Source of the DNA: Bacteroidaceae bacterium
Lineage (GTDB): Bacteria > Bacteroidota > Bacteroidia > Bacteroidales > Bacteroidaceae
Length of the DNA stretch: 44,059 nucleotides
Direction: 5' to 3'
NCBI GenBank assembly: GCA_017617575.1
Contig: JAFZVY010000004.1
Coordinates: 1 to 44,059 of the forward strand
In this document: piece by piece, positions 1 through 44,059 of the stretch
Layout of the letters: each line of letters starts with the position of its first letter
How positions within the stretch are numbered: the first letter of the stretch is position 1
The notes under the pieces: generated by a model
Told to the model about the DNA's origin: nothing
Databases searched by the model: none
What the model saw: the letters and a program-made list of their open reading frames with translations, nothing else
Position numbers and translations under genes: made by a program

Positions 1-3000
1 CCAACAGAAATTGATCTAATTGGAGAATACCTTGTAGCATTAGTAGAACCACTATATGTCTGACGAGGGTCAAATCCCTTACGAGCAGAGAAGTAACATA
101 CATTTTCTGCTGCACAATATACACGAAGGCTCTGAATCTGAGCAGCTGAGAGAAGATGCTTTGGAAGAGTGTATCCAATATTGATATTCTCAATGTTCAA
201 ATAACTTGCATTCGTCAAGAAACGAGTTGAAGAGCTAACTGATTCAAGGTCATCATACTGGAAACGAGGTATATCAGAATACTCATTATCAGGTGACCAA
301 GACTTAAGAAGATCCTTATGGAAATTGAAACCAGCACTACTATTTGTTGGAGATGCCATAAAGTCCTGATAAGTAGAATCAAAACCCTTGCCTCCAATAG
401 AGAATGAGCAGTTTACACTAAGGTCAAATCCATAGAACTTAACAGAAGTACCAAAACCGCCATAGAACTTAGGTACTGTTGACTCGTTATTTACATAATA
501 AGTAGCATCTGACCAGCTTGTTGTTGCAACGTTAGTCATTACCTCATTTCCATTTGCATCCTTAACAGCCTTTCCATCTTCGCCAAGTACAGCTGTACGC
601 TTATACCACATAGATAGACCACCCTTTGAAGGATCATATTCCTTGTCACCAGTCATTGCATAGGTTTCCTTGTTGTAAACGCCTGCAAATTCCTTCAAAC
701 GCCAAGAATAAACAGTAGAACCTTCATGACGGAAGAAGCTACCTGATGTATATCCTTGATAAACATTTCCATCAAGATCATAGAATTTAGCAGTCTTAAC
801 GTCATCATGCAATTTAGTAATCTTGTTCTTAAGAGAAGCGATATTGAATCTAACATCCCACTGAACCTTATTGTTCTGGATAACGTTATAGTTCAAATCA
901 AGTTCAAGACCTGTATTATACATATCACCAACATTCTTATATACTGAAGAATAACCAAGAGATGCTGGGACAGAGAATGAGAACAACATATCAGTAGTCT
1001 TACGGTAGTAGTACTCCAAACCTCCAGAAAGTTTATTACCCCATAAGCCAAACTCAACACCAAAGTTGTAATTGTTGTTTGTCTCCCAAGTAATATCTTT
1101 ATTACCCTTCTTGTTGAATGAAGCAGCAATACCATCACCTGAACGACGAACAGAATAATTATCAGCATAAAGGTAAGAATCAATATTATCATTACCCTGT
1201 GATCCGTATGATGCCTTTACCTTCAACATATCAAGCCAGTCTACGTCATCAAGCCATGATTCCTTGTTAAGAAGCCATGCACCACCTACAGACCAGAATG
1301 TACCCCAACAATTATCTGGATGGAAACGAGTAGATCCATCGCGACGAATCATTGCTGTTCCAAAGTACTTAGAGTCATAATCATACTGAAGACGGCCAAA
1401 GAATCCCTCTACCTGATATTCACTCTTGTAAGAATAAGCAGACTTGCTATCAATTGCAAACGCTCCAAGCTCAAGAATCTCATCAGAGAGCATGCTTGTC
1501 TTACCAGCAGTAAGATACTTATAAGTATATTTGTAATACTCATGACCAAGGAGAGCAGCAAAGTTATGTACATCATCAAATGTAAACTTATAGTTAATCA
1601 ACTGCTGTGTAGTGAAGCTATATGTACGTCTATGGTTTACACTAAGTGTACCACCTGCTGTATCAAACTGACCATAGTAAGGATTATAGTAAGTCTTACC
1701 GCGTGTTTCATCAAGATTACAAGTACCATTAACTGTCAAAGTGAGACCTTCAATGAACTTGAAATCTGCGTATGCGTGAGCAGAAGATGCATTACCCTCA
1801 TAATTTCTTGTATTAAGACTTACATCCTGAATAGGGTTAGCATTATAGATGAATGGACGCTGACCACCATCATTTTCACCATCTCCATAATCCATAATCT
1901 GATGTCCATAAGAATCTACCTTAATTGAACCATCTGCATTACGAATGTAAGCTGGATAAATAGGAGCCATACGAGTAACGAATGCCCAAATGTTACCTGT
2001 TGATGTTTCCTCACCATTATCACCAAGTGTATTTCCGTCAAAACGAGCATAAGTCATGTTTGCGCCAACCTTCATCCATTTCTTGAGCTGGTAATCTCCA
2101 CGGAAACGACCAGTAAAACGCTTCAAGTCTGACTTGTTAGTTATACCCTGATTATCAAGATATCCTACAGACAAATATGCATTTCCCTTATCAGATGAAG
2201 TTGTAGCAGAAATATTATACTCTTGACGGATACCTGTACGAGTTCCAACTTCCTCCCAGTCGTCAGGAGTAATATAATAGTCTCCATCTACACGACCAAG
2301 AGTTGCCAATGGGTTAAGTCTTCCATTCTCGCCAAAAAGATTCTGACCTTCTGGAAGTGTCCAGATGTTATATCCAAGACCACCTTCTGCAACCTTGCCA
2401 AGAACAGCACTACTAGCAGCTAACCATGCATCATGGTCACTGTAGTTATTATTTTTGTAATAATTATTAAGAGCTGTGTACTGCATTTCATAATACTGTG
2501 CAGGAGAGCTAATAACATCATAATTCTGAAGAGCACGGGTATTCCAACCATACTTTGCGTCAACAGTAATAGTTGCATCCTGACCCTTCTTGCTTCCCTT
2601 TGTGTTAATCAAGATAACACCATTTGCACCACGTGCACCATAAAGAGCTGTAGATGCAGCATCCTTAAGTACAGTCATTGTCTCAACGTCAGCAGGGTTG
2701 ATGTTTGTAATATCACCTGAATATGTAGCACCATCAACAATAATCAAAGGGTCTTTTCCTGCATTGATGGAACTAAAACCACGAATACGAATAGTAGGAG
2801 AAGAACCTGGAGCACCATTTGAAGATGACAACTGAAGACCAGGAACAGCACCAGCAAGAGCAGCAGTAACACTTGTTACCTGTGCTTCACCAATTGTTTC
2901 TGCACCTACAACCTTTGCAGAACCAGTAAATGATTCCTTTGTTGCTGTACCGTATGCAATAACGAACTGCTCTTTAAGGGCTTTAGCATCAGGCTCAAGA

Positions 3001-3275
3001 ATAACCTTCATATTAGCCTTAGCAACAACTTCCTTTGTCTGCATACCGATGTATGAAATAACAAGAGTCTTTGATGAACTTGGAACATCAAGAGTAAACT
3101 TACCCTCAATATTCGTTGCAGCACCAAGGGTAGTACCCTTAACTTTTACTGAGGCTCCAATCACTGGTTCGCCAGTCTCAGCCTCGATGACAACACCTGT
3201 CACCTTTTGCTGGGCGAATGCCATACCAACTGTAAACATACAGATGGTAAGGAATAACCATAATCTTTTTCCCAT
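1..3275 (-). CDS. susC: SusC/RagA-family TonB-linked outer membrane transporter, 3' end off the window
   Basis: Outer-membrane TonB-dependent transporter that, in this family, works with a SusD-like lipoprotein to import glycans or peptides. I read 1091 codons from the ATG at 3275. There is a signal peptide ending in MAFAQQ, then a carboxypeptidase-regulatory-like domain (about residues 25-100), a TonB plug containing TIRIRGFSSINAGKDPL and LKDAASTALYGARGANG, and a long barrel including SKYFGTAMIRRDGSTRF near residue 640. The last readable residues are IRSISV, which in this family lie a few residues before the stop, so only the extreme C-terminus is missing. The reading phase agrees at the start, in the middle (near 1352) and at the edge, so I see no frameshift. 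A SusD partner is expected just beyond the left edge. Substrate cannot be told from sequence. Confidence 0.95.
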   Translation of the reverse strand, partial: MGKRLWLFLTICMFTVGMAFAQQKVTGVVIEAETGEPVIGASVKVKGTTLGAATNIEGKFTLDVPSSSKTLVISYIGMQTKEVVAKANMKVILEPDAKALKEQFVIAYGTATKESFTGSAKVVGAETIGEAQVTSVTAALAGAVPGLQLSSSNGAPGSSPTIRIRGFSSINAGKDPLIIVDGATYSGDITNINPADVETMTVLKDAASTALYGARGANGVILINTKGSKKGQDATITVDAKYGWNTRALQNYDVISSPAQYYEMQYTALNNYYKNNNYSDHDAWLAASSAVLGKVAEGGLGYNIWTLPEGQNLFGENGRLNPLATLGRVDGDYYITPDDWEEVGTRTGIRQEYNISATTSSDKGNAYLSVGYLDNQGITNKSDLKRFTGRFRGDYQLKKWMKVGANMTYARFDGNTLGDNGEETSTGNIWAFVTRMAPIYPAYIRNADGSIKVDSYGHQIMDYGDGENDGGQRPFIYNANPIQDVSLNTRNYEGNASSAHAYADFKFIEGLTLTVNGTCNLDETRGKTYYNPYYGQFDTAGGTLSVNHRRTYSFTTQQLINYKFTFDDVHNFAALLGHEYYKYTYKYLTAGKTSMLSDEILELGAFAIDSKSAYSYKSEYQVEGFFGRLQYDYDSKYFGTAMIRRDGSTRFHPDNCWGTFWSVGGAWLLNKESWLDDVDWLDMLKVKASYGSQGNDNIDSYLYADNYSVRRSGDGIAASFNKKGNKDITWETNNNYNFGVEFGLWGNKLSGGLEYYYRKTTDMLFSFSVPASLGYSSVYKNVGDMYNTGLELDLNYNVIQNNKVQWDVRFNIASLKNKITKLHDDVKTAKFYDLDGNVYQGYTSGSFFRHEGSTVYSWRLKEFAGVYNKETYAMTGDKEYDPSKGGLSMWYKRTAVLGEDGKAVKDANGNEVMTNVATTSWSDATYYVNNESTVPKFYGGFGTSVKFYGFDLSVNCSFSIGGKGFDSTYQDFMASPTNSSAGFNFHKDLLKSWSPDNEYSDIPRFQYDDLESVSSSTRFLTNASYLNIENINIGYTLPKHLLSAAQIQSLRVYCAAENVCYFSARKGFDPRQTYSGSTNATRYSPIRSISV

Positions 3276-3420
3276 TCTTTTAAATAAAAATTAGTTAATA
3301 ATAATATAAATATTCTACGATAGTTAGTTGTTTTTTGAAAAAATGTAAGTGAACATAACAAATTGTTACAGATAAAAAGTATCATTATACTTTTTTATTC
3401 ATTTTATCAAAAATCATGTG

Positions 3421-3451
3421 CAAACATAAACATTTTTTAATAATTCACAAT
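3421..3451 (-). promoter_or_regulatory. Bacteroidetes-type promoter for the susC homologue
   Basis: Read on the minus strand there is TATGTTTG (3421-3428), a perfect match to the TAnnTTTG -7 element. An ATTG lies 19 bp upstream (3448-3451) as the -33 element. Transcription would begin near 3413, leaving an AT-rich leader of about 138 nt before the ATG at 3275. The match is seen directly; use in vivo is inferred. Confidence 0.6.
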
Positions 3452-3738
3452 GTTTTTTTGTAAAAAAATACATTTTTTAAGCCAAAAAAGCATCAAAAGC
3501 ATAGAAAACTAACATATTTCTGACAATTTTAGTCAAAACACGTGCTTATGTTACAAATTGAAAGAAAAAACTTTCGTTTAGATATTTTTAAGGTAATATT
3601 AGCTCACAAGTGGACAAAAAATGATGTTTATGTATATTATCAGCATAGAAAAGGTACTTACAACTTATAAAATGTCACAAACATCACAGTCGTAATTATC
3701 ATAGCATCATTCGTATTAAAGTATGGTAATAACGCACC

Positions 3739-3925
3739 ACCCATCCCTACCATTTTGCTTCCACTATGCCTCCGTTGTGAATCCGTTCTGACTACGGAGT
3801 AAGTCCCATTAATCTCCCATTAACCTCCCATTAAAGTCCCATTAACCTCCCATTTTGAATGGGACATCTATGGGTACTGAATGGGTAGATAAAGGATATA
3901 AATTCGTACTCACTTGGGAGGCATA
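3739..3925. repeat. 11-bp phased array with an inverted second half
   Basis: The word CCCATTAAyCT starts at 3805, 3816, 3827, 3838 and 3849, exactly 11 bp apart. The inverted core TGGG then follows at 3860, 3871, 3882 and, two units later in the same phase, 3915. Degenerate units beginning CC keep the same phase to the left (3750, 3761, 3772, 3783). The two orientations meet in a perfect 7-bp stem with a 3-nt loop (3848-3854 against 3858-3864). No coding potential. Function unknown. Confidence 0.85.
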
Positions 3926-4044
3926 GCGAATACATTGCCTAAGATAGGTGTATGAATATTTGGGGGTCGGCTTCACTTGTTCGTTTTAGTGGAACAAATT
4001 GCTTGCCCTCGCGTTTTTCTGTATAATATATGGTATAAAAAAAC

Positions 4045-4078
4045 GAGAATGAGTCAAAGTATGTCTTGACTCATTCTC
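4045..4078 (-). terminator. Intrinsic terminator of the sigma/anti-sigma unit
   Basis: Perfect 13-bp stem (4045-4057 with 4066-4078) and an 8-nt loop. On the minus strand the stem is followed by a run of seven T. It lies about 105 bp after the stop of the gene at 4183-4671 and well upstream of the susC promoter, so it separates the two units. Confidence 0.85.
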
Positions 4079-4182
4079 ATTCTGCGATGGAAAATGTTCC
4101 ATCAGTGTTTGATGAATAACTTCACAGTTATCATCAGTGGTTTAAGTTAAGCATCGATTTGTTTAATATTATAAAGCAAAAG

Positions 4183-4671
4183 TTAATCATTGTTCTCAAT
4201 CAAGAGTGAATCAGACTTCACCACGGTCTTTGTCTCCGCCTGTGTGTTGTCTTTCACCTTGATTGCTGCGGAAATGTTGTCTTTCTTGATGTAAGGATTG
4301 ATGGCTGTTACATCATCAAATCCTTCAGAAGGACGGTTACCGATAGATTGTTCAGCAGCATTTCCTATTGTAAGCACGATGGCAACTATTGCAGCTGCCT
4401 TGAATAGTGGAGTGAACTTACCACGGATGCTTACAACTTTATTCTTCATTCCCGACTTCCTCTCTACGAGTTCCATCATTCTTGCGTCAAATTCTTCTCC
4501 AAGATGAATGTTTGACTCTGATGACTCGTAACGGAACAAGTCCGCATACTCACTTAAGTTAGATGGTACATTTCCTTGCGAGAAGAAAGAACGAAGAATC
4601 TGCTCTTCTTGCAATGTTGTCTCGCAAGCAAAGTAGCGTTCTATTAATTGTTCTATGTACTTATAATCCAT
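4183..4671 (-). CDS. Putative anti-sigma factor, single-pass membrane protein
   Basis: A 162-residue protein of unknown family. Residues 1 to about 87 form a charged, probably cytoplasmic segment (MDYKYIEQLIERYF start). There is one hydrophobic helix near 88-107 (FTPLFKAAAIVAIVLTIG), then a polar 55-residue tail that would lie in the periplasm. This layout, directly downstream of an ECF sigma gene on the same strand, is common for anti-sigma factors in Bacteroidales. I see no FecR domain and no zinc-binding HxxxCxxC motif, so the assignment rests on position and topology. It is separated from the sigma gene by 134 bp containing a 20-bp hairpin that could set its expression lower than that of the sigma factor. 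It could instead be an unrelated small membrane protein. Confidence 0.6.
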   Translation of the reverse strand: MDYKYIEQLIERYFACETTLQEEQILRSFFSQGNVPSNLSEYADLFRYESSESNIHLGEEFDARMMELVERKSGMKNKVVSIRGKFTPLFKAAAIVAIVLTIGNAAEQSIGNRPSEGFDDVTAINPYIKKDNISAAIKVKDNTQAETKTVVKSDSLLIENND

Positions 4672-4731
4672 ATTGTGAGTTTTAATTATTATGGGCTTTT
4701 ATTTGCCCCTCTATAATAACGACGGATGAAA

Positions 4732-4778
4732 AACAAAAAAGTTACAAAAAAATCTAACTTTTTTGTAACTTTTTTGTT
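4732..4778. terminator. 20-bp perfect hairpin between sigma and anti-sigma genes
   Basis: Positions 4732-4751 are the exact reverse complement of 4759-4778, with a 7-nt loop. Both arms are runs of A or T around GTTAC. Because each arm ends in six A or T, it can act as an intrinsic terminator in either direction. It lies 27 bp after the sigma stop, so it probably ends or attenuates the argB-sigma transcript ahead of the next gene. Confidence 0.75.
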
Positions 4779-4805
4779 TATACTTTGTAAATGTATGTAT
4801 TTCCG

Positions 4806-5309
4806 CTATTTATCACGCTTGAGAAAATTTAATTTTTCTTTCAAAAATCCTCTTGCGCGGAACAGATTGACTTTTACATCGGACTCTGTGATACCAATTA
4901 TCTCGGCTATTTCCTTATATGCCTTACCTTCGATGTCGCGTAATTGTAGCACTGTACGTTGTTTCTCAGGTAGGGTTGCTATGGCAGAAGCAATATTGGA
5001 TTGTCGTTCGTCACGCTCCATACAGTCATGGGCAGACATTTGCCACACGTCTTCTCTGTCGTGCGTTTCCTCGATGAGAGATATGTTCTTCTGCTCATGC
5101 TTGGAAATGCGGTCTATGGCGAGATTACGTGCTGAGGTGAGTGCAAAAGCCTCAAGGTTACTGACAGTCTCCAGTTCGTCTCTTTGTTGCCAAAGCTTGA
5201 GAAGGATATCCTGCACGATATCTTCCGACTCCTCACGATTCATTGTGATGCGAAGAGCCGTGCGAAAGATGATATCTTTCAGTGGTAATATGTCATGCTG
5301 GAAATCCAA
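4806..5309 (-). CDS. ECF-type RNA polymerase sigma factor (TTG start)
   Basis: A 167-residue sigma-70 family, extracytoplasmic-function sigma factor. Region 2 carries ALRITMNREESEDIVQDILL and the core-binding LKLWQQRDE. Region 4 carries LPEKQRTVLQLRDIEGKAY, then the helix-turn-helix KEIAEIIGITESDVKVNLFRARG. Length and both domains are normal. The frame has no ATG upstream: reading back from TTG at 5309 the codons run CCA CCA TCA AGC AAA AGT to a stop, so TTG is the best start. It lies 13 nt after the argB stop, which suggests translation coupled to argB. The downstream one-TM protein may be its anti-sigma partner. Target genes are unknown. Confidence 0.9.
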   Translation of the reverse strand: MDFQHDILPLKDIIFRTALRITMNREESEDIVQDILLKLWQQRDELETVSNLEAFALTSARNLAIDRISKHEQKNISLIEETHDREDVWQMSAHDCMERDERQSNIASAIATLPEKQRTVLQLRDIEGKAYKEIAEIIGITESDVKVNLFRARGFLKEKLNFLKRDK

Positions 5310-5322
5310 TGGTGGTGAGCTT

Positions 5323-6120
5323 TTACTTTATCACAGTGCCGTGTTTGCCATCTATTGCGTCTGCCTTGGTGATGATGACTTGTTTCACACCTGAACGGAG
5401 AGCTTCGAGGGCATTCTCTATCTTTGGAATCATACCGCCGCTTACAGTGCCATCTGCTTTGAGTGACTCGAAACTGTCGGCAGTAATAAGTGGAATGACG
5501 CTGTTCTCGTCGTCTGGGTTGGTAAGTACGCCTGCGTGCTCAAAGCTATAGATGAGTGTGACGTCAAAGTATGGGGCGAGTGCCTTGGCTGTCTCTCCTG
5601 CTATGGTGTCAGCATTAGTGTTGAGGAGGTTGCCCTTTCCGTCATGTGTGAGTGGCGCCATGACAGGTACTACACCTTCGCAGATAAGTGTTGCAAGCAT
5701 CTTACCGTCACACTTGTCAACATCGCCCACATAGCCAAAGTCAACCATTTGTTCTGTTCCGTCCTCCATCTTCACCTTCTTTAGAGGACGCTTGTGGGAG
5801 AGCATAACGTTCATGTCTGCACCTGTAAGTCCGAGTGCATTCACTCCGCAAGCCTGAAGACGGGCAACGATGTTCTTGTTTACAAGTCCGCCATACACCA
5901 TGCTTACTACACGAAGCATATTGGCATCTGTCACACGTCGTCCACCTATCATGACACTCTCAATGCCAAGGTCTGCGGCTACCTTTGTGGCACTACGACC
6001 ACCACCGTGTACAAGTACCTTTGCACCGTCGATGGCACTAAAATCCTTCAATAGCTGGGCAAGTGTGTCTTCGTCTTCCACAATCTTGCCTCCTACCTTT
6101 ATTACTGTCAGTTGTTTCAT
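5323..6120 (-). CDS. argB: Acetylglutamate kinase (probably acts on N-succinylglutamate)
   Basis: Amino-acid kinase of arginine biosynthesis, phosphorylating the gamma-carboxyl of an N-acylated glutamate with ATP. The nucleotide-binding glycines are visible as KVGGKIV (residues 8-14) and VHGGGRSAT, and the substrate loop as GLTGADMNVM. At 265 residues it has the usual size. In Bacteroides the arginine route is reported to use succinylated rather than acetylated intermediates, so the natural substrate may be N-succinylglutamate; that is inference. The ATG at 6120 opens directly with MKQLTVIKVGG. The gene is followed after 13 nt by the ECF sigma gene. No other arg biosynthetic gene is adjacent. 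Confidence 0.95.
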   Translation of the reverse strand: MKQLTVIKVGGKIVEDEDTLAQLLKDFSAIDGAKVLVHGGGRSATKVAADLGIESVMIGGRRVTDANMLRVVSMVYGGLVNKNIVARLQACGVNALGLTGADMNVMLSHKRPLKKVKMEDGTEQMVDFGYVGDVDKCDGKMLATLICEGVVPVMAPLTHDGKGNLLNTNADTIAGETAKALAPYFDVTLIYSFEHAGVLTNPDDENSVIPLITADSFESLKADGTVSGGMIPKIENALEALRSGVKQVIITKADAIDGKHGTVIK

Positions 6121-6273
6121 ATTGCGTTTTCTTTAGAAGTTATTGAGTTCTGAAATAAAGATGCTAAAACGGATGCCTCTTCGCTGGGATGCAATGATGC
6201 ACTAAGCGGAAGGCGAGCCAAGTATGGCTCGAGACAAGGGGCACCGTTATTATCGCCTATGGAAGTAGGGGCT
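6121..6273. other. Spacer between argB and the S9B peptidase gene
   Basis: 153 bp with no gene. A small hairpin, GAGCCA-AGTA-TGGCTC, lies around 6213-6230. I find no clear T-tract or TAnnTTTG promoter for argB, so how argB is transcribed is not visible. Confidence 0.5.
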
Positions 6274-8448
6274 TTACTTCAGATGATCCTCAAAATAGCG
6301 AGTTATTACCTCATGGAGGTGTACCCTGTCATGTCCGAACATATTGTGACCGTCACCTGGATAAGTGAAGAGGTCAGGATATGTGTTGGCATCTATACAT
6401 GCACGCATGAATGAGAGTGTGTGCTGAGGTACGCATGTTGGGTCGTTACCTCCATAGATGACGAGGAGTCGTCCTTTGAGATTACCAGCCTTGTTAAGAA
6501 GTGAAGTATTCTTGTAACCCTCTGGGTTTGTCTGTGGAGTGTCCATATAACGCTCGCCATACATCACCTCATAGTATTTCCAGTCGATAACAGGTCCTCC
6601 TGCTACTCCGCACTTGAATACATCTGGGTATGTTGTCATGAGGCTTGTTGTCATGTAGCCACCAAAGCTCCATCCGTGTACACCGAGACGTGTGGAATCA
6701 ACGTAGGCAAGGCTCTTGAGGAACTCAACACCCTTCAACTGGTCTTTCATCTCTTCAACACCAAGGTTACGGAATGTTGCCTGTTCAAACTCCTTACCTC
6801 TGTGCTCACTTCCTCTGTTGTCAAGGCTGAACATCACATAGCCTTTCTGAGCCATGTAGATGTCCCATCCACGTGCTCCGTAGTGATTAGTTGCATCAAC
6901 TACATGAGCGTGAGGACCTCCATACACGTACACAACGGCTGGGTACTTCTTGTTTGGGTCGAAGTCTGGTGGAAGTATAAGGCGATAGTAGAGGTCTGTC
7001 TTTCCGTCTGCTGCCTTGATTGTTCCGAGTTGAATCTTTGGTACGTTGAACTCTGCCCATTTGTCATTTGCAGAGAAGACGTTTGAACTCCACATAGTAG
7101 AGGTGTTGCAGATGTCTATGTGACGTGGGAAGAGAGGTGAAGAATAGTTATCAATAAGATACTTACCAGTGTTGTTCAACTTAGGTGAGTGCCAGCCTGT
7201 GGTGTTGCCAAGGACGTTGTGCTTACCCTTCATGTTGAGTACATACACGTTGCGCTGAACAGGTGATGTCTCGTTGGAAGTATAGATGATTGTATTGTCC
7301 TCTGTGTTGAAACCTACCACGTCAAACACTTCCCATTCACCTTTGGTGAGTTGCTTCACCATCTTACCATTGGTGTTGTAAAGATAGATATGGTTGTAAC
7401 CGTCACGGCGACTCAGATATATGAACTTGCTGCTGTCCCAAGGGAGGAACTGGATAGGTGCGCATGGTTCAAAATACTTGTCGTCATGTTCTGTAAACAC
7501 GGTACGAATCTTTTTGCCTGTCTTTGCATCGTACTCTACAAGTTCACCGTCCGTCTGGTCACGGTTAAGTTCAATCATGTATATTGTCTTCTCGTCTGGT
7601 CCCCACGCAATATTCGTGAAATAACGGTCTGTTGGGTCGCCGGCATCGAGATAGATTGTTTTCTTCGTAGTCATGTCATACACTCCTACAGTTACCTTGT
7701 GAGATGTCTCACCAGCCATAGGATACTTGTCTGGTACAAGCTGTGCACAGCGTGATGATGTACCCTTTGGAGTGACATTTACCTGTGGGTATGATGATAC
7801 CATGCTCTGGTCCATACGGTAGAAGGCAAGAAGGTTGCCCTTAGGACTCCAGAAAGTACCCTTGAAGATACCGAACTCATCGCGGTGAACTGATTCACCA
7901 TAGTGTATGTCGTCGCAGCCGTCTGTGGTTATCTGGAATACCTCTCCACCACCATCCTGTATGTAGAGGTTATGTTCCTTAGTGTATGCAAGATTGAGTG
8001 ACTCGCTGTTCCAGTCGTCATTTTCCTTGGCAGGGTCAGTGACTGATGACCATACTACCTTTGTGTCACCTTGGAAACAGACGATGTAACTAACGCCATC
8101 ACTGCGACGAAGGAGCGCATAAGGCTTATCGTCGTATGGGAATGAACAGTATAGAAGGCTTGACACCCTCTTCTTGTTCGCTTTCTTCAATATGTCATTT
8201 ACATAGTCAAGAGTAAAAAGAGGCTTGACCTCTGCTCCTGTTTCCTTGTCCATAACATAGCATCTATCCACATCAAGCATAATGCAGTTGTCGCCCCACC
8301 ATGCGATGTGCTTGGTGTCAGGAGCTGTGTTCTTGTAGTAGGTAGTGCCTCCAGGGAGAAGGTCATTCAGAGTAAACTGTTTCTTTTGCGCCATAATACA
8401 TGATGGAAGCAAGGCAAACATTGCCAAACATAATAACTTGTTATTCAT
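6274..8448 (-). CDS. S9B serine peptidase, PtpA/dipeptidyl peptidase IV-like
   Basis: Exported prolyl-specific exopeptidase releasing di- or tripeptides after proline from peptide N-termini. Residues 1-20 are a signal peptide ending near SCIMAQ; a cysteine at 17 might also allow lipidation. A beta-propeller (about 40-470) precedes the alpha/beta hydrolase domain. The catalytic triad is Ser594 (GWSFGGYM), Asp669 (GGNDPTCV) and His701 (GDGHNMFG). The gaps of 75 and 32 residues match, as I recall, those of P. gingivalis prolyl tripeptidyl peptidase PtpA. The 724-residue length also fits. DPP-IV versus PtpA specificity cannot be settled here. It starts inside the last four bases of folK (ATGA), so it is the tail of that operon. 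The stop is TAA in an AAGTAAAG context shared with other genes of the window. Confidence 0.9.
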   Translation of the reverse strand: MNNKLLCLAMFALLPSCIMAQKKQFTLNDLLPGGTTYYKNTAPDTKHIAWWGDNCIMLDVDRCYVMDKETGAEVKPLFTLDYVNDILKKANKKRVSSLLYCSFPYDDKPYALLRRSDGVSYIVCFQGDTKVVWSSVTDPAKENDDWNSESLNLAYTKEHNLYIQDGGGEVFQITTDGCDDIHYGESVHRDEFGIFKGTFWSPKGNLLAFYRMDQSMVSSYPQVNVTPKGTSSRCAQLVPDKYPMAGETSHKVTVGVYDMTTKKTIYLDAGDPTDRYFTNIAWGPDEKTIYMIELNRDQTDGELVEYDAKTGKKIRTVFTEHDDKYFEPCAPIQFLPWDSSKFIYLSRRDGYNHIYLYNTNGKMVKQLTKGEWEVFDVVGFNTEDNTIIYTSNETSPVQRNVYVLNMKGKHNVLGNTTGWHSPKLNNTGKYLIDNYSSPLFPRHIDICNTSTMWSSNVFSANDKWAEFNVPKIQLGTIKAADGKTDLYYRLILPPDFDPNKKYPAVVYVYGGPHAHVVDATNHYGARGWDIYMAQKGYVMFSLDNRGSEHRGKEFEQATFRNLGVEEMKDQLKGVEFLKSLAYVDSTRLGVHGWSFGGYMTTSLMTTYPDVFKCGVAGGPVIDWKYYEVMYGERYMDTPQTNPEGYKNTSLLNKAGNLKGRLLVIYGGNDPTCVPQHTLSFMRACIDANTYPDLFTYPGDGHNMFGHDRVHLHEVITRYFEDHLK

Positions 8449-8873
8449 ATTATCTCTTTTAACGGAACGAGCACAAAGTCACGTTCGTTCATTAGCGGGT
8501 GTGGTATGGTAAGTTCTGGAGTATTGATGTGTAAGCCGTCGCCCTTGATGACTGAATCCACATAATACAGGAGAATGTCAATGTCAATAATCCTGTCGTG
8601 GTATTCGCCACTGACGGATTTTACTGTTCTGCCAAGGCTTAGCTCTATCTCCTGTGTGAGACGTAATATCTCCATAGGCGAGAGGCTTGTCTCGACCTTT
8701 ATGGCGGCATTGAGGAATGAGTTGTTGCTCACAAATCCCCATGGCTCAGTTTTGACAAAGGCGGATTTAGCAACTACAGTGCCAATCCGCCTTTGTATAT
8801 GAGCAATGGCGTCATTGAGATTTCTTTCCTTGTCGCCAAGATTTGTACCTAATGATAGGAAAACGGTGTGCAT
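8445..8873 (-). CDS. folK: 2-amino-4-hydroxy-6-hydroxymethyldihydropteridine diphosphokinase (HPPK)
   Basis: Transfers pyrophosphate from ATP to 6-hydroxymethyl-dihydropterin in folate synthesis. The start VFLSLGTNLGDKERNL is typical. The family signature appears as EYHDRIIDIDILLY, with the metal-binding aspartates, and the C-terminal TIPHPLMNERDFVLVPL is also diagnostic. At 142 residues it is slightly short of the E. coli enzyme (about 159) but complete. Its ATG shares one base with the queA stop (TAATG), and its own stop overlaps the next gene by 4 bases, so translation along the operon is probably coupled. Confidence 0.96.
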   Translation of the reverse strand: MHTVFLSLGTNLGDKERNLNDAIAHIQRRIGTVVAKSAFVKTEPWGFVSNNSFLNAAIKVETSLSPMEILRLTQEIELSLGRTVKSVSGEYHDRIIDIDILLYYVDSVIKGDGLHINTPELTIPHPLMNERDFVLVPLKEII

Positions 8874-9931
8874 TAGTCGAGGATGAGCATTGCGTCACCG
8901 TAAGTACCGAACTTATAGTCACCGTTGAGAGCCTCCTTGTAAGCAGCCATGACTACGTCGTAGCCACCGAAGGCAGTTACAAGCATGAGCATGGTTGTGA
9001 GAGGCATCTGGAAGTTAACTACAAAGGCATCAGCCACTGTGAAGTCGTATGGAGGGAAGATGAACTTGTTAGTCCAACCCTCAAACTCCTTGATGAAGCC
9101 ACCTGGGCCTACTGCTGTCTCGATGGCACGAAGAACGGTAGTACCTACGGCACATACCTTGTGACCTTCCTCCTTTGACTTGTTGACGATGGCGCAAGCC
9201 TCAGCAGATACAGACATCTGCTCGCTGTCTGTCTTGTGCTTAGTAAGGTCCTCAACGTCGATGTTGCGGAAGTTGCCAAGACCGGCATGGAGAGTGATGA
9301 ATGCCTGATTGATACCCTTAATCTCCATACGCTTCATAAGCTCGCGTGAGAAGTGGAGACCTGAAACAGGAGCTGTTACTGCACCTTCCTTTGTAGCGTA
9401 TATTGTCTGGAAGTTCTCAATATCCTCTGGTGTAGCCTTACGACGTGAACGTACGTCGTCTGGTAGTGGAGCCTCTCCAAGTGCGTAGAGGGCAGCCTTG
9501 AACTCGTCATGAGGACCGTCATAGAGGAAGCGAAGAGTACGACCACGTGAAGTAGTGTTGTCGATAACCTCGGCTACCATTGAGTTGTCCTCACCAAAGT
9601 AAAGCTTGTTACCAATACGAATCTTACGTGCTGGGTCAACGAGAACGTCCCAGAGACGAAGTTCAGCATTAAGTTCGCGAAGGAGGAAAACCTCGATACG
9701 TGCACCTGTCTTCTCCTTGTTTCCGTAGAGACGTGCAGGGAATACCCTTGTATCATTGAATATGAAAGAGTCGCCATCATCGAAATAATCAATGATGTCT
9801 TTGAACAAACGATGCTCTATTTCACCTGTCTTACGATGAACGACCATTAACTTGCATTCATCACGATGGTAAGGAGGCTCGAGTGCCACCTTGTCATCTG
9901 GTAACTTGAATTTGAACTGAGATAGTTTCAT
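8873..9931 (-). CDS. queA: S-adenosylmethionine:tRNA ribosyltransferase-isomerase
   Basis: Makes epoxyqueuosine in the wobble position of tRNAs with GUN anticodons by transferring the ribosyl part of SAM to preQ1. The protein begins [20 protein letters not shown] and contains the typical segments [20 protein letters not shown] and GLGNFRNI. The open frame extends upstream to 9988, but the family start and an AGGTAAAG stretch just ahead of ATG at 9931 support that start, giving 352 residues, normal for QueA. It lies 17 bp downstream of truB and overlaps folK by one base. With truB and miaB nearby, the neighbourhood is rich in tRNA modification. Confidence 0.96.
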
Positions 9932-9948
9932 ATCTTTACCTATTCTAT

Positions 9949-10752
9949 TTAATGTATTTCTTTTTCTATTTCCTGAGCATCGAGCCATTTCTCAAGATGC
10001 TCTATATCCACGCAGTCCTTGAGCTTATACTCGCCAATCCTTGTGCGGATAAGGTCAGTGAGATAACCTCCACTGCCGAGAGCCTTGCCAATGTCACGAG
10101 CCAATGCCCTGATGTACGTACCCTTGCTGCACACTACCCTGATGGTGAGTGAAAGATGGGTGTCGCCGAGATTGCCCGTCTGGTACTTTATGCGATTGTC
10201 GCGTGGGTCTTCCGACTTACGCTCGTCCTCAAGCTCCTCCACACGGTTCTCAACCATACCGAAGTGCATTACCTCTATCTCGTCTATGACGAGTATCTTT
10301 GGCTTCAAGTCCACCTCTTCACCTTGACGTGCGAGGGCGAAGGCTCTCTTTCCATCCACCTTGCAAGCGGAGTAGGTAGGCGGAACTTGCTCTATCCTAC
10401 CGATGAAGTTCTTGAGAACGTCATCCACCTGTTCGCGTGTGATGTGCTCGTAAGGATAAGTGGCATCTTCCTCTGTCTCCATGTCGAACGAAGGTGTTGT
10501 TGCGCCTAACTTAATGGTAGCTACATACTCCTTCGTGTGGCTCTGAAGTTCGTCAATGCGCTTTGTCGCTTTTCCCGTACACACAAGCAAAACGCCTGTG
10601 GCGAGAGGGTCAAGCGTACCAGCATGTCCCACCTTCAGTTTCTTCACGCCCAGCCTGTGAGACAGTTCCCTGCGCACCTTGGCAACGACATTGAATGATG
10701 TCCACCTATAAGGCTTGTTGAATACGAGTATTTCTCCTTTTTCTGGATTCAT
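9949..10752 (-). CDS. truB: tRNA pseudouridine-55 synthase
   Basis: Isomerises U55 of the T-loop of tRNAs. The catalytic motif [17 protein letters not shown] has its Asp near residue 48. The start [18 protein letters not shown], the middle segment [19 protein letters not shown] and the later [15 protein letters not shown] are all family hallmarks. The protein has 267 residues, slightly shorter than E. coli TruB, lacking most of a C-terminal PUA domain as is usual in this phylum. It follows uppP after 3 bp and precedes queA by 17 bp in the same operon. Confidence 0.96.
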
Positions 10753-10755
10753 CTA

Positions 10756-11574
10756 TTAAAGTCCCAAATAGATTGCCAAGATACCAGCACAAGCACAGTA
10801 AATGGCAAAGTATATAAGTTTGCATTTCTTCACAATCGAAATCATCCACTTGCAAGCGAAGCATCCGCTAATGAAAGCAGCGATGAAACCGACTACCAGT
10901 GACAAAGTTGGTATCTGTGTAATCTCACCATGTTCAGCAATGTATTCTGCACTTGGTGCAAAGATATGCTTAAAGTCCAACAATGCCTCACCCAATATTG
11001 GTGGAATGACCATCAAGAAAGAGAACTGGGCAAGTGTCTTTTTGCTGTTGCCAAGCAAAATACCCGTTGCAATCGTAGTGCCACTACGTGAAAGTCCCGG
11101 AAGAACCGCCAACGCCTGTGCCAATCCGATGATGAACGCATGGAGAGGAGATATGTTCTCTTTCTCCTTTGGCTGGTAGAAATGTGTAAATGCCAAGAAT
11201 GACGATGTAATCAACAGACACACACCTACAATCACGATGCTGCCTTCAAAGATTGAATCGAGGAAATCCTTGAACAAGAGACCTACGATACCTATTGGAA
11301 TCATTGAGATGATGATGTTGAGTGCATACTTCTGCTCGTCGTTCATCTTTCCATTCCATCGGAAAAGTCCGGTGAGAATCCAAGACACTTCCTTCCAGAG
11401 GATGACAAGTGTTGAACATACGGTAGCCACGTGAACCACGATGTCAAATGTAAGTCCACCGTCTGTTACTCCCAACAAGTGCTGTCCTATTTCAAGGTGA
11501 CCACTACTGCTGACAGGCAGGTACTCCGTGAGACCCTGCACTATGCCAAGTATCAATGCTTCTAACCAATTCAT
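10756..11574 (-). CDS. uppP: Undecaprenyl-diphosphatase
   Basis: Polytopic inner-membrane phosphatase (BacA family) that recycles undecaprenyl pyrophosphate to the monophosphate carrier used for peptidoglycan and surface glycans. Conserved catalytic segments are seen: [20 protein letters not shown] at the N-terminus and [18 protein letters not shown] near residue 160. At 272 residues, with about eight hydrophobic helices, it is complete. The ATG overlaps the stop of the DUF3098 gene by four bases (ATGA), and truB follows after 3 bp. Overproduction in this family gives bacitracin tolerance; nothing here suggests a resistance context. Confidence 0.96.
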
Positions 11575-11807
11575 TCCTCACCCTTATTTTTACCCTTCCA
11601 GAGTATTGCCACGATAATGAATACAAAGCCAAAGAGGCTTACCATAGGAGCGACCTTGATGCGTGTGTCACTAAAGATGTCTGGGTTGAAGGCAGCCTCT
11701 GTTGTGCTGTCGCCAGACATAAGATAGAATCCTGCGAGGATAATCACAATGCCTATTGCAAGAAGGATGTAGTTAATCTTGCTGAAGGCGAAATTGTTGT
11801 TGTTCAT
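11571..11807 (-). CDS. DUF3098-type small membrane protein
   Basis: A 78-residue protein with two hydrophobic helices (about residues 13-31 and 53-70) and a short loop between them containing [16 protein letters not shown]. The sequence and the position between ftsX and uppP match the Bacteroidetes DUF3098 family. The function is unknown. Its constant place beside the division protein FtsX and the lipid-carrier phosphatase suggests an envelope role, but that is inference. The C-terminus is basic (WKGKNKGEE). Its stop overlaps the uppP start. Confidence 0.85.
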
Positions 11808-11961
11808 ATTTCTTTTATTATTTCAAATTACTCAAAGTAGTTATAGAGTAGCTATTGGGGAGATAAAATGAAGTTAAAGAGACGATACTCTATTTCTAAA
11901 AACGCAGGTTCATTCATTTATGTGCGCCATGTGCGCCAATAATCAGAACTGAGCGAAGCGG

Positions 11962-12024
11962 TCTCACAGACTGTAGGGAAGTAAAAACAAGGAACTTCTC
12001 TCACTGACCGAAGGGAGGTAAAAC
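11962..12024. repeat. Tandem copies of a motif also found at 25797-25820
   Basis: Two copies about 37 bp apart share the pattern TCTCAC-nGAC-nnn-AGGGA-rGTAAAA. A third copy (TTTCACTGACTACAGGGAAG) lies after the CotH gene, 14 kb away. Copies differ by a few bases. They carry no gene and no obvious symmetry. Confidence 0.6.
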
Positions 12025-12095
12025 AAAAAAAAAACAATTTTCTAAAATTTTCCGGATTTTCGTTTTACAACTAATACGCGAACGGTCATTCGTCT

Positions 12096-12142
12096 TTTTA
12101 ACTACCTTTACAACTCCTTTTTAACTCCACGAAGTTAACTCC
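12096..12142. repeat. ACTCC array after ftsX, spacing 11-14 bp
   Basis: AACTaCC, AACTCC, AACTCC and AACTCCC begin at 12100, 12112, 12123 and 12137. They follow the octamer CATTCGTC (12087-12094). The same octamer precedes a similar array at 14521. Phasing is looser here (12, 11, 14) than elsewhere in the window. Confidence 0.55.
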
Positions 12143-12150
12143 CAAATCAT

Positions 12151-13023
12151 TTACACATAGTACAACTCGTTGCTACTCATGTGGAGGAACTTGTTGAGCG
12201 ATGCGTAGATACATACGAGAGTGATGATTATTCCGAATGCAAATACGGCGGCACTTACGAGGGCAAACACCTCCATGTCTATGATTGACGCAAGAGCTGG
12301 CTCGAAAGCTTGTACGCGGTTCACTCCGAGGAATATCACGGCATCCGCTATCACGGCTGAGGTAAGTCCGAGCACCATGCCTTGCTTGAGGAATGGTCGG
12401 CGGATGAATCCCCAGCTTGCACCCACGAGCTTCATCGTGTTGATGATGAATCGGCGTGAGAAGATGGTGAGGCGCACCGTGTTGTTGATAAGAGCAAAAG
12501 AGATGTATGAGAAGAGTGCTGCAATGATGAGAAGGATGATGCTCACCTTCTGTATGTTCTCATTGAGCGACTTCACGAAATCCTTTGGGTAGGTCACGTC
12601 CACCACAGCCTGATTCTTCTTGATGTCGTAAGCTACGTGACGGAGGCTGTCCGGGTTGCCGTATTCGGCATTCACCTTTATCTCGAACGAAGCCGTGAAT
12701 GGGTTGTAGCCAAGGAACTCAGTAGGGTCTGTTCCCATCTCCTTGCTGACCTCCTTCACCGCATCCTCACGTGACACGTAGTCGATGGACTTGACGTACT
12801 TGGCTTTCTCAAACTGCTTCTGCAACTTGGAGATTTGAGTGTCGTCAAGGTCGTCGCTTATAAGTACCATGACGGTGATGTTTTCACGAACATAGTTTGA
12901 AAGATTGCGTGCCGTAAGCATGAACAGCACGATAGTACCGAGCATTACGAGCACAAGGGTGGTACTGATTGTGGTAGTCACGAACTGTGTGCCTGCAAGG
13001 TGGTGTGATGATTTCTTACTCAT
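12151..13023 (-). CDS. ftsX: Cell-division permease-like protein FtsX
   Basis: Membrane partner of the ATPase FtsE, which couples septum formation to peptidoglycan hydrolases. There is one N-terminal helix (about 18-38), a periplasmic domain of about 125 residues, then three more helices. The ECD contains YVKSIDYVSREDAVKEVSKE and the segment FNPF-like YNPFTASFEIKV typical of FtsX. The C-terminal membrane part has VGASWGFIRRPFL. At 290 residues it has normal length. The start overlaps the last 8 bases of miaB. ftsE is not in this window, as is common in Bacteroidetes. Confidence 0.93.
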   Translation of the reverse strand: MSKKSSHHLAGTQFVTTTISTTLVLVMLGTIVLFMLTARNLSNYVRENITVMVLISDDLDDTQISKLQKQFEKAKYVKSIDYVSREDAVKEVSKEMGTDPTEFLGYNPFTASFEIKVNAEYGNPDSLRHVAYDIKKNQAVVDVTYPKDFVKSLNENIQKVSIILLIIAALFSYISFALINNTVRLTIFSRRFIINTMKLVGASWGFIRRPFLKQGMVLGLTSAVIADAVIFLGVNRVQAFEPALASIIDMEVFALVSAAVFAFGIIITLVCIYASLNKFLHMSSNELYYV

Positions 13024-14326
13024 ATACTTCTTCGCCTTTGAGTGTTGCCGAACTTGATTCGGTGATTCTTACCTTTACGAAATCGCCGATATGATGATTA
13101 CCCTTGTCGAACACAACGACCTTGTTCTGCTGTGTGCGTCCGAAGAGTTGTTCACGTGAACGCTTGCTGAATCCCTCTACCAGTACCTCAAAAGTCTTGC
13201 CTATGTCCTTGCGGTAGCTCTCTGCCGAAAGCTCGTTCTGGAGGGCAATCATCTCATTGAGACGCTCTATCTTCACCTCCTCTGGCACGTCGTCAGGCAA
13301 GTGCTTTGATGCGTATGTACCTGGTCGCTCTGAGTACTTGAACATGAAGGCAGAGTCATAGCCACACTCACGCATGAGTGAGAGTGACATCTGGTGGTCT
13401 TCCTCCGTCTCTGAGTGGTAGCCGACGAATATGTCAGTCGAGAGTCCGCAGTCAGGTATGATGCGCTTGATGGCAGCCACGCGACCGAGATACCACTCAC
13501 GGGTATATTTTCTGTTCATGAGCTTCAGGATGCGGTCACTACCACTCTGCACAGGGAGGTGGATGTGGCGACAGATGTTAGGATGGCTGGCGATGACCTC
13601 AAGTGTCTCGTCGCTCATGTCCTTTGGGTGGCTTGTAGTGAAGCGGATGCGCATCTCAGGCGCACTCTCAGCCACAAGTGCAAGGAGCTGTGGGAATCCC
13701 ACTTCCTCAAAGCGGTAGCTGTTCACGTTCTGACCGAGGAGCGTAACCTCCTTGTAGCCACGTTCCTTCAGGTCCTTCACCTCGTTGAGGATGCTCTGCA
13801 CCTCACGGCTACGTTCACGTCCGCGAGTGTAAGGCACGATGCAGTAGTGGCAGAAGTTGTTGCAGCCACGCATGATGCTGACAAATCCTGACACCTGAGT
13901 ACCACAGATACGCTCTGGTATCACATCCTTGTATGTCTCTGTAGTGGATAATTCAATGTTGATAGCCTTTTCTCCAATCTCTGCCGCTGCAAAGAGGTCT
14001 GGGAGCGTAAGGTATGAATCAGGGCCTGCCACGAGATTGACATGATGATTTTCAATCAAATCATCCTTCACGCGCTCAGCCATGCATCCCACAACGCCGA
14101 TAATCATCTTGTGTCCCTTCTTCTGCATGGCGTGAAGAGCCTCAAGACGGTTAAAAATCTTCTGTTCAGCATTATCGCGAACAGAGCAAGTGTTGAGCAA
14201 TACGGCATCTGCCTCGTCAATCGTCTGACAAGTTTCGTAGTCCGCCATTTTCATGACAGACGCAATGACCTCACTGTCTGCCACGTTCATCTGGCAGCCG
14301 TAAGTTTCAATAAAAAGTTTCTTCAT
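13016..14326 (-). CDS. miaB: tRNA-2-methylthio-N6-dimethylallyladenosine synthase
   Basis: Radical-SAM methylthiotransferase that adds a methylthio group at C2 of i6A37 in tRNA. The N-terminal UPF0004 domain shows three cluster cysteines (YGCQMN, NTCSVRD, VGCMAER). The radical-SAM CxxxCxxC is in RGCNNFCHYCIVPYTRGRER near residue 150. A C-terminal TRAM domain (LVEGFSKRSREQLFGRTQQN) follows. The length is 436 residues, as expected. RimO is the closest paralogue, but the N-terminus and the YTRGRERSR motif favour MiaB. It starts the operon that continues into ftsX with an 8-base overlap. A TACTTTTG element sits about 30 bp upstream. Confidence 0.96.
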   Translation of the reverse strand: MKKLFIETYGCQMNVADSEVIASVMKMADYETCQTIDEADAVLLNTCSVRDNAEQKIFNRLEALHAMQKKGHKMIIGVVGCMAERVKDDLIENHHVNLVAGPDSYLTLPDLFAAAEIGEKAINIELSTTETYKDVIPERICGTQVSGFVSIMRGCNNFCHYCIVPYTRGRERSREVQSILNEVKDLKERGYKEVTLLGQNVNSYRFEEVGFPQLLALVAESAPEMRIRFTTSHPKDMSDETLEVIASHPNICRHIHLPVQSGSDRILKLMNRKYTREWYLGRVAAIKRIIPDCGLSTDIFVGYHSETEEDHQMSLSLMRECGYDSAFMFKYSERPGTYASKHLPDDVPEEVKIERLNEMIALQNELSAESYRKDIGKTFEVLVEGFSKRSREQLFGRTQQNKVVVFDKGNHHIGDFVKVRITESSSATLKGEEVYE

Positions 14327-14354
14327 TAATTAATGATATATCATAAAATCGCTA

Positions 14355-14362
14355 CAAAAGTA
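14355..14362 (-). promoter_or_regulatory. miaB: Likely -7 element for miaB
   Basis: On the minus strand the sequence is TACTTTTG, matching TAnnTTTG. It lies 29 bp upstream of the miaB ATG, giving a leader of roughly 20 nt. No good -33 match is visible, so confidence is moderate. Confidence 0.45.
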
Positions 14363-14415
14363 CAAAAAAAATCGATAACCTGTTATGATTATCAACTCGA
14401 AAACGAAAAAATGTG

Positions 14416-14423
14416 TAACTTTG
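14416..14423 (+). promoter_or_regulatory. Likely -7 element for the 14572 membrane gene
   Basis: TAACTTTG matches the Bacteroidetes -7 consensus on the plus strand. Transcription would start near 14430, leaving about 140 nt of leader that contains the 10-bp ACTCC array. The -33 region is weak. Confidence 0.45.
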
Positions 14424-14520
14424 TAGCGGTTTAACATTTTTTTTAATTGATAATCATTACTTACAAGCAGTAATTGGTTGCATAAAGTTGTGAATACACG
14501 ACGAAAGCTTCATTCGTCCC

Positions 14521-14560
14521 TTTACTCCTTTTCACTTCCTTTTACTCCTTCTAACTCCAA
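14521..14560 (+). repeat. 10-bp phased ACTCC array just before a GTG start
   Basis: Four units align exactly every 10 bp: TTTACTCCTT, TTCACTTCCT, TTTACTCCTT and CTAACTCCAA. The ACT cores start at 14524, 14534, 14544 and 14554. The array follows CATTCGTC, and its last unit ends 11 bp before the GTG start at 14572. It lies inside the likely leader RNA. Confidence 0.8.
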
Positions 14561-14571
14561 AAAATACTCTC

Positions 14572-15555
14572 GTGCAATCATCATTACAGAGCATAATTAG
14601 TAAGCACCAGTTCTCTTTGCCAGCCGTGTGTCTGCTGTCAATAGCCATCTGGTTACTGTCGCCTACCAAGGATGTCGCAATGTGGGAAATCCCAGATTAC
14701 GGCTTGTGGTACTTGCTACCTGCAAGCATACAGACAGGTATGCTGGGACGCATCATGGGACTCGTCTTCACGTCCGTCATCGTCTATGCCATGGTTGAGT
14801 TCAGTAACAGCCTCGTGCTTCTCCGCGTCAGTTCGCGAATGCTCAGCACCACGCTTGCCATACTGATGGCTATCTGTCTGTGCCTTCACAAGTTCCAGCC
14901 AGCACACATTGTCATGTTCGCAATGTTGCTCTCTTACTTGTTCCTCTTCTCCTCATACCAGAAACCGTCTCCAGCACTGAGCTTCACGACTCACCTTTTC
15001 TTATCGCTCGCATCGCTCGTATGCCCAAAGATGCTGTTGCTCGTAGTTCCCGTTTGGATATTCCAGATACAATTAAGTGCATTGAACTTCAGAAGCTTCA
15101 TCGCCTCATTGATTGCCATTGCCACGCCATACTGGTTCTTCTTCGGATTTGCCGTTTTGACGGACAGGCTTGACGTGTTCGTCGAGTTCTTCAAGGACGC
15201 TTGCGACATCATCATGCCAAATGCCGACAACATAAAGGAGAATCAGGTTCTCGCCTGCGTATTTACAGCTTTCACATTCATCTTAGGAGCCATCCACTTC
15301 GTGTTTACGAGGTCACAGGACAAGTTGCGCCAGCGCACCATATACGACATAGTCATGATGCACGGAATCATCGTACTCATAGCATTTGTGTTCATGCCAC
15401 ATTGCTTCAACCTGTTGCTTGGCATGCTTATAGTTGACGCATCAATCATCGGAGGAAGGTTCTGGGTAGTAACTGACAACAAATTCACAAACAACCTGTT
15501 TGTATTCCAGATAATCCTTGCAGGTATCATCATTGCACTCTCAATCAATATGTAA
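14572..15555 (+). CDS. Polytopic membrane protein of unknown function (GTG start)
   Basis: A 327-residue, very hydrophobic protein with about nine or ten membrane helices and short loops. It resembles uncharacterised Bacteroidetes inner-membrane proteins; I recognise no catalytic or transport motif. The only early start in frame is GTG at 14572 (protein QSSLQSIISKHQFSLPAV...); the first internal ATG would remove about 35 residues, including a helix. The next gene, a DedA/VTT protein, begins 2 bp after the stop, so the two are cotranscribed and probably functionally linked in the membrane. The 10-bp ACTCC array sits directly upstream and may affect translation. Confidence 0.75.
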   Translation: MQSSLQSIISKHQFSLPAVCLLSIAIWLLSPTKDVAMWEIPDYGLWYLLPASIQTGMLGRIMGLVFTSVIVYAMVEFSNSLVLLRVSSRMLSTTLAILMAICLCLHKFQPAHIVMFAMLLSYLFLFSSYQKPSPALSFTTHLFLSLASLVCPKMLLLVVPVWIFQIQLSALNFRSFIASLIAIATPYWFFFGFAVLTDRLDVFVEFFKDACDIIMPNADNIKENQVLACVFTAFTFILGAIHFVFTRSQDKLRQRTIYDIVMMHGIIVLIAFVFMPHCFNLLLGMLIVDASIIGGRFWVVTDNKFTNNLFVFQIILAGIIIALSINM

Positions 15556-15557
15556 CT

Positions 15558-16013
15558 ATGGAGTCACTCAACGAATTTTTCATCAACTACGGATACATAG
15601 GAATGTGTCTTGCAGCCTTCCTTGCTGGCACATTCGTTCCTTTCAACTCAGAGGTCGTAATGGCAGCCCTAGTTGCCACCACATCCATGGACCCATGGCT
15701 CACCATAATAAGCGGAACGATAGGCAATGTGGCAGGTACTATATTCAACTATTACATAGGACGAATATGGGACGTGCAACCCATCTCCAAGTGGATGAGG
15801 ATAAAGGAGAAACGCCTCGTAAAAACCAAGAATTACGTGGAGAACAAAGGCTCGTGGATAGCCATGTTCACCTTCCTCCCAATCTTCGGTTCAGCCATAG
15901 CCATAGCCCTCGGCATCCTCAGAGCTAATGTGTGGGGCGTGACCCTATTCTCCTTCATCGGCAAATTTGCCCGTTACATACTCGTGGTTTTGTCTGTCAA
16001 GGCTATAGTGTAA
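15558..16013 (+). CDS. DedA/VTT-domain membrane protein (YqaA-like)
   Basis: A 151-residue membrane protein of the DedA superfamily, proposed to move lipids such as undecaprenyl phosphate or phosphatidylethanolamine across the inner membrane. The VTT-domain features are an N-terminal re-entrant stretch with GTFVPFNSEVVMAALV, the glycine-rich GTIGNVAGTIFNYYIG, and the later FLPIFGSAIAIALGILR and GKFARYILV. The shorter length fits the YqaA branch. It follows the unknown membrane gene by 2 bp and is ended by a strong terminator at 16121-16164. In Bacteroidetes the exact substrate is unknown. Confidence 0.88.
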   Translation: MESLNEFFINYGYIGMCLAAFLAGTFVPFNSEVVMAALVATTSMDPWLTIISGTIGNVAGTIFNYYIGRIWDVQPISKWMRIKEKRLVKTKNYVENKGSWIAMFTFLPIFGSAIAIALGILRANVWGVTLFSFIGKFARYILVVLSVKAIV

Positions 16014-16120
16014 ACAGATGTTCGTTTTTCTTCACAAGAATTACAAAAGTATATCTAAGATTCAAGTAACAAATCCACCATTACTTTGAGCTTACTCTGG
16101 GATTTGTTTACCTTCCAACA

Positions 16121-16164
16121 ACAAAAGAGGATATGTCTACAATGTGACATATCCTCTTTTGTTC
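16121..16164 (+). terminator. 18-bp perfect stem-loop terminator after the dedA homologue
   Basis: Positions 16121-16138 pair perfectly with 16147-16164 around an 8-nt loop. The downstream arm ends CTCTTTTGTT and is followed by CTTCGTT, a T-rich tail. It closes the 14572-16013 operon and may work in both directions. Confidence 0.85.
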
Positions 16165-16231
16165 TTCGTTATGTTAATACTGTTTTTAGACAACGATCAT
16201 ATATTCATTTTTTACGTCTCTAAATGCTCTT

Positions 16232-16259
16232 AAAAATCGCCCATCTCTGGGCGATTTTT
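16232..16259. terminator. Second bidirectional terminator
   Basis: A 12-bp stem (16232-16243 with 16248-16259) closes a TCTC loop. The core is TCGCCCA/TGGGCGA and the right side runs into seven T. The left arm begins with A, so it can also stop minus-strand transcription. Confidence 0.8.
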
Positions 16260-16261
16260 TT

Positions 16262-16352
16262 GTGCGCGTAGAAAAAAAATTTTGTACGCGTACAAAAACA
16301 ATTCTTTTCGGGATGCAGATAATTTTTCTTCGGGAAGAAATTTTGAAATTCT
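16262..16352. repeat. Roughly 22-bp periodic repeat with palindromic core
   Basis: Units begin at 16262 (GTGCGCGTAG), 16284 (GTACGCGTAC, a perfect palindrome), 16309 (CGGGATGCAG) and 16331 (CGGGAAGAAA). Each carries an A/T-rich tail. Spacings are 22, 25 and 22 bp, about two helical turns. Divergence is high, so this is a weaker call than the 11-bp arrays. Confidence 0.45.
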
Positions 16353-16459
16353 CCCAAAACTGCATTTTTTAGGGTGCAGAAAATACGATAAGTCACCAAC
16401 TGAGACATTATACAAATAGAACAAAGACGTAGTGGTGTGTGTCTTTTTCTTATTGTGTT

Positions 16460-16549
16460 TCCCTTAGCTTCCCCTTAGGTGTGCCTTAGGTGTCTCTTAG
16501 TTTTGTAAGGGAATTGTAAGGGGAATGTAAGGTGAACCTAAGGCACACG
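16460..16549. repeat. 11-bp phased mirrored array, CTTAG x4 then TAAGG x4
   Basis: CTTAG begins at 16463, 16474, 16485 and 16496. TAAGG begins at 16506, 16517, 16528 and 16539. Every gap within each half is exactly 11 bp. The second half is roughly the reverse complement of the first, so the whole can fold as one long imperfect hairpin in several registers. It has the same layout as the array at 3739-3925 but a different word. Confidence 0.88.
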
Positions 16550-16595
16550 TAACAGGAAGTTCGTCTTTTTCCTTGTGTTCTATCCCTTGCTTTTT

Positions 16596-16633
16596 CCTTA
16601 CTATCCTGTACGGATTTGTACAGGATGGTAAGG
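16596..16633. other. 16-bp hairpin with a 6-nt loop
   Basis: Arm 16596-16611 pairs with 16618-16633 with a single G-T type mismatch; the loop is GGATTT. The flanks TTTTT and GGGAAAAA extend the symmetry. There is no clean T-run on the plus strand. It may be a terminator for minus-strand transcripts, a protein site or the core of another array. Confidence 0.6.
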
Positions 16634-16740
16634 GAAAAATTGGGGGAAAAGTAATGTGATGTGTAGCGTGGGGTACTATTACATATATGTGTCATTATGA
16701 TATTTGCTTACGAACACTTACTTACATTGTGCTATTTGCC

Positions 16741-16806
16741 CAATCACAGAAAAATCACGAAGGACTCACGAAACATTAGCGAAGGATTGTCGGAGGGTCA
16801 TGAAGT
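16741..16806. repeat. 11-bp phased TCACGAAG array
   Basis: Units TCACAGAA, TCACGAAG, TCACGAAA, TAGCGAAG and TGTCGGAG begin at 16744, 16755, 16766, 16777 and 16788, exactly 11 bp apart. A sixth, TCATGAAG, begins at 16798, one base early. I see no inverted half. It lies about 110 bp upstream of the TPR gene promoter. Confidence 0.75.
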
Positions 16807-16911
16807 GACAAAATGTTAGGATGTGTTGTCTTTTGTAAAGTGTAAAAACACGCTACAAATAGGAAAAAAATAGTATTTTCAACGAAAAATGTTAATTGTG
16901 GCGAAAATATT

Positions 16912-16942
16912 ATTGCTTTTGGATAATCATTTCGTATCTTTG
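16912..16942 (+). promoter_or_regulatory. Promoter of the TPR gene
   Basis: TATCTTTG at 16935-16942 matches TAnnTTTG. ATTG at 16912-16915 lies 19 bp upstream as the -33 element. Transcription would start near 16949, giving a leader of about 50 nt before ATG 17002. Confidence 0.7.
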
Positions 16943-17001
16943 TCCTTGCAAAACTGTATTATCAAAACAATCAGACAATCAGGTGTACTGATTTTATTTA
17001 T

Positions 17002-19761
17002 ATGAATAATAAGGGAATCATTCTGGCAGCATTACTGTTAGGTGCTTCTGGCGTTGTTTCTGCCCAGCAGGTTTATACTGGCTCTTCGGTGGAGACAATA
17101 CAGGAATCCGCTATTAAGTTGGTGGCTGACGGTCACTATTATGCTGCAAAACTTTCACTTGAAAGATATCTATGTGAGGCGGGACACGACAGGAAGTTGG
17201 CAAAGGATGCCGAGGCTCTCCGTCTTGTCTGCGACTATGCGCTTCGTACCCCAGGTACGGCTGATGCCATAAGCGCATGGCTTGACCGCAACTCATCAAA
17301 CGTGTATCACGACGTGTTACGTACACTTCGTGGCAACCTCCTCGTGATGGAAGGTCGCTACGAGGAAGTGAACGACCTCGAATATACTCCTTTCCTCTAT
17401 CCTGTATCACTCTTGCAGGAGGAGTCAAAGCTCTATTGCGCCATCCTTGCCATCCATCGTAGTGACTATGGCAAGGCTCAGAGGCTTCTCAATGACTTGA
17501 TGACCAATGACAAGTATTACGTGGATTGTGACTACTACCTTGCCTACATCAAGTATGTGAAGGGTGACTTCAAGGGTGCCTACTCTGGCTTCTCTGCCAC
17601 TTCCACGTCGCCTAAGTACAAGAACACGGCTTCGCTCTATGCCGCCGACTGTTGCGTAAGGACTGGCAACAACAAGCAGGCTCTCGAATACGTGGGAAAG
17701 GTTCCTAACAATGGCGAGAATGCCGACCTCATCTACCGCATCAAGGGTGAGGCTAACTATGGTCTTGAGAACTATAGCGAGGCTGTGAAGATGTTTGAAA
17801 AGTCGCATGCCACAGACCGTACCTCACTTTACAAGCAAGGTATGTCATACCTCCGCCTCAAGCAGTATGACAAGGCTGCCAACTGCCTTACCAAGAGTGC
17901 TGGCACGAGCAAGGACGTGATGGCTCAGAGTGCATGGCTCAACGCTGGTAATGCCTACCTCAAGGTACAGAAGAAGCGTCAGGCTCAGATGGCTTTCCAA
18001 CAGGCTGCAAGCAACACCTCGGACAAGACAATGAGCGAGGAGGCAGCTTACAACTATGCCCTCACGCTTCATGATGGTGCACCACTCGGCTTCGGAGAGT
18101 CGGTTACTGCCTTCGAGGGATTCCTCAATAAGTATCCTAACTCTAAGTACAACAGCGTAATCACAAAGCACCTCACTGAGGTATATTTCACTACAAAGAA
18201 CTATTCCGCTGCACTTGCTTCGATTGAAAAGATTAAGAAGCCAAGCAAGGAGATTCTCAATGCCAAGCAGAGGGTGCTCTACAACCTCGGTATTCAGTCG
18301 TTCACATCCACTGACTACAAGGCTGCCAAGGGCTATATGGCCAAGTCAATCGTGATGGGCAATGTGGACGAGGAGTCATTCTGTGAGTCATACCTTATCA
18401 AGGGTGAGAGTGAGTACCGTCTCGGCGACTACAAGTCAGCACTCGTTGACCTCAAGCAGTTCACTAACATTGCTCCAAGCTCGGCTAAGAACTACGCATA
18501 CGCAAGCTACAGCATAGGTTATTCATACTTCAAGCTTCAGGACTATTCAAATGCCCTGAATCATTTCCAGAAGTATGTGAACAACCCTCTCTATAATGGT
18601 AAGGAGGTGGACAAGCAGATTCTCTCTGATGCCCACAACCGTATCGGTGACTGCTACATGAGCCGCCGCAAGTACAACGAGGCAAACGCAAGCTACCAGA
18701 AGGCTCTCGACGTAAGTGAGGTGAATGGTGACTACTCACTCTTCCAGCAGGCTTACATCGCTGGTCTCAAGGGTAACTACAGTCGCAAGGTTGAGCTTCT
18801 CAACAATATGAGCGACACCTATGCTGGTTCGGTATATACAGCCGATGCCCTCTATGAGAAGGGACGCGCATACGTTCAGATAGGCGATAAGAAGGGTGCT
18901 TCACAGGCATTCAGCAAGATTGTGAACGACTACCCACAGAGTGCCAATGCACGTAAGGCTTGCAACGAGCTTGCCATGATTCAATATGAGTCAGGCGAGG
19001 TGAACTCAGCTGTCAAGTCTTATCTCCGTGTCATCGAGGAATACCCTAACACATCAGAGGCACAGACGGCTCTTGCCAACCTCAAGGATGTGTATGTAAG
19101 CCAGGGCAAGGTGAACGAGTACAAGGCTCTCTCAGCCAAGGCAGGCAAGCCTCTCTCACAGGAGGAGCTTGAGACTCTCCTTCGTGATGCTGCCATCAAG
19201 GCTGTCATGAACAATGACAACGTGGCTGCACAGAAGTATTACGGACAGCTCAAGGCACAGACCACATCGGAGACCATGCGTCTTGAGGCACAGATTGGCG
19301 AGGTACGTGCCGCATACGCAGCAAGGGACTATGCCGCAACCATCAACCTTGCTTCCGCCATCCTCGTTGATGGTAGCAAGGTGGCACCTGAGGTTCAGGC
19401 AGAGATTCGCATGGCTCGTGCAGACAGCTACCTCATGCAGAAGCAGAACAAGAAGGCTGTGGATGACCTCAACATCCTTGCCAAGGACACTCACATCATC
19501 TATGGTGCACAGGCTACGGTTCGTCTTGCTCAGTATGCCTACGACACTAAGCAGTATGAGTCGGCTGAGAACTGCCTCACCAACTTCATAGACTCTGGTA
19601 CTCCTCACACATATTGGTTGGCTCGTGCCTTCATCCTCCTTTCAGACGTATGCGCTCGTCAGGGTAGGGATGTTGAGGCTCAGCAGTACCTTGTATCTCT
19701 CAAGAGCAACTACACAGAGAATGATGAAATCAATAAGATGATTGAGGATAGACTTAAATAA
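17002..19761 (+). CDS. Exported tetratricopeptide-repeat protein
   Basis: A 919-residue protein with a signal peptide (MNNKGIILAALLLGASGVVSAQQ) followed almost entirely by TPR helices. Examples of the repeat are KALEYVGKVPNNGENADLIY-like blocks, YKQGMSYLRLKQYDKAANCL and YSIGYSYFKLQDYSNALNHF. I count at least a dozen TPR-like units; helices rich in Lys and Asp alternate with YxxA signatures. It is probably periplasmic, serving as a scaffold. The outer-membrane barrel gene follows 40 bp later, so the pair may form one complex, perhaps the TPR part binding the barrel. No enzymatic motif is seen. The Ala- and Lys-rich composition reflects the repeats rather than foreign origin. Confidence 0.85.
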   Translation: MNNKGIILAALLLGASGVVSAQQVYTGSSVETIQESAIKLVADGHYYAAKLSLERYLCEAGHDRKLAKDAEALRLVCDYALRTPGTADAISAWLDRNSSNVYHDVLRTLRGNLLVMEGRYEEVNDLEYTPFLYPVSLLQEESKLYCAILAIHRSDYGKAQRLLNDLMTNDKYYVDCDYYLAYIKYVKGDFKGAYSGFSATSTSPKYKNTASLYAADCCVRTGNNKQALEYVGKVPNNGENADLIYRIKGEANYGLENYSEAVKMFEKSHATDRTSLYKQGMSYLRLKQYDKAANCLTKSAGTSKDVMAQSAWLNAGNAYLKVQKKRQAQMAFQQAASNTSDKTMSEEAAYNYALTLHDGAPLGFGESVTAFEGFLNKYPNSKYNSVITKHLTEVYFTTKNYSAALASIEKIKKPSKEILNAKQRVLYNLGIQSFTSTDYKAAKGYMAKSIVMGNVDEESFCESYLIKGESEYRLGDYKSALVDLKQFTNIAPSSAKNYAYASYSIGYSYFKLQDYSNALNHFQKYVNNPLYNGKEVDKQILSDAHNRIGDCYMSRRKYNEANASYQKALDVSEVNGDYSLFQQAYIAGLKGNYSRKVELLNNMSDTYAGSVYTADALYEKGRAYVQIGDKKGASQAFSKIVNDYPQSANARKACNELAMIQYESGEVNSAVKSYLRVIEEYPNTSEAQTALANLKDVYVSQGKVNEYKALSAKAGKPLSQEELETLLRDAAIKAVMNNDNVAAQKYYGQLKAQTTSETMRLEAQIGEVRAAYAARDYAATINLASAILVDGSKVAPEVQAEIRMARADSYLMQKQNKKAVDDLNILAKDTHIIYGAQATVRLAQYAYDTKQYESAENCLTNFIDSGTPHTYWLARAFILLSDVCARQGRDVEAQQYLVSLKSNYTENDEINKMIEDRLK

Positions 19762-19801
19762 GGATATCAAATTTATCATGTCAAATTTATGCCTTCGGAC
19801 A

Positions 19802-21493
19802 ATGAATAAAAGATATATATTTTCACTCGTTGCATTGGCAAGTGTTCCTGCCTTTGCTCAGATGGACAATACCGTGGAGGTGGAGACAAGCGTCACTCCT
19901 GTGGTGAAGGATGCCAACAAGATTAACGTGCTTCCTCAGGTGGTAGAGTCGGAGACCGTTCACAACTCTGTAAGCTACTCCAATAAGTTGCTACAGACAA
20001 AGAAGTACATCTTCGCACCAGTGGACATGATGAGTCCTGAGACTGTGGGCGAGGGTCCTGACAAGGGATTCTTCTCACTCGGCGCAGGCTCTGCTGGCAA
20101 CCTCGACATTCATGGTGCATACGGATTCAACGTATCAAAGAACGATGTTCTCGGAATACGTTTCTCCGTGGATGGCTTCTCTTGCAAGAATGCACGAAAG
20201 AACACAGGCCTCTACAAGTATGGTGACAAGAAGCCAAAGAGCCGCTTCTACACTACACGTGGAGCTGTGGATTACACTCACAAGTATGCTGGTGGACTCT
20301 CAGAGTTCTACATCCGCACAGGACTTGAGAGTCAGGCGTTCAACTATGTTGCCCCTGCATCAAAGGAGACGGACAAGCAGAACAACAGCCTTGGTGAGGT
20401 GGTAATCGGTACTACAGACTACAAGAGCAATGACTTTAGAATGTGTGGTGAGTTTGGCTATGAGTTCTTCAACCAGAAGTATCTCACCAACACGGAGAAG
20501 AAATACACAGAGGGACAGGCTCACATAAATGCTGACTTCGGTGTGTTCTTCAACGAGGAGAGCAGCCTTAACCTCGACTTCGGTATCAACAGCGCATCAT
20601 ACGGTATGGAACGCTATGGCTCATACACTCATGCGCACGTACTCCCATACTATCGCTTTGACGACTACGACTTCTCCGTCAAGGTCGGTATCTACCTTGG
20701 TGCTGGCGGTGTTGCACCAGACCTACGCTTTGAGTATCACGCAAGCGAATACACAGACTTGTACGCTCAGTTGGCAGGTTACGAGACAGAGAATGACTTC
20801 CGTGCCTTCAACGCACTCAATCCTTACGCCATGCTCCCAGCCATTCCTGCCACTAACGGAAACGTGAAGACAGAGGATGTAAAGATTAAGCCTGAGTTCC
20901 ACAAGCTCGACTTCAAGGCTGGTGTCCGATTCCGTAGCGACGCAGGCTTTGCAGGAGACTTCAACCTCGGATATGACAAGTCAAAGAACCGCTCTGAGCT
21001 TACAGCCATGAGCGTAGCCACGAACAACATAGTGAACCAGACGTTCATCACATTCGTGGATGGCGGTCGCTTCTATGCTAACATGGACATCGTATATAAC
21101 TATGACGAGTACATCAAGTTCGACTTCAAGAACCAGTTTAACTCATGGTCACTCAGCAAGGATGACAAGTACGGCATTGCCTTGGCACGTCCGATGATGG
21201 ATTTGGACTGGAACATGGACGTCAAGATATGCGACGGATTCTTTGTTGGTGGCGACCTCAAGATTCAAAGCTTCAAGAAGACTGAGGTAGAAGACAGCAA
21301 GAAGCAGACATTCAAGGCATATAAGCGTCCAACGACGGTTGACATGGGTGTTACGGCACACTATGTGTTCCCAAAATACCCGCTTAGTATTTATGCAAAC
21401 ATCGACAACCTGTTCAACTCAAACTTCGACCGATTCTATGGTTACAGGGCTGTCGGACCTAACTTCATAATAGGTGCTGCAATTACATTTTAG
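19802..21493 (+). CDS. Outer-membrane beta-barrel protein (TonB-receptor-like, no plug)
   Basis: A 563-residue exported protein. The open frame extends upstream to 19742, but MNKRYIFSLVALASVPAFAQ at 19802 is a clear signal peptide, so I use that start. After a short N-terminal linker (VEVETSVTPVVKDANKINVL) come many alternating aromatic/polar strands, and the protein ends IIGAAITF with a terminal Phe, both typical of outer-membrane barrels. I find no plug domain or TonB box, so it is unlikely to be a classical transporter. It lies 40 bp after the TPR gene and is probably cotranscribed. Function unknown; it may hold or export the TPR partner's client. Confidence 0.75.
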   Translation: MNKRYIFSLVALASVPAFAQMDNTVEVETSVTPVVKDANKINVLPQVVESETVHNSVSYSNKLLQTKKYIFAPVDMMSPETVGEGPDKGFFSLGAGSAGNLDIHGAYGFNVSKNDVLGIRFSVDGFSCKNARKNTGLYKYGDKKPKSRFYTTRGAVDYTHKYAGGLSEFYIRTGLESQAFNYVAPASKETDKQNNSLGEVVIGTTDYKSNDFRMCGEFGYEFFNQKYLTNTEKKYTEGQAHINADFGVFFNEESSLNLDFGINSASYGMERYGSYTHAHVLPYYRFDDYDFSVKVGIYLGAGGVAPDLRFEYHASEYTDLYAQLAGYETENDFRAFNALNPYAMLPAIPATNGNVKTEDVKIKPEFHKLDFKAGVRFRSDAGFAGDFNLGYDKSKNRSELTAMSVATNNIVNQTFITFVDGGRFYANMDIVYNYDEYIKFDFKNQFNSWSLSKDDKYGIALARPMMDLDWNMDVKICDGFFVGGDLKIQSFKKTEVEDSKKQTFKAYKRPTTVDMGVTAHYVFPKYPLSIYANIDNLFNSNFDRFYGYRAVGPNFIIGAAITF

Positions 21494-21523
21494 TGTTGAA
21501 AATCAAACTTTTTACAAAAACAT

Positions 21524-21554
21524 TTTGTTGTAATACTAAAAAACACTATCTTTG
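21524..21554 (+). promoter_or_regulatory. greA: Promoter of greA
   Basis: TTTG at 21524-21527 and TATCTTTG at 21547-21554, separated by 19 bp, match both Bacteroidetes promoter elements well. Transcription should begin near 21561, upstream of the hairpin at 21574, leaving a leader of about 95 nt. Confidence 0.75.
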
Positions 21555-21573
21555 CAGCGTTTAGGATAAGGGG

Positions 21574-21615
21574 TTCCGACATCATCATGTTGTCGGAATT
21601 CTTTTTTCTTTTCTA
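21574..21615 (+). terminator. greA: Terminator-like hairpin inside the greA leader
   Basis: TTCCGACA (21574-21581) pairs with TGTCGGAA (21591-21598) around a 9-nt loop. It is followed by TTCTTTTTTCTTTTC. Since the greA promoter lies upstream, the hairpin is inside the leader and could attenuate greA; it would also end read-through from the barrel gene. Confidence 0.75.
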
Positions 21616-21656
21616 ATAAAGAATATTAATAATTTACATATTAAAAGGAAATAACT

Positions 21657-22127
21657 ATGGCGTATATGTCACAGGAGGGCTACGACAAGCTCAAAGCCCA
21701 GATTAAGGAACTCGAAGAAGTAGAGCGTCCAGAGGTAATCCGTCAGATTGCCGAGGCTCGTGAGAAGGGTGACCTCTCAGAGAATGCTGAGTATGATGCA
21801 GCAAAGGAAGCACAGGGCAAGTTGGAAACACGCATTGCAGAACTCAAGGCTACACTTGCTGATGCCAAGATTCTTGACAAGTCAAAGCTTGCTAACACTG
21901 ATGCTGTCCAGATTCTTTCTAAGGTTGAACTTAAGAACCTTGCTAACGGCTCAAAGCTCATCTACACTATCGTAAGTGAGGGTGAGGCTAACCTCCGTGA
22001 GAACAAGATATCTATCAAGACTCCTATTGCCCAGGGTCTCCTTGGCAAGAAGGTGGGAGATGTTGCAGAGATTCAGATTCCACGAGGAACAATCAAGCTT
22101 GAGATTACAAGTATTACGATGGAATAA
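21657..22127 (+). CDS. greA: Transcription elongation factor GreA
   Basis: Rescues backtracked RNA polymerase by stimulating cleavage of the nascent RNA 3' end through the secondary channel. The N-terminal coiled coil shows the family signature EAREKGDLSENAEYDAAKE, with the acidic tip residues (D and E in GDLSENAEY). The C-terminal FKBP-like domain has SPIAQ-type TPIAQGLLGKKVGDV. At 156 residues it is normal size. AAAAGGAA lies 7 bp before ATG as a possible ribosome site. A promoter and a leader hairpin precede it. A GC-rich inverted repeat separates it from the HIT gene. Confidence 0.97.
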   Translation: MAYMSQEGYDKLKAQIKELEEVERPEVIRQIAEAREKGDLSENAEYDAAKEAQGKLETRIAELKATLADAKILDKSKLANTDAVQILSKVELKNLANGSKLIYTIVSEGEANLRENKISIKTPIAQGLLGKKVGDVAEIQIPRGTIKLEITSITME

Positions 22128-22132
22128 AATAC

Positions 22133-22176
22133 AGACCCTCCCCAGTCCTCACTGTATGGATGGCTGGGGTGGATCT
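22133..22176. repeat. GC-rich inverted repeat between greA and the HIT gene
   Basis: AGACCCTCCCCAGTC (22133-22147) and GGCTGGGGTGGATCT (22162-22176) are imperfect inverted copies. The centre includes CTGTATGGATGG. It belongs to the same family as the elements at 29219, 39205 and 42218. Confidence 0.7.
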
Positions 22177-22192
22177 CTTATTATTTTGCACT

Positions 22193-22591
22193 ATGAGTAT
22201 ATTCACAAAGATTGCTGAAGGTGAGATTCCTTCATACAAGTGTGCAGAGAACGATGAGTTCTACGCTTTCCTCGACATCAATCCACTTGTCAAGGGTCAT
22301 ACACTTGTTATTCCACGTCGTGAGGTAGATTACATCTTCGACATGGAGGATGATGAGTTGGCACGTTTCCAGGTCTTTGCTAAGAAGGTGGCTGTGGCTA
22401 TCAAGAAAGCATTCCCATGTATCAAGGTAGGTCAGGCTGTTCTCGGACTTGAAGTACCTCACGCACACATTCACCTCGTGCCTATGCAGAGCGAAAAGGA
22501 TATGATTTTCTCTAACGAGAAGCTTTCACTTCCTGCCGACGAGATGAAGAGCATCGCTGAGGCTATCTACTCTGAGTTTAAGAAGCTGTAA
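22193..22591 (+). CDS. HIT-family nucleotide hydrolase/transferase (HINT-like)
   Basis: A 132-residue protein of the histidine-triad superfamily, which hydrolyses nucleoside phosphoramidates or similar. The triad HAHIHLVP lies near residue 98, and the start MSIFTKIAEGEIPSYKCAEN is typical. Other conserved segments are AFLDINPLVKGHTLVIPRRE and VGQAVLGLEVPHAH. The open frame begins upstream at 22160 inside the GC-rich repeat, but the family start at ATG 22193 is clear. It lies 65 bp after greA on the same strand, so it may share the transcript. Its physiological substrate is unknown. Confidence 0.93.
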   Translation: MSIFTKIAEGEIPSYKCAENDEFYAFLDINPLVKGHTLVIPRREVDYIFDMEDDELARFQVFAKKVAVAIKKAFPCIKVGQAVLGLEVPHAHIHLVPMQSEKDMIFSNEKLSLPADEMKSIAEAIYSEFKKL

Positions 22592-22610
22592 TTGCTTTTT
22601 GAAAGGAAGA

Positions 22611-23156
22611 ATGCAGTACCAAGACAAAGATTTCGGAACTATACATATAACCGTCAACCCGAGGGCGCGTAGAATCATAATGCGACCTGTGGTTGGCGGT
22701 TTGCGTGTAACTGTTCCTCCTTACAGAAGCCTTACGCTGGGAGAGGTGAAGGAGGTCATAGACAACCATCGTAGTGCCCTACTGCGCAACTGGCATAAGG
22801 TGAACGAACGCCCCGTAACGTCAGACGAGGAGCTAAAGTACCTGCGTAAGGCAGCAAAGCAGTATCTCCCTATAAGACTGGCAGAGTTGGCTCAACAGTT
22901 CAACTTCCACTACACAGGGCTGAAGATACAGTCCTCACGTACGCGTTGGGGCTCATGCTCTGGTACTAACAGCATCAACCTTTCATTATTCCTCATGAGA
23001 GTGCCAGAACACCTCATAGACTATGTCATCCTTCATGAACTATGCCACACCGTTCACCACGACCATTCCGACAGGTTCTGGGCATTGATGGACGAGGTAA
23101 CAGGTGGAAAGGCAAAGGAGTTGCGAAAACAACTTGCAAATTATACTACGGCTTAA
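22611..23156 (+). CDS. YgjP-like (M48/DUF45) metallopeptidase domain protein
   Basis: A 181-residue protein with the WLM/SprT-like zinc site: HELCHTVHHDHSDRFW, an HExxH motif with a third histidine, in the C-terminal third. The preceding RTRWGSCSGTNSINLSLFLM is the conserved DUF45/YgjP signature. The N-terminal part is a small beta domain (PRARRIIMRPVVGGLRVTVP). I chose ATG 22611, preceded by GAAAGGAAG, over a TTG at 22599. Homologues sit near restriction or repair genes in other genomes, but the role is unsettled. It starts 19 bp after the HIT stop, and a thioesterase gene follows. Confidence 0.85.
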   Translation: MQYQDKDFGTIHITVNPRARRIIMRPVVGGLRVTVPPYRSLTLGEVKEVIDNHRSALLRNWHKVNERPVTSDEELKYLRKAAKQYLPIRLAELAQQFNFHYTGLKIQSSRTRWGSCSGTNSINLSLFLMRVPEHLIDYVILHELCHTVHHDHSDRFWALMDEVTGGKAKELRKQLANYTTA

Positions 23157-23205
23157 AAAAAGGCCTACCATAAAAACTCATAATCGTAAAAACGTACAAC
23201 ATACT

Positions 23206-23622
23206 ATGTTTACAAAAGAAGAATGTGAAATGCTAAATAATCGTTTGAAGGGGACGATGTGTGGAGCACTCGGTATTAAGTTCCTTCCTTCCGATGACGA
23301 TGTGGCTCTTGCCGAAATGCCTATATGCGAGGCAACATGCCAGTACTTTGGCATACTTCACGGTGGAGCATCCCTTGCCCTTGCCGAGACTGTGGCAGGT
23401 GCAGGTTCCCTTCATCTCATCGACTATGACGAGACGAAGCGTGTGTGTGGCACTCAGGTGTCAGGCAATCATATTGCGATGTCTAATACCACTGGTAAGG
23501 TCTATGGCAAAGGCACTATTTTGCATTGCGGCCGTTCAAGCCATATATGGAACATTGATATCGTTGGCGAAGATGGCACCCTCATCTCTACCGAGAGAGT
23601 GGAGAATAGGATATTAGGATAG
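23206..23622 (+). CDS. PaaI-like hotdog-fold thioesterase
   Basis: A 138-residue acyl-CoA thioesterase of the hotdog superfamily. The active segment GILHGGASLALAETVAGAGS carries the HGG loop and the catalytic acid. VSGNHIAMSNTTGKVYGKGT and STERVENRILG are also typical of the PaaI/MenI group. The open frame reaches back to 23104, overlapping the previous gene, but ATG 23206 starts the conserved fold and lies 49 bp after that gene. It could be the 1,4-dihydroxy-2-naphthoyl-CoA thioesterase of menaquinone synthesis, but no men gene is adjacent, so the substrate stays open. The stop codon runs directly into the 8-bp array. Confidence 0.88.
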   Translation: MFTKEECEMLNNRLKGTMCGALGIKFLPSDDDVALAEMPICEATCQYFGILHGGASLALAETVAGAGSLHLIDYDETKRVCGTQVSGNHIAMSNTTGKVYGKGTILHCGRSSHIWNIDIVGEDGTLISTERVENRILG

Positions 23623-23623
23623 G

Positions 23624-23703
23624 CGGGGAAACGGATATTCGGTTTTACGGTTGGGCGGTTTTATGGCTGGACGGTTATTTGTTCATGCGATTATTCGCCA
23701 TAA
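23624..23703. repeat. 8-bp phased CGGTTTTA array, ten units
   Basis: Beginning two bases after the thioesterase stop, octamers start with CGG or TGG at 23624, 23632, 23640, 23648, 23656, 23664 and 23672, then TGTTCATG, CGATTATT and CGCCATAA continue the phase to 23703. CGGTTTTA occurs twice exactly and CGGTTATT once. A related array lies at 39120-39185. Confidence 0.88.
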
Positions 23704-23883
23704 GGTAAAACGAATTTTTGGCTCTATCTTTGGCTATGTAGCCAAACTTTTTTAAGGTAAAGATTGAAAAATTAAGTTTACATTGTCCGCTTAATACATC
23801 ATAATTCAGTCCAATACGACACAAAAAGAGTACAAAAGCAAAACAAAGGAAAGGAAATTTTAGATAATTAAAGATTTTTTATT

Positions 23884-23891
23884 TATGTTTG
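23884..23891 (+). promoter_or_regulatory. Likely -7 element of the CotH gene
   Basis: TATGTTTG matches the consensus exactly. About 19 bp upstream is TTTTAG, a weak -33. A leader of about 85 nt follows, with a small hairpin. Confidence 0.6.
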
Positions 23892-23982
23892 CAGCCTAAA
23901 CCTAAAGATAACCGAGCCATACTTAGCTCGCAAAAGACTCACACCAAAAAGAAATTAAGAACTTACAAATAAACTCAAATAT

Positions 23983-25779
23983 ATGAAATATTTGTCCACA
24001 TTGCTATTATCTTTATTCTTTGCAGGCTCAGCCCATGCACAGGTTGATGACTGGCGCTCGTCGTTCTACAGCGTGACGGAACACATGCGCCAGACGTCCA
24101 CATTGGAGGACTTGAGTGGCGACTCCGTCATTCTCCTTCCGATGCCACGTATGGCTTATGTGAACATCAAGGGTACGATGAGCCTTCCTACAAGTAAGAC
24201 CACAAAGCGAAACGCTTGGATTGAGCTGTTCGACGGCAAGGGTCACTACTTCAAGAAGCGCATCGTCATCACAGCCCAGGGTAACTATACCCTCCGATTG
24301 GAAAAGAAGAGCTACAACTTCGACCTCAGCGACAAAAACTGGGACCTCACGTCTCAGCCACAAATTTCGTTTGGAAACTGGGTTGACCAGGACGGATTCC
24401 TTCTCAAAGGATTCTACACAGATGCCATACGAGGCATAAGCGAGGTGGGCTACAAGCTCTTTGACGAGGTAGTGGAAGACCGCAAGCCTTTCTGGGAGAG
24501 AGTTGACTACAAGAAGGAGAGCGATGCTCGTTGCTATCCAGACGGTTTCCCTTGTGCCGTATATTTCAATAGCGAGTTCCTTGGTATATACTCATGGCAG
24601 CTCAAGAAGAGCCGCAAAAACATGAACATGAAGAAGCACACGGCTGAGCACGTCCACCTTGACGGCGACCTCCGCAATGACTTCTTCTTCAACGGAAAGA
24701 TTGAATGGGACCACTTTGATGTGCGTAACCCAAAGAACATATACACAAAGTCTAACGTGGAGTATGACGGTAACTCGCCTACAGAACTTATGGGCGATGA
24801 CAGCCCTTACCTCTCAACCACTGAGAGCGCAGACCACATGAAGGACCTTGTGCGCACCATCAAGGTGAAGAACTATATCATCGACTTTAGTCAGCACACC
24901 ACATACTTCGCCGAGCTTGAGGAGAAGGGTGTAACACCTGAGGAATTCAGGGCTGAGTTTGAGAAGCGATACGAGATACAGAGTCTCATTGACTACTATG
25001 TGTTCCATCGCATGATAATGAACCTTGACGGTATGAACAAGAACTGGCAATGGTTCACATACACAGGTACAAAGTGGATGGTGGCACCTTACGACCTCGA
25101 CATGACATTTGGAGTCACACTCTATGGCTTCCCTATACCTGTGGAGCGTACCAAGTCATTCATCACACAGGGTCCTTATCCTTACTTTGACAAGTATTAC
25201 TCAGAGGACGAGCGTGACCGCTACATCGAGCTTAGACAGAAAGGTGTGTTCAACGTTGACAACATCAACGCACTCCTTCAGGACTGGTGCGACCGCATAG
25301 GCGAGGAATACTACGCCATGGAGAAGGAACGCTGGCCAGAGAGTCCATGCTACAATGACCTTGAGATAAGCCCTAACTGGGAACTTTACGAGGATTGGGA
25401 GAACTTCGACACATACAAGGACTACAATCAGTATAGGACATACACAAAAGGCGAAATTTGCCTTTTCCAGTCGCGTCTGTGGCGCGCTACGGGCGAGACA
25501 GTAGGTGTGGAGCCTCCAATACGTAACGCGGGTAAGGACGACCTTAATCGCATCAAAACATGGGTAGCTCAGCGTATGGACTATATGGATGCCTTCTACG
25601 GCTACGACCCAGTTGCCATAGAGGAGATGACAGACGATGCTTCTACAACTACTTCAGCGAAGGTTACAAACATATACAACATCACTGGTTCTGCCGTACA
25701 GTCATCACAGACTGGTGTGAACATATATCGCTACAGCGACGGCAGTGTTCGCAAGGTGATGAGGCTGAAAAGGAATTAA
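23983..25779 (+). CDS. CotH-kinase-fold secreted protein with possible T9SS-type tail
   Basis: A 598-residue exported protein. The signal peptide ends at AGSAHAQ. Residues about 60-420 fit the CotH family of atypical protein kinases: a KKSYNFDLSDKNWD-like lysine region, IDYYVFHRMIMNLDGMNKNWQ, then the metal-binding APYDLDMTFG near residue 370. CotH proteins phosphorylate proteins in spore formers and fungi; in Bacteroidetes the role is unknown. A linker rich in Asp, Tyr and Trp follows. The C-terminus (NIYNITGSAVQSSQTGVNIY, then RYSDGSVRKVMRLKRN) resembles the short tails ending ...SDG..RKV common on secreted Prevotella proteins and may be a type IX secretion signal. Monocistronic, with its own promoter. 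Confidence 0.82.
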   Translation: MKYLSTLLLSLFFAGSAHAQVDDWRSSFYSVTEHMRQTSTLEDLSGDSVILLPMPRMAYVNIKGTMSLPTSKTTKRNAWIELFDGKGHYFKKRIVITAQGNYTLRLEKKSYNFDLSDKNWDLTSQPQISFGNWVDQDGFLLKGFYTDAIRGISEVGYKLFDEVVEDRKPFWERVDYKKESDARCYPDGFPCAVYFNSEFLGIYSWQLKKSRKNMNMKKHTAEHVHLDGDLRNDFFFNGKIEWDHFDVRNPKNIYTKSNVEYDGNSPTELMGDDSPYLSTTESADHMKDLVRTIKVKNYIIDFSQHTTYFAELEEKGVTPEEFRAEFEKRYEIQSLIDYYVFHRMIMNLDGMNKNWQWFTYTGTKWMVAPYDLDMTFGVTLYGFPIPVERTKSFITQGPYPYFDKYYSEDERDRYIELRQKGVFNVDNINALLQDWCDRIGEEYYAMEKERWPESPCYNDLEISPNWELYEDWENFDTYKDYNQYRTYTKGEICLFQSRLWRATGETVGVEPPIRNAGKDDLNRIKTWVAQRMDYMDAFYGYDPVAIEEMTDDASTTTSAKVTNIYNITGSAVQSSQTGVNIYRYSDGSVRKVMRLKRN

Positions 25780-25884
25780 GAACTAAGCTAAACTGTTTCA
25801 CTGACTACAGGGAAGTAATGAGGAATATAGGGTATCATCATTGTATTTTGTAATGAAGAATGAGGAATGTTTTGCCCATTTATC

Positions 25885-25915
25885 TTGGTGCTTTCTGCTA
25901 AATATGCTACTTTTG
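25885..25915 (+). promoter_or_regulatory. Promoter of the lipoprotein gene
   Basis: TACTTTTG at 25908-25915 fits TAnnTTTG; TTG at 25885-25887 lies 20 bp upstream. A leader of about 20 nt precedes ATG 25940. The region just before (25797-25820) carries the third copy of the CACTGAC-GGGAAGTAA motif. Confidence 0.6.
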
Positions 25916-25939
25916 CAGTAGCTTTTAATTATTACAGAT

Positions 25940-26536
25940 ATGAAAAAGATTATACCTTTCATTGTAGCACAGATAACTATGCTCCTTGCCCTCTCATCAT
26001 GCAACGGATGCTCAGGCAACGGCTCACCAGCCGATTCACTCAACATCATCACTCTCGATTCCCTTCCTCGCATTGTGGAGCTTGAAGGCATCATCGGTGA
26101 TGGCACGAGCATGAACGAGCTTGAGATTATCTCTGCCAATGGCGACACAACTATCGTGAGCGTACCAAATGAGATGGTCAAGGGCGATGTGAAGGCAGGC
26201 GACCTTGTCAATGTCATTTACTTCGTCAACCGTGACGAGAACCTTGCATCAACTGCAATCAACATCACTGCCCTCTGCCACCTGTGGACAACCACCAAGA
26301 ACGGCACAAAGCAGAGTATTGAGCTTGATGGCAAAGGCGTGGCTATATCTTACAACACAGCCATTGAATATGACCATTGGCAACTAAAGGATGGCTTCCT
26401 CGTACTCCAAGCTTCCAAGCCACTCGGTTCAGAGAAGCCACAGCAAGCTGATACATTCGAGATTATGAGTCTCACCAGCACCCAGCTCGTTCTTATGAAG
26501 AATCACGTGGAAACAGTGTTTGAACTCGAAAACTAA
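25940..26536 (+). CDS. Lipoprotein of unknown function
   Basis: A 198-residue protein with a type II signal peptide: MKKIIPFIVAQITMLLALSS, then the lipobox cysteine at 21 (ALSSC-NG). Two small beta-rich halves follow, about 35-105 (LEGIIGDGTSMNELEIISAN) and 115-195 (LWTTTKNGTKQSIELDGKG). The second half resembles the lipocalin-like domains seen in Bacteroidales lipoproteins, though I see no sequence signature that proves it. Likely anchored in the outer or inner membrane. It has its own promoter and a strong terminator, and its stop runs into a 7-bp mirrored array. Confidence 0.75.
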   Translation: MKKIIPFIVAQITMLLALSSCNGCSGNGSPADSLNIITLDSLPRIVELEGIIGDGTSMNELEIISANGDTTIVSVPNEMVKGDVKAGDLVNVIYFVNRDENLASTAINITALCHLWTTTKNGTKQSIELDGKGVAISYNTAIEYDHWQLKDGFLVLQASKPLGSEKPQQADTFEIMSLTSTQLVLMKNHVETVFELEN

Positions 26537-26537
26537 G

Positions 26538-26638
26538 AATTAATTTTGAATTAGTAATGAGTAATTAGTAATAGCTATCCAGACTATGACGGACTCATAC
26601 GATATTACTCATTTCTAATTGGTAATTACTCACTATAA
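26538..26638. repeat. 7-bp phased mirrored array
   Basis: From two bases after the lipoprotein stop: AATTAAT, TTTGAAT, TAGTAAT, GAGTAAT and TAGTAAT occupy 26538-26572 with no gap. After a spacer of about 30 bp, ATTACTC, ATTTCTA, ATTGGTA, ATTACTC and ACTATAA run from 26604 to 26638 in the opposite orientation with the same 7-bp period. The halves can pair as a long imperfect stem in more than one register. Confidence 0.88.
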
Positions 26639-26676
26639 AAAGCCATTTGGGACAATCGTTCCGAATGGCTTTTTTG
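26637..26676 (+). terminator. Terminator of the lipoprotein gene
   Basis: AAAAAGCCATT-TGGGA pairs with TTCCG-AATGGCTTTTT (26637-26653 with 26658-26674, minor mismatches) and ends in six T. It begins at the end of the 7-bp array. Confidence 0.85.
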
Positions 26677-26715
26677 AATAATCATTAGTCAATGAATAGC
26701 GTTTGGTAACAAGCA

Positions 26716-26800
26716 AAAAATAACTTGGTATATTTATTTAGCATAAATTAATGGCAGTTCGTGCAAAAACAAAAGTCTTTTTTTGTACCAAGTTATTTTT
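26716..26800. repeat. 85-bp element bounded by 15-bp perfect inverted repeats
   Basis: Arm 26716-26730 (AAAAATAACTTGGTA) is the exact complement of 26786-26800. The 55-nt centre is AT-rich and encodes nothing visible. It might be a miniature mobile element, a small RNA or a protein-binding palindrome; no target-site duplication is evident. Confidence 0.6.
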
Positions 26801-26919
26801 AAGTCATTACTTAAACAATATTTGAGCTATGTTTAAGCTTTATGCTTGTACAAAATATCCGAGAACAATATTTCTTCATACAAATAGCAAAGATTACAAA
26901 ATGGTTTATACACGAAAAA

Positions 26920-26952
26920 AAGGAGGATGAGCCAAACGGACACATCCTCCTT
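26920..26952 (-). terminator. Terminator of dpp7
   Basis: AAGGAGGATG (26920-26929) pairs with CATCCTCCTT (26943-26952). On the minus strand it is followed by a run of T (plus-strand A run at 26915-26921). It lies about 25 bp after the dpp7 stop. Confidence 0.85.
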
Positions 26953-26976
26953 GTGATGATATATTGAATGATAATA

Positions 26977-29115
26977 TTACTCAATAGTCATTTCGTTAAT
27001 AAGATTCTTTCCCTTAAAGTAATCCTCGATTACTGAGAGAATCCAACGAACATCTACGCCAATGCAACGCTGAAGGTTACGGTCAAACTTGATGTCGCCT
27101 GACATTGCTTCCCAGTTGCCATCGAATGCAAGACCTACAAGACGACCCTTACCATCGTACATACCTGAGCCTGAGTTACCACCAGTGATGTCATTTGTAG
27201 TGAGGTAACAGAGTGGAAGCTTGCCCGTGATAGGGTCAATGTACTTGGCAGAGAACTTACCTTTCTTCATCCACTTATAAACAGGGTCGATAAGCTCGTA
27301 GTCATAGTTCTCAGGCTCGTTGTCATGCTTGTTGAGGAATGACTGAGGAGTAGTGACAAGATTGCGTGCCTCCTCCTTGAGACCTGTTGTACCTGCGGCG
27401 AAGTTGATAGGCTCAAATACGCCGTAGCTCATACGAAGGGTGAAGTTTGCATCTGGATAGTAATCCTTTGAATGGTTCATCTCACGGAGAGCATCGCCAA
27501 GAAGACGCTCGTACTCATAAGAGCTACCATCAATATGGAGGTCGCCAAGAAGCTGCACAATTGACATGGTAAAGTCAACCATTGGGTCCTTTGCCACCTC
27601 AGAGAACTGTGAATAGCCTGTCAATGACTCTGGACGTGAGAACACAGACTTTTCATAGAGAGCATCAACGTAGGCATTAACATTGCCGTTATATGCAGAG
27701 TCAATCATGTGTACAATATCCTTTGGCTTGAAACGCTCCTCTGGCACCTTGTCAAGATAGTTCTTGAGGAGAGCTGCAAACACCTTCTTGTCAGTATCTA
27801 CATCAAGGTCCTTGTAAACCTGTGCGGCACGCTCGCCAAATGGTTTGTCACCAGCATACGTACCGAACATATTACGATAAAGGATGAAGTTGAGGATGTC
27901 AGAACCACTGATGAATGACTCCATGAAGAGATTGCGAGTGTACATCACGTTATAGTTACGCTCATAGATAACCTTGAGTGAATCGAGGATACCAACGTAC
28001 TGGCGACGTGCAACGGTGTCTTCCATTACCCACTTCTGGATTTGAGCCTCAAGAGCACGCTTCTCGTCAAGCACCTTGAGATTGTCGAGTGCAGTGTTCT
28101 GACCGAGTGAGAACTTCCAATAGTTTGAACTGCTTGCCTGCTTTGAAGCATACATGATGCGAAGGGCATCGCTTGAACGCATAGCAGCATTGATGATGTC
28201 GAGCTTCACGCCACGCACCTGATAACGCACGTCATTAGTGCAGCGCATAGTGTTCCATATACCGTAGCTACTGAGATAACGGTCAGTAGAACCTGGGTAG
28301 CCCATTGTCATTACGTAGTCACCTTCCTTGAATCCCTGAGTTGACACCTTAGCGTAAGTAAGAGGCTTGAAAGGAACGTTATCCTTTGAGTACTGAGCAG
28401 GACGGTTGTCCTTGCCAGCATAGATACGGAATACGGAGAAGTCACATGTCTGACGTGGCCACATCCAGTTGTCTGTATCACCACCGTACTTACCAAGGCA
28501 CTGTGGAGGCGCGCATACGAGGCGAACGTCATCGTAACGCTGATATACACTGAGGAAGTACTTAGAGCCCTTGTAGAATGGCTGTACGGAGCCTAAAAGA
28601 CCTTCATTGTTGCAGTTTACTATCTCCTCGATAGACGTGGCAAGTGAATCAATCTTACGGTCGCGTGCATCACCAGTAACGCCAGCAGGAATCCGACCAA
28701 GAATCTTGTCAGTAACATCTATTGTCTTGATGTGGAAAAGAACATAGAGACCCTCATTTGGCAATTCCTCTTTGTAGCTCTTAGCAATGAAACCATTCTT
28801 GAGGTAGTCATGCTTAACAGATGAATTAGCTTGGATAGAACCGAATCCACAGTGATGGTTGGTAAACACTAAGCCGTTAGGTGAAACGACTGCACCGGAG
28901 CAGAAGCCGCCAAACTGAACAACGACGTTACTAAGTGATGGAGCATCCGCAGAGTATAGTTGCTCGGCAGTAAGTTCAAGTCCGAGACTGTGAAGCACAG
29001 AATCAGTACTCTCTGAGATATTGCCAACAACCCACATTCCTTCGTCTGCCTTAGCTGGGGTCGTAAGGAATAATGAACAAGTTGCTATTATTAAACTTGC
29101 AAAGTTCTTTTTCAT
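26977..29115 (-). CDS. dpp7: S46 dipeptidyl peptidase, Dpp7 type
   Basis: Exported serine dipeptidyl peptidase of family S46. The open frame starts at 29178, but ATG 29115 begins a clean signal peptide (MKKNFASLIIATCSLFLTTPAKA), giving 712 residues, the same length I recall for P. gingivalis Dpp7. Catalytic His is in VFTNHHCGFG (87-88) and catalytic Ser is residue 648 (GGNSGSGM). The S1 position falls in LAFDGNWEAMSGDI: it is Gly666, where Dpp11 enzymes have Arg that selects acidic P1 residues. This points to Dpp7 specificity for hydrophobic P1. It is probably periplasmic and supplies dipeptides as nutrients, complementing the prolyl peptidase at 6274-8448. It has its own terminator. Confidence 0.93.
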   Translation of the reverse strand: MKKNFASLIIATCSLFLTTPAKADEGMWVVGNISESTDSVLHSLGLELTAEQLYSADAPSLSNVVVQFGGFCSGAVVSPNGLVFTNHHCGFGSIQANSSVKHDYLKNGFIAKSYKEELPNEGLYVLFHIKTIDVTDKILGRIPAGVTGDARDRKIDSLATSIEEIVNCNNEGLLGSVQPFYKGSKYFLSVYQRYDDVRLVCAPPQCLGKYGGDTDNWMWPRQTCDFSVFRIYAGKDNRPAQYSKDNVPFKPLTYAKVSTQGFKEGDYVMTMGYPGSTDRYLSSYGIWNTMRCTNDVRYQVRGVKLDIINAAMRSSDALRIMYASKQASSSNYWKFSLGQNTALDNLKVLDEKRALEAQIQKWVMEDTVARRQYVGILDSLKVIYERNYNVMYTRNLFMESFISGSDILNFILYRNMFGTYAGDKPFGERAAQVYKDLDVDTDKKVFAALLKNYLDKVPEERFKPKDIVHMIDSAYNGNVNAYVDALYEKSVFSRPESLTGYSQFSEVAKDPMVDFTMSIVQLLGDLHIDGSSYEYERLLGDALREMNHSKDYYPDANFTLRMSYGVFEPINFAAGTTGLKEEARNLVTTPQSFLNKHDNEPENYDYELIDPVYKWMKKGKFSAKYIDPITGKLPLCYLTTNDITGGNSGSGMYDGKGRLVGLAFDGNWEAMSGDIKFDRNLQRCIGVDVRWILSVIEDYFKGKNLINEMTIE

Positions 29116-29160
29116 ATTGGTTATTAAGTTTTTGAGTTTGTATTTTTTGAGTATAGATGT

Positions 29161-29196
29161 TCTAGTGTCTCTAGTCATTCTAGAGTTTCTAGAATC
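29161..29196. repeat. 9-bp phased TCTAG array
   Basis: Four adjoining nonamers: TCTAGTGTC, TCTAGTCAT, TCTAGAGTT and TCTAGAATC, starting at 29161, 29170, 29179 and 29188. It sits between the flippase stop and the dpp7 start. Next to it (29126-29137) are two octamers of the AAGTTTTTG type. Confidence 0.85.
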
Positions 29197-29218
29197 TTTA
29201 TGAGCAATGTAACTAAGC

Positions 29219-29256
29219 TTCCTCCCTCGATAGAGCTGGGATTAGGCTCTTACTTA
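29219..29256. repeat. Diverged GC-hairpin element at the flippase stop codon
   Basis: CCTCCCTCGATAGAGCTGGG followed by ATTAGGCTCTTACTT resembles the 39205 element (CCTCCCTATAGGGAGGGCTG followed by GGGTGGGTCTTTACTT) with several changes. The complement of the flippase stop (TTA, 29250-29252) lies inside it. Confidence 0.55.
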
Positions 29257-30713
29257 AAGTATTTCCCTATTACAGGTAAGCTTGCAAGTGGCAGGTCATG
29301 ATAGATGACATGAGCCACAAATAAGAGGATTACGACTGTGTTGATGGCAAGTCGCAAAGGAACTGAAGCCACATAGTCTGGCAATACATGCATGATGGCA
29401 AAGAACACAACCGTTATCAGTATATATGTACCGATACATTTCAAGTCATAATCTATAGGATTCTTAAACCTACCCACGATATAACAGAGTGTCATAGCCG
29501 TTGCATAAGCCGAGAATCCAGCCCATGCACACGCCATATAGCCGTATTTAGGTATGAATACGATATTCACAGAAGCAAGCACCAAACAACCAGCCAGAGA
29601 GAAAATCGTACCCCAGTATGTTTTGTCTATGAGTTTATACCAGAAAGAAAGGTTGAAGTATATTCCCATCATTATTTCAGCAGCCATGACGATAGGCACT
29701 ACCCTAAGTCCCTCATGATAATCCTCAGCAATGACGAATTTCAAAATGTCCATATAGCCAATTACACATAGGAAAGCAAACAAAGTAAAGATTATGAAGT
29801 ATTTCATTGCCACTCCGTAGTATTCCTTACTATCAGCATCCTTACTTTTAGCAAAAACTATTGGCTCATAGGCAAATCTAAAAGCCTGAGTTATCATAGC
29901 CATAATCATGGCAATCTTAACGCAAGCACCATATATTCCGAGTTGGGAGTTTGCTGTTTCAACTGAATTCTCTCCAGTAAGGGTATAAGCCCATGGAAAT
30001 ATAATCTTATCTAATGCCTGGTTAAGAATGGCTGTTACACTAAGTATGAAAATAGGCCAAGAATAGTGGAACATACGGAAGAGAAGCTTGATGTCAACCT
30101 TCCACTTAATAGAGAAAATCTCTGGAATAAAGAAGAGTGTCAGTATGGCAGCACAAGCCAAGTTGATTGCAAAGACGTAATAAACTTCTGTCTTTTCAAG
30201 TAATATGAAGTAAATCACATTAAGTGAAACGTTCATTGCTACGAACAAGAGCTTGATAAAAGCAAACTTGAGAGGACGCTTTTTGAAACGAAGATAGCAG
30301 AACGGTATCGCTTGAATTGAGTCTATGGCAACACATGTGCCCATGATAAGCAAATATTCGTGATGGTCTGGATATTTAGTGTAAACACCTATTGGGTCAA
30401 TAAATATAAATACGAGTGCAAGGAATAATATTGATAAAGTACTTACCATTGCAATCGTTGTAGAGAAAACGGTATCTGGAGATTCCTTTTTATCATTTGC
30501 ATAGCGGAAGAACGTTGTTTCCATTCCAAAGGTAAGCAATGGAAGAATCAACGCTGTGTATGAATATATGTTTGTAATAACGCCATATCCACCATTTTCA
30601 GCTGGGAAAACGTTAGTATATAGTGGTACAAGCAGGTAGTTAAGAAACCTACCTACAATGGAAGACATACCGTAGATGGCGGTGTCCTTTACAAGAGACT
30701 TTAAATTTGCCAT
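29250..30713 (-). CDS. Polysaccharide flippase (Wzx/MATE-like)
   Basis: A 487-residue inner-membrane protein with about 13-14 helices. The opening LVKDTAIYGMSSIVGRFLNY and the following LLVPLYTNVFPAENGGYG are typical of polysaccharide or O-antigen lipid flippases (MviN/MATE superfamily). It would move lipid-linked sugar units across the inner membrane for capsule, LPS or S-layer glycans. No glycosyltransferases or polymerase adjoin it, so it is an orphan and its substrate is unknown. It ends in ...KYFK with an AAGTAA stop context that lies in a GC-hairpin element. Around 180 bp upstream is a 7-bp array and the speA terminator. Confidence 0.88.
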   Translation of the reverse strand: MANLKSLVKDTAIYGMSSIVGRFLNYLLVPLYTNVFPAENGGYGVITNIYSYTALILPLLTFGMETTFFRYANDKKESPDTVFSTTIAMVSTLSILFLALVFIFIDPIGVYTKYPDHHEYLLIMGTCVAIDSIQAIPFCYLRFKKRPLKFAFIKLLFVAMNVSLNVIYFILLEKTEVYYVFAINLACAAILTLFFIPEIFSIKWKVDIKLLFRMFHYSWPIFILSVTAILNQALDKIIFPWAYTLTGENSVETANSQLGIYGACVKIAMIMAMITQAFRFAYEPIVFAKSKDADSKEYYGVAMKYFIIFTLFAFLCVIGYMDILKFVIAEDYHEGLRVVPIVMAAEIMMGIYFNLSFWYKLIDKTYWGTIFSLAGCLVLASVNIVFIPKYGYMACAWAGFSAYATAMTLCYIVGRFKNPIDYDLKCIGTYILITVVFFAIMHVLPDYVASVPLRLAINTVVILLFVAHVIYHDLPLASLPVIGKYFK

Positions 30714-30767
30714 AAATATATCGCCCTAAAAGTCCTCTACAAAGGGAGATGACTATAGTAAAGAGCT

Positions 30768-30802
30768 AATTATGAATTGTGAATTATTAAGTATAAATTT
30801 CC
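30768..30802. repeat. 7-bp phased AATTATG array
   Basis: Heptamers AATTATG, AATTGTG, AATTATT, AAGTATA and AATTTCC follow without gaps from 30768 to 30802. No inverted half is evident. It lies in the leader region of the flippase gene. Confidence 0.75.
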
Positions 30803-30838
30803 TCCACTCTCTATAAAGAGAACATGGGTTGGTCTCTA
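30801..30838. repeat. Possible diverged GC-hairpin element after speA
   Basis: CCTCCACTCTCTATAAAGAG followed by AACATGGGTTGGTCTC keeps the order CTCC-TATA-GAG-TGGGTTGGTCTC of the 39205 element but with many changes. Weak call. Confidence 0.4.
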
Positions 30839-30841
30839 ATT

Positions 30842-30874
30842 AAAATAACGGATTAGCATTACCAATCCGTTATT
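30842..30874 (-). terminator. speA: Terminator of speA
   Basis: AAATAACGGATT (30842-30853) pairs with AATCCGTTATTT (30863-30874) around a 9-nt loop. On the minus strand the stem runs into TTTTAATT. It lies about 22 bp after the speA stop. Confidence 0.8.
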
Positions 30875-30896
30875 TGTCATATAGCGTTTTGTCTTA

Positions 30897-32792
30897 TTAC
30901 TCAAGATATGTGTATCCGTAGAGTCCACTACGGTAAGTATCAAGGAATTCCTTACCCTCATCAAGGGTAATCTTACCTTCCTTAATAGCCTGCTTTGTCC
31001 ATATCTCAAGACTACGAACCATCTTCTTTGGCTCATACTGTACGAATGAGAGTACGTCAGCCACCGTCTCACCATCAATGATGTTGTTTATGTGATAGCC
31101 ATCCTTGTCTGTAGTGATATGAACGGCATTAGTGTCACCGAAGAGGTTGTGCATGTCACCAAGAATCTCCTGATAAGCTCCAACGAGGAACACACCAATG
31201 TAGTAGCTACCCTTCTTCTTGTCCAATGAATGAACAGGAATGAAATGACTTACTCCACTTTCTATTGAGAAGTTTGCAATCTTACCGTCAGAGTCGCAAG
31301 TGATATCCTGAAGCGTAGCATTGCGGTCAGGACGTTCGTCAAGACGCTGGATAGGCATGATTGGGAATATTTGGTCAATAGCCCATGAGTCTGGAAGAGA
31401 ATGGAAGAGTGAGAAGTTACAGAAATACTTGTCGGCAAGAAGCTTGTCAAGTGAGTGGAACTCCTCTGGGATATGCTTCAAAGAGTGAGCAAGACTGTTT
31501 ATCTCGCGCGCAACAGCCCAGTACATACGCTCAATCTCTGCACGTGTGCGAAGGTCAAGCATACCGTGGGCAAAGAGGTCGAGTGCCTCCTCACGAATCT
31601 GCTGTGCATCGTGCCAGTTCTCAAGCATATTGCGCACGTTAAGGTTGCACCATATATCGTATAAGTCCTTTGCAAGCTCGTGGTCATTCTCGCTTACCTC
31701 AAACTCCTCTGGCATGGCTGGCACGACGGCTGTCTCCAGCACCTCCATGATGAGGACAGAGTGATGGGCAGCAAGCGAACGTCCGCCTTCCGTGATAATG
31801 TTTGGTTGAGGCACATTGTTGTTGTTTGCAGCCTCAACGAATGTATATACACAGTTGTTCACATACTCCTGAATAGAGTAGTTTACAGAACTCTCTGAGT
31901 TGCTTGAACGACTACCATCATAGTCAACGCCAAGACCACCACCACAGTCAACGAACTCTACGTTATAGCCAAGTTTGTGCAACTGGATGTAGAACATACT
32001 TGCCTCGCGGAGTGCGTTCTGGATACGGCGAATCTTGGTAATCTGAGAACCAATGTGGAAGTGGATAAGCTTGAGGCAATCCTTCATGCCGTTCTCATCA
32101 ATGTAACTGAGGGCTGTGAGAAGCTCACCTGATGTGAGGCCGAACTTGCTGGCATCACCACCACTCTCTTCCCACTTACCGCTACCACTTGCTGCCAACT
32201 TGATACGAATACCCATGTTAGGACGTACGTTAAGACGCTTGGCAACACGTGTGATAATCTCAAGCTCATTGAATTTCTCTACGACAATATAGATTCTCTT
32301 ACCCATCTTCTGGGCAAGAAGTGCAAGCTCAATGTAGCTCTCATCCTTGTAACCATTACAGATGATGAGAGAATCGCTGTTCATATTGACGGCAAGCACA
32401 GCATGAAGCTCTGGCTTAGAACCAGCCTCAAGACCGAGGTTGAACTTCTTTCCATGCTTGATAACCTCCTCTACGACAGGATTAATCTGATTTACCTTGA
32501 TAGGATATATAATGAAGTTCTCTGCAGTATATCCATATTCCTTACTTGCCTTGTCAAAGCAGATAGCCGTTTTCTCGATACGGTTGTCTATGATGTCTGG
32601 GAAACGGACAAGTACAGGTGCAGAAACATCCCTGAGGGCAAGGTCGTCCATCACTTCCTTGAGGTCAACCTCAACTCCATCCTTGCGAGGTGTGACTGCT
32701 ACATTGCCCTTCTCATTAATACGAAAATAGTTAACGCCCCAACCATTTATACCATAAAGCTCGTTGGAGTCCTCAATACGCCATTTCCTCAT
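30897..32792 (-). CDS. speA: Biosynthetic arginine decarboxylase
   Basis: PLP-dependent enzyme converting arginine to agmatine, the first step to putrescine and spermidine-type polyamines. The fold-III PLP lysine is Lys99 in FIIYPIKVNQ. The substrate-side segments LGLEAGSKPELHAVLA and VDCGGGLGVDYDGSRSSN are typical. At 631 residues it has normal length for this large decarboxylase group. ATG 32792 (MRKWRIEDSNELYGINGWGV) is well supported. It follows aroK after 116 bp that contain an 8-bp AAACTyA array in the leader, and it has its own terminator. Confidence 0.96.
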   Translation of the reverse strand: MRKWRIEDSNELYGINGWGVNYFRINEKGNVAVTPRKDGVEVDLKEVMDDLALRDVSAPVLVRFPDIIDNRIEKTAICFDKASKEYGYTAENFIIYPIKVNQINPVVEEVIKHGKKFNLGLEAGSKPELHAVLAVNMNSDSLIICNGYKDESYIELALLAQKMGKRIYIVVEKFNELEIITRVAKRLNVRPNMGIRIKLAASGSGKWEESGGDASKFGLTSGELLTALSYIDENGMKDCLKLIHFHIGSQITKIRRIQNALREASMFYIQLHKLGYNVEFVDCGGGLGVDYDGSRSSNSESSVNYSIQEYVNNCVYTFVEAANNNNVPQPNIITEGGRSLAAHHSVLIMEVLETAVVPAMPEEFEVSENDHELAKDLYDIWCNLNVRNMLENWHDAQQIREEALDLFAHGMLDLRTRAEIERMYWAVAREINSLAHSLKHIPEEFHSLDKLLADKYFCNFSLFHSLPDSWAIDQIFPIMPIQRLDERPDRNATLQDITCDSDGKIANFSIESGVSHFIPVHSLDKKKGSYYIGVFLVGAYQEILGDMHNLFGDTNAVHITTDKDGYHINNIIDGETVADVLSFVQYEPKKMVRSLEIWTKQAIKEGKITLDEGKEFLDTYRSGLYGYTYLE

Positions 32793-32810
32793 TTAGCCTA
32801 TTTATTCTTT

Positions 32811-32846
32811 TTTGAGTTTCTAAGTTTTTGAGTTCTTAAGTTTTTA
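32811..32846 (-). repeat. 8-bp phased AAACTyAA array in the speA leader
   Basis: Read on the minus strand, AACTT/AACTC cores repeat every 8 bp: their plus-strand G positions are 32816, 32824, 32832 and 32840. The array ends about 20 bp before the speA ATG. Upstream on the minus strand it is preceded by AACAT, as at 36706 and 42150. Confidence 0.75.
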
Positions 32847-32908
32847 TGTTATTGCGGAGATTTCTTCCGTGAAAATTCACAACCACATACCTCCACAAAA
32901 TTAAAAAC

Positions 32909-33436
32909 TTAAAATTCAACTAAGTTCATTATCTGATGAACATAGTTCTGTATTTCTTCTTTTGTATGAATAACCTCAATGTCAAGGCAATGCTTTGCCT
33001 TCTCATAGAACGGAGAGCGATGCTCCAGACTTTCCTCTATGTACTGGATAAGCTCGTCTGGCGACTTGCCCTGTATAAGTGGACGCTGACTCTTACCCAT
33101 AAGGAGATGCTCCTTTAGGACGTATGGTTTGGCTCTTAGATAGACAACCTCTCCATGAGCATTCATAAAGTCAATGTTGTCAAAGAAACAAGGAGTACCT
33201 CCACCGCAAGAGATGACTACGTTCTCAAACTCCCCTACCTCATTAAGCATCTTGCGTTCAATGTCACGGAAGGCAGATTCTCCCTGTTCAGCAAATATGT
33301 CTGGTATCTTCTTGTGAAACCTGTCTTCTATGTACCAGTCGAGGTCAAAGAAGTCTATACCCATCTCATGTGCCAAAGCCTTACCAATAGTGGTCTTGCC
33401 TGCACCCATGTACCCTATGAGAAAAATCCTTTTCAA
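32909..33436 (-). CDS. aroK: Shikimate kinase (TTG start)
   Basis: Phosphorylates shikimate at the 3-hydroxyl in chorismate synthesis. Walker A is GYMGAGKTT (residues 8-16), the shikimate-binding acid lies in FFDLDWYIE, the glycine-rich CGGGTPCF sits near residue 78, and the lid is SQRPLIQ. At 175 residues it is normal. The start codon is TTG at 33436: the codons upstream (AAA TGT TGT TTC CAT) contain no ATG, and MKRIFLIGYMGAGK is the expected N-terminus. The leader just upstream is the 7-bp array between topA and aroK, which may influence this weak start. Probably cotranscribed with topA. Confidence 0.95.
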   Translation of the reverse strand: MKRIFLIGYMGAGKTTIGKALAHEMGIDFFDLDWYIEDRFHKKIPDIFAEQGESAFRDIERKMLNEVGEFENVVISCGGGTPCFFDNIDFMNAHGEVVYLRAKPYVLKEHLLMGKSQRPLIQGKSPDELIQYIEESLEHRSPFYEKAKHCLDIEVIHTKEEIQNYVHQIMNLVEF

Positions 33437-33446
33437 TTTACAACAG

Positions 33447-33533
33447 AAATGTAAAATCTCAAATCTCCAATTTATGCGTCCCGAACGCTTGTCCCGAAGG
33501 CATAAACCAAAGATTTGAAATTATAGATAATTA
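33447..33533. repeat. 7-bp mirrored array filling the topA-aroK gap
   Basis: AAATGTA, AAATCTC, AAATCTC and CAATTTA run without gaps from 33447 to 33474. After a centre with GCGT-CCCGA-ACGC and a TATGC/GCATA pair, ATTTGAA, ATTATAG and ATAATTA follow at 33513, 33520 and 33527 in inverted sense. It fills the roughly 100 bp between the topA stop and the aroK TTG. Confidence 0.75.
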
Positions 33534-33535
33534 CA

Positions 33536-35878
33536 CTATGCCTTCTTGGCTCTCTTGTATGTCTTCTTAGGTGCTGCCTCACCCTGACTGTTGACAATCT
33601 CCATACACTGCTCGTATGTGAGAGTCTTAGGGTCAGTAACAGTCTTTGGCAACTTGTAGTTAGCACCCTTATACTTGATGTATGGACCATAGCGGCCTGC
33701 AAGAACCTCAAGCTCTGGGTCCTCGGCAAACTGTACGAGGTGGCTGTTCTGCTCCTCCTTACGCTTAGCCTCAATAAGAGCTATGGCATCAGAGAGTTCA
33801 AGAGACAATGGATCCATATCCTTAGGAATGCTCACATACTTCTTGGCATGCTGGATGTATGGTCCAAAACGTCCTGCACCAATGACGATGTTCTCACCCT
33901 CATACTCACCAAGAGTGCGAGGAAGTTTGAAGAGTTCAAGTGCCTCCTCAAGTGTGAGTGTCTGAATGCTCTGTTCCTTCTTGAGCTGAGCAAACTTAGG
34001 CTTCTCCTCATCTGTGGCAGAACCAATCTGTACTACAGGACCGAAACGTCCAATCTTGACGCTTACAGGCTTGCCTGTCTTAGGGTCAGTACCAAGAACA
34101 CGTTCTCCTACCTTGTGCTCTGACTTGTCGCTCATGGTTGCATCCACAAGCTTCTCAAAGTCACCGTAGAAAGAACTCATCATGTTCTTCCACTCAAACT
34201 TACCCTCTGCTATTTCATCGAACTCCTTCTCTACCTTTGCAGTAAAGTGGTAGTCGATAATAGATGGGAAGAACTTAACGAGGAAGTCATTAACGACCAC
34301 GCCTATGTCTGTAGGAATAAGTTTTCCCTTCTCATTACCCATCACCTCCTTCTTGGTAGATGATGTTATCTTTGAGCCCTTAAGTTTAAGGATTGAATAT
34401 TCACATTCCGTACCCTTCTTATCCCCCTTCTCAACATACTCACGCTGCTGGATAGTAGAGATAGTTGGAGCGTATGTAGATGGACGGCCGATACCAAGTT
34501 CCTCAAGCTTCTTAACGAGGCTTGCCTCAGTATAGCGAAGAGGATGCTGAGTAAACTTCTCTGTTGCCACAACCTCCTTCATGCCGAGTACCTCACCAAC
34601 CTTTACTGGTGGAAGTATTCCGTCGTTTTCATCCTGTGAAGCGTCATCGTCAACTGATTCACGGTAAACACGCAAGAATCCGTCGAATGTGATAACCTCA
34701 CCTGATGCCACGAACTTCAAGTCACCTATGCCCTCTGCACCGATTGTGATGATTGTCTTCTCAGCCTCTGCATCTGGCATCTGACAAGCAATGGTACGCT
34801 TCCAGATAAGGTCATAGAGACGCTTCTCCTGTGACTTTCCATCAATCTCGTGTGTACTGATGTAAGTAGGACGAATAGCCTCGTGAGCTTCCTGTGCACC
34901 CTTGGCACTTGTATGATACTGGCGTGGCTTAGAATACTTCTCTCCGTGAATCTTCAGGATTTCATCCTTTGTAGTGTTAATACAAAGTGAAGAGAGGTTC
35001 ACGGAGTCGGTACGCATATATGTGATAAGTCCGGATTCGTAAAGATGCTGAGCCACCATCATTGTCTGTGACACGGCAAAGCCGAGCTTGCGTGCTGCCT
35101 CCTGCTGGAGAGTAGAAGTAGTGAATGGTGGAGCTGGTGAACGCTTTACAGGCTTTGTCTGAATATCTGTGATTGAGAATTCCTTACCCTTGCAAGACTC
35201 AAGGAAAGCCTCTGCCTCCTCCTTTGTCTTGAAACGAGAGTCAAGGTCAGCCTTGAGGTCAACGTTTTTGCCATCAGCATCTGCTACCTGGAACACAGCT
35301 GTAATCTTGAAGGAATTTTCGCTCTTGAAGTTCTCTATCTCCTTCTCTCGTTCTACGATAAGGCGAACTGCAACACTCTGTACACGACCTGCACTAAGGC
35401 TTGGCTTCAACTTTTTCCACAAAACAGGAGAAAGCTTGAAACCTACGATACGGTCAAGCACACGACGAGCCTGTTGAGCATTTACCAGATTGATGTCTAT
35501 AGTACGTGGATGCTCAATAGCTTCAAGGATAGCTGTCTTTGTAATTTCGTGAAACACGATACGCTTTGCAACCTTAGGGTCAAGACCCAAGACCTGACTC
35601 AGATGCCATGATATAGCTTCTCCCTCGCGGTCCTCATCGGATGCCAACCATACTGTTTCTGCTTGTGCTGCCTGTGCTTTAAGGTTCTTAACGACCTCAA
35701 CCTTATCCGCAGGAATTTCATATTTAGGAGAGAAGTCGTCAAGATCGACGCTCATCTCTTTCTTTTTCAAGTCGCGGATGTGACCGTAACTGGACATAAC
35801 CTTAAAGTCACTTCCAAGAAACTTCTCCAGCGTTTTAGCCTTTGCTGGAGACTCAACAATCACCAAATTCTTTTGCAT
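33536..35878 (-). CDS. topA: DNA topoisomerase I
   Basis: Type IA enzyme relaxing negative supercoils. The Toprim domain begins NLVIVESPAKAKTLEKFLG and carries the acidic ASDEDREGEAISWH (about residues 79-92). The catalytic tyrosine is in SGLITYMRTDSVNLS. After the core come three C-terminal Toprim_Crpt-like repeats marked by GRFGPVVQIG, GRFGPYIQHA and GRYGPYIKYK, instead of the zinc fingers of E. coli TopA. A lysine-rich tail (KKTYKRAKKA) follows. At 780 residues it is typical for Bacteroidetes. It has a consensus -7 element about 30 bp upstream and is followed by aroK. Confidence 0.97.
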   Translation of the reverse strand: MQKNLVIVESPAKAKTLEKFLGSDFKVMSSYGHIRDLKKKEMSVDLDDFSPKYEIPADKVEVVKNLKAQAAQAETVWLASDEDREGEAISWHLSQVLGLDPKVAKRIVFHEITKTAILEAIEHPRTIDINLVNAQQARRVLDRIVGFKLSPVLWKKLKPSLSAGRVQSVAVRLIVEREKEIENFKSENSFKITAVFQVADADGKNVDLKADLDSRFKTKEEAEAFLESCKGKEFSITDIQTKPVKRSPAPPFTTSTLQQEAARKLGFAVSQTMMVAQHLYESGLITYMRTDSVNLSSLCINTTKDEILKIHGEKYSKPRQYHTSAKGAQEAHEAIRPTYISTHEIDGKSQEKRLYDLIWKRTIACQMPDAEAEKTIITIGAEGIGDLKFVASGEVITFDGFLRVYRESVDDDASQDENDGILPPVKVGEVLGMKEVVATEKFTQHPLRYTEASLVKKLEELGIGRPSTYAPTISTIQQREYVEKGDKKGTECEYSILKLKGSKITSSTKKEVMGNEKGKLIPTDIGVVVNDFLVKFFPSIIDYHFTAKVEKEFDEIAEGKFEWKNMMSSFYGDFEKLVDATMSDKSEHKVGERVLGTDPKTGKPVSVKIGRFGPVVQIGSATDEEKPKFAQLKKEQSIQTLTLEEALELFKLPRTLGEYEGENIVIGAGRFGPYIQHAKKYVSIPKDMDPLSLELSDAIALIEAKRKEEQNSHLVQFAEDPELEVLAGRYGPYIKYKGANYKLPKTVTDPKTLTYEQCMEIVNSQGEAAPKKTYKRAKKA

Positions 35879-35906
35879 ACTATAGTTGTCAATCTATTTT
35901 TGGCGG

Positions 35907-35914
35907 CAAAGGTA
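35907..35914 (-). promoter_or_regulatory. topA: Likely -7 element of topA
   Basis: On the minus strand TACCTTTG matches TAnnTTTG, 29 bp before the ATG. The -33 region is not convincing. The flanking spacer (35879-35989) is AT-rich with no other structure I can name. Confidence 0.55.
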
Positions 35915-35989
35915 ATGATTTTTAATGAAGAAAATAGAAATAAACAGAATAATTTTGTTTGTTCACATTATTAAATAGTGTGAAAATCA

Positions 35990-36670
35990 TTATTTCAAGA
36001 CTTCCTCAACCTGAGTTGCGATAGCTCTCATGCCCTTGATGGATGGATGTCCTGACTGTTTCTCTATATCGTGAAGCTGTACGTTTGTAACTCCGTAGTG
36101 TTCACACACCTTTGCCTCTGTCTCTGTCACTTCCTTTGACAATTCACTATTACAGATGTTTATTATGCGAGCCTTAGGATAGTTCTGCTTGATGTAGCTT
36201 ATCATATAGCAGAAAGCAGGACGGAATGAATACAACTGAGTACGTGTCCAGCTGTTGTATTCGTAGTAACCTATAGGCGACTTAGCCCAAGAGTCATTAG
36301 TGCCTGCAAGGATAAGTATGATATCCGGATTGCCAAGGTTACTCATACGAGTGATGAAGGCACGGTCAGAGTAGTCTTCTCTTCCATATCCAGTGTAGCA
36401 TACTGTTGAACCTGAGAAGGAATTATTCTTCTCAAGCTTATATCCCATCTCCTTTATCACAAGGCTCCACCATGTCTGTTCAACGCTCTCAACGTCATTC
36501 TTCTGCTCATTTTTCTTGTCGTTACCGTTGTACCAACAGTAGTTCCAATGGGGACTTACAGCTCCACCAAATGTAGAGTATGAATCACCAAGTATTGACA
36601 CTTTCTTCTGAGCATCAGCAGTCATAATGCCAGCCATAATGATTGCGGCTGCGATAATAAATCTTTTCAT
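35990..36670 (-). CDS. Secreted SGNH/GDSL hydrolase
   Basis: A 226-residue exported esterase or lipase-like enzyme. The signal peptide ends GIMTADAQ. SGNH block I is VSILGDSYSTFGG (nucleophile Ser), block II is the SFSGSTVC glycine, block III is ILILAGTNDSW (oxyanion Asn), and block V is GHPSIKGM with the catalytic His. The protein is short and single-domain. Family members deacylate polysaccharides, lipids or peptidoglycan, so the substrate cannot be named. It lies between topA and ruvB without evident functional link. The leader carries an 8-bp AAACTTA array. Confidence 0.9.
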   Translation of the reverse strand: MKRFIIAAAIIMAGIMTADAQKKVSILGDSYSTFGGAVSPHWNYCWYNGNDKKNEQKNDVESVEQTWWSLVIKEMGYKLEKNNSFSGSTVCYTGYGREDYSDRAFITRMSNLGNPDIILILAGTNDSWAKSPIGYYEYNSWTRTQLYSFRPAFCYMISYIKQNYPKARIINICNSELSKEVTETEAKVCEHYGVTNVQLHDIEKQSGHPSIKGMRAIATQVEEVLK

Positions 36671-36677
36671 AGTAATG

Positions 36678-36714
36678 TGAGTTTTTAAGTTTGTTAGTTT
36701 TTTAAGTTTTTATG
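36678..36714 (-). repeat. 8-bp phased AAACTTAA array in the SGNH leader
   Basis: On the minus strand ACT cores recur every 8 or 9 bp (plus-strand G at 36681, 36689, 36697, 36706). They are followed by AACAT, as in the speA and 42062 leaders. The array ends about 8 bp before the ATG. Confidence 0.7.
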
Positions 36715-36762
36715 TTAATGAAGTGCAAAGAGTACATCGTACTAAGATGAGTCTTAGTTTTC

Positions 36763-37809
36763 TTACAAGTCAAACATATTCTTCATTCCGGAACTGTCCT
36801 TTGGGTTTACCCAAGGTGAACGACCAAGATGATGGTAAGCCATCTCTGTCACCTCTCGTCCACGTGGAGTACGCTTGATGAATCCCTCCTTTATGAGGAA
36901 CGGTTCATACACTTCCTCTACTGTTCCTGGGTCTTCACCTATGGCTGTTGCAATAGTTGTTATACCAACAGGACCACCCTTGAACTTGTCGATGATAGTA
37001 AGCAGGAGCTTGTTGTCTATCTCGTCAAGTCCGTACTTGTCAATATTGAGTGCCTCAAGTGCCACATGAGCAATCTCAAGGTCTATTGTTCCATTGCCTC
37101 GTACCTGTGCAAAGTCACGTACACGACGAAGAAGTGCATTCGCAATACGTGGAGTACCACGTGAGCGACTTGCTATCTCTCCGGCAGCATCATAGTCGCA
37201 AGGCACGCCAAGAAGGTTTGCCGAGCGAAGTATAATCTTAGTGAGCGTCTCTGCATCGTAATACTCAAGATGAAGATTGATACCGAAACGAGCACGGAGA
37301 GGTGCCGTAAGGAGACCGCTACGTGTAGTGGCACCTATGAGCGTGAAAGGACTAAGGTCAATCTGAATACTACGTGCCGAAGGACCCTTATCAATCATAA
37401 TGTCGATACGGTAGTCCTCCATGGCAGAGTACAGATACTCCTCCACCACAGGCGAAAGGCGGTGAATCTCATCTATGAAAAGCACATCATTCTCCTCAAG
37501 GCTTGTGAGAATACCTGCAAGGTCACCCGGCTTGTCAAGCACAGGGCCTGACGTCACCTTGAAACCTACTCCAAGCTCGTTGGCTATGATATTACTCAAC
37601 GTCGTCTTTCCAAGTCCCGGAGGACCATGTAGGAGAGTGTGGTCAAGTGGTTCACCACGATATTTAGCCGCCTCAACAAAGATGCCAAGGTTCTCAACAA
37701 CCTTCTGCTGTCCACTGAAGTCTTCAAACTTCAATGGACGCAGAGCGTTCTCAAAGTCCTTGTCCGACTTGTTGCGCTGTTCCCTGATATCAAAATCTTC
37801 TTCTATCAT
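36763..37809 (-). CDS. ruvB: Holliday-junction branch-migration ATPase RuvB
   Basis: AAA+ motor that drives branch migration with RuvA at recombination junctions. Walker A is GPPGLGKTT, Walker B is [10 protein letters not shown], sensor 1 is [10 protein letters not shown], and the arginine finger region is [13 protein letters not shown]. The C-terminal winged helix ends [17 protein letters not shown]. At 348 residues it is standard. Its ATG shares one base with the stop of the upstream transporter gene (TAATG), so the two are translationally coupled. ruvA is not in this window. Confidence 0.97.
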
Positions 37810-39080
37810 TATTCTTTTTCGTGCTTATATTCAAAAAGTATAGCGAATGCAATACCTACTACGAGAGCGTAGCCAGCAAAGATAAACCATGAAGTACGCC
37901 ATCCGTCAAGACTCATGAATGATGGGTCACTGGCATTTGTATAGACGAAGTGATTGATTACCTCCTTTGCAGCAAGTGAACCGAATGTAGCTCCAAGACC
38001 ATTAGTCATGAGCATGAAGAGTCCCTGTGCTGAAGAACGCATACTTACGTCTGTCTCCTTATCTACGAAGAGTGAGCCGCTGACATTAAAGAAGTCAAAT
38101 GCCACACCATATACGATACAACTGAGGATGAACAACCATACTCCGTTTCCTGGGTCACCAAGTCCGAAGAAACCGAAACGTCCTACCCATGCAAACATAG
38201 AGATGAGCATCACGTTCTTTATACCGAACTTCTTCAAGGCAAATGGTATGAGGAGAATACAGAGTGTCTCACTCATCTGGGAGAGGGAGATAAGGAAGTT
38301 ACTATGTTCTACGAAGAACAATCCCTTGAACTCCTCATATCCACCGAATGACTGGATGTATGGGTTAGCATATCCGTTTGTAATCTGAAGACTCACACCG
38401 AGGAGGAATGAGAAGATAAAGAAGAATGCCATCTTCTTGTCCTTGAAGAGAGTGAATGCCTTGAGACCGAATGCCTCTGCTATAGACTGCTTGCCACTAT
38501 CGCGACCCACTGGGCAACTTGGAAGTGTAAGTGAATACACGGCAAGGGCAATACTTATTATTCCTGATACGAGGAACTGTACAGGTGTGTTCTGATAACC
38601 TGCAAAGTCAACGAAGAGCATGGCACAGATGAAACCTACCGTTCCAAACACACGTATTGGAGGGAATGCCTTAACAGTATCGAGTCCAGCCTTGTCAAGT
38701 GCAGTATAGGCTACAGAGTTAGAAAGAGCCAGAGTAGGCATATAGAAAGCCACACTTGCTGTATATACGACAAAGAGTGCAGTACCGTTGATAGTACCGT
38801 TCGTTCCGTTAAGTCCAATCCATGCAGCTATTCCCATGAATACGGCTGCCATGAAGTGACAGAATGAGAGAAGGCGCTGTGCCTGAACCCAACGGTCAGC
38901 CACGATACCCATGATGGCTGGCATGAAGATTGATACGATACCCTGAATGGCATAGTAGTTACCAATATCAGTACCAAGACCTGCGGACGCAAGGAATGCA
39001 CCCATTGATGTCAGATAAGCTCCCCATGCAGCGAACTCAAGGAAGTTCATCACAATGAGGCGAAGTTTCATATTATTCAT
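37809..39080 (-). CDS. NupG-like MFS nucleoside transporter
   Basis: A 423-residue polytopic permease with about 12 helices. The N-terminus [20 protein letters not shown] and the following TSMGAFL fit the nucleoside:H+ symporter (NupG/XapB) branch of the MFS, as do [14 protein letters not shown] and the fairly long cytoplasmic loop. The likely role is uptake of nucleosides with protons. The start may be the first or the fourth codon (MNNMKLRL). Its stop overlaps the ruvB start by one base. Substrate specificity is not proved by the sequence. Confidence 0.85.
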
Positions 39081-39119
39081 TTTTTCGTTGTATGTTTAGA
39101 TGTTACAATATTATTCTTT

Positions 39120-39185
39120 AGGTTGTACGGTTTTGCGGTTATACGGTAGGTTGTCATCACGTTGTCACGTCATTACGATATTACC
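39120..39185. repeat. 8-bp phased CGGTTnTA array, related to 23624
   Basis: Units start at 39128 (CGGTTTTG), 39136 (CGGTTATA), 39144 (CGGTAGGT), 39152 (TGTCATCA), 39160 (CGTTGTCA), 39168 (CGTCATTA) and 39176 (CGATATTA), exactly 8 bp apart. Both word and internal order resemble the 23624-23703 array, including the TGT unit after the CGG units. Confidence 0.85.
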
Positions 39186-39204
39186 ACAAGCCCCCCAAGC
39201 GATA

Positions 39205-39255
39205 GGCAAATCAAGCCCCCTCCCTATAGGGAGGGCTGGGGTGGGTCTTTACTTA
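39205..39255. repeat. GC-rich palindromic element overlapping a stop codon
   Basis: A perfect 18-bp palindrome (CCCTCCCTATAGGGAGGG, 39218-39235) is followed by CTGGGGTGGGTCTTTACTT. The complement of the stop codon of the 39249-42062 gene (TTA at 39249-39251) lies within the conserved tail. A related element ends the gene at 42253. Confidence 0.75.
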
Positions 39256-42062
39256 CTGAACAGCACCTTACCGTTTGGTGCAAGTCCTTCCGCATTAATA
39301 TACATCTCGTGAACGGAACTGTTGTTCCAGAACTCCACATGCGCATTACCGTTGGCATCTGTCTTGATGTCTGGCTCCCAGTAGATGGTACGACGGAAGT
39401 CCTCCATAGGTGGGTAGTAGCTGTAATCCTCCATCTCAAATGTCTTTACGTTGTCGTAGCCGTGGAAGTAAGTTGAGCGTACTCCCTTCTGGTCTCTCTT
39501 CATGCTGAGATGAGTATAGACAAACACAGTCACAGGATCTGTTCCTGCAAGGTCTGAACTCCTGATGAAGTTCTTGTATGCACTTGGTGACTCTGACACA
39601 TATACTGACTTCACCTCGTCAATGAATATCGGCATTGGCTCGATGTTTGTCAAGAGTACTTGAAGGTCTGTGAGCTTTCTTGCTCCGAGATGTGTTATTC
39701 CCACATAAGCGTTGTTGAGAACCCACACGATAGGACGATTCTTATATGCCAGTCCGTCCTCAAACTCACCGTGTCCCTCTATGCGGTCTTGGTTGAGTGT
39801 CTCACCATCAAGTCCTTTCTCAGACGCTGCTATGATATCTTGGTCTGACATTGCAGTACCAGAGTCATTCATGTCTCCACCCATCACCTCCAAAGTTGCA
39901 GTACCAGGACTTGTTGATGCATCTAATGAAGATACCGATGTTGCATCAGTTCCCATTCCCTGTGCTACGTTTGTAGAGAAGAACGCATTACGTGTGTGAA
40001 GCCATTCCCAGAGCGAAGGAACCTGAAGTCCCAAGTCAGCATATCTGTCTGCATCGGCTGCCGCATCATAGAACAACTGTGAGAAATACTGACCTGACTT
40101 TTCGTTCTGCCATGCTGCACGTGCCTGTTCAAATATCTTTCTTCGGGCAGAAACCACGACGTTAGGCAACACCTTGTCTGGGCTTTGTATCTTCAAGTCC
40201 CTGTAGTCGTCAATAGCCTTGTCCATGAACTCGCGCACATTGAACATATTTGACTTTACAGGTGCAAGCATCCTTGTCTCACTTGGCATGAGGTAGCGAC
40301 GTGCAGGAGAGAAGTGGCGGTCAATACCTACGAAGTATTTGGCATCCTTCCAGTATCCCTTACGGTCAACACCAGTGTTGATGATAAGCTGCATGTCGCC
40401 GTAGATGTCAGGCAACTCAAAGGCATAGCCACCCACAGAGTCGGTCTTTGCCTGACCACTTAGGTGCTCGCCTGCCTTATTGTATAAAGTGGCTGTGAGC
40501 CAAGCCTCATCCACCTTGAATTTCTTACTCTTCTCCTTGAGTGTTCCGAAGAGGTAGAGCTTGTCCTCCATAGGCTGGTGGAAGTTGGCACTCTCCTCGT
40601 TGAAGAGCGTGTAACCCTTGTTAGCTCCTATTGCATCTGCCATGAGTGCCCAGTCATAGCGTCTCCAGCCCTGAACCATCATGAGGAGGTCTGCCGCCAT
40701 GCGGTGTTCACGGTCATCTGCCTCGAAGTAATACTCCGGATTGTGAATATAACCCTTTATGTCACTTGAGAGGAGCATCCATGTCTTGTAGTTGCCGTTC
40801 TTACCGTTCACCATGGTCTCTGCATCAATAGCCGAGAACGAAATCCTTGCGTTAGGTACTGTATGAACCTTGATTACCACCTTGCCACAAGGCTTCACTG
40901 CATTAAGAGGCGAAGTGAAGCGTATCGTGTCTGACTGCTGTGACTTAGGACACACAAAGAACTGTCGCTCTGCTTGTATGTGACCGTCAGAAGTGAATAT
41001 CGTCAACTGGTTCACACCATCTGGCATTGTTTTCCTGTCAAATGGTATGGCAAATGCACTATTGCAATATACCGTATCTGCCACGAACACCACTCCATTG
41101 TGCATGAGCGTATAGCCCAGCAACTTACCTTCCATCGAAGGCGAAGCCTGTATCGTGGCCATTATGTTGTCATCCTTCAGCACGTCCAGATTGAGTGACA
41201 CACCCTCTGGCTCAGGCTCTGGGATTAGGAAGTCATGCTGTCCACCTTTAGCATCGGCTATGCGAAGATACTTAGGCTTGCCGTCGTGTACAATCTCGAA
41301 CACACCCTTTCCTTCGTGCTGTGTAGCTACTGCAAACAACGTCTCCTTGTTCTCGTTAAGCACGAGTCCACCAAGCTCTTGGTCGTTACCTGTCTTGTCT
41401 GTTACGAGGAATGCAATCCTTGAACGTATGTCCTTGATAAGATGACCGCCCTCTGGATAGAAGTGTACGCTGAGTCTCTTGTCCTCAGTTATGTTAGCCA
41501 CCGTGTCTTCCTCGTTTGAGCGTATGTTAGGCAAACGCTTCTTGTAGCTCTGTGTCGAAATGACCGGATTTGAGTACTTGCCTTCCTTCGTTGGCTCGTC
41601 AAATATTGGGAACACCCTTGAGAATATGCCTCCGTTGCCCCAGTTGGTCATGTATCTCGTGTAAGCCCTGACTTCGTAGAATCCTGACGTGAATATCTGG
41701 ACAAGGTCTAAGTTACCCTTTGCCACTCCATTCTCGATAGGATACTTCTTAGTCTCTATCACGTCACCCGACGGATTGACAAGCTCCACATAGAGAACTC
41801 GGCTCATATCCGTGGTTTTACTTTTGTCTGCTCTGGTCACGTATGCCGTGAACCATATCGTTTCTCCCTTGAAGTAGCCTGTGTTGTCAAAGTGAAGATA
41901 GACCTTCTCCTGAGGCAATCTCTGGTTGAACAACATCACTCTCTTCATGTATGAGAGAACCTTTGTAAGTTCCTCTTCGCTCTGTACTGCCTGTGCGTTA
42001 GCACCTACCGACAGCATAGATAGTCCGAGTAAGGTTATGGATAGTTTTCTAAAGCAATTCAT
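39249..42062 (-). CDS. Large exported macroglobulin-like (MG2-type) surface protein
   Basis: A 937-residue exported protein with a signal peptide ending GANAQ. Early segments EKVYLHFDNTGYFKGETIWF and VLYVELVNPSGDVIETKKYP, then KGNLDLVQIFTSGFYEVRAY, match MG2 domains of the alpha-2-macroglobulin fold seen in Bacteroidetes surface proteins. A central LLMMVQGWRRYDW motif is typical of this group. About residue 640-840 a stretch resembles a degenerate TonB plug (RPIVWVLNNAYVGITH), and a final beta domain follows (RTIYWEPDIKTDANGNAHVE). No thioester CxEQ motif is seen, so it is not a classical protease trap. It may help assemble or hold outer-membrane complexes; function unknown. The leader is an 8-bp mirrored array. 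Confidence 0.8.
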   Translation of the reverse strand: MNCFRKLSITLLGLSMLSVGANAQAVQSEEELTKVLSYMKRVMLFNQRLPQEKVYLHFDNTGYFKGETIWFTAYVTRADKSKTTDMSRVLYVELVNPSGDVIETKKYPIENGVAKGNLDLVQIFTSGFYEVRAYTRYMTNWGNGGIFSRVFPIFDEPTKEGKYSNPVISTQSYKKRLPNIRSNEEDTVANITEDKRLSVHFYPEGGHLIKDIRSRIAFLVTDKTGNDQELGGLVLNENKETLFAVATQHEGKGVFEIVHDGKPKYLRIADAKGGQHDFLIPEPEPEGVSLNLDVLKDDNIMATIQASPSMEGKLLGYTLMHNGVVFVADTVYCNSAFAIPFDRKTMPDGVNQLTIFTSDGHIQAERQFFVCPKSQQSDTIRFTSPLNAVKPCGKVVIKVHTVPNARISFSAIDAETMVNGKNGNYKTWMLLSSDIKGYIHNPEYYFEADDREHRMAADLLMMVQGWRRYDWALMADAIGANKGYTLFNEESANFHQPMEDKLYLFGTLKEKSKKFKVDEAWLTATLYNKAGEHLSGQAKTDSVGGYAFELPDIYGDMQLIINTGVDRKGYWKDAKYFVGIDRHFSPARRYLMPSETRMLAPVKSNMFNVREFMDKAIDDYRDLKIQSPDKVLPNVVVSARRKIFEQARAAWQNEKSGQYFSQLFYDAAADADRYADLGLQVPSLWEWLHTRNAFFSTNVAQGMGTDATSVSSLDASTSPGTATLEVMGGDMNDSGTAMSDQDIIAASEKGLDGETLNQDRIEGHGEFEDGLAYKNRPIVWVLNNAYVGITHLGARKLTDLQVLLTNIEPMPIFIDEVKSVYVSESPSAYKNFIRSSDLAGTDPVTVFVYTHLSMKRDQKGVRSTYFHGYDNVKTFEMEDYSYYPPMEDFRRTIYWEPDIKTDANGNAHVEFWNNSSVHEMYINAEGLAPNGKVLFSK

Positions 42063-42084
42063 GGCTTTGTTAAGGAATTATTAA

Positions 42085-42220
42085 TTTGAGTTTTGAGTTT
42101 GTAATTTCTTAGTTTTTTAAGTTTTTGAGTTTGTAGGTTCTTAAGTTATTATGTTCTTGAGGATATCTATTTCCGCGAAAACAAAAAAAACTAAAAACTT
42201 ACGAACTCAAAAACTTACAC
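42085..42220. repeat. 8-bp mirrored array in the leader of the MG2 gene
   Basis: Plus-strand AGTTT-type cores lie with G at 42090, 42097, 42112, 42121, 42129, 42137 and 42145. After a centre of about 45 bp, the inverted word AACTT/AACTC follows with C at 42191, 42198, 42206 and 42214. Most gaps are 8 bp, with some 7 and 9. It lies between the U32 stop and the MG2 ATG and joins the GC hairpin at 42218. Confidence 0.75.
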
Positions 42221-42258
42221 CCCATCCCTGTATGGATGGCTGGGGTGGGTCTTTACTT
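42218..42258. repeat. GC-rich hairpin element overlapping the U32 stop codon
   Basis: CCATCC-CTGTAT-GGATGG (42222-42239) is followed by CTGGGGTGGGTCTTTACTT, identical in its last 19 bases to the 39205 element. The U32 stop (TTA, 42253-42255) lies in that shared tail. Confidence 0.75.
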
Positions 42259-43539
42259 CTGTGTCAACTGCTGGCTTTCGTCATTGAAGAGTACGAACAA
42301 GCGGTCGTTGAGACGTACACGCTCGTTGACCTTGATGCTGATGAAATCGCCCTTCTTGGCTGACTCCACAGGCTTCTCGTCAAGACGAAGCTCTCCTACT
42401 GGCTGAATGAGAGCACCAGTAGTAGGACCTGTCACAAGCATCTTGTCCGTAGCCTTGATGTCGCAGTTCTCCACGAGGAACTCAGCAACACCAATCTTGG
42501 CAAAATACTTGGTACACTTTCCACAGTAAATCTTCTTCTCTGTAGCCTTTGAACCATAGACGTCACACCACTCGCCAAGCTTCTGTCCCTGATAGTAACC
42601 ATCCCAGAAACCACGATTGAATACCGTTGCAAGCGACTTGTCCCAGTTGTCCTTAGCCTCATCAGTAAACTGCTTTGGCTCCTCTGGGTGGTCGTTGTCG
42701 TGAAGCACGGCATTTATAGCCTGGTCGTAAGCCTCAACCACAGTCTTGACATACTCAGGACCACGTGCACGTCCCTCAATCTTGAGCACACGCACACCAG
42801 AGTTCATCATGATGTCAATGAAGCGGAGTGTCTTGAGGTCCTTTGGCGACATGATATATTTATTCTCAATGGCAAGCTCAGTGCCTGTCTCTATATCCTT
42901 CACCTCGTAAGCCCTACGGCATATCTGCACGCACTCACCCCTGTTGGCTGAGCGTCCTGCATTCTGAAGGCTGAGATAGCACTTGCCAGAGATAGCCATG
43001 CACAAAGCACCATGACAGAACATCTCGATGCGCACAAGCTCTCCCTTAGGACCACGAACATCCTGAGCCACAATCTGCTCGTATATGTCGCGCACCTGCC
43101 ACATGTTAAGCTCACGTGCAAGCACAACAACATCAGCAAACTGAGCATAGAACTTGAGAGCCTCTATGTTTGAGATATTGAGCTGGGTACTGAGGTGTAC
43201 CTCTTGATCAACCTTACGGCAGTAAGTCATAACAGCCACATCGCTTGCTATGACGGCACTGATGCGAGCCTCCTTGGCTGCATCGATAATCTCGTGCATA
43301 GTGTCTATGTCTTCGCCGTAGATGATAGTATTGACGGTGAGGTAAGACTTGACGCCATGCTCGTGACATATCTGTGCAATCTCCTTTAGGTCATCTATAG
43401 TAAACGCATTCGCACTATGCGAACGCATATTTAACTTACCGATGCCAAAATAGATGGAGTTGGCACCAGCATGAATAGCAGCAGCAAGACTCTCACGCGA
43501 GCCGACTGGTGCCATGATTTCGAAATCTTCTCTTTTCAT
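42253..43539 (-). CDS. U32-family peptidase-like protein (tRNA/rRNA hydroxylation group)
   Basis: A 428-residue U32 protein. ATG 43539 (MKREDFEIMAPVGSRESLAA) is the family start; the open frame upstream to 43587 is not needed. The conserved cysteine block appears as FCHGALCMAISGKCYLS followed by AGRSANRGECVQICR, which binds an iron-sulfur cluster in this family. The N-terminal half is a TIM-like barrel (AAAIHAGANSIYFGIGKLNM). Homologues TrhP (YegQ) and RlhA (YdcP) hydroxylate tRNA U34 or 23S rRNA C2501; the length and the C-terminal beta domain favour the TrhP side, but I cannot separate them firmly. A consensus promoter lies just upstream. Confidence 0.88.
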   Translation of the reverse strand: MKREDFEIMAPVGSRESLAAAIHAGANSIYFGIGKLNMRSHSANAFTIDDLKEIAQICHEHGVKSYLTVNTIIYGEDIDTMHEIIDAAKEARISAVIASDVAVMTYCRKVDQEVHLSTQLNISNIEALKFYAQFADVVVLARELNMWQVRDIYEQIVAQDVRGPKGELVRIEMFCHGALCMAISGKCYLSLQNAGRSANRGECVQICRRAYEVKDIETGTELAIENKYIMSPKDLKTLRFIDIMMNSGVRVLKIEGRARGPEYVKTVVEAYDQAINAVLHDNDHPEEPKQFTDEAKDNWDKSLATVFNRGFWDGYYQGQKLGEWCDVYGSKATEKKIYCGKCTKYFAKIGVAEFLVENCDIKATDKMLVTGPTTGALIQPVGELRLDEKPVESAKKGDFISIKVNERVRLNDRLFVLFNDESQQLTQK

Positions 43540-43556
43540 AAATTGCAATTTGGGGA

Positions 43557-43588
43557 CAAAGTTACGATTAAGCGAGCGAAATGCCAAA
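43557..43588 (-). promoter_or_regulatory. Promoter of the U32 gene
   Basis: On the minus strand TAACTTTG (43557-43564) and TTTG (43585-43588) are spaced by 20 bp, matching both Bacteroidetes elements. The start site would be near 43550, giving a very short leader before ATG 43539. Confidence 0.7.
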
Positions 43589-43816
43589 TTTATTGCTCAC
43601 TTTTAAGTGTACATAAACTTCTCTACTTTTTAGAAAACGAAAATTTAGAAAATTAAAGAAAATATTTGCCCAATACAAGTAACACTCTCAAAATCTTAAT
43701 TCCAAATTTTTCGTATTATAAGATATATAAAATTATCAATCAGCCCCATACACAATTTGAATATATATAACAAAGATTGTATTCTCAACGAGCCATTGAT
43801 TTCTTCATATTATGAA
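43589..43816. other. AT-rich spacer at the right end
   Basis: About 230 bp of AT-rich sequence between the U32 promoter and the partial ASCH gene. I find no gene, array or clear terminator. Confidence 0.6.
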
Positions 43817-44059
43817 CTATTCTACAATATAGCAAAATGACTGAGGTGCCTGACGAACATTGAAATCTGATAATGACTTTGTATTTTCATATTTTTTCAG
43901 ATGTCCAATTTGGATAGCATTGGCGACCTTACGAGTATGAAAATAAGAATTATAAAAATCCCTTGATATTCCTGAATACTTTTGGGTTTTCTTCCATATT
44001 TCATCTACATCATCTGATAAAATTCCATCAATTTCAAATTCTCCGACAACACGCTTAAC
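43817..44059 (-). CDS. ASCH/PUA-like domain protein, C-terminal fragment
   Basis: An open frame enters from the right edge and ends at TAG (43817-43819), giving 80 readable residues. The start lies outside the window. The sequence VVGEFEIDGILSDDVDEIW, then YSGISRDFYNSYFHTRKVAN and the ending LSDFNVRQAPQSFCYIVE, fits the ASCH-type PUA-like family (COG4933-like predicted regulators). In those proteins the pattern VxGEF, W..T....GIS..F..YF and QAPQSF recurs. Such proteins are thought to bind RNA or modified bases, but no function is established. I judged it from residue pattern only. Confidence 0.7.
   Translation of the reverse strand, partial: VKRVVGEFEIDGILSDDVDEIWKKTQKYSGISRDFYNSYFHTRKVANAIQIGHLKKYENTKSLSDFNVRQAPQSFCYIVE

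Follow-up and report, generated by a model that had tools for sequence, protein, structure and literature searches.

Spacers between the genes of this Bacteroidaceae bacterium are populated by arrays in which a short core recurs at a constant step of 7–11 bp, often facing an inverted arm with the same word and the same step; close to half of the spacers looked at in this lineage carry one. The arrays are real, and they look like several species-specific families of self-spreading repeat DNA. Our tentative explanation is that they may be selfish DNA that spreads when replication or repair primes new copies at the conserved core.

Occurrence of the arrays

The window, i.e. the whole stretch of DNA that was analysed, is 44,059 nucleotides long. 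The fixed-step repeats that a first-pass annotation had reported there at 13 sites all scored above local shuffles at the step stated for them (p <= 0.001; at each site a 91-bp stretch was compared with 1000 dinucleotide shuffles of itself); with any step from 6 to 13 allowed, the weakest site in the same test was 23624, with p = 0.011. An independent scan of the window returned 14 arrays, 11 of them at sites already named. It missed 29161 because a called gene start cuts the array, and 23624 because few of its core bases are fixed. The features of the window are the following (a dot stands where no strand is assigned):

3747..3928, strand., 11-bp array (TCCCATTAA plus 2 free bases), C-type arm at about 3747-3854, inverted arm to about 3928
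14521..14558, strand., 10-bp array (TTTTACTCC), member of a 10/11-bp homology cluster
16248..16396, strand., other dispersed repeat with many genome copies, just ahead of the 16450 element
16450..16558, strand., 11-bp mirrored array (CCTTAG / CTAAGG)
16690..16821, strand., dispersed element containing the 11-bp array CACGAAGGATT at 16742-16798
23169..23199, strand -, lone 8-bp arm (AACT type on the + strand), 12 bp past gene 22599-23156
23624..23695, strand +, 8-bp array whose core (CGG) is short and whose other bases are mostly free, the weakest of the 13
26538..26633, strand., 7-bp mirrored array (GAATTAGTAAT type), immediately 3' of the stop of ORF 25940-26536
26790..26843, strand., extra 11-bp array (TAAnCATTATT), absent from the first-pass annotation
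29120..29148, strand +, lone 8-bp arm (AGTT type)
29161..29195, strand., 9-bp array (T)CTAGnnnn(n) with four cores, overlapping the called start of ORF 26977-29178
30768..30799, strand., 7-bp array (AATTATG)
32801..32914, strand., 8-bp element, AGTT arm at 32809-32850, inverted arm to 32914
33447..33535, strand., 7-bp array with a partly inverted partner
36676..36716, strand +, 8-bp AGTT arm ahead of the start of ORF 35990-36670 (minus strand)
39088..39147, strand +, 8-bp array whose second half has the core CGGTT
42085..42219, strand., complete mirrored 8-bp element with centre TTCCGCGAAAAC

A wider scan covered the window and 60 further stretches of this genome (917,490 bp in all), in which a simple ORF caller delimited 541 spacers totalling 137,980 bp; runs were accepted at a score of at least 12. 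This period scan of intergenic against coding DNA, with a shuffled control, bore out the intergenic character of the arrays: at steps 7-11, the 917 kb contained 264 runs between genes, against 1.8 in shuffled sequence and 5 in an equal amount of coding DNA. By step, the runs numbered 108 (7), 58 (8), 11 (9), 29 (10) and 58 (11), the corresponding shuffle means being 0.6, 0.5, 0.3, 0.1 and 0.3, and the coding counts 1, 1, 0, 2 and 1. Steps 4, 5, 6, 12, 13 and 15 gave 1, 2, 0, 3, 2 and 5 runs, while the 46 and 38 runs at steps 14 and 16 are doubles of 7 and 8. An array was present in 237 of the 541 spacers. The host of the arrays is a rumen bacterium.

Words, steps and families

Each word is mostly bound to one step (AATT to 7, AGTT to 8, CTAG to 9). 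Exact four-unit runs keep to the modal step of their word in 250 of 292 cases here, compared with 165 after permutation, and across genomes the lock is looser (44/65). The commonest step-7 words of the genome are AATT, TTAA, ATTC and TAAT. The arrays had been described as a shared architecture and not one dispersed sequence, which holds in part. The common design of fixed step, mirrored arms and many words is indeed there, and neither shuffling nor composition explains it; the words, however, are not all different, and there are several dispersed families, with 181 of 360 arrays (taken with 40-bp flanks) falling into homology clusters. The 16450..16558 element has 12 more copies in the genome, full or partial and 79-88% identical, and CTAG at step 9 occurs at 16 or 17 places, 29161..29195 among them.

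Within a unit, the core and the bases next to it behave differently: in six arrays with 52 units, the TCTAG core showed 0.13-0.75 bits and the next four bases 1.7-1.9 bits. For the comparison of units within and between arrays, arrays were picked by their core alone; similarity of adjacent units, a circular selection criterion, was dropped. Identical spacers were found in 14 of 198 AGTT-8 pairs within arrays and 852 of 9672 between arrays, and for CTAG-9 in 1 of 59 and 12 of 802, respectively. The 8- and 9-bp units are thus no more alike within arrays than between them, which implies that they are drawn from a genome-wide pool. Unlike these, AATT-7 arrays have a spacer identity of 0.67-0.72 within arrays and 0.36 between, as local re-copying would give.

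This local homogenization of the 7-bp arrays is what ordinary replication slippage followed by random mutation would predict, the arrays then being degenerate minisatellites and their inversions the result of quasi-palindrome template switching at a single locus. A local repeat difference between two relatives (at one site G003 has two imperfect copies and G017 one) points the same way, as does the rank of heptamers as the top long simple repeats in most genomes surveyed (Mrazek 2007, as quoted in passages of PMC4679880). We nevertheless consider slippage decidedly unlikely: the 8- and 9-bp families lack the signature of tandem duplication, variation spares the core, each word has one step, and homologous copies are dispersed. 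A conserved core with free filler tells copying from simple slippage without any experiment.

Mirrored arms

The mirroring noted at first pass is well founded, since an inverted run of the same word and step, scoring above every one of 20 shuffles, lies in the flank of 154 of the 343 arrays that could be tested (16 expected). The order of units in the two arms is another matter. Among 69 pairs, 55 of them testable, the unit match between arms was 4.69 in hairpin order, 4.95 in parallel order and 4.72 in random order; parallel order was better in 25 pairs and hairpin order in 15. The parallel order suggested by the 16460 site was not borne out by this test, and because arm units match in hairpin order no better than at random, individual units have not been moulded by pairing with the other arm. 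What mirrored arms have in common is word and step, not unit order. As to the RNA stem slipping by one unit that had been proposed, it is possible judging from the fold z-scores of seven sequences (-1.8 to -8.6). General hairpin enrichment is a poor test for arrays: 181 of 360 array regions beat 10 of 10 hairpin shuffles, and so did 104 of 247 array-free spacers.

In G007 and G017, a conserved central stem-loop was present in all 20 copies read, although these had been chosen by that match; one half was doubled in 5 of the 20, and arm lengths vary. Inverted arms end at differing unit numbers between copies, and no fixed ends were seen.

Position relative to genes

The statement that most arrays abut a stop codon or precede a start did not hold, as only a minority lie within 10 bp of a gene (67 of 333 edges on the stop side and 56 of 329 on the start side, compared with 27 and 27 under random placement). 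By orientation of the flanking genes, arrays occur in 156 of 340 spacers between co-directional genes, in 31 of 72 between divergent genes and in 31 of 76 between convergent ones. Attenuation or 3'-end protection finds no support in these figures, and a terminator or attenuator was rejected on this lack of orientation-class bias and on the Rfam search, which gave 0 structured-RNA matches at gathering score in the window. Helical-phase protein binding is not supported as a rule for all arrays, since runs at steps 7 and 8 are no rarer than those at 10 and 11.

Two further candidates were discarded. The words are rich in stops, but arrays serving as stop codons in all frames were rejected because permutation of unit columns gives about as many stops at steps 7, 8 and 10 (z 0.3, 1.2 and 0.7); stop content is somewhat above permutation at steps 11 and 9 (z 2.1 and 3.3). 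Promoter spacing was examined with TAnnTTTG, which we take to be the -7 box motif. Outward boxes within 15 bp of 346 arrays numbered 8 to the right and 6 to the left (10.5 and 8.9 expected), and within 60 bp 19 and 21 (28.8 and 25.2 expected), i.e. no more than under random placement; a divergent-promoter site seen in G002, G010, G011 and G018 is therefore not typical.

The 8-bp arms show a polarity close to genes. At distances of up to 40 bp, 56 of 59 run in the same direction, from gene into spacer with the outer end toward the nearest gene, and so do 27 of 29 single arms; the arm at 23169..23199 is one of the three exceptions. The polarity is lost at 41-200 bp (13/23) and is identical at starts and stops. 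The A-rich strand is the sense strand in 13 of 13 exact AGTT-8 runs at starts, and a strand test of eight words found a bias for AGTT-8 only. In other genomes arm polarity is weak: with the sequence read outward from the gene, G>C and C>G stood at 17:9 at stops and 14:15 at starts in the same genus, and at 23:6 and 20:16 elsewhere.

Comparison with related genomes

The same array design, with other words, was found in other Bacteroidales; named records with arrays include Prevotella ruminicola KHT3, Xylanibacter caecicola and Bacteroides caecigallinarum. The 8-bp family has 53 matches at about 26 places in this genome; only 5 of 30 relatives gave any match, 8 in all and weak. Both G017 and this genome have elements at gene junctions where relatives show no gap; at the junction of 32801..32914, for example, the called genes adjoin with 0 bp between them in 13 of the 20 genomes compared, and the spacer matching 42085..42219 measures 0-1 bp in 6 of 7 compared relatives. 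Conservation of the period at orthologous spacers was not found, the step agreeing in 17 of 34 listed pairs in which both species had an array (reciprocals included). Words, and often steps too, differ between species at the same site.

Where both spacers were at least 60 bp long, an array in one species was accompanied by one in the other more often than in spacers whose partner had no array, in all three identity bins: 11/25 against 22/134 at flank identity below 80%, 14/27 against 13/54 at 80-86%, and 4/10 against 4/33 above 86%. This co-occurrence would be expected if the arrays were selected sites for a DNA- or RNA-binding protein at gene borders, as would the consistent strand of AGTT-8 at starts, and a fixed core with free spacers and a constant step is the signature of repeated sites. 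We consider such selection unlikely, however, given the turnover of words and steps at a single site, the near absence of the 8-bp family from relatives, the lack of preference for promoters or orientation classes, and the equal polarity at starts and stops.

Search for mobility genes

No match to the Y1 transposase (PF01797) was found in this genome (G000, a draft 86% complete) or in the array-bearing G002, G007, G009, G010 and G012 (drafts, 73-99% complete), and a REPIN mobilized by a RAYT finds no support in these drafts. Reverse transcriptase RVT_1 (PF00078) had no match in the same 86% complete draft or in the array-bearing G004, G005, G006, G007, G010 and G012, and one match each in G002 and G008; the RT gene that telomerase-like or RT-written repeats call for was thus not found in G000. 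Of the other transposase families searched, rve had no match in the draft, and DDE_Tnp_1 had one, with an internal stop. Among 690 ORFs (27% of the assembly) there were no transposase-like repeated ORFs; seven clusters of at least three ORFs had three members each, and in one of these all 3 members had an 11-bp array no more than 300 bp away (base rate 0.46). The outer edges of three sets of arrays (n = 68, 15 and 20) showed no excess of shared words indicative of target-site duplication, a weak test because array edges are fuzzy. The fixed terminal inverted repeats of a MITE were not seen either.

These data bear on the possibility of foldback-like non-autonomous transposons, palindromes moved by a transposase acting in trans, which would bind at the core of each tandem unit in their arms, the unit number varying. 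Inverted arms of short tandem units in variable number, the plan of eukaryotic foldback elements as described in passages of PMC3169594, were found here. Dispersed copies with a conserved centre, species-specific amplification, elements where relatives have closed junctions, and the three-member gene cluster all speak for such transposons. We regard them as a real, if somewhat unlikely, alternative, because neither fixed ends nor target duplications were seen (the latter in the fuzzy-edge test), and the 86% complete draft yielded no intact match to the mobility domains and no repeated transposase-like ORF among the 690.

Possible mechanism

In the explanation that we tentatively favour, selfish copying primed at the core, the families would be non-coding repeat DNA inhabiting intergenic space. 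The elementary piece would be a polar arm, with a core of 3-6 fixed bases, a family-specific step of 7-11 bp and free bases in between, running from the gene boundary into the spacer; two facing arms would make a mirrored element. During repair or replication restart in a spacer, an exposed 3' end might anneal through the core to an array at the same or another locus, copy one or a few units, and jump at the next core. The core would be retained because it is the landing site of the next jump, the intervening bases would not, and the step would stay constant because the templates of one family have one step. If the two ends of one gap were extended on templates of one type, they would face each other and be joined. 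In favour of this view are observations: intergenic arrays confined to steps 7-11, one step per word, free bases beside a fixed core, units of the 8- and 9-bp families no more alike within arrays than between them, AATT-7 units as local re-copying would leave them, mirrored arms without matching order, polar 8-bp arms next to genes, arms of varying length with some doubled halves, elements at junctions closed in relatives, species-specific amplification, and the negative searches for target duplications (weak) and for Y1, RVT_1 and rve in the draft. The jump between templates, the enzyme behind it and what triggers it are what we infer. Template switching in replication, one of the first-pass suggestions, fits best among them, but copying between loci is needed too.

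Against copying primed at the core, the conserved central stem-loops indicate that elements were copied whole, for which transposition is the simpler explanation, and no copying event was observed directly; in an uninformative indel comparison, the closest genome pair (about 90% identical) showed no excess at 7-11 bp. The loss of 8-bp arm polarity beyond 40 bp, its weakness in other genomes and the looser lock of word and step across genomes also count against it. The lower step bound of 7 is not explained by it either.

It is also conceivable, though highly improbable, that a dedicated repeat-writing machinery is at work, i.e. a polymerase that holds or selects a short template and would add units of word plus filler to 3' ends at intergenic breaks, with species-specific templates. 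There is a very faint prospect that both sides of a healed gap would then carry the same strand pointing inward, by analogy with telomeric repeats at chromosome ends. Such machinery would suit the fixed step, the filler that is free to vary, the single arms with their polarity and the lack of matching order between mirrored arms; since no RT domain was found in the draft, the enzyme would be of another kind or encoded in the missing part.

If one general process makes and replaces such arrays within the genus, then spacers, apparent hairpins, and gene starts and ends would have to be read differently.

Comparison with known systems

No title or abstract describing mirrored 7-11 bp arrays in Bacteroidota was found in the literature, subscription papers being mostly outside the search. 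Foldback elements (Drosophila FB, nematode Tm1) resemble the arrays in their long inverted arms, short tandem units of variable number and centre; they are eukaryotic, however, and Tm1, according to passages of PMC3169594, duplicates 9 bp of its target and has a version that encodes a transposase; no counterpart of either was found here. The PINSR of Prevotella intermedia, with 177 copies in one strain and a 188-bp consensus, is likewise high-copy, intergenic, confined to one lineage and devoid of terminal inverted repeats, but the sections of PMC4755523 concerned describe no internal short-period array and no mirrored arms. The BrickBuilt MITE of Porphyromonas gingivalis shares a Bacteroidales host, an intergenic location and an internal tandem array; it differs in having a 23-nt direct repeat, a leader, a tail and short IS-like terminal inverted repeats, and is not described as mirrored in those parts of PMC4596501 that deal with its structure. 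REPINs (REP-RAYT) are also dispersed, extragenic, inverted doublets of a short word, but, as outlined in portions of PMC3116915, they have two words per element and a link to a Y1 transposase, of which this draft has no match.

There is also a likeness in step and position to the TAACTGA heptamer direct repeats of Beggiatoaceae, cyanobacteria and five Bacteroidetes, the mechanism of which is not known (MacGregor 2015, PMC4679880, in part). They too have a short word and a 7-bp step, are mainly intergenic, and often stand directly ahead of start codons. While they comprise one word, one step and, in the part of that report concerned, one inverted repeat in 170 sets, the arrays described here have steps of 7-11, many words, an inverted partner in 154 of 343 cases, and families with conserved centres. 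If one general process underlies the arrays, it would provide a framework in which the heptamer arrays of other bacteria, so far without explanation, could be tested.

Step-locked arrays in intergenic DNA

The first-pass annotation had named 13 intergenic sites of the window at which a short core word recurs at a constant step, and at all 13 the periodicity exceeded that of local dinucleotide shuffles at the step it had assigned. A period scan against shuffled and coding controls, run on 917,490 bp (the window and 60 more stretches, in which simple ORF calling delimited 541 spacers no shorter than 40 bp), bore out an excess at steps 7-11, although absolute array densities may run somewhat high because part of the sample was chosen by its match to window elements. 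The lag scan covered steps 4-16, and a long run was defined by a score of at least 12. Steps 7, 8, 9, 10 and 11 yielded 108, 58, 11, 29 and 58 long runs, compared with 1.8 altogether in the shuffles and 5 in an equal amount of coding DNA. The doubled steps of 7 and 8 gave 46 (step 14) and 38 (step 16), and steps 4, 5, 6, 12, 13 and 15 just 1, 2, 0, 3, 2 and 5. At a looser score of 10, with all steps from 5 to 13 counted, an array was present in 237 of the 541 spacers. Exact four-base words at steps 5-13 formed 358 runs of at least four units, palindromic words entering on both strands, versus 0.7 in shuffled spacers.

The window is contig 122 of G000, a draft assembly of 3.38 Mb in 162 contigs (86% complete). 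Among named genomes, its nearest kin are those of uncultured Bacteroidaceae/Prevotellaceae, many of them ruminant-derived, and of Candidatus Minthosoma caballi (speA identity 87-92%). Four domain searches found few transposable-element genes in G000, despite its wealth of dispersed non-coding repeats. The speA on a contig titled Roseburia sp. (JAMPEL010000049.1) shares 88% identity with the speA of G000, a member of the Bacteroidales, and the contig therefore probably lies in a mislabelled or mixed bin.

Unit structure, mirrors and polarity

Aligned in phase, the units consist of a conserved core and free positions, here called filler. In the CTAG arrays of G000, core-to-core distances were multiples of 9 with few exceptions: 23 of 25 listed plus-strand matches (83 in all) fitted throughout, and the remaining two had one distance of 10. 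Exact 9-9 spacing was present in 46 matches, and filler bases differed between units. Of the 292 runs formed in G000 by the 19 words that had five or more each, 250 had the modal step of their word, compared with 165 (maximum 175) when steps were permuted: AATT recurred at step 7 in 58/58 runs and AGTT at step 8 in 25/33. The lock is partly lineage-specific, since these words kept their step in 44 of 65 runs at 113 loci from other Bacteroidales.

An inverted partner of the same step, beating 20 of 20 shuffles, accompanied 154 of 343 arrays. The unit order that a hairpin would need was no better than random order in the 55 testable among 69 mirrored pairs. Of 59 arms of the 8-bp family lying within 40 bp of a gene, 56 had their outer end towards the nearest one (27 of 29 for single arms), as did just 13 of 23 at 41-200 bp. 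Exact runs of AGTT-8 no more than 30 bp away had the A-rich strand as sense at 13/13 starts and the G/T strand at 7/8 stops. Some arrays, A-rich leaders before starts in particular, may have a selected role. Read outward from the gene, G exceeded C over all families of G000 in a ratio of 60:19 arrays at starts and 75:29 at stops (40:19 and 62:27 without AGTT-8), as against 137:92 and 110:127 in array-free spacers; the trend was weaker or missing in other genomes. GCG occurred in a 20-bp window at the inner end in 17/40 paired and 14/48 single 8-bp arms (background 10%), and at the outer end, on either strand, in 5 and 3.

Dispersed families

Elements of the window referred to here are:
16450-16558, array with 12 more full or partial copies in the genome, adjoined by two stretches that are members of other dispersed families
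42063-42252, 8-bp element matched 53 times in G000, at about 26 places, and 8 times weakly in 5 of 30 relatives
39218-39255, 42222-42260 and 22163, G-rich hairpin, dispersed and distinct from the arrays, with its tail conserved (CCCTCC...GGAGGGCTGGGGTGGGTCTTTACTT)
about 26635-26680, ordinary-looking terminator hairpin (AAAGCCATTTGG...CCGAATGGCTTTTTT) directly after a mirrored 7-bp array

The arrays are families. A genome search with 1.2 kb around 16460 gave 50 matches, and 181 of 360 arrays (40-bp flanks included) had homology of at least 50 bp to an array elsewhere, forming clusters of the 10/11-bp (n = 62), 8-bp (n = 46), 7-bp (n = 15) and 9-bp (n = 11) types and smaller ones. A mirrored 9-bp family, ACACAGAGA around AAAATCTCTGAGTCCTCTG with a short A-rich centre, was seen at L039:4147-4227, L040:15979, L032:13919 and L024:5661.

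The relatives G007 and G017 hold a separate family, with AAAGTGA arms at step 7 around a stem (TTTGCTACCGCA ... TGCGGTAGCAAA). In the 20 copies examined in context, picked by their match, arm length varied on both sides and one half was tandemly doubled in 5. At L281, L283, L285, L286 and L287 (G007) the repeated half comprises arm plus inner stem, so growth can be one-sided. Copies also lie near the first bases of G007 contigs C6, C7, C24, C27, C37, C42, C63 and C69; short-read assembly therefore probably breaks at such families and under-counts them.

The G-rich hairpin, present also at L012, L031, L036, L039 and L043, had 11 fuzzy matches in 917 kb (that in L016 doubtful), 5 of them with an array within 200 bp. 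The position of the terminator hairpin beside the mirrored array indicates that array and terminator are separate things. Just one three-member ORF cluster (L018, L027 and a third locus with an 11-bp array) has an array beside all three members; one member starts MKKNFTLLLFLPTMFALNANAQ and is likely an exported protein.

Comparison between species

Upstream of speA, zero bases separate the called genes in 13 of 20 compared genomes; these genes overlap at ATGA (read by eye). At this junction G017 has a complete AAAGTGA element and G000 an 8-bp element, and in each the array supplies the stop of the upstream gene (read by eye). One divergent spacer holds 7-bp arrays with differing words in four relatives, and at another site a sequence single in G017 is present as two imperfect copies in G003. 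Where one species has an array in a spacer, the other more often has one too, and the step was identical in 17 of 34 listed orthologous pairs.

Sampled at 7-40 kb each, 15 of 18 same-genus genomes yielded score-12 arrays, the exceptions being G001, G003 and G011. In other families of the order, 2 of 9 genomes had arrays, one of them (G028) with 4 runs versus 1.0 in shuffles. Sixty-six loci of other Bacteroidales in the named collection gave 25, 13, 10, 2 and 4 runs at steps 7-11 (shuffles at most 0.4 each). A scan of 148 Bacteroidota genomes for AATT at steps 6 and 7 found four units at step 7 in 64 genomes (221 in G000, at most 57 elsewhere) and step 6 in 15 (at most 3 each, zero in G000); the backward control, TTAA at step 7, reached 93 in G000, since this word forms step-7 runs in its own right in that genome.

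Origin of the arrays

Had tandem duplication grown the arrays, fillers should be more alike within than between them. Identical fillers made up 14/198 pairs within and 852/9672 between AGTT-8 arrays, and 1/59 and 12/802 for CTAG-9, a result that slippage alone does not explain and which implies that the 8- and 9-bp families take units from a common pool. The 13 identical CTAG-9 pairs, compared with 5.4 under independent columns (42 fillers, p 0.006), suggest that units were copied and that independent selection of the core was not the only force; for AGTT-8 the excess (866 versus 790, p 0.10) was not significant. In AATT-7, filler agreement was higher within arrays (0.67-0.72) than between them (0.36), and from their sequence the 7-bp arrays look like products of local re-copying.

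We favour copying within and between arrays, presumably including jumps between loci, which would be primed at a core while DNA is replicated or repaired, because it jointly explains the core, filler, step and unit pool, the lack of order in mirror arms, the polarity of single arms and the absence of fixed ends. According to PMC8794818, template switching can make and mend inverted repeats. The chief rival, transposition of a foldback-like element, accounts better for the conserved centres, but searches of the 86% complete G000 draft matched no Y1, rve or reverse transcriptase domain, and the sole DDE_Tnp_1 match in it has an internal stop.

Published kin of the arrays are heptamer arrays, dispersed palindromes and a Prevotella repeat. 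The open-access literature searched contained no description that combines a 7-11 bp step lock with free filler and mirrored polar arms.
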